A stretch of 64,000 bases of DNA from the NCBI GenBank assembly GCA_032718865.1, contig JALUTQ010000007.1, positions 434,001 to 498,000 of the forward strand, written 5' to 3'. Below are positions 1-64,000 of this stretch, piece by piece. Position numbers and translations under genes: made by a program. Position 1 is the stretch's first letter, and each line of letters starts with the position of its first letter. The DNA is from Tilletia caries. Taxonomy: Eukaryota > Basidiomycota > Exobasidiomycetes > Tilletiales > Tilletiaceae. The notes under the pieces were generated by a model, which worked only from the letters and a program-made list of their open reading frames with translations, ran no database searches and was not told where the DNA came from.

Positions 1-1221
1 GGACGTTCGGCCACGGCCCACGTGAGCGGTGAGGTGAAGGACTTGTAGGTATGCGGAGAGCGGACCCTCTCCTGTGTCACCCTTTCTGACCCTGCTTCTC
101 TCCTGTGTCACCCCTTCTCCCAACTACCTACCTACCTACCTACCCCTTCTTCCAACACCACTTCTCACTCATCTACCACACGTCTTCATCAGCGTTCATC
201 GATTCCTTCTTCAAGCCATCTCTTGCCGTCACCTCAGCGCCTCAGCATGCGTCTCACTACATACAAAGACGAAGACAAGTACGCGGATCGATGAGTGCGG
301 ATTCTTCTGGGAACCGCTACGCGCTGCTCGGCAGCGTTACGGACGAAGACGAGGTGGGAGCCCCGCAGGCGCAAGCCTCTCTCAAAGTGACCTCTCATGG
401 CGCCACACTACCAACAAGGGCCGCTCCCCAGCCCCCACATGCGCTCACTGCAGCCCACTGACAAGGTGAGTACTTTGTACTGCAACCCTCCTTTACTGAC
501 AGCCAATCTTCTTTCCACCAACACCCCTTCCACATAAACCCCACCTCCATATGGTCCTCCCACTCTTCCCCGTTCCCCCTCTGCAATCCTTCTTCGCAGG
601 AATTTCAACGCCCGCCATCATGGTCTCGATTTCGGCCTCTTCACATCCGAGCCACTTCCGTCTGGTTCGCAAGCACAGGGTGAATCAGTCCTTCCACTCA
701 CTGTTGTTGCGCACAGGTCACTGACGGACACCCTTCTTTGTCTTTCTTTCAAACTGCGCCCGGAGCTGCCACCTGGAACGACGAGGGGCACCCGCTCCCG
801 CATGTCCATCCCGCCCCACCTTCACCGCCACCCGCCGCCTTGTCACCACAGAGCCCCGGACGCGCAACAATCTCAGGATCGAGCGGCCCGACGCGGAGCG
901 GGAGCGATGGAACGGGAATAGCAAGAGCGATACGAGGATACACAAGGAGATTCGGAAATGGTGCTCACGACAATTCTACATGAAATGGATACGGGGGCGT
1001 TGCGCGGTGGACGGGGATCGTGAGTGCGATGCAACTCCTAGCCAGCGTCCTGATCACTTGAAGGACACAGACTCACTGACCAGCTTTGTCCTTTCTCCGC
1101 ACCATCACCTTGGGCCACACAGAGCAGGGACGAACCTCTTCGGAAAGGACACTGGTTCTGGTACCTTTCAGAATGGCGGCACCCGGAGGTCTGGAGGATG
1201 GATCAACTTTGCCAAATGTAC
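1..1221. other. Region without a confidently recognised gene; possible spliced ORF
   Basis: No product is recognised. A reading frame runs to a GTGAGT donor-like site at 471, and an acceptor-like CTTCGCAG precedes 600. Joining them keeps a frame open through about 930. A second open frame covers 980-1597. An ATG at 291 opens a short acidic peptide that stops at 461. Composition is pyrimidine-rich at the left (CTAC repeats near 120-145). This may be a captured or decayed gene fragment; I see no conserved domain. Confidence 0.25.
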
Positions 1222-1780
1222 AAACGTCCAACGCACTGGTCCGTTCACTTATAGATTGGTCCGTCTACTCATAAATCTCTGGCCCTCTGAACCATTATTT
1301 TCAGACGCTTTGTCCAATTCTTTCCTCCGTTCCCCCGTCATCCACCCATATGATTTGGTCCTCTCGCCCACCTTTTGCTCCGTTCCCCCCTTTGGTTTAA
1401 CCAAGGAAAAACAACAATTTACCTCCCCAAAAGTCTTAAAAGAGGACCGAAATCCTCAGAACGGAACGAGCGTGGCGCTGCCCATCCTCAGTGGCAGCCT
1501 CAGTGCCTCTTTTGTATTCTTGCAGTCCCAGTTTTGTAAAGGGTATACAAGATGGAAGCCACAAACGACAACGTTTGTAATCATAACCGTTCTTTAATTT
1601 TTCAGGATTAGCCATGACTTTTTTTATTTTTTTGGAAGCGGGGGGGAACGGACCTTTTGACGGGGTGGTTTGTGGCAAAATTTTGGGTAAGTAGGATCTG
1701 GATACTGGGCAAACGGAGTCCACTTTCCGTGGGGTGAACGGACCAATCCATGGGCTAACGTTGGGAAAAAAGGACGTTCG
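1222..1780. mobile_element. Candidate small DNA transposon (MITE-like) with motif-rich ends
   Basis: The left part has several GGTCCGTTC / CTCCGTTCCCC motifs on the + strand (1240-1390). The right part has the reverse complement, GAACGGACC (1645-1745). The outermost matching blocks are AACGTCC at 1223-1229 and GGACGTT at 1772-1778. Inverted motif arrays at both ends are typical of non-autonomous DNA transposons. I could not find a target-site duplication and there is no transposase. Confidence 0.35.
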
Positions 1781-2092
1781 TCTATCCTGCATCAACTTTT
1801 GGAAGAGAAGAGGCGGGTCGAGGATGGGAGTTGAGACGAGATGGGTCAAAGATTCAGATTGGGATCAAAGCACCAGTCAAGCAACGACTACTGGTGGCCA
1901 TGGCCGCGGGCAATCGAGCTTTTTATCCGCGTCCGGCTTCAATTTCGTTTCGTTTCGGGTCTGGGTGGGGGAAGCTACAGATGCACGCGAGAGAGAGAGA
2001 GAGAGATAGAACGTGAGGCTACAGTCTGTTGAAGTTGTCCGTGTGAGAGACATGTAGAGAGGCAACGATATGCCGAGACGAAAGGAGATGGA
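1781..2092. other. Intergenic stretch 3' of egt1
   Basis: No gene seen. It holds a short GA microsatellite near 1989-2006 and the probable 3' untranslated region of egt1. Confidence 0.4.
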
Positions 2093-5000
2093 TCAAATGT
2101 CAAAGACGACACGAGCGCCGCCGAAAATCATTCCATAGGGTTCCTGAAAGAAGGGATTGTGGTCAGCCATCATCGGGAAGAAGGGTGGTTCGAAGAGAGA
2201 CTGGTATTGAGGAATACTCACCTGGTATTCGTTCGTGAAGCTGCGGCGCGAGGCGATGCCGGGAGTCGTCGCCCACGATCCGCCCAGCACGACGCGGTGC
2301 TTGCCGTCAAAGAAGTCCTATAAATGGCAACTCAACAGCAAAATGTTCAGTCCACTGCTCATCTCACAGCATTCCACGGGCGCTGCCAGAAGCTAAACTC
2401 ACCACACTGTACGCAGGGTAGAGTTCACTCGGAGTGAAGCCCTCGTACCGATCAAAGAGCGTAGAAGTCCACTCGAACACACCCCCATTATGCGGCACCC
2501 GCCCCTGCGCAGCCTCGCCAAGCGCCACAGCAGGAACCGGATGCCAGTTCTTCAACCCAACATTCATCCCCGCCGTGATCGCAGCCTCGTTCCAGGCCCG
2601 CGAGCTCGGATCAGCAGCGAGCTGGGCACGCGTGAAGTCTCGGAATCGGAGAAGTTCGGCTTGGGTCGGCAGACGGCCGCCGGTGGAGGTGGCGAAGTGA
2701 CCGAGCTGGGCACCGCTGGCTTGCACGGGCCAGAGATGGCTTTGCGAGAAGGGAATTGGACCGTAGACGGTGCGGACCGATACCTCCTCCGCGCGCAGAG
2801 GAGCAAAGAAGGACTCGCTGTCCTTCTGCTGCTCGACGTACCACGAAGGTGGGAATGCGTCCTGACGCGCCTCCGAACTCGGCAGGCCATTGTAAAACTC
2901 GAGGTACTCCTCGTTCGTGATGGGCGTGGACCGAATAGCAAACTTGCCCGTTGACACCATCCGCGCGGGCGACTCGTTATCCCAGCCAAATTCAGGCTGT
3001 CCAAGGAGTGCATTTAGTCGGGCGATCCATTCGTCCTCCCCCTCGCCCGCACGACGGGTACTCTCCGCCGGGTCGACCACGACCTGGTGATCATCCTTGT
3101 CCACGTCGTCATGACCAACACGAACGTCCTCGGGCTGCTCGAAGCGCACGAGGGCCTGTCGAGTCTCAGCCCCACCGATTCGAGCGTCAATCGCATCCCA
3201 TTCCGCACCGAGCGCTGCGAAGTCCGGTGCCGTGAAACCGGGAAGGGGAAGAGTGTGATTCGACTGGACAAGCATGTACAGCAGCGTCTCCATGTGGAGT
3301 TCCTGATGTTCCTTCACCATCCACAGCATCCGGGCCGTGCGCTTGGTGAGAGTATGTCCCGTGTTGCCGAGCGTCTTACCTTCGGCAATGCCATCGTAAA
3401 TGCTCCGCAGACGGGCATGGACGCGGTCTTTGTAGTCCAAGATGCTGTCGAGGGTGGGCCACTCTTCTGGTGTGGTGGGGACCTCGCTGTGCGCATGGCA
3501 CTGACTCGGATCGTCCATTTGAGGGTCGATACCGCGCTCGAAGATCGAGCTGAACCACCTGTACACGAGAGATACCAGCAAGAAGGGAAGGCACATGAGC
3601 ATCTGAATCAAGAACAGAGACCACACATTCCACGCACTTGTTTGTGTCAGGCTCCTGCAGGTAGCGGGACAGATGAATGTCCAGGAAGGCCGGAATGTGA
3701 CCGAGGTAGAACAGGCATATATCTAGCAGAGATCAGAAGAACAACATGTCAGACCGTGTAGAGAGGTGGCACAAGGCAAGGGGAGGGAGGACTTACGGCG
3801 AAGGTCGATAGGCTTCTCAAACAGCATCTCTCGAGGAATCATGCCAAGTGTCACCGTATCCCATGCCTTAAAGGTCTTCTCCCATTCCGCCCACGTCGGG
3901 ATTCCATACGCAGTACTCTCCTCCTTGTCCTTACCCTCTGGCTGGGCAAGCACATCCAAAAGTGTTTCATGCGGCATCGTGTCTGTCGATCCTAAGACGA
4001 AGGAAGGTCGCTCGACCAGGATGACATCGTACCGGCCCGACTGGTCGGTCCAAGCCTGGACTTCGCGCAGTCCGGCTGCCTGGAAGAGGGCCGCGCGCTC
4101 GGCGGGCGAGTACTTGATCGATACTTCGACATGGATCAGCTCGTCCTTCTCCAGGACGACCTCGGTCCACTCGGAACGCTCCTTGTTGTGGCTAGGATCG
4201 GCGTCGATGTGCTCTGTCACGTCGGCGTCAGAGGGCAGGAGCGGTGGGATCCGGATGACCTGCCGCTCCAGACTGCGGTAGTAACTCTCATGCCGGCCCT
4301 CAGGCTCCGCATACCGGTCATGATACGCAAACTTGCGAACATCGATCACCGAGCCCGCGTGCTTGTCTCCGGCCAGCTCAGTGCCCGCCCGCAAGACCCG
4401 ATCGGCATGATCGAGACCATTAAGGATGAACTGCTCCGTGATGCCAAGCGAGTCGTGATAAGCACGCGCGACGGAGGAAGGCTCATTGCGCCTGTCGAGA
4501 CCGATGAGGAGGTAGTCGCCAGGCCGCATGGCGGGGTGGCCCTCGGCTTCAGTTCCCGTGCCGCAGAGAGCTTCGCGAAGGAAGGAGGCGGCGCCGGAAC
4601 GGGGCGAGAAGTTGCCGATGGAGGAGCCCAGCCAGAGGTAGATGCGCTTCCCCTCAACAACCTGGGCGGTGGCAGGAGCAAGACCATTGTTGCCTATGAA
4701 TTTGAGGCCTGAAACAGCATTTAGTGGGGGGTGGAGGAGATGGCTTTGGTCAGAAACAACGTGGAGGTACACCGCATACAAACGCACTTGTCAATCGAAC
4801 GGCACGTACCTTGATTGTAGTCACCCCAAATACCATTGACGCTCAAGGAGCCGTCGTAGAGCACGCTCTCCGACTTTCCTTCCGCAGTGACGCGTTCGAC
4901 GCCGCGTTCCTGCTGGACCAGCTCGCCCAGGGTACGATCGAGCTCGGCACGACTGAGGTCGAGCGCATAGTATTTGAGCGGGTCAGCTGTGTTTTTGTTG

Positions 5001-5833
5001 TTGTTATTCTGCTTGGGGTGGAGTTCGGAGCCCCAGACCTGTCCGAAAGCACGGAGCAGGTGGACCGTCTTGCGAAGCGATCCGGCTCCGAGCTCGATGA
5101 CGGCCGGCGGAGCGGTGGCCGCCGCGCCGCTTGGGTCGGTGGAACCGTTGTCACCGGGAGTGGAAGAGCTAACATTGGCAAAAGCACCGCTGCTGCGGAG
5201 AGAATGCTGGCCATTCACGCCGTCGTTGTGAACACCAACCTTGGAAGACCCCCAAACGTCCTTCTCTTGAGCGCTTCCGGCACCATTAGGGATAGGCGGG
5301 GGCTGTTTACCTTGACCCTTGTGGGATTCGCGCTCTTGCTGCTCCTGTCGCTTGTCGTTGAGAAGCATATGACGGACAATCTCTGGGCTGTGATCGCGCA
5401 AGATTTGAAGCTCGGCATTGAAGAGGTAGTAGTCGCGTGCCTCGTTGATGAGACGGTCGTAAATCTTGAGCCCGCGTTCGTCGTAGAGGAGTGTGACGGG
5501 TAGCTGACGGGAATAGCTGAAGGCGGAGTCTCCAGGATTGATCTTGGGCAACTTTGCGCTTCCGCCGACATCGAGAATGCGCTTGTCGTTGCCACTGCTG
5601 TGAGGGTTGAGCATGCTGATGATTTCCTTGCGGAGCTCTGCGGCCTGGGCGGTGTCTTCGTTGGGGGCGACGGACGTGGCCGGCGTCTCACCCGCCGAAG
5701 AGGAGGAGGCTGAAGATGGCTCTGAGGCATGCGTAGTTGACGACACCGCCGTCGATGCCAAGTGCGGACTGGCGGACGGCGAGCTAGCCAAGTCGATGAC
5801 TGGCGGGATAGGAGACTGCGTATTCGCACTCAT
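2093..5833 (-). CDS. egt1: Egt1-type ergothioneine biosynthesis protein (methyltransferase plus sulfoxide synthase)
   Basis: Fungal Egt1 trimethylates histidine to hercynine, then joins it to cysteine with O2 at a non-haem iron centre to give the sulfoxide precursor of ergothioneine. I read six exons: 5833-4810, 4708-3797, 3722-3638, 3558-2403, 2317-2222 and 2143-2093, totalling 3,324 nt (1,107 residues) with all junctions in phase. The N-terminal third is a SAM methyltransferase (VIELGAGSLRKT; later LWLGSSIGNF). Next comes a DinB-like domain with the iron-binding HX3HXE motif (EHQELHMET). The C-terminus is FGE-sulfatase-like (FEWTSTLF, VVLGGSWAT, FGGARVVFD). The start at 5833 (MSANTQ) is chosen because upstream in-frame sequence looks like leader; an in-frame start as far as 6097 is possible. 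The long Ser/Gly/Asn-rich insert in the methyltransferase explains the extra length. Confidence 0.93.
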
Positions 5834-6282
5834 GCTTGTATTCGAACCCTGGTGGATGACAAGATGTAAGAATGAAGAGTGGGAATGCGGGACTGCAAGA
5901 TGCTGGCAACGAATGGGTCGGCTTATATACTTACGAGTTACGACTGTTGCGGGAGAAGGAAGATGATGAAATGAGATGAGGTGGCGACGATATGAGGCAA
6001 GAGACTCGACTACAGCTTTAACATATCTAGGAAGATTCATGCGTTCAAGGGTCCAAAGAGAAGCGGTGGAAGCGTGATGAAATGCCACTTTGTCCATTCA
6101 TTCATTTGTTTGTTGCGCGGAAAGGGGTCCATTCCCACTGAGTTCCATGCATCGACGATGGCCCCGAAAACGGCAGCACGGGCAGCGCGGCAGCTCCACA
6201 GTCTCTTCCTCCCCCAGCTCCGCTCCCCAAATTATAACGTTCCAATGACATTCAGTACCATATAAATTCTGGCGAGTATTAC
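5834..6282. other. 5' flank of egt1
   Basis: This should contain the promoter and 5' UTR of the minus-strand egt1. I see no separate gene. An AT-rich patch (ATTATAACG, CATATAAATT) lies near 6230-6268. Confidence 0.4.
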
Positions 6283-9203
6283 ACCGCCAATGTTTTCAAA
6301 TGGTATGGGGAGGATTTGGACCCTGGGAGGGTCTGAAGACTCTATGCTAGAAGGGTCCTAAAGAGGTTTTTGAAAAGGGTCCTTGTGGGATTTTGGAGAT
6401 ACCATCCTGAGACCGTTTCTGAGATGGTCCTGAGAGTGTCTGTGCCTCGGAGGGTTCTCATACCTTCTCGGACGAAGGATCCTGGAACCCTTCTGTGCGA
6501 CGAGGGATCCCAAGACGATCTCCACGCAGTCCCACCAGGGACCATTCTCGGCTCAGGCCCTCTCGGCACCCTCCCAGACGCAGCGCTCTCGACACCCTTT
6601 CGGCTGGGATACTTCAAGACCCTCACGGCGAAGCCCTCCGAGGAGGCTCTACATCCCGGACCAGCCGGGGACCCTCCCCCACGGCCCTCCCAGCAGCCGC
6701 AACCTTCAAGCACCAGCACTGTGAGTGGACGATAGATGCGTCGTTTCTGCTGTACAGCTGAACGCGCTCTCTCTTCTTCAGGGGTCTACGCGCGCTTATC
6801 GTTGATCGCGCCCTCTGCGCGCGTCACTGCGTCCCCCGCCCCTTGCGTCGACCTTACCTCTTCGGTCCTCCGCCCGGCGACGGCAGCATCTCCTTCACTG
6901 CTGCGCTCTCGGCGACCGTCTCGTGGTCCGAGCTTCCATTACCGGCGCATCTAGGAGGCCACGATGCCCTTTACGTTCGGATGCGCTCAGGCTCTGGACT
7001 GGTGAGTCGACATTCGAGACGAGTATATACTATATGCTGCCGCCTGCCCAACTTACCCGACACCCTTCCTCAGCAGCAACAGCAGTCATCACCTCCGTGA
7101 CTTTGACCGGTGCGCACACCGCAAGGACGCGTTTTGAGTTGGTCTGCGCGTCGTTTGGATCAAGAGACGCGTCCGCAGTGTGTGTGTGCTGCCACCCTCA
7201 TGTGGTATTTAAAACAGCAGATTCCATCGTTTCTCTTCTTCTGCACGACCACCACCACCAGCACCAATACCACACGTCCACACCACCAACAACACCACAC
7301 TGACTCCAACAGCACCACACAACGTCACACACCACCAACAACACCAGTCCCACATCAGCAGCAGCACCAGCACAGCAATAACAGCGACAAGGTGAGTACC
7401 CCCTCATTCCCTTCTCTGCCTCTTGTCGCGCTCCAAGCGCAAGAATTACAGTGAGCATGCCCTCGCTCTCCCCGATATACGCAGTCGCTACCTCACTCAC
7501 TCACCTACACCATCATCCCCTTCCCTTTCCTCTCCAAAGTCGACATCAAGGTGTGAGTACCTCTCGTGAGCTCACTCTCCCCCTGCCCGAAGGCCCAAGC
7601 TTGGATGGCAACCTCACCGACTCGATCCTTCCTTCCCTCTCCAATTCGCAGCATTGTCGTCACTACCAGAGTACACCAGCTGAGTTAGTATGCATTTGCT
7701 CCCTCGCTATTCTGCCTTCGACTGACGCATTTTCATCACCAGGCCCAGGCGCATGTACTCGAGATCCAGCGGTGAGCATTGACCAGTTATGCGCATACAT
7801 GCCAGTATGCCACCCTACTGACGATGCTCCCTTTCTCAGCAGTACATGTACCTTCGCCAATGACGTGTGGTGTCGTCTGGATGAAGAAGCGTGCTCAAGA
7901 AACGCGTCTGAAACGTGGCATAAGCCTGGTGGCAGCAGCAGAAAGGTCAAAGTGAGTACCTCCTCATTCCCTCTTCTGCCTCTTCTCGCGCTCATGATCA
8001 ACCACGTCAGCATGACAGCGTCGACACAGCAGCAGCATCAGCAACATAGGAACAGCAACACAGTGAGTGCATCTGTACATCCATTCCCTCTTCTGCTGTT
8101 ATTTGTATTCACCATCACGGCATCACCATCATCATCCACACATCAGCAGAGCAGCAACCACAATTATCAAAGCACATCAGTCAAGTGAGTTTGCTCTTAC
8201 TCTCTTGTTCTTCTGCCTTTTCGTCTGACGTGTCTTCATCACCAGATCTCGGCGCATACAATTGCGCGACGCGCGTCACGTACGGTACGCGTTCACCCTT
8301 TCTGGTAACCACACAGAAGCATCGCTGTACTCACCCGCTTCCATCTCTTCCTGTCACAACCAGTGGTCCGATGATGCTCAAGGTACGTGTCGGCCGACGC
8401 CCGACTTCTCTCTCTGATCCCATCCTCCTTTCTTTACAGGTGTACACACATAGAGCTCAAGCCTCAAGTTCAAGGTGCGTTTGCGACGCGACCGGGCGTA
8501 TGTATTGTATTGGGCCATCAGCTAACTGACTCATCACCTCCCTTCACCCTCTCTCTTATAGATTTCGAGCTTCATCCACCGTGCAGACCAGTCGTGACCT
8601 CGTGAGTGTGCAGGATGCATGCCTGCGTCTTTCACGCGCGTTACCTGATCTTTCTCGGTTCTGTCCAGGCTTTCTTCTTCTTTTCTTCCTCCCACAGCAT
8701 CCAGCCACAACGCAATGTGAGTACTTCAGTCTCTCGTCCGGCATTCGATAAGGACACTGACCTATTTCTGGCTTTCTGCTTCTCAGATATGCAGGTGATT
8801 GATCTGATCTTCAAGTAACGACTCTCACAGCTCACTCCTGCTCCGATGGCGCTTCGCCGTGCTTGGGGGTTCTGTACTGCCTGTAGCTTGATCTCTTTCT
8901 CCCGTAATATAGTAGCATTCGATCACTGAGATGATATTGATTCTGAGTGCCCGAAGAGGGTGTCTACCTAGATCCCTCCCACCACCCTCCCCTATGAGAG
9001 GATCCTCAGTCAGTCGCTCATACCCTCCCAGGACCCTTTGATGGAATGGTCCCAGGATGGTTGGGCAAAAAGGCTCTCAGCACATTTTGGCCAGGAGGGT
9101 CTCAGTCGCGGGCAGGAGACTACCTTCGGAGGGTCCATTTGGGAGACCCTCCCACAACCTCCGGGGGGGAAGGGTCCCCAGGCCCTTTGAACAAGTTGGC
9201 GGT
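6283..9203. mobile_element. Candidate non-autonomous DNA element with GGGTCC-rich subterminal ends
   Basis: The left end begins ACCGCCAATGTTTTCAAA. The reverse complement of the right end begins ACCGCCAACTTGTTCAAA, so the termini form an imperfect inverted repeat. The next several hundred bases on each side (about 6300-6720 and 8940-9190) are packed with variants of GGGTCC/GGACCC and GAGGGTCT. The interior has no long ORF and instead shows many intron-like modules. No transposase is seen. A target-site duplication cannot be called because the right end abuts a 19-base T run. Confidence 0.5.
7370..8820 (+). other. Intron-dense interior with duplicated intron-like modules
   Basis: GTGAGT/GTGAGC donor-like sites occur at about 7391, 7554, 7772, 7951, 8062, 8186, 8602 and 8718, each followed by pyrimidine-rich stretches and CAG. 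The sequence after the donors at 7391 and 7951 is nearly the same (CTCATTCC, then CTGCCTCTT, then CGCGCTC), and 8062 shares part of it. The open segments between are short and I recognise no protein. This may be a captured intron-rich host gene fragment, or tandem intron-like insertions. Confidence 0.35.
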
Positions 9204-9221
9204 TTTTTTTTTTTTTTTTTT
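9203..9221 (+). repeat. Homopolymer T run
   Basis: Nineteen consecutive T bases directly at the right end of the candidate element. Confidence 0.9.
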
Positions 9222-10132
9222 CTTCATACGCTGACCCAGGCCAAAGGCCTACGAGTACAACGTGAGTAGTCTAGTATGTATGTACGTCACGTATAACGCA
9301 GTGCCCCACGTCAGTGCGGCGCGCCCCCTGCCCCGTTCCCGATCCGCACGTCCCTTACTGCCTTTGGCCCACGACCATCTTCTCGGGGAAAGGACACCGA
9401 GGCGCCGAGGAGCGTACGGACTACTTACGGTTGCCTGCAGCGGATACATACAGAGGTTCGAGGTTGTCAAAGCAGAAGCAGGGAACACACGTTCCAGGAA
9501 GCGCTTCGCTTCCGTTGGTCTGCCCAAAATCCGATCGGAGGCTGTTATATATGTATGTAGCGTCGCTGAGCCTTGGAGTTGCGCCCGGGACAGGCTTTAG
9601 AAACGATGCACGATGAACGATGAACGATGAACGATGAACGATGAACACGTGTGGGTATCCTGTGCCCGCGTTGCGGTCGCCGGTGGCGAGCGCGGTTGCC
9701 TTGAGAACAGAGCAATACACAAATGGCGACGCTGCGATGCCGGTAGATGTGTGTGTGTCGGACGCAAAGTTCAGCCAAAGATGCGCTCGCCCTGTCTCCC
9801 AGATGGAAGCTGGGAACCCGCAGCCTCCGCTGCCCACCATGACTCGAGTCTGGAACCGAGGTGCAACAGGTGGCTGAGGAAAGGAAAGGTTGAAGCGTCC
9901 AAAGTGTTCGTTCCTTGATGAGAGGTGGCGGCAGCAGCTGCAGCCCTTTCGGCCGAGAGTCCTGTGCGTGCTGGTCTGCCTGGTCCGCCTGGTCGATCTC
10001 CTGAGTCCTGGCGGGCGGAGGGGCTCATCAGCACGCGGACCTCGACAATTTGGTGTCGCCGCATGACTGCTTCTTGCCCGCGCCTTGCCTTGCCTCATTA
10101 TTCCTTCCTGCGCCCCATCGCCATCGGCCGTA
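9222..10132. other. 5' flank of the MINDY-type gene
   Basis: No convincing gene is seen. It includes five tandem copies of a GATGAAC-type heptamer near 9610-9647 and the presumed promoter and 5' leader of the downstream deubiquitinase gene. Confidence 0.4.
9610..9647 (+). repeat. Short tandem repeat of GATGAAC
   Basis: A 7-bp unit is repeated about five times with a variant first copy. Confidence 0.85.
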
Positions 10133-12151
10133 ATGTCATCCGCACCGGCTGCCGAAGCGCTGCCCGAGCTCGCATCCCAGCAGTCACTCGACGCCGGCGC
10201 AGCTCCAACTGATGCCCCGCTCCCATCAACAGCAGCAGAGGCCTCTGGAAGAAACAATAATGGTGCCAACGATGCCGCCGAGGAACAGTGGACACTGCGC
10301 TATATCTACCCGACAGCAGGAGCCAAGCCCGCAAATGCTCAGGCAAACTCCATCCCCATCGTCACCCAGGACTCCAACGGACCATGCTCCCTCGTCGCGC
10401 TCTCCAACATCCTCCTCCTCCGTGGCATCCTCGCCATCTCACCCGCAGACAGACCGGCGGTCGACTTCACCTACCTTTCCCGCTCCCTCGCCGAGCTCTT
10501 TCTCACCAAGCCCTGTCCCGAAGATCAGGACGAGGGCAACTGGCAGACTACGTTGAGCCAGGCACTCGATATCTTGCCCACCACCAGGCATGGACTTGAC
10601 GTTAACGTCGATTTCCGAGATGCCGCCGCTTTTCATCCTCCGAATAGCCCGCAGCTCGCCCTGTTCCGTCTCTTCGGAATACGGCTTGTACATGGTTGGC
10701 TACCCGATCCCGCCGATCGACCCACCTTCGAAGCCCTCGTACCTTCGTCCACTGCCCCTGCGAGCTCCGAGGCGTCGTCGAGCTCTCAAAACCCCGCATC
10801 GCCATCATTGGAGCAGTGGCGCACCGGGTCTGATTACGATGCTGTCATTCAGCGTCTTGTAGCGGCGCAGGACATCGCTGGCAACTTTGCTGATTTGGAC
10901 ATCAGGCTCAACGGTCGGGGGGTGGAGGCGGTACAAGGTCCTGACGCGTCCAAGAGGAATGTGGAAACGGCGAACAGCTCGGGTGGCACAGTACAACCGC
11001 CGGCGCCCGATGGGGATAGCCAGATTGCTGTCGATCCAATCGTGCAAAAGCTGGCGGAATCTTCTTTGTCAGATTCGACAGAGCAACCTTTACAGGACGC
11101 AGACAAACTACCAACACAATCGCTTAACCCATTCCTTCCTCAACCCACCGCCGAGCCCAAAAGCAAAAGCAAAAAGACAGAAGCTGAAGCTGAAGTTGAA
11201 GCCGCAGCACAAACAAAAGAGGAGAAGCCAGAGACGAGCGGACCCGAATCTTGGACTGACGAACAGCGACGGACGATCGGAGACGCGATCCACATTCGGA
11301 CCTTTCTCGAGTCGAACCCGACCCAGTTGAGCATCTACGGCCTCTTCTCGCTGGCTTCCACCTTACAGCCAGGCGAGCTCTGTGCACTCTTTAGGAATAT
11401 GCATCTCAGCTGCCTCTACCGTCGGCGCGAGGACGAAGGAGTAGTCCCCACGTCAAATATAGACGCACCAACTGATGGTCCTTCCTCATCACAGGCCGTC
11501 CCTCGGCTTCGGGCGCAGGAAGAGACGACCCCACACCTCTTCACGCTCGTGACCGACGAATTCCTAGCGAGAGAACACCCCAGGATCGTCTGGGAATCGC
11601 TTGAGGATGTCCATGGTTCCGCCGGAGCTTTCTACGATGCGAACTTCCACCGGGTCCATATCAAGTCGCGGCGGAGATCCCGCATCATAGCTGGGCAAGG
11701 GCAAGGCGATCGGAACGATCTGGTCAGCAGGAACACGCAGGTCCCGGATGGCTTCTGGGATCCCGTCGTGCCAGGTTCGGAGTCAGAAGCGCATGCCGGT
11801 GGTAGTGGTGGGAGAAGTGGCGGCGGACGATTGCTAGGGATGGAGGAGAACGACGAAGAAGAGCAGCATGACATGGATCCGAGCAGTGATGCCGACTACG
11901 CGTTAGCGTACCAACTGCAACAGGAAGAGCAACAGGCTGCCCAGGAAGCGGATCGGGCGCGCCAGTACGAGCACGGAACGTCGGCCTCCTCCTCCTCTGG
12001 ACCTCCTGCATATCAGCAGACACCGGCAGAGGCGGCGCTGGCTGGTGCGCATGAAGACCTGGGTCGGCCGGGTGACAGTCGGCGCAACAAGATGATGAAG
12101 AAGCGTCAGAGCGGAAGTGGCAAGAAGGACGAGAAGTGTGCTGTCATGTGA
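10133..12151 (+). CDS. MINDY-family (FAM63-like) deubiquitinase with C-terminal CAAX box
   Basis: This intronless frame encodes 672 residues from the start at 10133 (MSSAPAAEA); an in-frame ATG 48 bases upstream is a less likely start. MINDY enzymes are cysteine deubiquitinases that prefer long K48-linked ubiquitin chains. The catalytic region is visible at about residues 75-110: QDSNGPCSLVALSNILLLR fits the family signature with the catalytic Cys in NGPC. Further blocks follow (FGIRLVHGW; a late VWESLEDVHGSAGAF block). The tail has acidic and glutamine-rich segments (YALAYQLQQEEQQ, resembling a ubiquitin-interacting helix) and ends KKDEKCAVM. The last four residues, CAVM, match a CAAX prenylation box, which would tether the protein to membranes. 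Confidence 0.88.
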   Translation: MSSAPAAEALPELASQQSLDAGAAPTDAPLPSTAAEASGRNNNGANDAAEEQWTLRYIYPTAGAKPANAQANSIPIVTQDSNGPCSLVALSNILLLRGILAISPADRPAVDFTYLSRSLAELFLTKPCPEDQDEGNWQTTLSQALDILPTTRHGLDVNVDFRDAAAFHPPNSPQLALFRLFGIRLVHGWLPDPADRPTFEALVPSSTAPASSEASSSSQNPASPSLEQWRTGSDYDAVIQRLVAAQDIAGNFADLDIRLNGRGVEAVQGPDASKRNVETANSSGGTVQPPAPDGDSQIAVDPIVQKLAESSLSDSTEQPLQDADKLPTQSLNPFLPQPTAEPKSKSKKTEAEAEVEAAAQTKEEKPETSGPESWTDEQRRTIGDAIHIRTFLESNPTQLSIYGLFSLASTLQPGELCALFRNMHLSCLYRRREDEGVVPTSNIDAPTDGPSSSQAVPRLRAQEETTPHLFTLVTDEFLAREHPRIVWESLEDVHGSAGAFYDANFHRVHIKSRRRSRIIAGQGQGDRNDLVSRNTQVPDGFWDPVVPGSESEAHAGGSGGRSGGGRLLGMEENDEEEQHDMDPSSDADYALAYQLQQEEQQAAQEADRARQYEHGTSASSSSGPPAYQQTPAEAALAGAHEDLGRPGDSRRNKMMKKRQSGSGKKDEKCAVM

Positions 12152-12299
12152 GGAACGGGCTTGATGAGGGTTGCGCGGTTGCGACGGGAGGGGAGCGCGA
12201 TCGTTTGTACATAATCGACAGGATCATGATTCATGGCCTGCTTTACCATCATGCAAACGATACCTTGTTCATTTGCGCGACTAGTTCTCGCACATCATC

Positions 12300-13503
12300 G
12301 CATCATCCCGCAACAAGCGCAATGCCCATGATAATCCCAGAACAGCGGCTTCGTCTTCGGCGGTGGCGGTGCTGCCACTGGAACGATACAGCCGTCAAGC
12401 TAAGTCTGCAGCTCGATGCTGACTCGGAGTCGCGTCCCATTGCCTTCCTGGGTTCCCCTACAGTCGGCTGTCATCTTGCTCCAAGCTGAATGAGAATGGC
12501 AACAGTCACTTTTGCGACCCCCAGAATGAGCTGGTACTGTATGTACGCAAGGTAGCTCTCTGTTCTTACTCTGGTTACTTGTAGCTAAGAGAAATATCTC
12601 GCTTGTCCTCACGGTGAGTTGCAAGGAATCGCGCATGGAACGTTTCTATTTTCGCTTTTCACAACGTCTCAATCTACGCATCACCACCATCAGTCTTTCA
12701 CTCATATTTCACAGCTATTTCCCCTCAAGTCAGTGAAGTCACCAACGACTGTGATGGTACTTTGCGGGCACATGACCGTTGGCCAACGCCCAACCCCGAT
12801 GAGTCGTGCTTTATGATCCAAAGGGGGGCGTACGCACGGGTTGCATACCTCGAACGTAACGCCCTTTGCGCCAGCCCAGCGCTTTTCCCACTGGAGCTAG
12901 CTCACGCAGCTGATGCAACAGCGTCAAGCTCTGCTCGAGAGGCGGATGCGTCGCATATTACGGCAAAACACACCCCGTCCATATTACTTATGTACCTCGG
13001 GGCCATCGTCTACGTGTATATGTATGTTCGACTGGCCCTTGACCCTTGTACCAGAAGGTGTGCGTGATTACGTGCGCATCGGCCATCGGACTTATCTAAC
13101 CAAAGGCCGTCTCATCATGCATCATGGGTGACAGAAGCGAACGTAACTCTCATAATCATTTGAGATGACAGAAATGACTTGGCGAAGTCCCTGACTCACT
13201 CCCGTTTTCATTTGGGTTTCAGGAACGCTGTCTCTTGTATGTCTACGCCCGCATTAACTGGTCGCCCCCAACTCTCCGCGTTTCATTCCCCGTAGAAGCC
13301 CTGGAATCTGGCGTGGTGGATATGGCTTCCTTATAAAGGGCAGCTTGCGTCCGACAGATCCACTTCACTGACCTTTCCCTTATCCGATTCCTCCTCTCAC
13401 ACTTACCCTCCCACCTACCCTCTAACTTCGCCACTTCCTCACTTCACCATTCCCTCACTCCCTCTGTCATCCCATCCCACAAACTTCTGAAGCAACGAAA
13501 ACT
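12300..13503 (+). repeat. Diverged copy of the accessory locus, 5' part
   Basis: From about 12300 the sequence aligns by eye with 28520-27330 (minus strand), and from about 12575 also with 35630-36580 (plus strand). Shared landmarks are GATGGTACTTTGCG, a CGAGAGGCGGA block and the TATA-bearing promoter before gene A. The fragment at 12340-12420 (GGCGGTGGCGGTGCTGCC) matches the block near 28470, which has no counterpart on the right arm. No complete gene is seen here; it is the 5' flank of gene A. Confidence 0.65.
13332..13337 (+). promoter_or_regulatory. TATA box of gene A
   Basis: TATAAA lies 172 bp before the gene A start. The same context (TATAAA followed by GGGCAGCTTGCGT) precedes gene D. 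Confidence 0.6.
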
Positions 13504-13818
13504 ATGCGTGCTTCTCAAGCCCTCGTCGTGCTGATTGCCTGCACCCTTGTCGCAGGACAGCCCATCAAGCAAGACCACCTCAAGCAAGTGAGTACCTTGA
13601 CCGTATCCTGAACGACACGAACCCACTCCTGAGCCATTTCTCCATCTCAACAGCCCGCCGAGACCGTCCGCGACCTGAAGGAGATCGAGAGTGCCGATGC
13701 TGCTGCTGTTGCTGCACACTTCAACGGACCTAGTGAGAACTTTCAGATGAAGCCTGGCAGCAAGCCCGTCAAAGGTTTTGGCTTTTCGCACGACGGCCGG
13801 GGTAAACCATGGCAGTGA
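13504..13818 (+). CDS. Gene A: small secreted peptide precursor, single C-terminal motif
   Basis: Two exons, 13504-13587 and 13654-13818, with a GTGAGT...CAACAG intron, give 82 residues. An N-terminal signal peptide is evident (MRASQALVVLIACTLVAGQP, about 20 residues). A short acidic spacer follows (ETVRDLKEIESAD), then the C-terminal end GFGFSHDGRGKPWQ. That end is one unit of the motif shared with genes B to E. The signal peptide, intron position and first half match gene D almost exactly, so A looks like a short paralogue of D lacking the repeat exon. The function is unknown; secretion is inferred from the signal peptide. Confidence 0.75.
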
Positions 13819-15579
13819 GCATCGCTTCTCGTCAAAGGTTGACGGTCCTCCATCCCAACGTATCCTTCCTTCTCTCCGACCAAACTTCGGACGTCCGCTA
13901 AGTCTTCGACTCCAAGCTGCGGTGCCTCGTATGTCACCCAACCCTACTGGCTCGCGTTGTGCGTGTACGACGACCGCCCGTCAACTTTCTCGCGTCCGCA
14001 ACCCCACCACTTCGACCATCGCACCTCCATCCTTCTACGTCTGCCATTCACCCTCACACCTCACACATCAATGCCCGACTCTGAAGGCGGTCGCCGCTCG
14101 CGTTACGTTCCAGCTCATCTGATGTACGATACAACTCTGCCTGTCACCACCTCTGACCGTCTTCGTCCGCTTGTCACCCGTTTCTATCGCCCCCTTTTCT
14201 TTGAATTTCACTGATGTTGTCACGTCCTCACGTCCTTCTCTTTGTTCGTCTGATGATTTCACGGACCTCGTTCCAGACTTTTGACATGCGAAAACAGGGT
14301 CAAGCAATATTCACATGGGCGTTCACTATTCATTGAGAGAGAAAAAGCGCCTGGATACCCGTTATCCGTACTTCAGCACCTCAGCATGCGAGCATGAGTA
14401 ACGCAAAGATGTCCGATCGGAGACGACATGCGTTCTCACGTACAACTCTCCGCCGAACATGTTGCACGCACGGAAAGCCGACGCCAAGGCTTTGCGAGGC
14501 CGCGATATGCGGGACGGACACATCTGGCTCCCATGCTGGACAGTTATGTTCGGAGCTCTTCATCCGTAATTCTGCTCGCTGAAAAAAAGCTTCGCCCGAC
14601 GCCCCGAGACGAGAATGAAAGAGGAGCGACCCTTGGTTGCTGTATTGAGGACATCCACAAACTTGGATATCGTCTTTCTCCTTCAAGGTCATTCCCAGAA
14701 GTCGGACTTCGATGACCTGCAGAAATCTAGTATCGTTACATCGCGGAGAGGGCGGCAAAAAGTCAGACATCACTCGCAAAGTAGGCATCGTCCAATGTGG
14801 ACTCATCGCCCAGTCCCAACCCTTTCATGTCCGAAGAGCACGGACTAGAGGCACTTTGCGCTGAGGATATCTCATTTCTACAGGTTGCGCGAACGTTTCC
14901 GACTTCATATCGTGATGGGTGCGTTGCTGGACGAGCTCGGGGTTAACAATCAGCTCACTTTGCGTCCGAAGTCCTTACTCCTTGGCGACTTTTCCATCTA
15001 CATACGTATCATAGGACCATGCCATCTCGGAGATGCGGGCACCTTGGAAAGGCAGGCTTTCTCAGCAAGGACAGAATGGTGGCGGTCATCTCTCTCGTTC
15101 GCAGGAATGCCGCAATTTTCATTCGTTCTCAAGGTTCTCAGAACTCAGAACTCTCGTAAGAACTTCCACGGTTCCATGCTAAGGCTCCTCATGTCGAAGA
15201 GATTATTCCGCCCCATTCAACTCCGTCTTCCACGCGGAGACTTGTCAGAGAACAGATGTCAGAGACGATTCTATCCCTAGAAACTCAGGAGCGGTGGAAC
15301 ACTTTCTCCGATCGCCCTTTCGCCGTGTCCGAGGACAAAGACGAGACGGCCGCCCTCTGCACCCTGTATTTGCCTATATATACGGCGCCTCCGCTGACAC
15401 CTTTCCTCCCTCTTCTTATCCTCACTCACCCAGCCACCCAGCCACCCAGACATCCACTCATCCAGTCTTCCACCCACTCCATTCAACCAACATCTCTTAT
15501 TCTTCTTCCTCATCCATCCGTGAGAAGAACTCATATCGCTTCATATCCCCTCACTTCTACTTCCAAACAGCTGCACATC
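13819..15579. other. Conserved intergenic block between genes A and B
   Basis: It aligns by eye with the D-to-C interval on both inverted-repeat arms (37548-39560 and 26337-24325). The first 500 bases are a 3' flank shared by genes A, B and D (landmark GTGCGTGTACGACGAC at 13957). No convincing ORF is present; conserved patches such as CGCGATATGCGGGACGGAC have no assigned role. Confidence 0.5.
15375..15382 (+). promoter_or_regulatory. TATA box of gene B
   Basis: TATATATA lies 205 bp before the gene B start. The same box with the same flanks (CCTATATATACGGCGCC) precedes both copies of gene C. Confidence 0.6.
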
Positions 15580-16419
15580 ATGATGCGAGTCCTTCACCCC
15601 TTCGTCTTGCTGATCTTCCCCATCCTCGTCGCTGCTCTGCCCTTGCACGACAGCGGCGTTGTTCAGGTGAGCTAACGAAGTACTGGTCGCACCCTTTCCA
15701 CGTTACGTCTCGCTCATTGCAACGTTTCTTCCATAGGATCCGACTGCCCCGAGCAAATTGGCAGCCCGCTTCAGCTTCGATCCGTCGTTCTCCCGGTCGA
15801 TGCCTTCGGCGGCCGACCATTTCAAAGAACATAACCCAGCCGGTGAGCACTGGCTTGCTTCCTCTGGAGAGTAGACATTTCATGTATCTGATCTGATGTG
15901 ATCATTTCCTCCTTTTCAGCGCCACCGCAACACCCTCACGCGCTCTCAGGATCCCTCGAGACTTCGGTCCTGGAGAAGCGCAAGAAAGTCATCAATCCCC
16001 CCACGGCGGGCTTCGGCTGGTTGCCCGGTGGACGCGGACCTTCCTGGCCCAGGGCTAACCGCGGCGAACAGACTGAGCCCACGACAGAGGCTGCCAAAAC
16101 ACTCGGTGTCTCTGGTGCTCCTGACGTTGTCGTAAACGAATTAAGCGCCACCGCCGACCTCGTCAAAAAGAGCGCCAATTTCTTTGGCGAGAGTTTGTTC
16201 GGGATGAGCAAAAACGGCGATGGAGGGCAGTGGGGTCGGCCCGCTCGCGCCACCAAGGACGAGAAACGGTACGCAGTATCGAAGGTTTCTCAAGCCGACT
16301 CTACTGAGGTCAAGAGGGCCAATGCGGTGGTTCTACGCCCCGGAGATGCGTATCATCCCGGCCACAACGTCAAGGCATTTGGCTTTGGGCCCGGTGGCGA
16401 AGGTCCTGGGTGGCACTGA
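15580..16419 (+). CDS. Gene B: secreted repeat-peptide precursor, C-type 5' half and D-type 3' half
   Basis: Three exons (15580-15666, 15737-15842, 15920-16419) join in phase to 230 residues. The signal peptide is MMRVLHPFVLLIFPILVAAL. Three motif units follow: GFGWLPGGRGPSWPRA, LFGMSKNGDGGQW, and the C-terminal AFGFGPGGEGPGWH. Dibasic sites (EKRKK, VKK, DEKR, VKR) lie between and before the units, as expected for Kex2-type processing; the last site would release a C-terminal peptide of about 33 residues. Exons 1-2 and the start of exon 3 match gene C. From the ELSATADLVKK region to the stop, and through the 3' flank, it matches gene D, so B looks like a recombinant of the two. The function is unknown. 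Confidence 0.78.
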
Positions 16420-17178
16420 GCATTGCTTCTTGCCAAGATGGACGATGGTCTCCTGGAACGTCCTCCATCCGAACTTGTAGTTCACGTTGTGCGTGTACGA
16501 CGACCGCCCGTCAACTTTCTCGCGTCCGCAACCTCCCCACTTCGACCATCGCACCTCTATCCTTTTTACGTCTGCCTTTCACCCTCTCGCACCCCCCAGA
16601 TCAATGCTTGACTCTGACGGTGGTCGCCGCTCGTGTTACGTTCCCGCTCATTTGATGTACGAGACAGCTCTGCCTGTCACCACCTCTGAACGTCTTCCGC
16701 CCGCTTATCGCACTTCTCTATCACCCCCCTTTTCTTTGAATTTCACTGATGTTGTCACATTCTTATTTCTCACGCCCTGCTCTTTGTCCGTCTGATGATC
16801 TCACGGACCTCGTTCCGCGCTCATGACATGCGAGAAAAGGGTCAAGCAATATTCACATGGGTGTCCACTGAGTGAGAAGAAGGGCCTGACCATACATAAT
16901 CGTCATCCATATCAATATGACAATCATGCTCTTATGCATACAAATGTCTCTCCACCAAGCATGCACAGCAGCGATCCTCCTTCGGACAGGATGGTCGGGT
17001 CCATATTCACTATCGGGCCAAGTCGTTGACGCTCTACATCGCCGTCTCTCCTACATGGGGCTTGTTAATTTCCCCCTTTGACCTTTGCTCCTCTTTTTCC
17101 TCCCATTCCCTCATCTTCCTCTTCCTCCTCTTCCTCCTCTTCCCTCTTTTTCCTTCCTTAGTAGCTGCAGACATCAGG
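16420..17178. other. 3' flank of gene B
   Basis: Positions 16480-16860 repeat the 3' flank seen after genes A and D (GTGCGTGTACGACGAC). From about 17050 a pyrimidine-rich tract (CTTCCTC repeats) leads into TAGTAGCTGCAGACATC, which is also found at 42210-42235 on the opposite strand. No gene is seen. Confidence 0.5.
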
Positions 17179-17183
17179 GAGGG
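17179..17183 (+). repeat. Left target-site duplication GAGGG of the copia element
   Basis: GAGGG directly before the 5' LTR matches GAGGG at 21758-21762 after the 3' LTR. The uninterrupted site is present on the minus strand at 42205-42209. Confidence 0.9.
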
Positions 17184-17283
17184 TGTGAAGTGGAGGTCCG
17201 GGCCGGACTGCCGTGGGTGCTGCGTGTCCCTTCTTCCATGTAAAACTTCCTGCTGTCAATGAGAACCACCATCAGTTTCCACA
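17184..17283 (+). repeat. 5' LTR of copia element
   Basis: It starts TG and ends CA, is 100 bp long, and matches the 3' LTR at 21658-21757 base for base in my reading. Confidence 0.92.
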
Positions 17284-17296
17284 GGTTATGAGTCCA
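17284..17296 (+). promoter_or_regulatory. Primer-binding site
   Basis: GGTTATGAGTCCA starts immediately after the LTR. Its complement, TGGACTCATAACC, looks like the anticodon arm of initiator tRNA-Met (CAU anticodon in CTCATAA). This fits priming from an internal tRNA-iMet fragment as in Drosophila copia and Ty5; it is inferred from general knowledge of that arm. Confidence 0.6.
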
Positions 17297-17322
17297 CTGC
17301 TTAACCCTTAGCTACTCACAAG

Positions 17323-20300
17323 ATGTCAAGTTCCTCGGAAAAGTTGCGCGAAGGCATCGCGCCCCTGCTCGGGCCCAACTACCGACTGTGGTCGGAGCGC
17401 GTCAAGACGGTCCTGCGATCCAACGGCTACTGGTCCGCCGTTGCGCCCGGGACACCACCCGGTGAGGGGGCAGCGGCGCAGGAGCTTAAGGATTGGACGA
17501 CGGCCAACGCCAAGGCATACGGCTGCATCTTCCTTACCACCAGCGACGAGATCCAGACGGACCTGGCCCGACTCGGTACGGAGGACGCGAAGGTTCTCTG
17601 GGACTACCTCCGCGACGAGTATCGGAGCACGTCGGTGGAGGCAAGGCTCCAGCTCAAGAGCGAGCTGCTCGACGCGCTGACGGCCCCGAAGGAATCGATG
17701 CGCGACCACATTGGACAGCTTGCCGGGCTCTACGAGCAGCTGCTCCAAATCGGCAAGCCGGTCGACGAGGAGGAGCGGTGCATCGAGCTCCTCTGGAGCC
17801 TGCCCTCCGCGTACCGAGGCTTCAAGTGGAGCGCGAGCGCAACGACGTCGTGGACGGAGCTTCGGTCGAAGATCCTGGAAGCGGAACGGTCCCTCAAGCG
17901 TGAGGATGAGAAGGACGCCAAGACCCGACAGGACGCTGCCTTCGCGGTCTACCACGCGCCCAGCCCTGCAAAGAGCAGCGGCAAAGGAGGCTCTCCGGCG
18001 AGCAGGCACGGAAGCACTTCGAAGGACGGAGGGTCCTTCGGCGGAGCATGTTGGCTCTGCAAGCAGAAGGGGCATCGGTTCTACGACTGCCCCCACATCG
18101 ACTCGGCGCAAGACTTCATCAACACGAAGGTTGATGGCAAGAAGCACCAAGACACCGCGGCCATGGCGCGAGAAGCCAAGCCGCAGGCTACGGACAACCC
18201 CGCCGATGTTGACTTTGCCTGCGTGGTTGGTGCCAGCACGATGGCTGGGCACTTCATCCTCGACACCGGCAGCTCTCGGCACATCGTCGCCAACGCATCC
18301 GGCCTCACGGACTACCGAGCAGCCAAGCCCGACACCGGCATTGAGTGCGCCAACGGAGGGCTCATGCCGGTCACAGGATACGGCAATCTCGTGGTCACGA
18401 CGCAAGCCGGCCTCAAGATCGAGCTCAAGGACGTCGCACACTGTCCCTCCGCCATTGGCAACCTGATCGGCGGCAAGCGCCTTACGAAGAGCGGGTGCTC
18501 GATCTCGTTCGACAACACGTCTGCAACGGTCACTGAAGGCGGTACCGGGCGAATCATCATGAGGGCATCGGTCATTGGCGAGAACTGGGTCGTCCCGCTG
18601 GAGTCAGCGACGACGGACTCGGTGATGGTAGCGTCGGAGCCAAGCGCCGATCCGGAAACGATGCACTGGCATCGGTGCGCCGGCCACGTCGGCGAGTCCA
18701 CCCTTCAAGTCCTAGCAGCAACGGGCACCGTCGCGGGCATGCCGAAGAAGCTCGGTCCGCTCGGATTTTGTTCAGACTGCGCCGAAGGCAAGATCGCGAG
18801 GAGCAAGCACCCGCGCATAGCAATTGGTGAGCGGGAGCACCGGCCACTCAGCAAGATCCATGTTGACCCTTTTGGCCCCGTCAATCTGAAGGATGGGCAG
18901 GCACTGGGCGGCGCGAAGTACGGGCTCATCATCACTGATGAGGCGAGCCACCACGTCTGGGTCAGCACGATGCAGTACAAGTCAGAGGCTGCAGGGATCC
19001 TCAAGGCTTTCCATGCCCAGGCGCTGACTCGCTACCCGGAGAAGCCAATCAGCCGGATCCGTACGGACAATGCGTCGGAGCTCAACTCGGCAGAGCTGTT
19101 GGAGTATTGGGCTACGCACGGGGTCAAGGTGGAACCGTCACCACGCTACGCGCCCCAGAGCAACGGGGTAGCCGAGAGGGCGGTGCGGACAATCACCGAG
19201 ATGTGTAGAACGATGTTGATTGCAGCAAATCTACCCGCGTCATTTTGGCCTGCAGCTGTGCGAACGGCAGCGTACGTGAAGAACAGAGTGCCGGCGACGG
19301 GATTGAGGAAGGGGGAGACGCCTTATGAGGCATTGCATGGGCGACCACCCAAGCCGGAGCGTCTCAGAATGTTCGGATGCATTGCATGGGCCAGGATTCC
19401 AGAAGCACAGAGGACGGGCAAGTTCAGCACGAAGGCTATGCCCTGCATATACCTGGGTCCAGCCTTCACCAACGCTTCCCGGTTGTGGGATCCCATCTCG
19501 AAGAAGGAGATGATCGAGCACTCGGTGGTGTTCGACGAAGAAGGAAAGGCGGGCACGCTGCTCGAGAAGGAGCAGAGCCGTCAATACGAGCAGCAAGTTG
19601 CGCAGCTCAGAGCCCTCAACCTCACCGGTGACGACGTCCAAGCGGGACGCGTCGAGAAGGAGCCAGTTCGGGTGGGAGGTCAGTTGGAGGTCGGAGAAGA
19701 CGTCCGAGCAGCGATGCAGGCTGTCTTGGACGAGGACGCTGCGCCAGAGGGAGTTCGTGATGCGATGGAACGAGCAGCTCGCGGACAATCGATTGCCTAT
19801 GACGAGATGGGCCGGATCGCGAGGCTGCTGGCCGACCTTCATCGCGAACTCGCGGCGCCAGAGGGAGAAGACAGAGGCGGCGAGAGTGGTCAGGCGACCG
19901 CACAGGAGGCCACCGCTGGACGAAGGAGCGCTCGGATCGCGGGACAGCCAGCGTTGGAGCTGTCTCTGCCGCCCTCCAGCCGAAAGCGGAAGGAACCGGA
20001 CGGTGCCTACACGGTGGGAACGTGCTTCGTCGTCATGGAGCCCAGCGAAGTCCCCTACGATGATCCTTGGTCCGTCGCGGAGGCAACACGGCGAACGGAC
20101 AGCAGGCTCTGGCTTGAGGCGATGCAGAAGGAACTCAAGTCGCACGATAGTCGGGGAACGTGGGAGATCGTCACGGCACCCCTAGGAGCGAACCTGGTCA
20201 GCGCCAAATGGGTCTTTCGGGTCAAGAGGAACGGAGATGCGACGATTCAGAGGTACAAGGCACGGCTAGTGGCGCGAGGATTCACGCAAGTTCAAGGCGT

Positions 20301-21606
20301 CGATTTCGAGGAGACCTTCGCCCCAACCTCACGCCTACAGATCCTTCGCTTGTTCTGCGCGCTCGTCGCTGTTCTGGACATGGATTTGCACCAGATCGAC
20401 TTTGAGACGGCCTACCTGAACGCGACTCTGACGCACGACATCTACATGCTGCCGCCGGAAGGAGTCGAGCTCATGCCGCACCAGGTACTGAAGCTGCGAC
20501 GGGCTCTGTATGGCCTGAAGCAGTCGGCTCACGACTGGTACGCGGTGCTCCGAGATTCCTTAACAACGATCGGCTTCGAGCAGTGCGCTCTCGATCCGAC
20601 CATTTACGTTCGGAACGGCGACAACCCGGCGATGCTGCTCGTCTACGTCGACGACATCTTGGTCGCAGCGCCGAAGGGAAGCGGTGTCGAGAAGGCGAAG
20701 GCCGAGCTCCTTGGACTGTTCAAGGGGACAGACTTGGGGCCGGCGCATTAATGCCTTGGGATTCGAATCGAACGAGACCGCAAGCAGAAGACGATCTCTT
20801 TGGACCAAGAGCGGTACGCCGAGGAGGTCCTCGCCCGGTTCGGCATGTCCGACTGCAAGCCGGCCAAAACGCCTATGATGGCAAAGCAGACGCTGAGGAA
20901 GGCGGTCGATGGCGAGGCACGAGCGGACAAGGCTCAGTATCAGGCTCTCGTCGGATCGATGGCATACTTTGCTCAAGGAACCCGTGCCGACCTCGCCTAC
21001 TACGTCAGTGTTCTCGGCAAGTTCTGCGCCGACCCTTCAGAAGCGCACTGGATCGCGGCGAAGCACGGCTTACGCTACCTATGTGGGACGTCTGGGACGA
21101 GGCTGGTGTTTGGGGGAGCGGAGGATCTGCAAGTGCGAGGATTTGTGGATGCGAACTGGGCTGCGGACAAAGACGATAGGAGGTCAATGTCAGGCTACGT
21201 GTTTACGGTTGGCGGAGGCGCGGTGGCTTGGGGCTCGAGGAAGCAGGGCGCTGTGGCTCTGTCTACGGCAGAGGCCGAGTACATTGCGGCGGGTGTTGCT
21301 GGGCGGGAGGCGATCATGCTCAAGGGAGCATTGACTGCATGTGGTCAGCTCGTTGGGACGATTACGGTGCACTGCGACAACCAGGCGGCAATCCAGTTGG
21401 TCAAGAACCCTGGATCACACCACGATCGCAGCAAGCACATCGACATCGTGCACCATTGGATTCGGGATCAGACTCAGCTGGGAGCTTTCGCGTTCGAATA
21501 CATCCCGACAGACCTTAACCCGGCCGACGCTTTCACCAAATCACTCGGCACCATCAAGCACAACCAGCACGCGGAGCGCATCGGTTTGGAATTGCGCAGG
21601 GAGTGA
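17323..21606 (+). pseudogene. Copia gag-pol, interrupted by one in-frame stop
   Basis: The frame runs from 17323 to a TAA at 20749-20751, then continues in the same frame to 21606. Visible parts in order: a Gag with a CX2CX4HX4C knuckle (CWLCKQKGHRFYDC, near residue 243); protease LDTGSS; the HHCC zinc-binding region before integrase; integrase Asp/Asp/Glu region (HVDPFGPV, RTDNASEL, PQSNGVAERAVR); reverse transcriptase (ARGFTQVQGVDFEETFAP; YVDD at about 20647); and RNase H (DANWAADK, STAEAEYIA). The stop falls between reverse transcriptase and RNase H, just after DLG. It could be a single CAA-to-TAA or TAC/TAT-to-TAA change, or a sequence error. It is not a homopolymer slip. Confidence 0.9.
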
Positions 21607-21646
21607 AGGACTGGAGGATAGGAACAGGCGGGATCAGGAGACTACG

Positions 21647-21657
21647 CAGAGAGGGAG
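21647..21657 (+). promoter_or_regulatory. Polypurine tract of copia element
   Basis: An almost pure purine run (CAGAGAGGGAG) lies directly before the 3' LTR, the usual site of plus-strand priming. Confidence 0.65.
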
Positions 21658-21757
21658 TGTGAAGTGGAGGTCCGGGCCGGACTGCCGTGGGTGCTGCGTG
21701 TCCCTTCTTCCATGTAAAACTTCCTGCTGTCAATGAGAACCACCATCAGTTTCCACA
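21658..21757 (+). repeat. 3' LTR of copia element
   Basis: 100 bp, identical to the 5' LTR, followed by GAGGG. Confidence 0.92.
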
Positions 21758-22218
21758 GAGGGCGCCCTCCGAGCTCAGCACAACGCGCGCCGAGAAGGCA
21801 CGAGGAACCGAAAGAGAGAGGATGGGGTTTGGGAGGGCTGAGAGAAGACTGCTGTCGAGTACGTTCCTTGCTGACCCGAGCAGATGGACTGGTAGGCTTG
21901 GCCATGTACACAGCTGACCCGGAGGGGCTACCACTCTGCCTACATTTCCTTTCCCTCAAACCTTTCCCACATATCCTCATCTGGTCCCCTCCCTTCTCCC
22001 CACCGCACACAACCGTGACAAAACTGACCCTTATCGGGTTCTCAATCTCCTCGTTGCTTCCCTTTCCGCAGGAGAGTTCCACCCAGCAGCCCCCCGCGGC
22101 AGACGTCCGACCGGCGACGGAGACTCCAGTCAGCCAGGCGCAGTCGAATAACAACAAGGCACCGAATTTGGGCGAGCATATCTTGGGTGTGTTTAGAGCT
22201 GGATATGGCTTGAAGTGA
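21758..22218 (+). pseudogene. Gene G (left copy): small conserved protein, disrupted by copia
   Basis: The last exon (22072-22218) encodes about 48 residues with SNNNKAPNLGE, conserved in the right-arm copy that ends at 41727. Upstream, APSELST is also shared. In this copy the copia element is inserted directly before that exon, and the splice donor read as AAG|GTACGA on the right arm is AAG|GCACGA here. Both changes suggest the copy no longer makes the normal product. The family is not recognised. Confidence 0.5.
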
Positions 22219-23274
22219 ACGGGAGTGTATGAGCGACTGGGTTGGGAGGAGCCTGGACCGGGACGAACATGCCACACCGTTAGGACTCAATCTTGCAAGT
22301 GATGTGATCTACGCTTCAGCAAGAATGCGAATACCAACATAAACGTACCCCGTGCTTTGGTCCGCGCCCTTCTCCTCTCCTATCTACGCCTCTGAATCGT
22401 CCCGGCTCAAGTCATTCATCATTCTCGTATCATCCTCGCCGCCTCGCCTCGGTCCTCGATTTCTTGATTCACATAACGCGCTCGAGCGCGCGGAACCGCA
22501 TGTTTACGGGCTCTGAAAACATCCCGCACTCGGCTTGGCTTCTATCGATCTCGATCTCGTCTCGCCTTCAATTATCTTCGCTTCTGAGACGACCGTTCAT
22601 GTGCTCCGCGCTGTGGTTCTTCCGTATTCTTCTTCTCTTATTCCTTGCCTGCCTGCCCCTGCTGCTTGTTCTGGCTTTGCGTTCTGTTCTCTTTTTCTCG
22701 TACCAAGTTTCCTGAATCCATATATGTGTGCAACGATCCTTCGTCACTTGCTTCTCCTTTACCTGCTGCTGTCGCGTTGCGACTCGGCGTGAGGAGACAC
22801 TGAGGGGACCTGACCTGACCGCTTGCCGTGGGGAGTGGAGCGGCTCGAAAAGGGATGGCTTCGCAGGAGAATGCGGTGATTCGAAGTGCGATGTGATGAA
22901 GTGAAGAGCGTGAGAAACGTCGAAGTGTATGTAAGCAAACAAGTGAATATCATATCATCAACATCAATTTCAGTGTGAGATGTGAGAGACAGTACAAAGT
23001 GGTGAGAATGGAAGCGAGTATGTAGCTGCAGGCGCGCTTCGGAATGAAGACGGGCCTGGGAGCTCGTCAGCTCGCGGAAGCGAAGCAAGGCTTGGTCAAG
23101 GAGGATGGCTTGTGTCGGGTGAATTTGGGAAGTGAAGAAACGTTCTGGAATCGGGTTCGATGTCGCTCGAAACAAAGTGGGGAGAACGATACGAGAGAAG
23201 AGATCAAGTATCGCTGCCTGAAGGGGACAGCAAAGGCTGGAAGCAGACAGTAGATCTCTTGGAGGCAGTAGCGT
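22219..23274. other. Intergenic, genes G to C (left arm)
   Basis: It is conserved with 40678-41726 on the right arm. Several open frames exist on both strands but none carries a recognisable feature; I treat it as intergenic. Confidence 0.4.
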
Positions 23275-24324
23275 TCACTGCGTCTCCTTTGCCGCGTTCT
23301 CGACCATGTGCGTCACCGCCCGAGGCCACTGGGCTCCCGATCCGTCAGGCCCCCAAGGGAACGCGGAGACGGCCTTGGACGACTTCGGGTCGAACCCTTG
23401 GCCGGGCTCATCGACAGAGCCTATCAGGCCCTCGATGCTTCGTGTCGTGGGGATCGAAGTGAGCGACGACGACGCTGCCCCGACAGCGGCAGGCACCACG
23501 GCCTCCGAAGCAGTGGTTTCCGCTACTTTGCCCGAGTAGCAGATGCTGCCCGAGTGCGGGCTATTGCGCTTCTCGATGTCTCCAGCAGCGGCCGAGGAGC
23601 TGAAGATGGAGGAGAGGAGGGATCGTGGCCACGAAGGGCCTTGAAAGTTTGGGCCCCATCCGAAGCCTTGCACGGGTTTGACGGGGATGGGGTGCGCGCA
23701 TGGCAGCGAAACGGGCTTCAAGCCGACGTTGCCCGCTGCAGCGCTTCGCTCCATCAGCTCAGCACTGCTGGCAGCAGTAGCAGCAGCAGCAGATGTAGCG
23801 AGTGTCTTGGCCGCCTCTGTCGTAGGCTCGGTCATTTCGTCGCGGTTGGCCCTGGGCCAGGTAGGTCCCTGAAACCCGGGCAACCAGCCGAAGCTCGCCG
23901 TGGGGGGATTGATGATTTTGTTGCGCTTCTCCAGGACCGAAGTCTCGAGGGATCCTGAGAGCGCGTGAGGGTGTTGCGGTGGCGCTGAAAAGGAGGAAGT
24001 GATCAGATCAGATCAGATGTATGAAATGTCTACTCTCCATAGGAAGCAAGCCAGTGCTCACCGGCTGGGTTATGTTCTTTGGAATGGTCAGCCGCCGAGG
24101 GCACCGACCGGGAGAACGACGGATCGAAGCTAAAGCGGGCTGCCAATTTGCTCGGGGCAGCCGTATCCTATGGAAGAAACGTTGCAATGAGCGAGACGTA
24201 ACGTGGAAAGGGTGCGACCAGTACTGCTTTGGCTCACCTGAACAACACCGCTGTCGTGCAAGGGCAGAGCAGCGACGAGGATGGGGAAGATCAGCAAGAC
24301 GAAGGGGTGAAGGACTCGCATCAT
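23275..24324 (-). CDS. Gene C (left copy): secreted repeat-peptide precursor
   Basis: Three exons (24324-24238, 24167-24062, 23984-23275) give about 300 residues. The signal peptide is MMRVLHPFVLLIFPILVAAL. Motif units are SFGWLPGFQGPTWPRA, GFGWGPNFQGPSWPRS and AFPWGPDGSGAQWPRA. Dibasic sites LEKR and IEKR lie ahead of the first unit and between the second and third. A short alanine run (four Ala) sits in the spacer after unit 1. Compared with the right-arm copy, exons 1 and 2 differ little, while exon 3 has many amino-acid differences around unit 1 and the alanine run. The function is unknown. Confidence 0.78.
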
Positions 24325-24509
24325 GATGTGCAGCTGTTTGGAAGTAGAATTGAGGGGGTATGAAGTGATATGAGTTGTTCTCACGGATGGATGAGGAAGA
24401 AGAATAAGAGATGTTGGGTGAATGGGGTGGATGGAAGTGTGGGCGGCTGGATAGCTGGCTGGGTAGGTGAGGATAAGAAGAGGGCGGAAAGGTGTCAGCG
24501 GAGGCGCCG

Positions 24510-24517
24510 TATATATA
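24510..24517 (-). promoter_or_regulatory. TATA box of gene C (left)
   Basis: TATATATA lies about 190 bp before the start, mirrored at 39368-39375. Confidence 0.6.
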
Positions 24518-24832
24518 GGCAAATACAGGGTGCAGAGGGCGGCCGACTCGTCTCGGTCCTCGGACACGGCGGAAGGGCGATCGGATAAAGTGTTCCACCC
24601 GCTCCTGAGTTTCTAGGGATAGAATCGTCGCTGACATCTGTCCTCTGACATCTCCCCGGCGCCGAAGACGGAGTTGAATGAGGCGGAAGAATCTTGGTCG
24701 AAATGAGGGCCTTGGCATGGAACCGTGGAAGCGTGGAAGGTCTTTCGAGAGTTCTGAGTTCTTAGATCTAAGATCTGAGAACCTTGAGAACGAGTAGGAA
24801 TTGCGGCATTCCTGCGAACGAGAATGCAGCCA

Positions 24833-24935
24833 CGCTGCTAGCATGCCGAGCTTGGCTCCGCCCTTCTTTCTGCTACCTGCACTCTGCAGTCTGCACGCAC
24901 TGCAGCTCTGCACGCCTGCAGGCTGCAGTGCGTAG
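24833..24935. repeat. CTGCAG-rich palindromic patch
   Basis: A run of CTGCA/TGCAG words forms several small inverted repeats (for example CACTGCAG near 24898 against CTGCAGTG near 24922). It is mirrored on the right arm near 38950-39055. The role is unknown. Confidence 0.5.
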
Positions 24936-26336
24936 TTGAAATTAGGGAAAGATCTGTGCCTGTGTGGACTGATGAATGATGAGATATGATGCGTTTATGT
25001 AAGACCATCACGGACGAACGGGAAATCTCTACTGCCCTGACGGAGAGAGATGGCCGTCTTCATTTCGTCCTTGCTGAGAAAGCCTGCATCTCCGAGGTGA
25101 TGTGGTTCTGTGCACTGTATGATGCGTATATGTAGATTGGAAAGTCGTCAAGGACCTCGGAAGCAAAGTGAGCAGATTGTCAACACCGAGGTCGTCCAAG
25201 CAACGCACCCATAACCGAGAGATGTGAACGCGGAAACGTTCGCGCAACCTGTAGAAATGAGTTGTCCTCAGCGCAAACCGCAAAGTGCCTCTAGTCCGTG
25301 CTATTCGAACGTGAAAGGGATGGAGTTGGACGACGAGTCCAGATTGGACGATACCTATTTTGCGAGTGATGTCTGACTTTTTGCCGCCCTCCCCGCGATG
25401 TAGCGATACTTGAATGTCTGTAGACAGGCCATTGAATTCCGACTTTTGGGAATGATCGTGACGCGTGACGGAGATATCCAAGTCTGAATGTTCTCAATAC
25501 AGCAAACAAGGGTGTTCCTCTATCATCCTCGTCTCGGGGTCTCGGGTGAAGCTTTTTGCAGCGAGAAAACTGATGCCTGACGGATGAAGAGCTCCGAACA
25601 CAACTGTCCAGCATGGGAGCCAGATGTGTCCGTCCCGCATATCGCGGCCTCGCAAAGCCTTTGCGCCGGCTTTCCGTACGTGCTTGGCGGAAACAGATAC
25701 GTGCGAACGCATGTCGTGTCCGATCGGACACCTTTGCGTTGCTCATCCTCGCATGCTGAGGCGCTAAGGTGTGGTCAACGATTAAAGGAGGTCCAGCGCT
25801 TCTCATCATCCAGTGAAAGTCCATGCGAATTGCTTATCCTTTTTACAGTATTGCACGTCACGAGTCCGGAACAAGGTCTGTGAAATCATCAGACGAACAA
25901 GAGCAGGGCGTGAGAAGAGAATTGAATTTCAAACGAGAGTGGCGATAGAGAGTGGCGATAAGCGGGCGGAAGACGTTCAGAGATGATGCCAGACAGACTT
26001 GTCTCGTACATCGAACGAGCCGGAACGCAACGCGAGCGGTGACCGCCGTCAGAGTCGAGAATTGATCTGTGAGGCGTGAGGTGCGAGAGGGTGAAAGGCG
26101 GACGTAGAAAGATGGAGGTGCGATGATCGAAGTCGCGGGGTTGCGGACGCAAGAAAGTTGACCGGTGGTCGTCGTACACGCACAACGTGAACTAGAAAGG
26201 TTGGATGAAATACGAAGCACCGCAGCTTGGAGTCGAAGACACAGCGGACACCCGAGGTTTGGTCGGCCGGAGCGAAGAACAAGTGCGGATAGAGGACGTT
26301 CCAGGAGGTCATCGTCCATCTTGACAAGAAGCAATG

Positions 26337-26459
26337 CTCAATGCCACCCAGGACCTTCGCCGCTGGGCCCAAAGCCAAAAGTTTCAACGGGCTTGCTTCC
26401 GGGACGATGCGCTTCTCCGGGCTTCTTCCTCCTGACCTTAGTGGACTCGGCTTGAGATC
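26337..26459 (-). pseudogene. Out-of-frame C-terminal motif of gene D (left)
   Basis: After the gene D stop, a different frame reads FGFGPSGEGPGWH and ends at 26338. It is the counterpart of gene B's last unit, cut off by two tandem duplications (described for the right copy). Confidence 0.7.
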
Positions 26460-27305
26460 TTAATGGAGTCGGCTTGAGAGACCTTCGACGTTGCGTACCG
26501 TTTCTCGTGTTTGGTGGCTCGAGCGAGGGGACGAACCCCACTGCACTCCATCGCCGTTGGGCCCGAAGCCAAATTCGGAGGCTCCCGCATTTCCAGAAGG
26601 AGCCGGGCTGCCGTTGCCTACATTTGCGTGCCGTTTGTCGTCCTTGATGGCTCGAGGGGACCAACCCCACTGCACTCCATCGCCGTTGGGCCCGAAGCCA
26701 AATTTGGAGGCTCCCTCGCTGCCAGAAGAAGCCGGGCTTCCGTTTCCTACATTTGCGTGCCGTTTCTCGTCCTTGGTGGCTGGAACGGACCGACCCCACG
26801 ACACTCCAGCGCCATTGCTGCTCATCCCGAAGAAATCCTTGTCACTGAAACTGAACTTGGTGCTCTTCTTGACGAGGTCGGCGGTGGCGCTCAAGTCGTT
26901 TGCGACAACGTCAAGGGCTGGAAGAAAGGACATTGCATCACCCGTCAGCTGATGGGCATGAGGGACGTAGCTCAAAAGAGACAGCAGTTATGCTCACCTT
27001 GTTTCTTTCGGGCAGTCAGGTAGAGAGGCGGCCGCTTTTTCCTGAGCCGTATCTTCGCCAGGTGAGTTCCCGAAATGATCGAAGACGAAGCGTGCAGCAA
27101 CAGTAGCAGCATCGGCACTCTCGATCTCCTTCAGGTCGCGGACGGTCTCGGCGGGCTGTTGAGATGGAGAAATGGCTCAGGAGTGGGTTCGTGTCGTTCA
27201 GGATACGGTCAAGGTACTCACTTGCTTGAGGTGGTCTTGCTTGATGGGCTGTCCTGCGACAAGGGTGCAGGCAATCAGCACGACGAGGGCTTGAGGAGCA
27301 CGCAT
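26460..27305 (-). pseudogene. Gene D (left copy), probably frameshifted in exon 2
   Basis: It is the mirror of the right-arm gene D with the same signal peptide, introns and repeat exon; the repeat exon protein is identical to the right copy. Near 27033-27040 this copy has five A bases where the right copy has four (GAAAAAGCGG against GAAAAGCGG). That extra base breaks the frame at the EKR site of exon 2. It may be a real pseudogenising change or a homopolymer error in the assembly. Confidence 0.6.
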
Positions 27306-27491
27306 GGTTTTTTTGGTTTTTGGCTGGTTTAGAAATCTGCGGTAGGGGATGACAGAGGGAGCGAGAGAGTGAGGAAGTGGGGAAGTGAGACTGAGAGGGG
27401 AGGTGAGAAAGAGGTTGAAGGAGAAGGAAAAGGAAGTGGAAGTGGATAAGGGAGAGGTCAGTAAAGTGGATCTGGCTGACGCAAGCTGCCC

Positions 27492-27499
27492 TTTTTATA
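27492..27499 (-). promoter_or_regulatory. TATA box of gene D (left)
   Basis: TATAAAAA on the minus strand, mirrored at 36390-36397. Confidence 0.6.
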
Positions 27500-27648
27500 G
27501 CCTCGACCGCAGGTCCGCAGAGCAGAAGTTCTGCGTAAAAAGAAACGCAGAGAATCAGCGGCGCAATGTAAATGAAAATGAGAACGGGACTGAGTACTGA
27601 GTACTGAGTCAGGAACTTCGCCAAGTCATTTCTGTCATATCAATGAAG

Positions 27649-27676
27649 CTCCATTCTCCATTCTCCATTCTCCATT
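27649..27676 (+). repeat. Short tandem repeat CCATTCT
   Basis: About four copies of a 7-bp unit, mirrored near 36212-36241 on the right arm. Confidence 0.8.
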
Positions 27677-28279
27677 GATGAGATAGTAGGTGGCTGCGCA
27701 AGGATAGCCGTCAGCCGATGCGCACGCACATATTCTGGCAAAAGCCGAAGCCGGATGTAGACAATCGCACCGCGGTCTGCGGGACATACATACGTGGACG
27801 GACATTGTTTGGCCGCGATGTTCGACGCCTCCGCCTCTCGCGCAAGGCTTGACAGTATTGAGTCGCGTGGGCTAGGTCGAGTGAGCAAAACGCGGCTAGG
27901 GTGAATCCTTGACTCTTGTGCCTGTTTCTGGATCGAGTCGGCGGGCGTATGTAGAGGGCGCTATGCGGGATGCGTTCGAGGCCCCTGAAAAAACCTCATA
28001 CCGCACTTCTCCACCGCCGCCCAACTCATCCGGGTAGAGCATCGGCCCATGGTCATGTGCTCGCAAAGTACCATCACTGATCACAGTCGCTGATGACTTG
28101 AGGGAAATTATGTAGCTGTGAGATGTGAGAGACCAGTGGCGGTGATTGGTGATGAGCGGCGTAATAGATTGAGACGTTGTGGAAAGCAGAAAAAGAACGT
28201 TCCCACCGCGGTTCCTTGCAACTCAACGCGAGGACAAGAGAGATCTTTCTCTCTGCTACAATAATGAGAGGTGCTTTGC

Positions 28280-29100
28280 GGCTTTGCGGATGTAACAGCT
28301 CATTCTTGGGGGCGCAAGAGTGACTGTGGCCATTCTCATTCAGCTAACAGCTTGGAGCAGGATGACAGCCGACTGTGTAGAGCAAATGAAAAGGGCAATT
28401 GGGACGCGACTCTGAGTCAGCATCGAGCTGCAGAGTTGGCTTGACGGCTGGGAGAAACGGTATCGCTCCAGTGGCAGCACCGCCATCGCCGAAAGAAGCT
28501 GCTGATCTGGGCTTGCCTTGGCTGCATTGCGCTTCTTCCGGGTTGATGCGTTGCGTTGATGTTTGAGACCAGTCAGCGCATGTCAGATAAGAATACCTTC
28601 ACTGGGACTCACTTTCAGCGCCAGAAGCAAATGCTCCGCCTGCAGGATCGTGGTGAACAGCGTTGAATCCTCCGAAGCTGTTGGCAGCAGACTTGTACTG
28701 CCAAAGAGACTTCTTCCGCTTTCCTTGGGCCCAACAGGACGCGGACGGCGTGGATGCAGCACCGAAAAGTTTGTCCCCTGCTAGGTGTTGTCCCCGCCGT
28801 GTCCTGCAACAAAACCGAAGCCTGTGGATACGAAAGAGACGGTGAGCAAGGCGTAATCGGTAACGTCACGTCAGAAGGCGATGATTAGCAACAATATCGA
28901 GCTTGACGCACCGATGATGGCGCGACCTGAAGTACAGCCGGAGCAGTCAGCTGCCTCGATTGTTTCCTCGCGCTGCCGATGTGGCTGGTGAGCAAGCGAG
29001 AGACAGTGAGTCGTAGCGGGTGTCAACTTGAGTCGGGACCATCTCGCAGAAAGGCAGAAGCGTTGAACCCAGGTCTGAAAAAGTAGAAAAGGCAGCAGAG
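28280..29100 (-). other. Possible spliced gene fragment F with a KRKK site and FGG motif
   Basis: On the minus strand an exon can be read from a TTTTGTTGCAG acceptor near 28811 to a GTGAGT donor near 28614. It encodes WAQGKRKKSLWQ then SFGGFNAVHHD. A possible last exon near 28500 reads SFGDGGAATGAIPF. The KRKK plus FGG arrangement recalls genes B and C, but no signal peptide or start was found. Part of the block recurs at 12320-12480. Low confidence. Confidence 0.25.
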
Positions 29101-29939
29101 AGGCAGAGAGAGATTGTGCGTGTATGTTTGGAATGGAGGAGGATGACGGAAGAATGGAAAAGCTGTTACTTGCAGAGGGATGATTGGGAAACAGATGAAT
29201 GATTAGATTAGCGGTCAGCGATCAACAAGACGGACGTGCTCCCCTTGGTTTAGTGATCCGAGCTCAAGAAGTCACGTTAGAGAGGACGTGTGGTCTGACA
29301 GTGCGTTGGAGATATGCATATACATCAGTCGTAAGTTCTTATACTTACATCGATCAAACACTGGCGTATCAGATATCAGAAGTCAGAATGTTATGAGTTC
29401 AGGTCGGACGTGCGGCGTGCGGCGCTTCAGGTGAAACGCGGTCGAGCAGGATTGAAGATTAAGCATGGGACATTGGCAATCGGACGAGTTGTGCTTCTGG
29501 AACACTCACACATAACGCATGCATATTTTGTACCAGGAAACAGGATCGCAGGACAGAATCAAATTTGCGCTTGTAGGTACGATAGCAATTCTGATGGATA
29601 ATGTTGATGATCGCCTGTTCAACATGTCGGCAGATGATTGACAGAGGATCGAAAAAGACGGCGAGCAGAATGATGACCAAGTAGGGTGGGGTCGTCAGTC
29701 GTGCTCGATCCAACGACATTTAGCGAAGCAGGAAAAGACTGGGTGCGTGCGCGTTGCGGGCTGGTGAGAGCGGCCTGGCTGGGAGGCCAAAATATGAATC
29801 AGGAGATGAGTCTCGTAGAGTCGCGATTGTCGAAGCGAGATGTCGAAGCTGTCGTCTTGACGAGGAGACAGCGGACATTTCAAGAGAAGATGGAGACCAG
29901 GTGGGCGATCTGCCAGGTACTGGTCACGCTTGGACGAGT
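29100..29939. other. Intergenic stretch, nothing recognised
   Basis: Short open frames on both strands show no signal peptide, motif or conserved domain. Confidence 0.35.
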
Positions 29940-29990
29940 CGTCACCCTGCGGCCATGCAGGGCCTGGGCCGTGGCCGAAATTTCCGTGGG
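29940..29990 (-). other. Second motif downstream of gene E (possible extra exon)
   Basis: The minus strand reads GNFGHGPGPAWPQGDD followed by SSKRD, a variant of the family motif with a dibasic site. It lies about 60 bp after the gene E stop in another frame. A 3' exon of E reached by alternative or missed splicing is possible; no strong splice pair was found. Confidence 0.4.
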
Positions 29991-30043
29991 AATCAAATCG
30001 CTATCTTCAACATGAGCGAGAGGCGGACCATACCTCGGCCATT

Positions 30044-30391
30044 TTATCGTTGACGTAGACCCGCCTTCGCCTTGACAAAGTCAGTGCGGGACTGCCGAGA
30101 GCCGCCCTGCGATTTCTTGTTCGCTCGACTGTCGTGAGCTTTGAACCATGTCGCTCCGCTACCGTCGTGCCCAATCCCGAAGTGCTTTACCCTCCAAGGA
30201 CGTAGCGACGCTGACGCCTGAGCTTCTGGAACCAGATCGGAGGTTTCAACGGCCTGCACAGGTGAGGAGATGAGGTCAGGGCTGGATCCATGGCATGGAA
30301 ATCGTCAAAATGGGGCACTCACTTTGTTGAAGGGTAGTCCCGCGACTAGAGCGGCACCAGTGAGCAGCAGGATGATGTCAAATACACGCAT
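30044..30391 (-). CDS. Gene E: small secreted peptide precursor
   Basis: Two exons (30391-30323 and 30253-30044) give 92 residues. The signal peptide is MRVFDIILLLTGAALVAGLP. Exon 2 holds one motif unit, HFGIGHDGSGATWFKA, with a KK site after it. The intron position just after the signal peptide is the same as in genes A to D, supporting common origin despite little other similarity. It lies between the inverted-repeat arms and has no second copy in this window. A further motif in another frame follows at 29940-29990, so the annotated C-terminus may be incomplete. Confidence 0.65.
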
Positions 30392-30419
30392 GCTGAGGGA
30401 GCTGTTGGGAAGGCTTCGG

Positions 30420-30510
30420 GATGAGGATGAAGGAAAGTTTCAGAAGGGTAGAGAAGGAGGAAGGGAGTGAATGCTTCAGGAGGGTAGAGAAGGAGGAAAG
30501 GAATGGGATG
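30420..30510 (+). repeat. Imperfect tandem duplication upstream of gene E
   Basis: Two copies of GGGTAGAGAAGGAGGAA(A/G)GG with flanking AAGG and GAGG text lie about 50 bp apart in the 5' UTR region of gene E. Confidence 0.6.
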
Positions 30511-30554
30511 GTGGGGAGAAGCAACCGGGCGAAGAGTTCAAGATGCACAAGCAC

Positions 30555-30561
30555 TTATATA
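30555..30561 (-). promoter_or_regulatory. TATA box of gene E
   Basis: TATATAA on the minus strand about 165 bp before the gene E start. Confidence 0.5.
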
Positions 30562-30653
30562 TTCAGAGAACTCACCACCACGACCTGGCTCGACCGCGGA
30601 ATAATCTTGTTTGTCCATATGTAACTCGCCCCAATTCAGAGCGCTCTTTGCAG

Positions 30654-33153
30654 CTCAGTAAAAAGTGGGCAGGGCAATACACGTCTCATACACGCCTGAG
30701 ACGCTGCTGATACGCGGGTCATACGGGGTTTGGTTTGCGTGAACTCAGTGCCTGAAACGTGTGTTGACCACGTATGGACCGTGTGTCAACACGCTGCCCA
30801 CCCACCTGGACCAAATCGTGCGGATCAACAGCGTATCGCACTTCTAAAACACCGCCGCCTTTTGCCCATACGCTGCTGACCCACTGCTCACACGCTGGTC
30901 TCCCACTGCTAGTTAATCGATAGAAAATTGCTGTATTACGCTGCTCATCCGCTGCCTACACGCTGGCAGTACACATCAGATAAACACGCATACATGCACT
31001 TAAGAAAGTCCTGCCACAGAGAGAGAGACGCGGTCAGCGCTGCTGAACGACGGATAGAACCATGTTACTCACGAACTTCTGGTCACTGACACGCGAGGCA
31101 TGACCTTTGGGGGGTACAGGAGCTGGAGAGGGAGAAAGGGTCAGCCGTTAAGTGTAAGTGAGTAGTCATTCGTGAACCATGGTTATGGCGAATAAGCGTC
31201 AGCAAATTTGGAGGCGATAAAAAGATCGTCAGCAAGAGAAGAAGTTGAGAGTCAGCTGTGAAGAAAGCTCAGCATGAAGAGAAGAGTCAGCATCAATGTA
31301 AGCCGACGTCAGCCTGAATCAAATGACCTGCTCATGAAAGGGACAAGCTTAAGAGGGTCAGCAGTCAGCAATCAACATCCAACATCAATCGTAACAGTGC
31401 AAATGAAGCATCAGTGGAGATCAGCGTGCAGCGGGGACAGACGATGAGACGAACGGGGAAGGAAATGTTAGCGTGCACTCCCGTGTTCAGTGACCTGTGT
31501 ACGGCCTGCACCCCGTTCATGATAGGGCCGTAGAGATGTAGGAGTGTCCTGTTATCCATCCAACGTCGGCCATACAGGCAAACCTGTCTGTACGGTGTCA
31601 AAACGACGCGTCGCGCGTAAGAAAGGTGAGTACATGCGCGTCAAGTCCAGATTTTGAGCCCGAAACTCACCATCCTCGTGCACATCAAAGACGTGCTTGA
31701 CCGTGAGTGCGGTGCCGAGCACGGACTTCCTGTTGAACCAAGGGGCAAGGAGGCGGTCAGCAATGAGAATGATAGAGAACGATGAGGAATGGTAGGAGTT
31801 ACTCACTGTCTGGAAATCCGTAAGATGCGCCGCGCGTGCTGACGTTGAGATGGGTGTCAACACTCTTGAGTTGCCAGCAGCCTTGATGGAGCTAGGGCCT
31901 GGTCGACGTCGAGGCCCGTCCTCGTTGTCCTCGTCTTTGGGTCGCGCGGGGCATGGGCGATCTTGTCCGTGATGACTTGCTCGGTACCCTCGGCGAAGCT
32001 GAGGATGACGATGCCCACGTAGCCCGAGCGAGAACATGTTGCAGGCTGCTCTGCCCGATGAGCTGGCGGAGCAAGGCAAGGGAAACTGACGGCTGGCCCG
32101 CGAACCGTCGGCGCAACGCGGTCTGAGGTGGGTGCACTGTCGTCACCAAATGCTTGCTCGGTGCCTTCGGCGAAGCCTGGAGAAGACGACGCTGGTGCCG
32201 GAACTCGGAGCTGAGATCGCCGCCTGAGAGGGAGGATGTTCCTGAGGGGTGGGAGCGACACCGGCGGGCCGGGCGATGGCAGGGACGGAAGCGGGTGCAG
32301 CTTGCGCCTGAGCCTGAGAGGGCGCATCCTCAGCATCCTCGTCGAAGGGCGCGACGGGGTCCATGCTGCGGTCGGTAATGAAAAGCACGCCCCTTGGCCT
32401 TACAGTGTCAATCTTGGGCTCGTTGTCCCGGATGTAGTCGTCGATGTTCTTTTGGACGCGATGTGCGAGTTGTCGGGAGAAGTGCTCGGATTGGGAGGAG
32501 CCGGCGCGGCGCCAGCGCCGACGGAAGCGGGCGGTATTTCGTTTGCGCCACCGCGCAGTCTTGCCGTTGGTGCGCTGGTGGCATAGAGGGACGATGCTGC
32601 ATTGGCTGTTCCGAGTGCTGCGGGGAGAAGAGAGAGAAGGAGAGAAGGCGTAAGCAATAGGCAGGGGTGAGAGCTCGAGCAGGGACAAGGTGTGAGAGAG
32701 AGATACGTACGCCAGAGGGAGGATCTGGTCTGTCTTGAGCACGGAGAAGAGGAGGGTGTGGGAGAAGGAGAGGAGGGCGCAAGGGCCGAAGTGGTGCACT
32801 GGCAAAGGTTGGCCATGTTGGGAAATCGAGAGCGCATCGTTTGCGCAGCGTGTGGACAGCGTATGGAGTCGAGGCTGGTTGGGAAAAGAAGGTGGAAAAC
32901 AGGGATTTTGGTGGTCCAGTGTGTGAGCAGCGTATGGGCAGCGTGTTGGCTTTGGCGAAAAGGTTGCCGTGTTTTCGTTTCAGAAGCCAGATTTTACAAA
33001 ATTGATTGCTTCCGTGGCCGCGCATCAGCAGCGTGTCAACCACGTGTTGGTACGCGGTTGATGCGCGGTGCTCAATTCACACCGTCTCAGCAGCGTTTCA
33101 GCAGCGTGTCCGTGTATCGGCAGCGTCTCACCAGCGTCTCATTTTTTACTGAA
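30654..33153. mobile_element. Candidate Pack-type DNA element with ACGCTG-rich ends
   Basis: The 2,500-bp element starts CTCAGTAAAAAGTG and, in reverse complement, ends TTCAGTAAAAAATG. It is flanked by TTTGCAG on both sides (30647-30653 and 33154-33160), a candidate 7-bp target duplication. About 300 bp at each end carry many ACGCTG / CAGCGT words in opposite orientation. The interior has no transposase; it holds intron-like modules and a piece of a SEC1-family coding sequence. This is the layout of non-autonomous elements that carry host gene fragments. Confidence 0.6.
32340..32470 (-). pseudogene. Captured SEC1/Munc18-family gene fragment
   Basis: The minus strand reads RVQKNIDDYIRDNE then RGVLFITDRSMDPVAPF. 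The latter is the well-conserved Sec1 signature found in syntaxin-binding proteins of vesicle fusion. Sequence after VAPF departs from the family at once (DEDAEDAPSQAQ), and no other Sec1 domain is nearby, so only a fragment is present. It lies inside the 30654-33153 element. Confidence 0.65.
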
Positions 33154-33160
33154 TTTGCAG

Positions 33161-33563
33161 CGATTCGCAATCTTGACTGAAGATGGGGGAAAGCTACAGT
33201 GTTCTGAATCTAACAGCGAAATGGAGAAATTGCGGTAAACTTTCTCATGTTCGCGGATGTAACATGCCTCCAAGCGTCCAAGCTCTTGGCGAGAGTCAGT
33301 GGTTCTGGGGGAAGCGTTAGTCTACTCACATACAGTATATCATATGTCATTAAGGGCTTCTGTTTCTACGCAGGAAGGACCCTCGGCGAGGCGCACTGAC
33401 GAGAGCAACGCAAATGAGGTGTTACAGTATGTAAGCTTGGACTTGCGGTAAACATCCAGAACATCTGTCCAGAACATGGCGGTACATCGTCGCAACGCAC
33501 GGCCTCTGCTCATCGAAGGACAGGTGCGGAGAAGCTGATGGTCAACTGGCAGACGAGGTCATG
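33161..33563. other. Spacer between two transposons
   Basis: About 400 bp with no gene or repeat that I can identify. Confidence 0.4.
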
Positions 33564-33565
33564 TA

Positions 33566-35614
33566 CTCGGGCCCAACGGTGGTTGAACGTTGTTCCCATT
33601 TTTCGCTGACACAAAAAAGCCCTCCCTCCAGGGAGGGCCTGCAAGCTCAATGAAGAATACATGCTCAATGAAGAAATCAAAGATAAGATCCATTCCATAA
33701 CATCATTCCTCCGACGCTGCCATGTCTGCATCCACAATTTGACTACTCTGTACACCCCACTGCCTATCCGCGATCCTCCTACGCTTCATCGCCTCCCTTC
33801 GCACCTCCGTAAACAGTTTTCGCCAACCTTTTTGACTTCCTGTTCTCGGCATCCTGTTTGAACAGCACCCACTCTCGTCGCACCTCCTCCCTCTTTTTCC
33901 TTCTCGATTTTTCTCCTTCGCAATCTCTCGCGCTTCGTGTGCATACAGCACACCTCCAGATTGTACAACCTTTCTCTGTCGTTCGTTCCGCTTGTGTCGT
34001 TCTTGCTGCGCCGAGGTTTGAGCTTCAAGTGCGGTTACCGCAAGTTGACCTGTGCGCGCTTGTTGCAGAGATCCTCGGATGAACCTGGACACGGAAGGGG
34101 AGAGTTCAAGACCATATCGATCCTCGATTTGTTGAGCAGATCTGGACAGCGTGCGAATAGTTCGCGGGGTCGAAGGAACACCTGGTGAGCCCGGCGGTGT
34201 GGAAAAAGAAATTGGAGGCGGCATGGATGATTGTGAAGTAGGATTGGGATACTTGGAGAGAACTTGCGTAGGGTCATAGGGGTGTATTCCTGTGCGGCGA
34301 AATCCTGTCTTGATCGTGTTTGCCTTCATCGTGTGCATGCGGATGCCGTTTAAAGCGGCCAAAAATTCGGTTTTGCTGAAATTCGTACATCCAGTCCTCG
34401 TTGCAGCATCGATTGCCTCGCGATGCCAATGCTTGTAGGGCTGGAAGACTGCAACGTCCAGAGGCTGCAAGATATGTGAGGAGTGTGGCGGCAAGCTGAA
34501 GGGGATTATTTCTTGCTGGTCGCAAAAGTCGATGAACTGTTTTTGTACAGTGTGAGCCGTGTCCGTCGAATATGAGCAGACGTTTGGATCCTTTGGTCAT
34601 TCGTCTCGTGCGATTGTTGAAGTGAACGATCCAACGCAAAGCCAAGATGTCGTCCGAATAGCCTTTGTCTGATACCGCAAGAAGAGTGTCTCCGGGCGCA
34701 GAATTGTTCGTCCATGATTCGGAATGCTGAATACCGGACATGATGACCATTGGAGAAATTGCTGATCCAGTCGCGTTGACTGCCTCGACGCAGGTAACCG
34801 TTTCGCGATTCGTTTCGCTCGCCAAGTGCGCTTCTCGCGAGGGGCAGAGCGTCACTATCCATTGTGTTCCCCCCAATTCCAACACGAAAGCCGACCTCAT
34901 CCATGTTCCAAATATCGTCCGGCAAGATTCCGTGCTGCTGGATGACCTTGCGAAGCCTTTCGTAGAACCTGAGCAATGTCGCATGATCCTGGGTCATTCG
35001 AGACAGTTTCCTGGACTTCTGTCTGACCTTGCTGAGCTCGGGGTTCCTCTTGATGAAATTCTCTACCCAGTGCGCGCCGACTGTGAGCGGCACCGTGTTT
35101 GGATCGGTGTGCGCGTCGCGCAGAATTTGATCTGCAGATGCCTGGATCAGTCGAGGACGAGCCGATATCTCCAGACCGTCGAGGATACCGATCCACGCCA
35201 AGAGCACCTTCTCCTCTGTGTCGTTCAGCTTCCGGTTGGTGGGCGCGCGCGTGCTCTTGCTTGCCTTGCCGTTGTAGCGACGAGTGAGGCGCTGCACATC
35301 GACGTTATGTTTTTCTCGCAATGGCGGAGAGATTGATCTTGCCTTCCGACTTTTTGCGCTTCTTCTACCGCGCAGAGAACGCGCTCTTCTTCTTCCTGGT
35401 ACGCTGAAGGCATTGGTGAGTTTTAAGTACCTGTTTGATGCTGTGTAGGGAATATGGATGCTGTGCGGTCTTGCCAATGTTATGGAATGGATCTCATCTT
35501 TGATTTCTTCATTGAGCATGTATTCTTCATTGAGCTTGCAGGCCCTCCCTGGAGGGAGGGCTTTTTTGTGTCAGCGAAAAATGGGAACAACGTTCAACCA
35601 CCGTTGGGCCCGAG
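33566..35614 (-). mobile_element. Pogo/Tigger-like DNA transposon with 138-bp TIRs
   Basis: The terminal inverted repeats 33566-33703 and 35477-35614 start CTCGGGCCCAACGG and differ by only about one base. A TA dinucleotide flanks each side (33564-33565, 35615-35616), as in Tc1/mariner/pogo insertions. Each TIR contains a small hairpin, AGCCCTCCC...GGGAGGGCC. The minus strand carries a DDE transposase broken by two frameshifts. Confidence 0.92.
33703..35519 (-). pseudogene. Pogo/CENP-B-type DDE transposase, two frameshifts
   Basis: Three overlapping frames (35519-34506, 34984-34274, 34494-33703) together resemble one transposase. The N-terminus has a helix-turn-helix / Tc5-type DNA-binding region (VGAHWVENFIKRNPEL). 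The DDE core shows IWNMDEVGFRVGIGG (first Asp), LLIFDGHGSHCT (second Asp) and PPHSSHILQPLDVAVF. One shift lies in a G run just after GIGG (near 34875). The other lies in an A run just after GSHCTK (near 34545). Both sit in homopolymers, so they could be real decay or sequencing slips. The C-terminus is rich in basic residues. Confidence 0.85.
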
Positions 35615-36389
35615 TAGCAGAGAGAAAGATCCTTGTCTTCGCGTTGAGTTGCAAGAAACCGCGCAGGAACGTTTTCTTCTCTCTTTCCACGTTTCCACGA
35701 CGTCTCAAATCTCAATCTACATATTACGCCGCTCATCACCAATCACCGCCACTGGTCTCTCACATCTCACAGCTACATAATTTCCCTCAAGTCATCAGCG
35801 ACTGTGATCAGTGATGGTACTTTGCGAGCACATGACCATGGGCCGATGCTCTACCCGGATGAGTTGGGCGGCGGTGGAGAAGTGCGGTATGAGGTTTTTT
35901 CAGGGGCCTCGAACGCATCCCGCATAGCGCCCTCTACATACGCCCGCCGACTCGATCCAGAAACAGGCACAAGAGTCAAGGATTCACCCTAGCCGCGTTT
36001 TTGCTCACTCGACCTAGCCCACGCGACTCAATACTGTCAAGCCTTGCGCGAGAGGCGGAGGCGTCGAACATCGCGGCCAAACAATGTCCGTCCACGTATG
36101 TATGTCCCGCAGACCGCGGTGCGATTGTCTACATCCGGCTTCGGCTTTTGCCAGAATATGTGCGTGCGCATCGGCTGACGGCTATCCTTGCGCAGCCACC
36201 TACTATCTCATCAATGGAGAATGGAGAATGGAGAATGGAGCTTCATTGATATGACAGAAATGACTTGGCGAAGTTCCTGACTCAGTACTCAGTACTCAGT
36301 CCCGTTCTCATTTTCATTTACATTGCGCCGCTGATTCTCTGCGTTTCTTTTTACGCAGAACTTCTGCTCTGCGGACCTGCGGTCGAGGC

Positions 36390-36397
36390 TATAAAAA
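36390..36397 (+). promoter_or_regulatory. TATA box of gene D (right)
   Basis: TATAAAAA lies 191 bp before the start, followed by GGGCAGCTTGCGT as before gene A. Confidence 0.6.
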
Positions 36398-36580
36398 GGG
36401 CAGCTTGCGTCAGCCAGATCCACTTTACTGACCTCTCCCTTATCCACTTCCACTTCCTTTTCCTTCTCCTTCAACCTCTTTCTCACCTCCCCTCTCAGTC
36501 TCACTTCCCCACTTCCTCACTCTCTCGCTCCCTCTGTCATCCCCTACCGCAGATTTCTAAACCAGCCAAAACCAAAAACC

Positions 36581-37425
36581 ATGCGTGCTCCTCAAGCCCT
36601 CGTCGTGCTGATTGCCTGCACCCTTGTCGCAGGACAGCCCATCAAGCAAGACCACCTCAAGCAAGTGAGTACCTTGACCGTATCCTGAACGACACGAACC
36701 CACTCCTGAGCCATTTCTCCATCTCAACAGCCCGCCGAGACCGTCCGCGACCTGAAGGAGATCGAGAGTGCCGATGCTGCTACTGTTGCTGCACGCTTCG
36801 TCTTCGATCATTTCGGGAACTCACCTGGCGAAGATACGGCTCAGGAAAAGCGGCCGCCTCTCTACCTGACTGCCCGAAAGAAACAAGGTGAGCATAACTG
36901 CTGTCTCTTTTGAGCTACGTCCCTCATGCCCATCAGCTGACGGGTGATGCAATGTCCTTTCTTCCAGCCCTTGACGTTGTCGCAAACGACTTGAGCGCCA
37001 CCGCCGACCTCGTCAAGAAGAGCACCAAGTTCAGTTTCAGTGACAAGGATTTCTTCGGGATGAGCAGCAATGGCGCTGGAGTGTCGTGGGGTCGGTCCGT
37101 TCCAGCCACCAAGGACGAGAAACGGCACGCAAATGTAGGAAACGGAAGCCCGGCTTCTTCTGGCAGCGAGGGAGCCTCCAAATTTGGCTTCGGGCCCAAC
37201 GGCGATGGAGTGCAGTGGGGTTGGTCCCCTCGAGCCATCAAGGACGACAAACGGCACGCAAATGTAGGCAACGGCAGCCCGGCTCCTTCTGGAAATGCGG
37301 GAGCCTCCGAATTTGGCTTCGGGCCCAACGGCGATGGAGTGCAGTGGGGTTCGTCCCCTCGCTCGAGCCACCAAACACGAGAAACGGTACGCAACGTCGA
37401 AGGTCTCTCAAGCCGACTCCATTAA
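36581..37425 (+). CDS. Gene D (right copy): secreted precursor with Kex2-bounded repeats
   Basis: Three exons (36581-36664, 36731-36887, 36968-37425) join in phase to about 232 residues. The signal peptide is MRAPQALVVLIACTLVAGQP. Exon 2 ends with an EKR and a RKK site. Exon 3 carries FFGMSSNGAGVSWGRS, then two near-identical units: DEKR|HANVGNGSPASSG...KFGFGPNGDGVQWGWS and DDKR|HANVGNGSPAPSG...EFGFGPNGDGVQWGSS. Each unit is about 38-42 residues from one KR site to the next, as expected if Kex2 releases them as separate peptides. A 4-bp and a 22-bp tandem duplication near the end shift the frame, giving the short tail GLSSRLH and excluding a final motif. The function is unknown. Confidence 0.8.
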
Positions 37426-37547
37426 GATCTCAAGCCGAGTCCACTAAGGTCAGGAGGAAGAAGCCCGGAGAAGCGCATCGTCCCGGAAGCAAGCCCGTTG
37501 AAACTTTTGGCTTTGGGCCCAGCGGCGAAGGTCCTGGGTGGCATTGA
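37426..37547 (+). pseudogene. Out-of-frame C-terminal motif of gene D (right)
   Basis: The tail FGFGPSGEGPGWH (ending at 37547) is in another frame from gene D. Two insertions relative to gene B explain this: CTCG duplicated at 37358-37365, and a 22-bp imperfect duplication (37406-37427 and 37428-37449). Together they add 26 bp, which is exactly the frame difference. Both arms share them. Confidence 0.75.
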
Positions 37548-39560
37548 GCATTGCTTCTTGTCAAGATGGACGATGACCTCCTGGAACGTCCTCTATCCGC
37601 ACTTGTTCTTCGCTCCGGCCGACCAAACCTCGGGTGTCCGCTGTGTCTTCGACTCCAAGCTGCGGTGCTTCGTATTTCATCCAACCTTTCTAGTTCACGT
37701 TGTGCGTGTACGACGACCACCGGTCAACTTTCTTGCGTCCGCAACCCCGCGACTTCGATCATCGCACCTCCATCTTTCTACGTCCGCCTTTCACCCTCTC
37801 GCACCTCACGCCTCACAGATCAATTCTCGACTCTGACGGCGGTCACCGCTCGCGTTGCGTTCCGGCTCGTTCGATGTACGAGACAAGTCTGTCTGGCATC
37901 ATCTCTGAACGTCTTCCGCCCGCTTATCGCCACTCTCTATCGCCACTCTCGTTTGAAATTCAATTCTCTTCTCACGCCCTGCTCTTGTTCGTCTGATGAT
38001 TTCACAGACCTTGTTCCGGACTCGTGACGTGCAATACTGTAAAAAGGATAAGCAATTCGCATGGACTTTCACTGGATGATGAGAAGCGCTGGACCTCCTT
38101 TAATCGTTGACCACACCTTAGCGCCTCAGCATGCGAGGATGAGCAACGCAAAGGTGTCCGATCGGACACGACATGCGTTCGCACGTATCTGTTTCCGCCA
38201 AGCACGTACGGAAAGCCGGCGCAAAGGCTTTGCGAGGCCGCGATATGCGGGACGGACACATCTGGCTCCCATGCTGGACAGTTGTGTTCGGAGCTCTTCA
38301 TCCGTCAGGCATCAGTTTTCTCGCTGCAAAAAGCTTCACCCGAGACCCCGAGACGAGGATGATAGAGGAACACCCTTGTTTGCTGTATTGAGAACATTCA
38401 GACTTGGATATCTCCGTCACGCGTCACGATCATTCCCAAAAGTCGGAATTCAATGGCCTGTCTACAGACATTCAAGTATCGCTACATCGCGGGGAGGGCG
38501 GCAAAAAGTCAGACATCACTCGCAAAATAGGTATCGTCCAATCTGGACTCGTCGTCCAACTCCATCCCTTTCACGTTCGAATAGCACGGACTAGAGGCAC
38601 TTTGCGGTTTGCGCTGAGGACAACTCATTTCTACAGGTTGCGCGAACGTTTCCGCGTTCACATCTCTCGGTTATGGGTGCGTTGCTTGGACGACCTCGGT
38701 GTTGACAATCTGCTCACTTTGCTTCCGAGGTCCTTGACGACTTTCCAATCTACATATACGCATCATACAGTGCACAGAACCACATCACCTCGGAGATGCA
38801 GGCTTTCTCAGCAAGGACGAAATGAAGACGGCCATCTCTCTCCGTCAGGGCAGTAGAGATTTCCCGTTCGTCCGTGATGGTCTTACATAAACGCATCATA
38901 TCTCATCATTCATCAGTCCACACAGGCACAGATCTTTCCCTAATTTCAACTACGCACTGCAGCCTGCAGGCGTGCAGAGCTGCAGTGCGTGCAGACTGCA
39001 GAGTGCAGGTAGCAGAAAGAAGGGCGGAGCCAAGCTCGGCATGCTAGCAGCGTGGCTGCATTCTCGTTCGCAGGAATGCCGCAATTCCTACTCGTTCTCA
39101 AGGTTCTCAGATCTTAGATCTAAGAACTCAGAACTCTCGAAAGACCTTCCACGCTTCCACGGTTCCATGCCAAGGCCCTCATTTCGACCAAGATTCTTCC
39201 GCCTCATTCAACTCCGTCTTCGGCGCCGGGGAGATGTCAGAGGACAGATGTCAGCGACGATTCTATCCCTAGAAACTCAGGAGCGGGTGGAACACTTTAT
39301 CCGATCGCCCTTCCGCCGTGTCCGAGGACCGAGACGAGTCGGCCGCCCTCTGCACCCTGTATTTGCCTATATATACGGCGCCTCCGCTGACACCTTTCCG
39401 CCCTCTTCTTATCCTCACCTACCCAGCCAGCTATCCAGCCGCCCACACTTCCATCCACCCCATTCACCCAACATCTCTTATTCTTCTTCCTCATCCATCC
39501 GTGAGAACAACTCATATCACTTCATACCCCCTCAATTCTACTTCCAAACAGCTGCACATC
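37548..39560. other. Conserved intergenic block between genes D and C (right arm)
   Basis: It mirrors 24325-26337 and aligns with 13819-15579. It contains the shared 3' flank of genes A, B and D and the TATA box of gene C at 39368-39375. No gene is recognised. Confidence 0.5.
39368..39375 (+). promoter_or_regulatory. TATA box of gene C (right)
   Basis: TATATATA lies 193 bp before the start codon. Confidence 0.6.
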
Positions 39561-40101
39561 ATGATGCGAGTCCTTCACCCCTTCGTCTTGCTGATCTTCC
39601 CCATCCTCGTCGCTGCTCTGCCCTTGCACGACAGCGGTGTTGTTCAGGTGAGCCAAAGCAGTACTGGTCGCACCCTTTCCACGTTACGTCTCGCTCATTG
39701 CAACGTTTCTTCCATAGGATACGGCTGCCCCGAGCAAATTGGCAGCCCGCTTTAGCTTCGATCCGTCGTTCTTCCGGTCGGTGCCCTCGGCGGCTGACCA
39801 TTCCAAAGAACATAACCCAGCCGGTGAGCACTGGCTTGCTTCCTATGGAGAGTAGACGTTTCATATATCTGATCTGATCTGATGTGATGTGATCACTTCC
39901 TCCTTTTCAGCGCCACCGCAACACCCTCACGCGCTCTCAGGATCCCTCGAGACTTCGGTCCTGAAGAAGCGCAAGAGAATTGTCAATCCTGCCACGTCGA
40001 GCTTCGCCTGGTTTCCCGACGGACAGGGACCTTCCTGGCCCAGGGCCAACCGCGACGAACAGACTGAGCCTACGACAAAGGCTGGCAAGACACTCGCTAC
40101 C

Positions 40102-40164
<63 letters not shown>

Positions 40165-40677
40165 GCTGCTGCTGCTACTGCTGCCAGCAGTGCTGAGCTG
40201 ATGGAGCGAAGCGCTGAAAAGGGCAAGGTCGGCTTGAAGCCCGTTTCGCTGCCATGCGCGCACCTCATCCCCATCAAACCCGTGCAAGGCTTCGGATGGG
40301 GCCCAAACTTCCAAGGCCCTTCGTGGCCACGATCCCTCCTCTCCTCCGTCTTCAGCTCCTCGGCCGCTGCTGGAGACATCGAGAAGCGCAATAGCCCGCA
40401 CTCGGGCAGCATCTGCTACTCGGGCAAAGAGGAACCTACTGCTTCGGAAGCCGTGGTGCCTGCCGCTGTCGGGGCAGCGTCGTCGTCGCTCACTTCGATC
40501 CCCACGACACGAAGCATCGAGGGCCTGATAGGCTCTGTCGATGAGCCCGGCCAAGGGTTCGACCCGAAGTCGTCCAAGGCCGTCTCCGCGTTCCCTTGGG
40601 GGCCTGACGGATCGGGAGCCCAGTGGCCTCGGGCGGTGACGCACATGGTCGAGAACGCGGCAAAGGAGACGCAGTGA
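39561..40677 (+). CDS. Gene C (right copy): secreted repeat-peptide precursor with polyalanine
   Basis: Three exons (39561-39647, 39718-39823, 39911-40677) give about 319 residues. The signal peptide is MMRVLHPFVLLIFPILVAAL. Motif units are SFAWFPDGQGPSWPRA, GFGWGPNFQGPSWPRS and AFPWGPDGSGAQWPRA, with dibasic sites KKRKR and IEKR. The spacer after unit 1 has 16 Ala, a Thr and 7 more Ala encoded by GCT repeats, 20 codons longer than in the left copy. Unit 1 differs from the left copy at several residues while units 2 and 3 are the same. Secretion is inferred; the function is unknown. Confidence 0.8.
40105..40185 (+). repeat. GCT trinucleotide repeat (polyalanine)
   Basis: Sixteen GCT codons, one ACT, seven GCT, one ACT, then GCT GCC, in frame in gene C. 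The left arm has only four Ala codons at this place. Confidence 0.92.
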
Positions 40678-41726
40678 ACGCTACTGCCTCCAAGAGATCT
40701 ACTGTCTGCTTCCAGCCTTTGCTGTCCCCTTCAGGCAGCGATACTTGATCTCTTCTCTCGTATCGTTCTCCCCACTTTGTTTCGAGCGACATCGAACCCG
40801 ATTCCAGAACGTTTCTTCACTTCCCAAATTCACCCGACACAAGCCATCCTCCTTGACCAAGCCTTGCTTCGCTTCCGCGAGCTGACGAGCTCCCAGGCCC
40901 GTCTTCATTCCGAAGCGCGCCTGCAGCTACATACTCGCTTCCATTCTCACCACTTTGTACTGTCTCTCACATCTCACACTGAAATTGATGTTGATGATAT
41001 GATATTCACTTGTTTGCTTACATACACTTCGACGTTTCTCACGCTCTTCACTTCATCACATCGCACTTCGAATCACCGCATTCTCCTGCGAAGCCATCCC
41101 TTTTCGAGCCGCTCCACTCCCCACGGCAAGCGGTCAGGTCAGGTCCCCTCAGTGTCTCCTCACGCCGAGTCGCAACGCGACAGCAGCAGGTAAAGGAGAA
41201 GCAAGTGACGAAGGATCGTTGCACACATATATGGATTCAGGAAACTTGGTACGAGAAAAAGAACAGAACGCAAAGCCAGAACAAGCAGCAGGGGCAGGCA
41301 GGCAAGGAATAAGAGAGGAAGAATACGGAGGAACCACAGCAGGGGGCCGAGCACATGGAACGGTCACCCCAAAAGCGAAGATAATTGAAGGCGAGACGAG
41401 ATCGAGATTGAGAGAAGCCAAGCCGGGTTGCGAGATGTTTGCAGAGCCTGTAAAGATGCAGTTCCTAGCATGTTATGTGGATCGAGGACCGAGGCGAGGG
41501 CGATACGAGGACGAGGTATACCTTGAGCCGGGGCGATTCAAGGGAGGTACATAGGAGAGAGAAGGCGCGGACCGAGGGGCGGGGCACTTTTGTTTGCTGG
41601 TGAATGCGTGAGCCGTATCCTCGCTGAAGCGTAGATCCCATTCACTTGCAAGATCGAATCCAAACGGTGCGGTACATTCGTCTCGGTCCAGACCGCCGAC
41701 CAGTCGCTCATAACACTTCCTTCCGT
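40678..41726. other. Intergenic, genes C to G (right arm)
   Basis: Conserved with 22219-23274. No gene is recognised; similarity between arms falls off past about 41420. Confidence 0.4.
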
Positions 41727-42212
41727 TCACTTCGAGCCAGACCCAGCTCCAAACGCACCCAAGATGCGCTCGCCCAAGTTCGGCGCCTTGTTGTTGTTCG
41801 ACTGTGCTTGGCCGATGGGAGTCTCCATCGCCGGTCGGCCATCGGTCAGACCGTCTGCCGCGGGGGGCTGCTGGGTGGATTCCTCCTGCGGAGAGAGAAA
41901 CAAGAGGAGACAGAACACGCGAAGAGGGTCAGTTTTGGATCTGGTTTGCTGTCATGTTTGCGTTGGGGTGGAAAGAAGGGAGGGGAAGGGATGAGGATAG
42001 GTCGGGAAGGCAAGAGGGAAAGGAAGGTAGGGAGAGTGGTCAGCCCCCCCGGTCAGCCGCGTGCATAGCCAAGCGTCCCAATCAATCCGCTCGGATCAGC
42101 AGGGAACGAACTTGACGGCAGTCTTCTCCCCCTCCCAAACCCCACCCTCTCTCTCTTGGTTCCTCGTACCTTCGCAGCGCGCGCTGTGCTGAGCTCGGAG
42201 GGCGCCCTCTCC
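41727..42212 (-). CDS. Gene G (right copy): small conserved protein, start not resolved
   Basis: The last exon is 41885-41727 (52 codons) after a CTCTCCGCAG acceptor and contains SNNNKAPNLGERILGAFGAG. An upstream exon ends at 42170 with AAG|GTACGA and contains APSELSTARAAK; its beginning is unclear. Both exons are conserved in the left arm, where the frame of the last exon is also kept open, which argues for a real protein. The family is not recognised. No signal peptide is seen in the readable part. Confidence 0.5.
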
Positions 42213-42783
42213 GATGTCTGCAGCTACTAGGGGAGGAAGGAAGAGGAAACGGGGGAAGGAGGAGGGAGAGAAACGAAAGGAAAACGACAAGAGGAAAGAG
42301 GGGGACAAGCTTCGTTGATATGGAAGGGCAACGATTTGGCTCCATCGTGAATAACACACTGAAGAAGGGAAAAGACAAAGAAAGGGAAACAGAAGATGAA
42401 GATGAAGTATTTAACAAAGGAAGGTGAAAAGAGGGGCGCCTGTACAGTATGCTAACAGCGCGCGCGCACGTAGGCGAGCGAGGATATCAAGAAAGAGGGG
42501 CCGCGGTTGGGGCTGGCGAGGAAGATCGAAAAATGCCGTCTTGTTCGTTCCCAGCGCAGAGCGGACTGGATGAGAAGCTAGGCGAATGCGCAGCGAACCG
42601 AGTTGGGGGGGGGGGGGGGCAGGAACAAAAGGGAGAGAGCAGGAATATGGAAAACCGATTGTTTTGCTCCAAGGAATGTTTGTTGTTAAGATACGCAAGG
42701 AATCGCGCCGAAAGAGTTAGGGGATTGGGGGGGTATTTGGGGGGATCTGTCCTGTTCCTTATTTGCATCACACAAAGAATAGC
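42213..42783. other. Flank between the inverted repeat and slm1
   Basis: No gene is recognised. It contains a run of 15 G bases at 42605-42619 and purine-rich sequence. Confidence 0.4.
42605..42619 (+). repeat. Homopolymer G run
   Basis: Fifteen consecutive G bases. Confidence 0.85.
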
Positions 42784-44560
42784 TCAACTGACCTGCTTGT
42801 CGGCCGACTTGGCCGCGTCTTGGCTGGGCTCGCCTGCAGTGCCCTCGCCAGCTGCGCCCGAGGCGCCAGCACCAGACTTCTTCTCGACGGCGTAGCCGCT
42901 GGGGCCGACCTCGACGCCGGACTCCTTGCTTGCGCCACTGTACGCGGGCACCTCGTCCTCCTTGCTGGCGGCGGTGGTACCAGTGGCGGCGGGGGTGGCA
43001 GCCGTGGCGCTGGTGGCAGAGGCGTTGTGTTGCGCGTTGGCAGCGGCCTCAGCCTCTTCGTATTCTTGGTCGTCCTCCTCATCCTCCTCCTCGATGGAAG
43101 AGCCCTCACCCTCCTCCTCACTCTCCTCGTCCTCAGAGCGGTACCCTGCGGCACGAACGGCGGCAGGGACGGGGCCGGAGCGATCCATCTGCTCGGAGGT
43201 GGTAAGGTAGACCTTGGAGAGCTGCTTGATGTCGTTCCACCACTCCATCATCTCGTCGTGGGAGCGTGCACGGAAGGTGTACGCGTGCTCGCGGCCCATG
43301 CCGAGACCGGCGAAGCCCTTGTTGGGCACGGCACTCTGGTTGCCGGTAACCTTGCGCCCCTCGATGTGGAACTTGTGGCTCTTGGCGGCCATGGTCGCGG
43401 GCGCGCCGAGAGTGCACTCGGGCAGGAAGAGGGAGAGCTCGGGGGTGGGGTGACGCTGAGGGTCGGACGAGCCGTGCTCGTGGAGGTAACCAGCGGGGGT
43501 GAGAACATAGAATGACTCCTTGTAGGTCTTGGTGAAGCGCTTCTTGCGCTCGAGGATGCCCTGGTGGACGGGGATGACCGATGGGTCGTCCTTGCCGGGG
43601 TAGTCGATCGTCTCTGGGTTACGGAGAGGCGTGTCGGGGTCGAGCAAGTGGTCGGAGCGGGCCGCAAACGCGATCCACTCTGCGTTGGGCTGGAGGCTGC
43701 GCATGGTCGCGCCGAGACCGACCCAAGTCTCCTGGACCTGGGAGGACATGCGGCTGGACCACTCGTCGAAAGTCTGCCAGGCAGACTGGATGGAGCGAAC
43801 GATACCCTCCTCGAAGTGGGCCGAGTTCTGCTGCATTATGATGATCGACTTCTGGAGAGCGTTCTCCTCGTTGACCTGTCGCTGGAGCTGACGGAAAACG
43901 GCTTGGTTGACCGTGTAAGGGTCCTCCTTAGCAGTGACGCTCATGGGGGTGTTCTTGAGCAGGGTAATGGCGCGGGCAAGGTCGGAGATCATCTTGGTGC
44001 TCATCTCACGCTCCTTGGCGACTGAATTTGCGAGCTTGCCGGTGTCTTGCTGAACATTGCGGACGTGTGCCTTGATCTCTGAGCGGAGCTTCTGGAGATG
44101 TTGGACGATGGAGCCCTCAACAGTCTTGGCCAAGTTTGCGTGGTGGTCGGCAATGACGCGGGTCTTGTCACGGATGCCGTAGTAGATGTCCTGGATACCC
44201 TCCTCGCCGAGGAACTGGTTGCCCTCCCTGAAGGGGACTTGAATGACACCACCCAGCTTCGTCAGCTCTTTTGCGGTGTTGTATTCGATGTCAGCGATGC
44301 CCTCGAAGTAGGCAATCAGCTGCTTGGTGATGTGCTTCCAGCCTGGAGAACGAGAGATAGAGAGTCAGTACAACGTTCTTTGCCTATCTATGGACGAGAA
44401 CAAAAGCGCGATGCTCACCGTTGAATCGCTCAATGAGGATGTCCGAGGGCCGGAGCTCGTGGGGGCCGGTTGCCTTCTTGACGAGCGACGCGTTGCGGCT
44501 GGCAATGGTCGAGCGCCGACTGACGCCGGACTTGACCGAGTACGTGTCGTATTGAGACAT
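42784..44560 (-). CDS. slm1: Slm1/Slm2-like PH-domain protein
   Basis: Two exons (44560-44419 and 44342-42784) join in phase to about 566 residues, starting MSQYDTYSVKSG. Yeast Slm1/2 bind PI(4,5)P2 at the plasma membrane, are targets of TORC2 and signal to the actin cytoskeleton. The N-terminal half is a helical F-BAR-like region (WKHITKQLIAYFEGIADIEYN; IYYGIRDKTRVIADHHANLA). The PH domain follows (QGILERKKRFTKTYKESFYVLTP to about FRARSHDEMMEWWNDIKQL). The C-terminus is acidic (SEDEESEEE) and low in complexity. An alternative donor just before the stop (CAG|GTCAGT) leaves a small chance of one more exon. Confidence 0.85.
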
Positions 44561-45284
44561 GTGTTGTGCGGGTATGTGTGTGGGTGCTGTGCGAGTTGCT
44601 GGGTGGGGATGGTGGACGTCAGGAGACAGGACGAACTGGTTGAGGAGTGCGTCTGTCTTATAGGGGGGACTCACTGAAGCGGATGCGGATGCGGATGCGG
44701 ATGCGGATGCGGATGCGGATGCGGATTGCGGAGCTGCCAACAAGAGAGAGCAGTAGGGATGGGGAGGGAGAAGGGAGGGAGACGCGACGGCGCACTGGTC
44801 TCCGCTTTATATACTCGCATGCTCGCACACATGACATGGCCGCTTGGGGAGTTCCGAGATTCCAGGTCTATGACGTCGATGTGGTTTTGTGATTTTCGCC
44901 TCCACACCATGACCGCATACAGTCACGCACTGGAGCAGTCTTCTGGCCTCGGCATTTGCCATTGCGCTTACGTACGCACTGCATATGGCAAGTTGCCCAT
45001 CACCTTAATTCATTGATTCTGGATTTTGATTCACTCTGCACTACTCATCACTGCCTCGAACGACTTCCGGGAACAATTATTCGCTCATCCTTTGGAAGCA
45101 CGGAGCACGGAAGCAGACGCAGAGCGGGAGTAGAAGCCAGACGGTGACAATGAATCGATCCCGGCCTTTGGTGCGTGGAGCCGGCCCCCTGGTGGAAGGT
45201 GGAGAGAAGGTGGTGAGATTCATGCAAGACGGTGTATCGGCCGAGAGACAGATGGGAGGACAAATCATCAGGGATTTGGGGGGT
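44561..45284. other. 5' flank of slm1
   Basis: It contains the promoter region of slm1, the hexanucleotide repeat at 44679-44726, and a TTTATATACT patch near 44805. No other gene is seen. Confidence 0.4.
44679..44726 (+). repeat. Hexanucleotide repeat GCGGAT, eight copies
   Basis: Eight perfect tandem copies about 120-165 bp upstream of the slm1 start, probably in its 5' leader or promoter. Confidence 0.92.
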
Positions 45285-46880
45285 TCTCGCGCATGTGCTC
45301 GCCGGGTCTGCGAGACGCACCTTCGCCCAGGTCTCGCTCACTCAAGTCTGGGCGAGGGGGTCTCGCGCAAGTCACTCGCTCTGAGATCCAGCGCAACATC
45401 ACCTCGCACAGTACTCGCACTGGCCTCGGGCGAGCACCTTTCCAGATTCGCTCCCCTGAACAGCTCACGCAGGCCTCGCGCAACCCTCGCGCTGGGCTCA
45501 ACGCGCGCTGATGCACTCATTTTTTCAGAACGCTCGCACAGACCTCGCCCTACCACGGGCGGGCGAATCCCAACTCAGGCAAATTTCGAGATTTCAAAAC
45601 GCTCGCGCAGACCTCGCGCCGGGCTGGAAGAGCGATCATCTACATGTGCTTTCTCGCAGGCTCGCACAGGGCTCGCGCTGCCATGGACGGGCAAATCGGT
45701 ACTTAGACCCTCCAAGTTCCAACCTTGCACCACCTTCCGCCCTCCAACCAGGCAAGCGCAGACACCCAGCACCAAGCAAGCGCACACACTCGGCATCCCT
45801 CAAGCGCATACACGGTGAGTAGAGCGCGCTCATGTTCTGCTCTATGCTCTACGTCGCTACGCGTATCACCGATAACTGCTCGCTGACTCTTATCTTTCGC
45901 TGATGGTGACCCCTATCATATCTACTCATGCAGATGCCTGCGCTCCTTTTCGCCTTTGACATCGACAACATCTTCGTTGCTAGTGACTACTGACTGCGTC
46001 CCCATTTCTGCTCTTGAACCTCACAGTAGCTGCTGGCTGACCATTCCCTTCCATCAGCCATTGACAATGAACAGCCATCTTCTCATTCTCCTTGGTTTTC
46101 ATACAGTTGAGCATCTCCTTTCCTACCAGGCATCGTCTTTGCTTTTTCCCCCCGCTCGACAGGAGTCAGGATAATCAGCAACGAGTTACGAGTACCAGCG
46201 ATGTCCAGCCGTTCGCTAAATGCTAATCATTCTCAGGTTCTCTAAATGCTCATCATTCTCAGGTTCTCCATTTGATACTAGTAGAACATCAATTCTTCGG
46301 AAACCCACCCCTCCAGACACACGACTGCTTCCCTGTGGTTTTTCAAGCGCTTCATTTCTTTCAGAACATCAGCATCCACGGACCACGGGACATAGTCAGC
46401 TCGATCCGCCACGTCTTCTCCTCTTTCGGATACCCTTGGTCCCTTGGTTCTGGAACGACAACGCACGAGCTCACAGTGAATGCTGCTTCCATTGCGTCGT
46501 CTACCATCTCTCACAGGTCGTCAGCATGCAGCATACTTGCATCGCCTGCTCATGCGCTCATGGTCCAACACTCCAACTTCATCCCAATGCATTTCGCTCT
46601 GCTTTCTTTTCTATGTGGTTCACTGTGTGACTAGGTGCCTCGCACTGGTGTGTGCGAGGTCTGTGCGAGGTCTGATCGCTGTCAGCGCGAGCCCTGTGCG
46701 AAATTCTGGTAACTGGCTGGGAGGAGCTGGGAGAAAGCGGCTCGCGCAGGCCAGGGCGAGGCTATGATCGAAGCAGCCAGCCCTCGCCCGCCCCTGCGCG
46801 AGATATGGGAGTTTGTGCAATGCGCAGGCCTCGCGCAGACTCTGATAGATAGGGTCTCGCACAGGGTTCGCGCAGGGGTG
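45285..46880. mobile_element. Candidate DNA element with CTCGCGCAG-rich ends
   Basis: Positions 45285-45690 and 46625-46880 are dense in CTCGCGCAG / CTCGCACAG words and their complements (TGTGCGAGGTCTG). The interior (45.8-46.6 kb) shows a GTGAGT donor near 45816 and no long ORF. The layout matches the two candidate elements at 6283-9203 and 30654-33153, but with its own motif. No clear terminal inverted repeat or target duplication was found, so the edges are approximate. Confidence 0.4.
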
Positions 46881-47193
46881 GGCGTTTCATAAGATGTCGC
46901 TGATGAATCACAAAGGTGCATAACGTTTTCGGAGAGGAAGATCCGCACGGGCCGCATAAGCCGAGTCGGGAAGCGTGTCCGAACGGCCGTTGACAACGTC
47001 GAGGCTCAATCCCTTTACGTCGGGTCGGGTGACTGTGACCTCGGCAGTTGCCTTCATCTTCTTGTCCGTCCTGGGAGCGGCCGTCCGGGTGTGAGCAAAG
47101 GGTCCTCGTTCCCATGCATGCCGTGCCCGTCGCCCGTGTCCGTGTCCACATCTGCGTCCGTGGCCCTTGGCCCGCCCCGAGTTGAGGGTGGCC
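46881..47193. other. 3' flank of efm7
   Basis: A 103-codon minus-strand frame (46908-47219) runs through it without a recognised domain; I treat it as untranslated. Confidence 0.35.
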
Positions 47194-48315
47194 TCAGACC
47201 CTCCACAACGCCCACGCATGTACCGTACTCCTCTTCTTCAAATCACCCACATCGTCCTTAAAGACAGGCTCACAGGCCCACTCCCCAACCTTAGCACACT
47301 CCCACCCCAACCGCCTCGCCCGCGCAAAGAAAGCCAGATCCCGATGGGCCAGCACAGGACGATGATGCGTAAAGGAGACCAGCACCGCCGACGCTGGGAT
47401 CGGGTTCGTGGGAAGCTCCGACGTGCCTATGATACGTTCGCTCGATTCCGGCATCGAGGCGTAGATCGTCTCCCCGTCCTCCGTCTGCGGCAGACCTTTA
47501 TCCTCCCGTTCCGAATGGAAAACCGCAGCGCGTCGCTCGGCCCAGCGCTCGGCCCATCCATCAGGCGTGTACGTCGTCCGCTCGCACGTGTCCAGCAAAG
47601 CCTCGTGCGCCTGGTGGTTGAAGATCAGATCAGAGAGAATGACCGTGTCGAAGTAACTTGCGCCTGCGCTCGCTCCGCCGAGGTGTTCCAGTAGCTCCCC
47701 AACGTCCGCGCCCCATCGATATCCGAGCGTCTCCACCAAGCCCGTCTTCTCCCTTTTTGCCCCGCCCGAGCCGACCTCCACCTCGCGCTCACTCCATGCG
47801 CCCACGTTGCCCTCCAACGTCCGAATCAAGTCCGCATCGGGATAGTCCGTCGAACACACGTACCGCGCGCCCAGAATCGCACACGCAATCGTAGGTACGC
47901 CCGCAGCTGCGCCCAGCTCGAGCACGTTCTTCGACCGCACGAACCGCGACCGATGGCCAGGTTCGGCCAGGTAGCTTGACAGATGCTGCGACGCCGGCCA
48001 GAGTAGGTGGCCCCAGAGGGGTGAATGGCCCACCAGCTTCATGCTGATCGGCACCGTGTATGCTTCTTGACCGCCGTCCGCAGGTATTCTCAGTTCCCAG
48101 TCGGCCTGAGTCGAAGGGGGCGTGCGCGGACGGAACGCTTCGGGTTCGGCGAAGATGTCAAACCCATCTTCTTCTTCATCGTCCTCCTCTTCGTTTCCGA
48201 TGTCCTTCTTGGCAGTTGTGGGATTGTCGGCCTTCGCTGTGCCATGCGCATCGGCACCTCCGCTTTGGCGGCTGAGGCCCGCTGTACTTGTTGCTGCTGT
48301 TGCTGCCGAGGACAT
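47194..48315 (-). CDS. efm7: Efm7-like elongation-factor 1A methyltransferase
   Basis: One exon, 373 residues from MSSAATAATS. In yeast Efm7 (Nnt1) methylates the N-terminal glycine and adjacent lysine of eEF1A. The protein shows the family's opening (FDIFAEPEAFRPRTPPS), the HSPLWGHLLWPASQHL block, the SAM-binding motif NVLELGAAAGVPTI and the YPDADLIRTLEGNV block. A later VILSDLIFNHQAH segment fits the substrate-side motif. An in-frame extension to 48576 lacks conserved features, so I start at 48315. The gene lies 262 bp after the stop of rsc7 on the same strand. Confidence 0.88.
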   Translation of the reverse strand: MSSAATAATSTAGLSRQSGGADAHGTAKADNPTTAKKDIGNEEEDDEEEDGFDIFAEPEAFRPRTPPSTQADWELRIPADGGQEAYTVPISMKLVGHSPLWGHLLWPASQHLSSYLAEPGHRSRFVRSKNVLELGAAAGVPTIACAILGARYVCSTDYPDADLIRTLEGNVGAWSEREVEVGSGGAKREKTGLVETLGYRWGADVGELLEHLGGASAGASYFDTVILSDLIFNHQAHEALLDTCERTTYTPDGWAERWAERRAAVFHSEREDKGLPQTEDGETIYASMPESSERIIGTSELPTNPIPASAVLVSFTHHRPVLAHRDLAFFARARRLGWECAKVGEWACEPVFKDDVGDLKKRSTVHAWALWRV

Positions 48316-48576
48316 GTTGGGCTGCGTCGTGTGATGCTCGCTGCTCCCAACTTCTCCCACCTCGCCAAGAAGAAAGGAAAAGGTGATGGTCTCGGAGCCT
48401 TTGGCCTTTCTCGGCCGAGAGACAGGTTCGTTGGAGCTCCTTCCTAAACACGAACTCAGCGAGCTGTCTGGGCAGGGGGAGGACGGGGGCGCGTTCAGGT
48501 CGGCATGGCAGCGGCGAAGCGACCTGGATTCCCATGAGTTGAAATTGTACAGAGAGTGCCGAATGATATCCCCCAA

Positions 48577-51173
48577 TCACAAACCCTCCCCACCCACATC
48601 CTCCTCACTCGCTCCAGCCTTGACGACCCGAAAGCCCACACCCTCGCCCTCCAACCGGCCATCACAGACCAACTGCGTACTCACACTCGCGATCCCCCAT
48701 GCGCCCGACCCAACCCGGCTGCCCGCCAGATAGCCGCCCGTCACTTTGCCGCCGCGTTGAGAAGAAGAAGAGGAGGAGGTGAAGGGCAGACGTGGGATGT
48801 CGCCCTCCCGCGTCCACTGGGCTTGAGTCGGTTGCGTCGTCGAGGGAACGTGGATCAGGCCCGTCAGAGGCTCATACACGCCAATGGGTCCGAGATGCGA
48901 GCCTGACGCCGCCGACGATTCTGCATCGGCAGATGATGACGGCCCCTGCGGTAGCACGGCCGTAGCCACGAATCGGACATTCCCGCTGCCGCTGCCGCCC
49001 TTGTCGTCGTCCTCCTGTTTTGACACAGACGGCCCAGCCAATCCATTCCCATTCACCACGACTCCATTCAGTCGACCCGCCTCCTCCTCCTCGGCAGCCT
49101 CCATCTCCGCCTCCAACCTCCTCCTCTTCGCCTCCGCAGCCTCGACGGCCAAAGACCGCATCCCCCCCTCAGGCATCACCCTCCCCATCCGCTCCCTCCG
49201 CCCATCCTCCAACTCCCGGTTCATCCCAATGACCATGTACGCCGCCTCCCGCATCCAATTGTCCTGGTCGATATCCAGATTCGAGAGCATCTTCCGACGC
49301 ATCGTCTGTCCCGCCCGGGGACCTTCTTCGATCCGGACCCAAGGTGAGAGACCGGCGTCGCCGAAGATCGTCAGTAACGGTTGGCCCGTCGAAGGGTCCG
49401 GGAACGAGTGCACGTTCGAGTCCACGCGCTTGTTCCGGATCGAGGCGAGCGTGTTGGAGGGTCCAAAGGCGAATCCAGCGTCGTAGTCGCCGCCGCCCAC
49501 GGGACCGGAGCCACCACCAAAAATTTCGGCGTCCCCTGTACCACGCTCGCGTCCGCCTTCGGCACGCACTCGCTCACCCTCGCGACGCCCGGACGCTCTG
49601 GCGGCAGCTTCGTAGTAGTCATCCGTTACCGATCGTCCGGCTGGTTGGGGACAAAGAAGTTATTGTCAGCGTGCTGAATATCGAACCTCAATGAAATAGA
49701 AAACAGCATATATCCTCACCCTTGATGACCCTGGCTCCATGCGTCTTGAACACATTCAACACCGCTGTCGCCGTCACGTTCCTGGTACGCAGCTGCATGC
49801 TGAGCCGACCCCGAGCGATGAGCATCTCCTTTTCGCCCATGTGGAGGGTCACCTTGTTGAGTCGCTTGTTGTTGCGGTAGAAGTAGAGCGAGTCGCGATA
49901 GCCTGCCGAACGGGCGGCATCGATGGACAGCACGTACAGCTTTTCGGGATCGGCTCGGTTGGGTAGTTGGAAGACGGGGAACTTATAGACGCGGCCTGTG
50001 ATGCGCATACAACTTGAAAGGTCAGCGCCTCCCTGCTTTGTGAGCATCGCGTAAGGCCAACTCACCGTCTTGTAATCTGCCGTTTTCGTCAACCTTGGTA
50101 TCACCGGCCTCGTCGCTCGGCAAGACCAGACTGTCTCCCTTCTGAACAAACACGACACCGTCGACATTCACAGTCCGAACATTTCCGTCGACCTGCGTGG
50201 CCGCGTCCTCATCGCCATCCTCAACTTCGGCACCTTCCTCATCCGCGTCGTCTGCCTCTGCTTCCCCCTCGGCTGCTTGTGTATCTTCGCCAGCATCGTC
50301 TTCTTCCCCCTCCGCTTCCTCCCCTGCTTCTGCCCCTGGCTCAGGTTGTGATTGTGTTTCCTCGGCTTCGGGAGTTGCTTCGGCCGTAGGCGCTGCGCTC
50401 TTCCTCGCAGCGACGGATTTGCGTGAACGATTGACCCGGAGAACAATGGTTGGTCTTGCGGGTGGGGTCGATACTGCAGCCGCTGCATCCTCCCCTTCCT
50501 CATCCTCAGCTTGCAGGGCACCTTGTGGTCTTCGACGTCGTGATGGTTGGGATTGGCTCGATGCTGCTTCTTGTTGCTGTTGATCTTGCTGCAATTGCTC
50601 TTCGTCGTCCGAGGTAGCTACGCTAGTGATATTTGATTGAAGGAACGCGTCGTTGGCAAGGGCAGCAGCCGCAGCCGTAGCTGCGCCGCGTCTGCTCCGC
50701 TTGGCGGCAGGGCTATATGGGGTCGATGCGGATGGTGTCGGAGGTGCCGTGGCAGGTGTCGAGGATGCCGCAGGTGGTGCGCGCGTGCTCCTCCGACGCG
50801 AGCTCGAGGACGCGTCGATGCCATTGGAGAGGGATGAGGATAGCGTCGGTGCGACGAGGAGCTGTGATGAGGAGCTTGATGAGGCCTGCTGCTGCTCCGC
50901 CTCGGTGTCGACCTCTAAGTCCTCAGCCGCTCGAGATCGCGCGCCGAGGAAGGCGGTGATCCGTCTCTTGCGGGGACGCGAGTTGGCAGCGTCGGCGCCG
51001 TTCTCGTCTGCCTCGGCTGGGAGCTGTGATTCGAATGCTGGCTCTATCAGGGACGCGGACGCGGATGCGGAGAGGGAGGCGAGTGCTGCTGCGGCCGCGG
51101 CTGCTGCTGCGCGACCGGTGCGCCGCGTGGGAGTGCCGCTGCTTCCGGACGCCGACGCTGACGCTGATGGCAT
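48577..51173 (-). CDS. rsc7: Rsc7/Swp82-family chromatin-remodelling subunit
   Basis: Three exons (51173-50066, 49995-49720, 49640-48577) join in phase to 815 residues. Rsc7 and Swp82 are paralogous subunits of the RSC and SWI/SNF remodellers. The N-terminal third is low-complexity (Ser/Ala, basic and long acidic stretches). The conserved domain is in the middle: DGRVYKFPVFQLPNRADPEKLYVLS, GYRDSLYFYRNNKRL, then an FKTHGARVIKAG...DDYYEAAARA block. A C-terminal part follows with SNLDIDQDNWMREAAYMV and a charged helix rich in Glu, Ala and Arg. The sequence does not tell me whether it serves RSC, SWI/SNF or both. Confidence 0.82.
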
Positions 51174-51519
51174 TCTTGGCTCTTGCTCTTGCTCTTGCTC
51201 TTCCTCTTGACTTCTGTGCGAGGCTTCGCTTTTGGTGTTGTGTTGGGTGAACGCGACTGGGAAAGCAGCAGGCGAAGGTTGGACGCGTCGGTCCGAAACT
51301 CTGCACGAGACTCTTGTCTCGCAGTCTGGGCGGGTCACAAGTCTCGCTGGGGTCTCCCTTGTTTTGGAAGATCATGACATCATCTGCCCGATGATCACGC
51401 TGACATTCACTCGGTACACAAGTATATAAGGGAGGCCTTTCACAGACCTTCATCCTACACTGACTTGCTCCTCCTTCTCTGCTCCATCCCACCCGCTTCT
51501 CCTCCTCTTTCTGCTCAGC
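51174..51519. promoter_or_regulatory. Divergent promoter between rsc7 and the small unknown gene
   Basis: About 350 bp separate rsc7 (-) from the plus-strand ORF at 51520. A TATATAAGG element at about 51422 points to the plus-strand gene. Confidence 0.45.
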
Positions 51520-52091
51520 ATGCACCGAGTCCTCATCGCTAGAACAACACCGGGTGCGTCCGCTCTTCGTCCCCAGGTCCGCCAGCCCCGGCCCGAGCTC
51601 CCACACAGACCATCAGCGCCGTCTCACAACCAGATGCACACTTTCGACGACAGCGCAGCGTCATCGAAGGCAGGCGACCTCCCGCGCTACATGACCCAGC
51701 ACAGCATGTCTATCCCTATGCGCACACGCGCCGCGGTCCTCGCTGCTCTACCCCTGACGATGGCCGACTCGAATTTCTGCGCACTCGCGTCGATGAGTCA
51801 ATGGGACTCGCTCCAGCCCGGGCAGCATCCTTCTGCAACCTCGCGCACGCTGCCGCCGTTCGAGAGCAGCAAGTTTCATCGATCCCATCAAGAAATCTCG
51901 GGCGCGAGGCCGAGCTCGAGTTTGAATTGCGCAGGACACGCGACGAGCTGGCAGCCGCCCAAGCATGGATGCGCCAGGCGCGTGAAAAGGTATGTCTCCG
52001 ATGCCCTCTTTCTCTCCTTTCCTGTAGTGAGACTAGATCTGATCATCATTTTATCACACACCAGCTTGGTATGCCGCACAGCGATCCTTGA
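51520..52091 (+). CDS. Small gene of unknown function with a coiled-coil-like C-terminus
   Basis: Two overlapping frames compete. The one starting at 51520 (MHRVLIART) is open to 52281 but looks like noise. A second frame, open from a TAG near 51540, encodes a Pro/Arg-rich region, then GRLEFLRTRVDE and the charged helix ELEFELRRTRDELAAAQAWM. It can splice at AAG|GTATGT (near 51989) to CACCAG|CTTGG and ends LGMPHSDP at 52091. The helix favours the second frame, but I could not place its start codon. No homology recognised. Confidence 0.35.
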
Positions 52092-52561
52092 TCTGGAGAT
52101 ACAAAGAATAGACCCACACGCATTAATCGGATTCACGCTTCGGCCCTCTTGTATGTATACCACGTCGCTGTATACCATCTCTTCGTCCTGTATACCTCAA
52201 TATAGCACTCTCGACGTACTACTTCCTGTCAAGCACTATGTAGCAGGGCAGTTCACGCGCATCGTAAATTCCAGGTTTTGACCCGCTCTTGAACCGCCCA
52301 AATCCTCCGAGAACCATCGTCTGCCTGGAATCAATCACACCATCTTCCTCGTGTAACGCAGCGCCGTCTGAAAGATGATACGCCTTTAAAGAGAACCTGG
52401 ACGTGTTCATACTTCAGCATCAAGCGCCGAGCTGAGAGGGGAGAAAAGAAAGGGTATGCCAGAATTCGGATTGCGGAAATGAGTACCGTCGAGAACGGAC
52501 GAGCAAGAATTGTTCAGACCAGGGAACCAAATACGAAGAGGAAGGAAGGTCCGCCACTCGT
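52092..52561. other. Convergent intergenic region before erg27
   Basis: It separates the 3' end of the small plus-strand gene from the 3' end of erg27. No feature is recognised. Confidence 0.4.
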
Positions 52562-54990
52562 TCAAACCTGAACTTTCTCCCACTCCTCACTGCTCGACAG
52601 ACTGCCCTCAGCACTGCCCTTGGCCCCGGCTCCCGCTCCCGCTCCCGCTGCCGCCGCCCCGTTCCCACCGATGGGAGAGACATCCTCATTCCCAGTCGAG
52701 ACCTTGCTACCGCGACGACTCTTCGGCAACAGACTCGCACCCTCCAACATGGGCCCGCCCAACTCCCGCAACGCAGGCCACGGCGGCAAGCTCCCCTCCG
52801 TCGCCTCCGCCCACACCTTCGACGCTACACCCTCCATCTTCCGGATATAGTCCCGCGCAAGAACCATCACCCGTGCCCCGTCCGGCTGGTCCGCCCATCG
52901 CGGATCCCGTTGCTCGAGTGCAATGGCGGGCGGGAGCACGTGCGGCGGCGCGTCGTCGAAACGGTTCGCTTTCCAGCCGTCGATGGCGTCGGGGTGGCAG
53001 TACTCGCGGCCGCGCCAGTCACAGCGCGAGCCGTACTTGCGCGTCGGATCCAGGTTGCGTGAAGGGGCAAGGGAGACGTGCACGGCCGAGACGGCGCCCT
53101 TGTACGCTTCGATGTTGTGGTGTGGGGACAGTGTCCATCGCGCCTGCGAGAAATTGTCCAAACATGATGAGCCCTCCCTATCATGAAACCATCGCGCGCA
53201 TGAAAGAGGAACTCACAATATAGAAGGCCCACTTCATCAACGTCTCCAAGATCGCGAAAGTGAAGACGCCAGCTGCAATCGAGCTCGCCACCACACCCGG
53301 GTGGGACAAGTAGCTCCTCGGCTCCAAACCATGCTCGCCCATCCCCTCATCCCTGTCAAGCCCACTAACCGGCTCCGCCTGAATCTCCGTCTTCCCATTC
53401 CGCAAGTCAACCTCAAAGGGCGTTCCCGGAGCCGATCGGATGCGCGACTGCCTTAAAACCTCGTCCAGCCCAACTGCAGCGAGCTCGCACTGGTACTTGC
53501 TACTCTCGTACGGCAGGACGTCGTACGGCGGCTGCACGCATTGGAAGTCGTCCTCGTCGTAGAAGACGCGGTAGCCTTCGATTGAGCCTGTCCAGATGAT
53601 GCGCGAGGGTGTCGAGTATGGGGTCGCCCTGAGCGCTGGCAAGAGCGCACGGACCTAGCGTTTGCTCATGAATCATGAGGTCAGCTGCTACCGCATGAAA
53701 GGCGAGAAAGGAGGTGTGAATATGGAAAGGTTCGCGCACTCACAAGGATGTAATGCGCGCCAACGTTGCTCTGCCAGACCCAGCCAAACCCATCGTCACT
53801 GATGTCGCCCTTGCGCTGGCGCTTGTAGGCAGGATAGGTCACGAAACGGTGGAAATTGGTGAAGCAGAGGTAGAGCGCAGGAAGCCAGTTCAAGGCAGTG
53901 AAGGGGCCAACACCGGCATTGAGGATGATGTGCGTGACATACTTGTACCTGGTTCGAGTAAAGGAGAATCAAGGGTAAGACGGCGATGTAAGGAGGTGAA
54001 GTTGGGAACCGGAGAACATACCGCGTCGTAATCTCATTTGCGCACTTGAGAGCGCTCGCCATGCTGCCCAAGTCAAGGGGTACGAACTCGATCCTCGTAC
54101 CCGCGCAGAACCGACGCCGATACTTTCCCCGCGCCTTCGCCTCGCGCTGCGCATACTCCAGACCCCGGTTGACGCCGTGCAGGTCAACACCCTCCGCCCT
54201 CGCACCGGCCCCGCCCCGTCCGACGCTGTTGGGCACTCGCAAGCTGTCGTGCTTGGATTGTCCCAGCAGTACGTCGGTCTCGCGCTCGTCCTCCACATCT
54301 TGCCCTTCGTCCAGAACGTCATCCTCGTCATCCTTTTCGCCATAGTCTGCATCGACAGTAGTTCCATCGTCGTCGGAGCCTTTGCCAGTACCGTTCCCGT
54401 GTGCCAAAGCTGCTGCGGAGCGTCTTCGTCGTCGACGGATCGAGGCTTCCACGGCCTGCGCTACGACCGCCGGGTCGGCGTCCTCGTCAATGTTGCCATG
54501 TGGACCCTGAGAGCTCAGACCAAGCCCGACAGGCGGCGAAAGAGGCGTGTCCTCCTCGTCCGGTAAAGCAGCGAGGTTATCCAGCAGCGCCTGGAGCTCG
54601 AGACGGGCGCGGTGGGCCTTGATGGCGTTGCGGCAGGCCAGGACTAGCGTCACACCGTGAGGCGCAGCGAAGGGGGAGGGTGGGGGCGGATCGGAGCTTT
54701 CGTCGCGCTTGGAGGGGTGCTCGGGGAGCGTGTCCGGCGGGATGGGTGCCGAGAGCTGAACGAGCAGGCGCTGGCAGATGCCGTACCCAACACCACTGCG
54801 GGAAGGGAAAGACAAGTTGAGCCGGGCGTTACATGCGCCAGACACACTGCGCTGTCGAGACTCACCCATTAGCCCCTGTGACGACGATGACGGGTCGCTT
54901 CCTTCCATTGCCTCGACCGCTGGATCGTGCCGTGTTGCTTCCACCCGTCGCGTCATTGATCGCAGTCATCGGCGACACGGAGTCTGTCAT
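52562..54990 (-). CDS. erg27: Erg27-type 3-ketosteroid reductase (short-chain dehydrogenase)
   Basis: Erg27 reduces the 3-keto group during C-4 demethylation in ergosterol synthesis at the ER and lipid droplets. Five exons (54990-54866, 54795-54022, 53948-53744, 53654-53217, 53143-52562) join in phase to about 707 residues. Diagnostic SDR features: cofactor motif VVTGANGGVGYG, HIILNAGVG, GFGWVWQSNVGAHYIL, the catalytic Ser in IIWTGSIEG, and YESSK with catalytic Tyr and Lys. Later, SHPGVVASSI and a hydrophobic segment (FTFAILETLMKWAFYI) suit membrane attachment. The length exceeds the usual 350-450 residues because of low-complexity, charged inserts in exon 2 and an alanine/glycine-rich tail. 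The start at MTDSVSPMTA is the best guess. Confidence 0.88.
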
Positions 54991-55445
54991 ACTTGTCGGC
55001 CAAAGAAGTGAGCAAGGGATAGTTGAACAGAAGTCCCACTTTGCTACTGGCGCAGAAGTCGAGGAGATGATCGTCGTCAAGCGTAGCGAAGGTGTTGGGT
55101 TGATGACCTTTTTGGGCGCTTCCTTCCCGCTTCCCGTCCCCGCCTTCTTTCACGCTTGGGCCGTGGACGCGACCGAAATGGTCTGATTTTTCAGTCTCAC
55201 GCGCAAAGGACACGCGATGAGGAACAAGACCTTCGATTGTGTATAGGTGAACAGAGTGAACGTAAGGAGGAAAGGGAACGCAGAGAACGAGGGAGGAATC
55301 GCGAAATGAAGGAATGCAGTGATGTCGTGTATTATGAAGGGGTTCGACAGCCAGGCAGCGCGATGGCATGGGCTGTGTTCGCTATAGTCTCGAGGTTTGA
55401 GGGAGAGGACGGAAAGAACCTACGTCGAAGGGAAGTCCTCGCTCT
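54991..55445. other. Intergenic between dyn1 and erg27
   Basis: It holds the 3' UTR of dyn1 and the promoter of erg27. I looked here for the missing C-terminal half of dynein (stalk, AAA5, AAA6) and found none. Confidence 0.6.
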
Positions 55446-58400
55446 CTAGAAGCAGTAAAGCAGCGTGCATCTGTTGAGGGACAAAAAGATGAGTCAGTGA
55501 ATGGATATAGGAGCTCGCTGACGTCTAGTCCTGTCACGTACCTGTTGAACAGCGCCGGAGATGCAGCCGCGCGGGAGCCCATCCCTGATGATGGCGGGTT
55601 CATTGTGAAAGTCTATCGAGATTGAGGGATCGAACACGGTAAGCGAAACATTCCTACGGAGGTTCGGTCCCAGATTTATGCAACTCACAACGTGCAAGTT
55701 CTTGCCGATCTCACTAGAGAACCATCGCAACAGTTCCTGAGGTTGATGGAGTGGACACAGAAATGTGAGTCGACTTGTCCAGTCCAGTTCGAACCCAGAA
55801 GACTACTCACCTCTGATGAGTCGAGCATCAACCCGTCGCGCTGTGATCCTTCCTTGCAAGCAGTCAGCAGGGCGGATGCCTCGTCTCCCTCGAAAAGACC
55901 GGGCACCTCGTTGTTGGCTGATGGAATCGAGGACATTTCATGAGTCAGCCTGCTGGGTTTCGTGAGCCCAAACATTCAGTTAATCACTCACCGAGAAGAG
56001 TGTTCATGCGCTCAAGCTGAGCCGGATCCTTGACCTGAGACTCGTCGCTGTAGGATAGACGAATCTCCGATGAGTAACACATACATCGAGTCTCGCCGGC
56101 AATCATACTTACATGATCCAAGAGATCTTCTCTCCCTTGGCACCAGCCCGTCGAAGGACGGTGCGCAGATCTTCGTCGAAGTCCGCAGCAGTATACTTGT
56201 TGCTTGGCGAGATCGTAAAGATCGAGAGACCGTTGATCCAAGCCACGAATCGAGCGAGAGTCGTCTGCGGAAGTAAGGTGAGCAGACGTCAGAATCCAGG
56301 CTCATCAAGCTGCTGTTACAACTTGGTACTCACTCGGCCACTTCCGCTGACACCGATCAGAAGCAAGTGTCCTTGTCTCTGTCTAAGCACACGGTCTATC
56401 GATGATGCCAAATCGAGCACTTCATCGAATAGCACGAGCGAGGCATCGAGCTCCCTGTCAAAGCGATCCGTTCAAAAGTCAGTCAATGACGTCCAGCCTG
56501 TAAGATCAATACTGTGAACTCACTCCTCGGAGTATTGCCTCAAGCGCTGGTGCGTAAAGTCGCGCAGCATTTCTCGCTCGACTGGCACGTAGTGCTTGCT
56601 CATCCACGCCGAGAACAGAATCGGTCGCTGCAAAGCCTCTCCGTGGTTGATCGTTGGGAAGTGCATCATGGCCGTAGAGTCGATCGTCTCGTCGGTCCAT
56701 CGACGCTCATCCTCGGTGACCAGTCGGTCCTTGAACAGACGCGCTGCCTCGTGCGCCCATACCTTGACAAGTCCTTCGACCGACAGTGTGTCGAGCGGCT
56801 TGATCGCCTCGTAAACACCACGCATCCATCGCGTCAATTCACGAGGCGAATAGACGTAGTGAGCTTGGATGTCTGGGGTGAAGCGCTTTTGCGAGTCGAG
56901 GTAGAAGTCCACCATGGCCGCCGTCAGAGGCTCAGCATAACCACGCAAGCTTGGCGTGACCTTGAGAACGGCTCGGTTGAAGGTACCGTAAATTTGATTC
57001 AAGGACACCTTTCCTGGGTAGTCGACCATAACGAGCGGAGCATGGCGAAGGAAACGATGACTGAGTGGCACACGACCAGGATCTGTCGGAGGGTTGCATG
57101 CACCAACAAACTGGATTCGCTCCAACTTGACCCAGGCCTTGTCTGTGGTCCGCCAGTAGCCACCACACTCGACGAGCTGACGAAGGAAGGAAATGACACG
57201 CTGGGTGCCATACTTGTCCGTAGCCGGCAAATTGATCTCATCGCAGAAGACGACGATCCAGCGGCCGATCTGGGCAGGAGCCAAGATGACTCCGTTGGGC
57301 GTCTTTCGGTACTCGCAATACTGCTCGAAAGTCTTGAGGATGAGCTCAGGAGTTGTAGCACTTGAGAAGTTGAGACCAACAACCTCCATGTCGGGAAGTT
57401 TGCGGAGAGCACTGAACAGTGTCATCGTTTTACCTGAACCGGGCGGACCACACAGCATCAGGGGCTTGTGCTCGGACAACCACGAGTACAGGACCTCCTC
57501 GTGTCGTACGGTGTCCATGGTAGGAATGACGACGTCCGAAGAAGTGACTTGGTTCGTCTCGATTTCGACCGTGGGGACCTTGCCTTGCCATGAGAACCAC
57601 TCCGCGTTGGAAACTTGCACGTCAAAGTCGATCAAGGAGGCTCCCGGTCCCAGCTGTGGCAGATCGACACCTGTCTGCGATCGAAGGTATTCTCCCATCT
57701 CGGCTCGAGTGTCCAACTTGGAGTCACCAGTGAACGCCCAGACGATGCTGACGACCAGGCGCTTGCTGGCGTAAGCCTCGATCTGATCTACTGACAACGG
57801 GAAGTCAGAGTGCTGGCGGTTGTACTCGAGAACGTTCCGCGCCGTCTTGTTGATAAGAGAGAACAGTGTGCTCAGAGCGCGAGAGACTGTGAAGTCCATG
57901 ATGTGGAACACGGACGCCGCGAATTCAAGAGCACGGTTGACGAGGCCATCGTCCCCAAAGAAGGGGCTGATCGCTCTTGCAATGATTGCCTGGGTCTCGA
58001 GATCCGGCGAGTTTTGTGGCTCTGTTCTTCGCGGTAGGCCAGACATGTCATCGTCGTCTGCTCCGAGAGGCACAGACTTGAGAGCGGACAGGTAGTTGTG
58101 GTACAGCATCGGGGGTCCAACGATGTCGTCGCTGAACCAGATCATACCACAACGAGACACAGTGGCCAGGGTCGCATACTTGAGATGCTCAACCTCGAAC
58201 ATGATGCGTACGTTCGGCGGCAGATTGAGACGCTCTCCGTTTGGCAACGTGAGGAGCTTGTTGTCGTCGAGAACACTGTTCAAGTTCTCTACCCATTCGG
58301 GGTCGACATCACCATCGAAGATGATCCAGTGGCGCTTCGCACTCTCTCCGCGGACGTTATCGATGATCTTCCGCAGGACGTGCGTAAAGAGACCGTCGTT

Positions 58401-61400
58401 CCACTCTCGAGTAGTGGGGTCGAGAGTGCCGTATAGAGCATCCTTCGACACAGCCTTGGGATCGATGACGTAGGGAACGCCTTCCACGCCCTCGAGTCGC
58501 TCCAGCGCAGCCAGAAGGACCTGCCATGCCTGCGTCTTGCCTGTTCCCGAAGGGCCGACGAGCATGAGACCATGCGAAATCTTCTGGATCTGGTACAGCT
58601 GCATGACCTTCTCTTGCCATAAACCGCCGTCGACGAGATTTCGCTCGGCGCACACGGCAGCGACGTGTTCCTTGAGCTTCTCCAACGCGACCGGCTTGTA
58701 CTCGACGCCCGGGAAAACGTCCGACAACAGGCTTGTGAGGAGAGGGACATCGTCGGCCACGAGCTTGGGAACAATCGTCTCCGAGACACTCTGAATGAGG
58801 ATCTCTTGTTCAGAAACCTCGAGAGAGACGTCGTCGCTGATATGCCCTTCACTGTTCTCAAGCAAAAGCCTCTCCCGCTTGAGCGCACCAGCGGAGACGA
58901 GCACAGACTTCAGCGCACGAAGACCGAAGTCGTAATGCGGTTGTGGGCTGAGCTGCTCTGCGCAAAGGTTGAAGAACGGAACAACCTTTGATGCGAGGAC
59001 CTCGGCAGTGCGGAAACCCTGTGAGAACAGCATGACCTGAGCAATGAGCTCGCGGTCCGGGTGCGTCATGGCCATGTTCCGGAAGAGCTTCTTCAAGTTG
59101 TCGGGCAACTGCGAACGACCTGCATAGGTCGGATTCGTGGTAATGAAGATCCCCGTCCGCGGGTTGACCTTCACAGTCTTTCCAACCAGCTCAATCTCGG
59201 CATTGGGGTTGGTCATCGTTGCTGCAAGTCCTTGCTGAATACTCTGGACTTGCTGGGAGACGGCGGACAAGATACGTTCTTCCAGACGATTGAACTCGTC
59301 GAAGCATCCCCCTGTCATTGAGAAAACAAAGTCATTTGCGATTCTCGGCCTCACTCCAGCTTTGGCAGAACTCACAAGCACCAACACGACACAAGCCGAC
59401 GAAGATTCGACCCATAGCTTGGAAATCGAACGTCTCGTCACAGCAGAAGACGAGAACGAACATTCCTAGCTGCACGCCCAAAGCCTTGACACTCTCCGTC
59501 TTACCGGTACCTGCCGGTCCGAATGGAGCACCGCCTAGTCGCAAGTTGAGCGCCTGAGTCAGCGTCAGGTAGCAGCGATCAGTCAAAGGCGTCTGGACGA
59601 GGCGGTCTGGTACCCCGAGGTACTCGTATCCGTAGGGGAAGGAAGCATTTGCCATCTGGATGCTGAGTCTCTCGAGCGGGTTCGCCTCCTGAAGGTTGAT
59701 GTAGAAGCGCATCTGGTACAGCCAGCTGAAGTCCTTGTTCGACCTGACTCCTTGCGCCATGAGGAAACGGATCACATCACGCTGATGAACAAGCTCGGTG
59801 ATGAGATGCTCGCACTTCCTCCGCTTCAGGAGTGGCACGTCTGTCAAGACGGTATCGGCAAGCAGGTCGAGCCCGCGCAACACAAGTTGGAGCGGCTCGT
59901 CCAATGCCTTGCCCGCCTCGAGTGTGCCGTCGACAAGCTGTGTCCACATGATCTGACAAGCCAACACTACGAGTTGGGCAGGGAACTCGTCGATCCAATT
60001 GAGGAACTTCTCTTTGTCGAGCTCCGCGGGGTCCGTGTAGAATTCTTGGAGCGCGGCGTATCCCTTCGACAGTACCTGAGCGAGAGTGAGGCGCATGTCG
60101 CTTTCCAACTTCGACAGCCAATCGTTGATCTTGCTGTAGTTCTTGAGGACAATGGGCGTCTCGAATGGAACATACTCTTCCTCGCGACTCAGCATTCCCT
60201 CCAATTGAGTGAGGTCGTCGTCGAGCCGGACAGTAGCAATACCCGCAAACATCTTCTTGAGATGCTTGACGATGCGCTGCACATCCTTGCTGTTACCGAT
60301 GATCTCGAGAAGGTCCTCGTCACCGACGAAGTAGAAGCGAGGGAAGTTTGCTCGCTCCCTCTCCAAGTATTCACCGAGTGCCTTCTGGATTTTGCTGAGC
60401 AGATCAGCCAATCGCTCTAGGCTCTTTTGGACACCCGGGATGTTCATCACATCCAGCACGAACGGCGACTTGTACACCTTCTTCATCACAGTCAAGAACT
60501 CCGTGTTGATGTTCTGGAAGCGTGAGCTTTCGACGGGAAGAATGTGTCGAATCTCGGCGCTGCCGGAGAAAATGCCCTCGAGGTAGACCCATTGCCTTTG
60601 GACGTCGATCCAGGTGTCGAACAGGACGGAGATCTTCGACAGCCGATCCTCCCACAGTGTCGCTTCCTCTTCGAAGACCTTGTAATGAGGACTCATAGAC
60701 ATGGCTCGCAGGGCATTGAGGTTGTCGCCGGCCAGAGAGAAGATGTTGTCCCAGCCTCGAATCAGTCGGCACTTGTTCTGATAGTTGACAAGGTCGAGGG
60801 TGTAGTTTGTCCAGCTCTCGCGAACTTGCTTGAGATACTCCTCCAACGCCATCTCACCCTGAGCAGTCATGATGACGCCCTTGATCAGCTGCTCGTTCTT
60901 CTTCAAGCCGAGATCCCACACCGTTCCCAGCGTCATCGAAGACGGCATGTACGGCGTCGACATCTTCAACTGCTTGAAAAGTGAGCGCCAGTGCCGCTCC
61001 CGCATGGCCTCTGACTTCAGGTCCGTGACGAGCACGTTGGACTTCAAGAGGCCGCGTAGCGTGTCTTGCACGTACTCGAAGGCTGCGTATTGGCGCATTC
61101 GACTGGGCATCTCCTTCGTCTGGCTGAGCAGAGCATCGAGCTGCTGTCTCAACTTGCGTGGTTGGACGTTGTTCCAGTTCAGCTCACGGAGCTCGTCGAC
61201 CTGGCTCCAAGTACCTGAAAGCGCCACCCAGACCGCCTTCAGGTCCTTCAACTCTTCGGTAATAGGGTCCAAACGCTCGTCGGCGACATGTTCGAGGTCG
61301 CACGCTTCCTTCGCCCTTGCAACAAGATCGCGGTGATCCGCCAAGGCTTGGACTTGTGCCTCGAAGTTGCTGAGGGTGGCGAGCGCAGCATCCGCTTTGA

Positions 61401-64000
61401 GGGTGCCTTGAATTGGTTTCTGCTGCTCCCACTCCGACACAATGGAGGTGATCTTCTCGCTCACGTTCCGATCTTCTGCGATGATCTTTTGTTGCAAACC
61501 GGAGATCTGCTCTTGAATGCTGGCATTCTTGCGACTGAGAATCTCGTTGAAAGCACTCCATTCGCCCTCAACCTGGTCCACGTAAAGCCAGTCCTTCGGG
61601 AACATGTACCGCTGTCGCTCCAAAGTCTTTTGTCCGACACCGAACATCTCGATCTCAGGTGCCCAGCCCTTGGTCTTCCGCTTCAATTCTTGCACGAAAG
61701 TGATGAACGCCACTGTCTGAGCTGTTGAACTGGCCTCGATGCTGTATCCTTCGAGGTCGTTGCGCGCCTTGAGAATGGCAGCATGTGTCTCGCGCATCTT
61801 GGTGCCCAGCTTTGCACCGTAGCGGTTCAGGATGTCGCGTTGCCATGTGTCGTATTTGGCATTGACCTTGCTTTGGACTTGCTCGTAGTCGATAACGCAA
61901 ATGCCAAAGGACCTTTGCGTGTCCGAGTTGTCGAAGGTCGACCGCGTCTTGCGAATCTCCAGTAGCAATTGCTGCCAGCTGAGAAGGGACTCGCCGAGTC
62001 TCGCGTACACGTGCTCAGATTCCAGATCCCAGAGCGACTGGAACTGAAGCCACTTGGCCACATATCGACTGACCTCCGCAATCTTGTTCTCGATGAGAGT
62101 GAACAAGCGCTCCAAGGTACCGTCGTCAAAGCGAGTCAGCAGGCTGACGTAGCTCTGCTCGCTGGCGGTGAGCGCCTTGACCTGCAAACCGATCTCGTAG
62201 CGTGAGCTCTGCACACGCTTGAGACCACAGATGATGCCCAGGATTTCATGCAGCTGTCCGAACCAGCGAGCCCGGGCGTGCTCGATCGGCGGGTCCAAGA
62301 AGATGACTTGGTTCTGGATTCTGATCTCGTGAGTGACAGGCTTCAACTCAATCTGGTCGCGTTGTTGAGCCTTCGCAAGCTGTTCCTCTCGCTTCTTGGC
62401 GCCCTTCCGCTTGCCTCGGAGGTTTGTGACGTCTCGAAGGGGAGTGTTCTCCCTGCCATCCGCCGTCTCACCTTTGGAGAACTCGGTAGTCCACGACAAG
62501 CTGACCTGTCGAAGCCGCTCCAAGAACGTGTTCTCGATTTGGGCGTCAAGATCTGCGACCCAGCCTTCGAGGTTGGGGTAGCCTTCGAGGTGCAGGCGAT
62601 CAATTGTCTGCTGGATCTTTTGAAGGCGGGAGGAGAATGCCTCGACGGTGTAGGAGCAGCTGCTGAGCTCGTCAACGACTTTGTACATGTCCTTCTGCAT
62701 GACAATCAGGTCGGCGACCCTGTCTTGGAAGAGCGAGACCGCGCTGGCGAGCTGGCGGACGAACACGACTCGGTCGTTCTCGCGGCTGAAACTGCGGCCA
62801 GATCCGGGCAGGTAACCGCCCGTTGGGATGTCGTAGCCGATAATGAGCTCCTCCCAGCGGTAAGCCATTGCAGGCTGGAGCAGGTTGTGGGCATCCTGCT
62901 GAACCTGAGCCACCAGACACGCGATATCTTGGTTCTCCTTCAGCAGAGCGCAGGTCTGCGTGTATGTGCGCACAGTCTCCATGAGCGAGACAGCATGAGG
63001 GTACAGACGCTTTGCCTCCGTCGCTGTGTTTATGATGGCACGTGGAATCGAAAACTTGAGCCAGATCAGGTTCCGGACTTCCTTGAAGAGCGCAATGTTC
63101 TGGCGCTCGAAGTTGACCGTCAGCTGATAGACATTGCCAGCCGCGCGGTTGCGAGTTATAGCGAAAATGTGACCCGAGACCTTCATCTGGCGCTTGCGTG
63201 GGTCGTCGCGCCACTTCTCGAAGAGTGGGTTCGTGTCAAGTTTTCGCCTGAATGTCTCGCTCTCCGCCTGAAGCTTTTGACCCTCGGCATACAGCTCCCA
63301 GCCCTTGCCGAGCACATCCTCAACGCGCTTCATGTAGATGTTCAGCTGTCGCTCGATCTGCCGCGCCCAGATGATGGTTCCAACGACTTCGGGAATGTCG
63401 CGCAGCTGACTCATGAAGTTGGCTTCCGAAGGACCGAATTGCGCCTTGTACTTGTCGTGTAACGTCTGGATGTCGGATTTGACGCTCTCCAGCAGCTGTT
63501 GCTGGTACTCTTGGACGGCACCACGAACCTTGGGGCGGACGAAAAGGGTGTTGAACTGAGATAGAACCGCCAACATCTCCCTTGCGCTCTTCGCTTGACC
63601 TAGCATGTCGCGCAGCTTCGAGATCAAGCTGTTCTCGACGCGAGAGACCCGTTCGTTGTACGCAGTCTCAGCAGCCGCCCATATCTCGGCGCCTTCTTGA
63701 GAGACGTCGAGGACGTCGCAAACCTTCACTGTTTCGTATGCAGCGCGAATCTCCTCGTCCATCTCAATGCCCGCCAGCGTCTGTACCCGGGGCTGCTTGG
63801 CGACAACGTTACCGGCTGAAGGGCCCATCAACATGGTACCTTTGCCCGAAGTCACCATCACTCGGAATTGCTCGTGCGTGTTCCTGGAGAAGGTGAGACA
63901 GTTCAGCACACAATTGCTTTGGGTACGACAATCGTGAAGTAGACTCGCCTGAATGCACTGATGTAGTTGAGTCGCTCCCTCAACTTCTCGTGCGCGCCTT
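55446..64000 (-). CDS. dyn1: Cytoplasmic dynein heavy chain, N-terminal half (split-type Dyn1)
   Basis: The 5' end lies beyond the window. Readable exons: 64000-63949 (partial), 63883-59376, 59311-56524, 56454-56334, 56264-56113, 56047-55992, 55917-55811, 55736-55689, 55612-55542 and 55470-55446, all in phase (about 2,640 residues). The tail and linker run to AAA1 with P-loop GPAGTGKTE and Walker [12 protein letters not shown]2 has [14 protein letters not shown]3 has [10 protein letters not shown] and [13 protein letters not shown]4 has GVSGSGRTT, with Arg where Lys is usual. The gene ends just after [22 protein letters not shown] with a six-codon tail and TAG, so it lacks the stalk, AAA5, AAA6 and C-terminal domain. 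This matches the split dyn1/dyn2 dynein of Ustilago maydis. The first intron read (63948) uses a GC donor. Confidence 0.93.

What the first reader, a model, noticed from the sequence alone, without database searches (positions are those of the whole stretch)
13504..40677. A local family of secreted precursors built from an F-G-x-x-x-x-G-x-G-x-x-W peptide motif
Genes A, B, C (two copies), D (two copies) and E all have a signal peptide of about 20 residues, an intron right after it, and one to three copies of a short motif: GFGFSHDGRGKPW, GFGWLPGGRGPSW, AFGFGPGGEGPGW, KFGFGPNGDGVQW, GFGWGPNFQGPSW, HFGIGHDGSGATW. Dibasic sites (EKR, DEKR, DDKR, VKR, VKK) separate the units. This is the layout of Kex2-processed repeat precursors such as mating-factor or Rep1-type proteins, yet I do not recognise the motif from any described family. 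The family is clustered, diverse and tied to transposons, as expected for fast-evolving secreted peptides.
Basis: partly seen in the sequence, partly recalled or inferred. Interest (0 to 1): 0.88.

Follow-up and report, generated by a model that had tools for sequence, protein, structure and literature searches.

The report
Tryptophan-capped secreted peptide precursors in bunt fungus
A wheat bunt fungus (Tilletia) carries a clustered, changing family of small secreted-looking proteins that resemble precursors cut into short tryptophan-capped peptides; no description of them was met, and their target is unknown.

Summary
The observation largely holds. The window (Tilletia caries/controversa/laevis complex) encodes seven related genes (A, B, D-, C-, E, C+, D+), each with a signal-like start, an early intron and one to three in-frame copies of F-[GAP]-x6-G-x2-W (the left copy of C is frame-broken). 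19 of 20 motif matches in the window lie in the family; shuffles average 0.8. The genome holds at least five further genes (A', B', E2, F, G). The named protein hits are all Tilletia. Eight of 11 intact models match public proteins, two of them from the second Met. Copies either end the protein (W or W-x then stop, 5 of 22) or are followed by a basic residue (15 of 17 at W+2, 2 at W+5), as if a stop codon and a cut site were interchangeable. Correction: dibasic sites are not universal (none in A or A'; one in E, after its motif). Best reading: kexin-type precursors of secreted, roughly 14-residue W-capped peptides, multiplied by duplication and probably gene conversion around a palindrome. Processing, expression and function are unproved. 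It works like the known KEP class; single-unit members fail KEP's repeat criterion.

The parts
13504..13818 (+). Gene A, 2 exons (13504-13587, 13654-13818), 82 aa, one motif at the C-terminus (13777-13812), ends W-Q-stop
   Evidence: identical to public protein P0007, TATA-like box at -172
15580..16419 (+). Gene B, 3 exons (15580-15666, 15737-15842, 15920-16419), 230 aa, three motifs, KR at residues 84, 180, 196
   Evidence: identical from the second Met to P0003
23275..24324 (-). Gene D-, 3 exons (24324-24238, 24167-24062, 23984-23275), 300 aa, three motifs
   Evidence: the 183-residue P0005 is contained in it
26338..27305 (-). Gene C- (left-arm copy of C); reading frame broken in exon 2; four motif copies still legible downstream
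30044..30391 (-). Gene E, 2 exons (30391-30323, 30253-30044), 92 aa, one motif (30146-30181), followed by F-K-A
   Evidence: differs from its relative E2 (P0008) at 9 of 92 residues
36581..37425 (+). Gene C+, 3 exons (36581-36664, 36731-36887, 36968-37425), 232 aa, three motifs 43 residues apart with KR between them; a fourth copy (37506-37541) lies beyond the stop in another frame
   Evidence: identical to P0002
39561..40677 (+). Gene D+, 3 exons (39561-39647, 39718-39823, 39911-40677), 319 aa, three motifs and a poly-Ala stretch
22603..28166 (.). Left arm of the inverted repeat, carrying D- and C-
35722..41347 (.). Right arm of the inverted repeat, carrying C+ and D+; differences from the left arm concentrated at 39700-40450, in gene D
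17176..21758 (+). copia-type element (109-nt direct repeats, 97% alike; coding frame interrupted at least once)
33564..35616 (-). Tc5/pogo-like DNA transposon with 140-nt terminal inverted repeats, in the loop between the arms

Best explanation
A Tilletia family of secretory precursors for short linear peptides of the form xFGx6GxxW(x), about 13-14 residues. The precursor enters the ER and loses its signal peptide. Kexin (at dibasic sites in B, B', C and F; at single K or R elsewhere) then cuts before and after the motif. A Kex1-type carboxypeptidase would trim the basic residue, leaving the same W-x end that the last unit of A, B, B' and G already has because the protein stops there. The genes multiply by segmental and inverted duplication and their units are probably mixed by gene conversion, giving a set of related peptides. 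Shown: gene models, introns, signal-like N-termini, motif, basic-or-stop pattern, duplications. Inferred: secretion, cutting, and an extracellular role, most likely as a signal or effector-like peptide.
For: Of 22 motif units in 11 intact models, 5 end the protein at W or W-x; of the other 17, 15 have K/R at W+2 and 2 at W+5, against 8-16% K+R in the proteins. Many units are paralogues, not independent. Of the 11 gene-last units, 8 have K/R at -2 (7) or -4 (1) before F. G and F were reached by similarity to other members, not by motif, yet both end in the motif. E and E2 differ at 9 codons with changed residues and 10 silent codons outside the motif, none in its 13 codons. A and A' outside signal and motif: dN 0.196, dS 0.104, from 19 and 3 changes. 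At least one kexin-type P-domain gene. A TATA-like box at -170 to -208 in 12 of 12 genes checked (no control run, promoters are duplicated). Eight of 11 models match public proteins. Precedents in PMC9769878 (passages): W-ending peptides from the C-terminus of a Coprinopsis KEP in culture supernatant, and products that appear cut after single Arg on expression in Pichia.
Against: A and A' have no dibasic site, D units are not all flanked by dibasic sites, and G has an RK pair inside its motif. The last motif is not fixed: A and A' differ at 1 of 13 residues, as do the last units of B and B'. B against B' shows no clearly lower replacement rate in motifs than elsewhere (motif dN 0.090, dS 0.095; other dN 0.109, dS 0.203). 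In C+ the product between KR sites would be about 41 residues, not 14. The stop-or-basic pattern may partly be common descent of the units. The 22 units were collected with a pattern that fixes F, G and W, so their constancy is no test. A unit-like stretch of F has lost the G after F, and a D-like fragment has lost the W. No transcript or peptide data were seen.
Confidence: 0.6

Rival explanations
1. Rep1-like structural peptides: kexin cuts the precursors into pieces of 30-50 residues that coat the hyphal surface.
For: C+ has motifs 43 residues apart with KR between them; Rep1 peptides are mostly 35-53 residues (PMC4617103 passage); Rep1 is marked as present in these Tilletia species (PMC9172201 passage).
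Against: Six of the 11 intact models (A, A', E, E2, F, G) carry a single motif in 82-182 residues; Rep1 has 12 repeats in 652 aa. Rep1 lacks the STE13 signature (PMC6339444 section 15), whereas several KR sites in B, B', C+ and F are followed by YA or HA.
Confidence: 0.15
2. Alpha-pheromone-like self-signal: the peptides are sensed by a fungal GPCR, not by the plant.
For: W-capped, Gly-rich core; A (GRGKPW) and B unit 1 (GGRGPSW) resemble the Trichosporon oleaginosus peptide QSWGGCGGRGTPCW (PMC6339444 section 8); XA after some KR sites in C+, F, B and B'.
Against: No cysteine in the motif units; many diverse paralogues; STE3 matches on contig C27, not linked. The STE2 search rang nowhere, controls included, so it says nothing.
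Confidence: 0.12
3. Unprocessed small secreted effectors in which the motif is a binding or folding element.
For: Found only in Tilletia at this sensitivity, clustered, with transposons.
Against: The motif sits at the very end in 5 of 11 intact models and occurs more than once in 5 (B and B' are in both groups); no convincing Pfam match.
Confidence: 0.13

Closest known systems
KEX2-processed repeat proteins (KEPs) of fungi (PMC6339444: passages and two sections; PMC7329392: passages)
   Same: Signal-like start; repeated units with KR or KK between them in B, B' and C+
   Different: Single-unit members, no dibasic site in A and A', clustered paralogues
Coprinopsis cinerea KEP 447393 peptides GPPAPSW and DDDPEGPPAPSW (PMC9769878, passages)
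   Same: Peptides from the precursor's C-terminus ending in W, found in culture supernatant
   Different: Different sequence; no F-G-x6-G-x2-W motif
Trichosporon oleaginosus alpha-pheromone-like peptide QSWGGCGGRGTPCW (PMC6339444 section 8)
   Same: Basidiomycete; GGRG, P and final W
   Different: Two cysteines, W instead of F near the start
Ustilago maydis Rep1 (PMC4617103, passage)
   Same: Smut fungus, secreted, Kex2 sites, piece size as in C+
   Different: 12 repeats in 652 aa; sequences not compared

Membership tests
KEP | Signal peptide | tested here: inconclusive
   Hydrophobic N-terminus in 11 of 11 intact models, but no signal-peptide predictor was run
KEP | Several repeats (apparently at least three in PMC6339444, passage) with KR/RR/KK between them | tested here: inconclusive
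   Met by B and C+ (three units) and B' (four); D has three units without dibasic sites between all; not met by A, A', E, E2, F, G
KEP | Kexin encoded in the genome | tested here: met
   One P_proprotein match, C13:385801-386061, E 2.6e-26; its protease domain was not checked
Rep1 | Sequence homology to U. maydis Rep1 | not testable with these tools
   652 aa is outside the length range of the protein searches made; the Rep1 sequence was not at hand
Rep1 | About 12 repeats of 34-55 aa | tested here: not met
   1-4 motif units per intact model
Ascomycete alpha-pheromone | STE13 dipeptides (XA/XP) after KR | tested here: inconclusive
   HA or YA after some KR sites in C+, F, B and B' only
Ascomycete alpha-pheromone | Cognate STE2 receptor | tested here: inconclusive
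   No match, but no control rang either
Dikaritin/ustiloxin RiPP | UstYa (DUF3328) genes nearby | tested here: inconclusive
   No UstYa match in the genome, but no control rang
Basidiomycete a-type pheromone | C-terminal CAAX | tested here: not met
   None of the 11 C-termini has Cys at position -4

The most novel reading that the evidence does not exclude
A diversified set of alpha-pheromone-like, tryptophan-capped peptide signals in a basidiomycete, a phylum held to use only a-type pheromones for mating (PMC6339444), with variants mixed by gene conversion around a palindrome.
Probability: 0.1. Interest if true: 0.85.

Novelty: new variant of a known kind. Interest (0 to 1): 0.5.

Why it matters
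If the peptides are made, wheat bunt fungi have a lineage-specific peptide set from about a dozen precursor genes. Because internal and C-terminal copies predict the same mature end, the products can be looked for by mass. It also suggests that KEP surveys demanding several repeats may miss single-unit relatives.

Tried and rejected
Mating-locus reading: the STE3 matches are on another contig, so linkage is not supported. UstYa and STE2 searches rang nowhere, controls included: no conclusion. Profile of 14 motif units against PDB sequences: 5 matches, best E 1.4, chance level. Weak own-genome hits of G on C9 and C40 (E 0.09 and 0.9): the C9 stretch holds no motif; the C40 stretch was not opened. 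Pfam: 1 of 8 members matched one family at E 0.32, ignored.

Limits: protein searches scored only the roughly 8000 candidates sharing most words, so absence from other Tilletia species such as T. indica or T. horrida, or from other fungi, is not shown. Neither KEP survey names Tilletia in its main text (supplements not read). The paper search for Tilletia with Kex2 gave 2 papers, on killer toxins and on a KP4 transgene (listing only); the searches listed no paper whose title or abstract start described this family. Papers outside that library were not searched.
Full report
Where it is. The window is positions 434001-498000 of contig C7 in a genome of 38,104,258 bases and 40 contigs. Public proteins identical to the window's A and C+ (and to B from its second Met) are named from Tilletia controversa; those identical to A', F and G are named from T. 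laevis. The source is thus a wheat bunt fungus of the T. caries/controversa/laevis complex. The size is close to the 38.18 Mb of T. caries TC1_MSG (PMC10684912, abstract start in the listing), but the isolate is not proven.

What is there. Seven family genes lie between 13504 and 40677: A, B, D-, C-, E, C+ and D+. Each starts with a signal-like hydrophobic stretch and has its first intron after residue 23-29. A TATA-like box lies 170-208 nt upstream of the ATG in 12 of 12 genes checked, five of them outside the window (no control was run and the promoters are partly duplicates). The motif F-[GAP]-x6-G-x2-W is far above chance: 20 matches in six frames against a mean of 0.78 in 60 shuffles, and 13 strict matches against 0.02. 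19 of the 20 lie in the seven genes.

Beyond the window. The same genome has A' and B' on C34, and E2, F and G at C7:255-262 kb. A D-like fragment at C7:252.7-253.1 kb has lost the motif's W. G is the most divergent intact member: it was reached by a weak signal-peptide hit and then found to end in GFAFRKDGGGAAWS. Three database searches gave 9 distinct proteins. Eight are named as Tilletia; the ninth, P0005, has no source name and is contained in gene D-.

Evidence for a processed peptide. The 11 intact models hold 22 units. They were collected with a pattern that fixes F, G and W, so the constancy of these three is not a result. C-, the out-of-frame fourth copies of C and the D-like fragment were left out, and a unit-like stretch in F that lacks the G after F is not counted. 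What the pattern does not fix is the context: five units end the protein at W or W-x (A, B, B', F, G). The other 17 continue, 15 with a basic residue at W+2 (WPRA, WPRS, WGRP, WGRS, WFKA, WSRA) and 2 with one at W+5. A stop codon in one gene thus stands where another has Arg or Lys, as expected if the basic residue is a cut site. The caution is that units are related by descent, so the pattern may be partly inherited. Upstream, 8 of the 11 gene-last units have K or R at -2 or -4.

Selection. E and E2 differ by 9 replacement and 10 silent codons outside the motif and by none of its 13 codons. A and A' outside signal and motif have dN 0.196 and dS 0.104, from 19 and 3 changes; their motifs differ at one residue. 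B and B' show no excess (other: dN 0.109, dS 0.203; motif: dN 0.090, dS 0.095). The first unit of the B/D type varies visibly: GFGWLPGGRGPSW, SFGWLPGFQGPTW, SFAWFPDGQGPSW. The evidence for constraint on the motif is therefore mixed.

Palindrome. D and C sit in two inverted arms of about 5.6 kb. Between right-arm positions 35760 and 39700 the arms differ in 6 alignment columns, while 39700-40499, inside gene D, holds 111, 61 of them in the 100 bases of the Ala-repeat length change. Over the first 230 bases of exon 3, 35 sites differ between D- and D+: D- agrees with both B and B' at 12, D+ with both at 7, D- with B' but not B at 6, D- with B at 2, D+ with B at 2, neither at 6. This mosaic suggests ectopic gene conversion, an inference. 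The divergence in D argues against a simple assembly artefact.

A and A' have no dibasic pair, E and E2 have one, after the motif, and D's are not between all units. C- is frame-broken and a fourth motif in both C copies is out of frame.

How it probably works. Secretion, kexin cutting at dibasic and probably single basic sites, then carboxypeptidase trimming to W-x. Products that appear cut after single Arg (on expression in Pichia) and W-ending C-terminal peptides in Coprinopsis supernatant are reported in PMC9769878 (passages). The genome has at least one kexin-type P domain. Target and function are unknown; an extracellular signal or effector-like role is my inference.

Comparison. The nearest class is the KEPs. 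The B unit end GGRGPSW and the A end GRGKPW recall the Trichosporon oleaginosus peptide QSWGGCGGRGTPCW, discussed as alpha-pheromone-like (PMC6339444 section 8); that is a resemblance, not a test. Rep1 could not be compared by sequence. PMC9172201 marks Rep1 as present in these species (passage); whether that gene belongs to this family is open.

Noticed in passing
window 22603-28166 and 35722-41347: Large inverted repeat, nearly identical except in gene D and at its outer and inner ends, with gene E and a Tc5/pogo-like transposon in the loop.
   Followed up: partly
window 17176-21758: copia-type element with short (109 nt) direct repeats at its ends, between B and D-.
   Followed up: partly
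L009 (C34:1476000-1485999): Segmental copy of the end of the MINDY gene, A', B' and following sequence; larger blocks are 84-92% alike to the window; the MINDY part looks truncated by eye.
   Followed up: partly
window 10067-12151: MINDY-type deubiquitinase gene next to the cluster.
   Followed up: no
window 3723-4790: Histidine-specific methyltransferase domain, possibly an ergothioneine synthesis gene (recalled).
   Followed up: no
window 28440-29100: Stretch similar by eye to DNA upstream of F (L032 about 7600-8300), perhaps a decayed gene.
   Followed up: no
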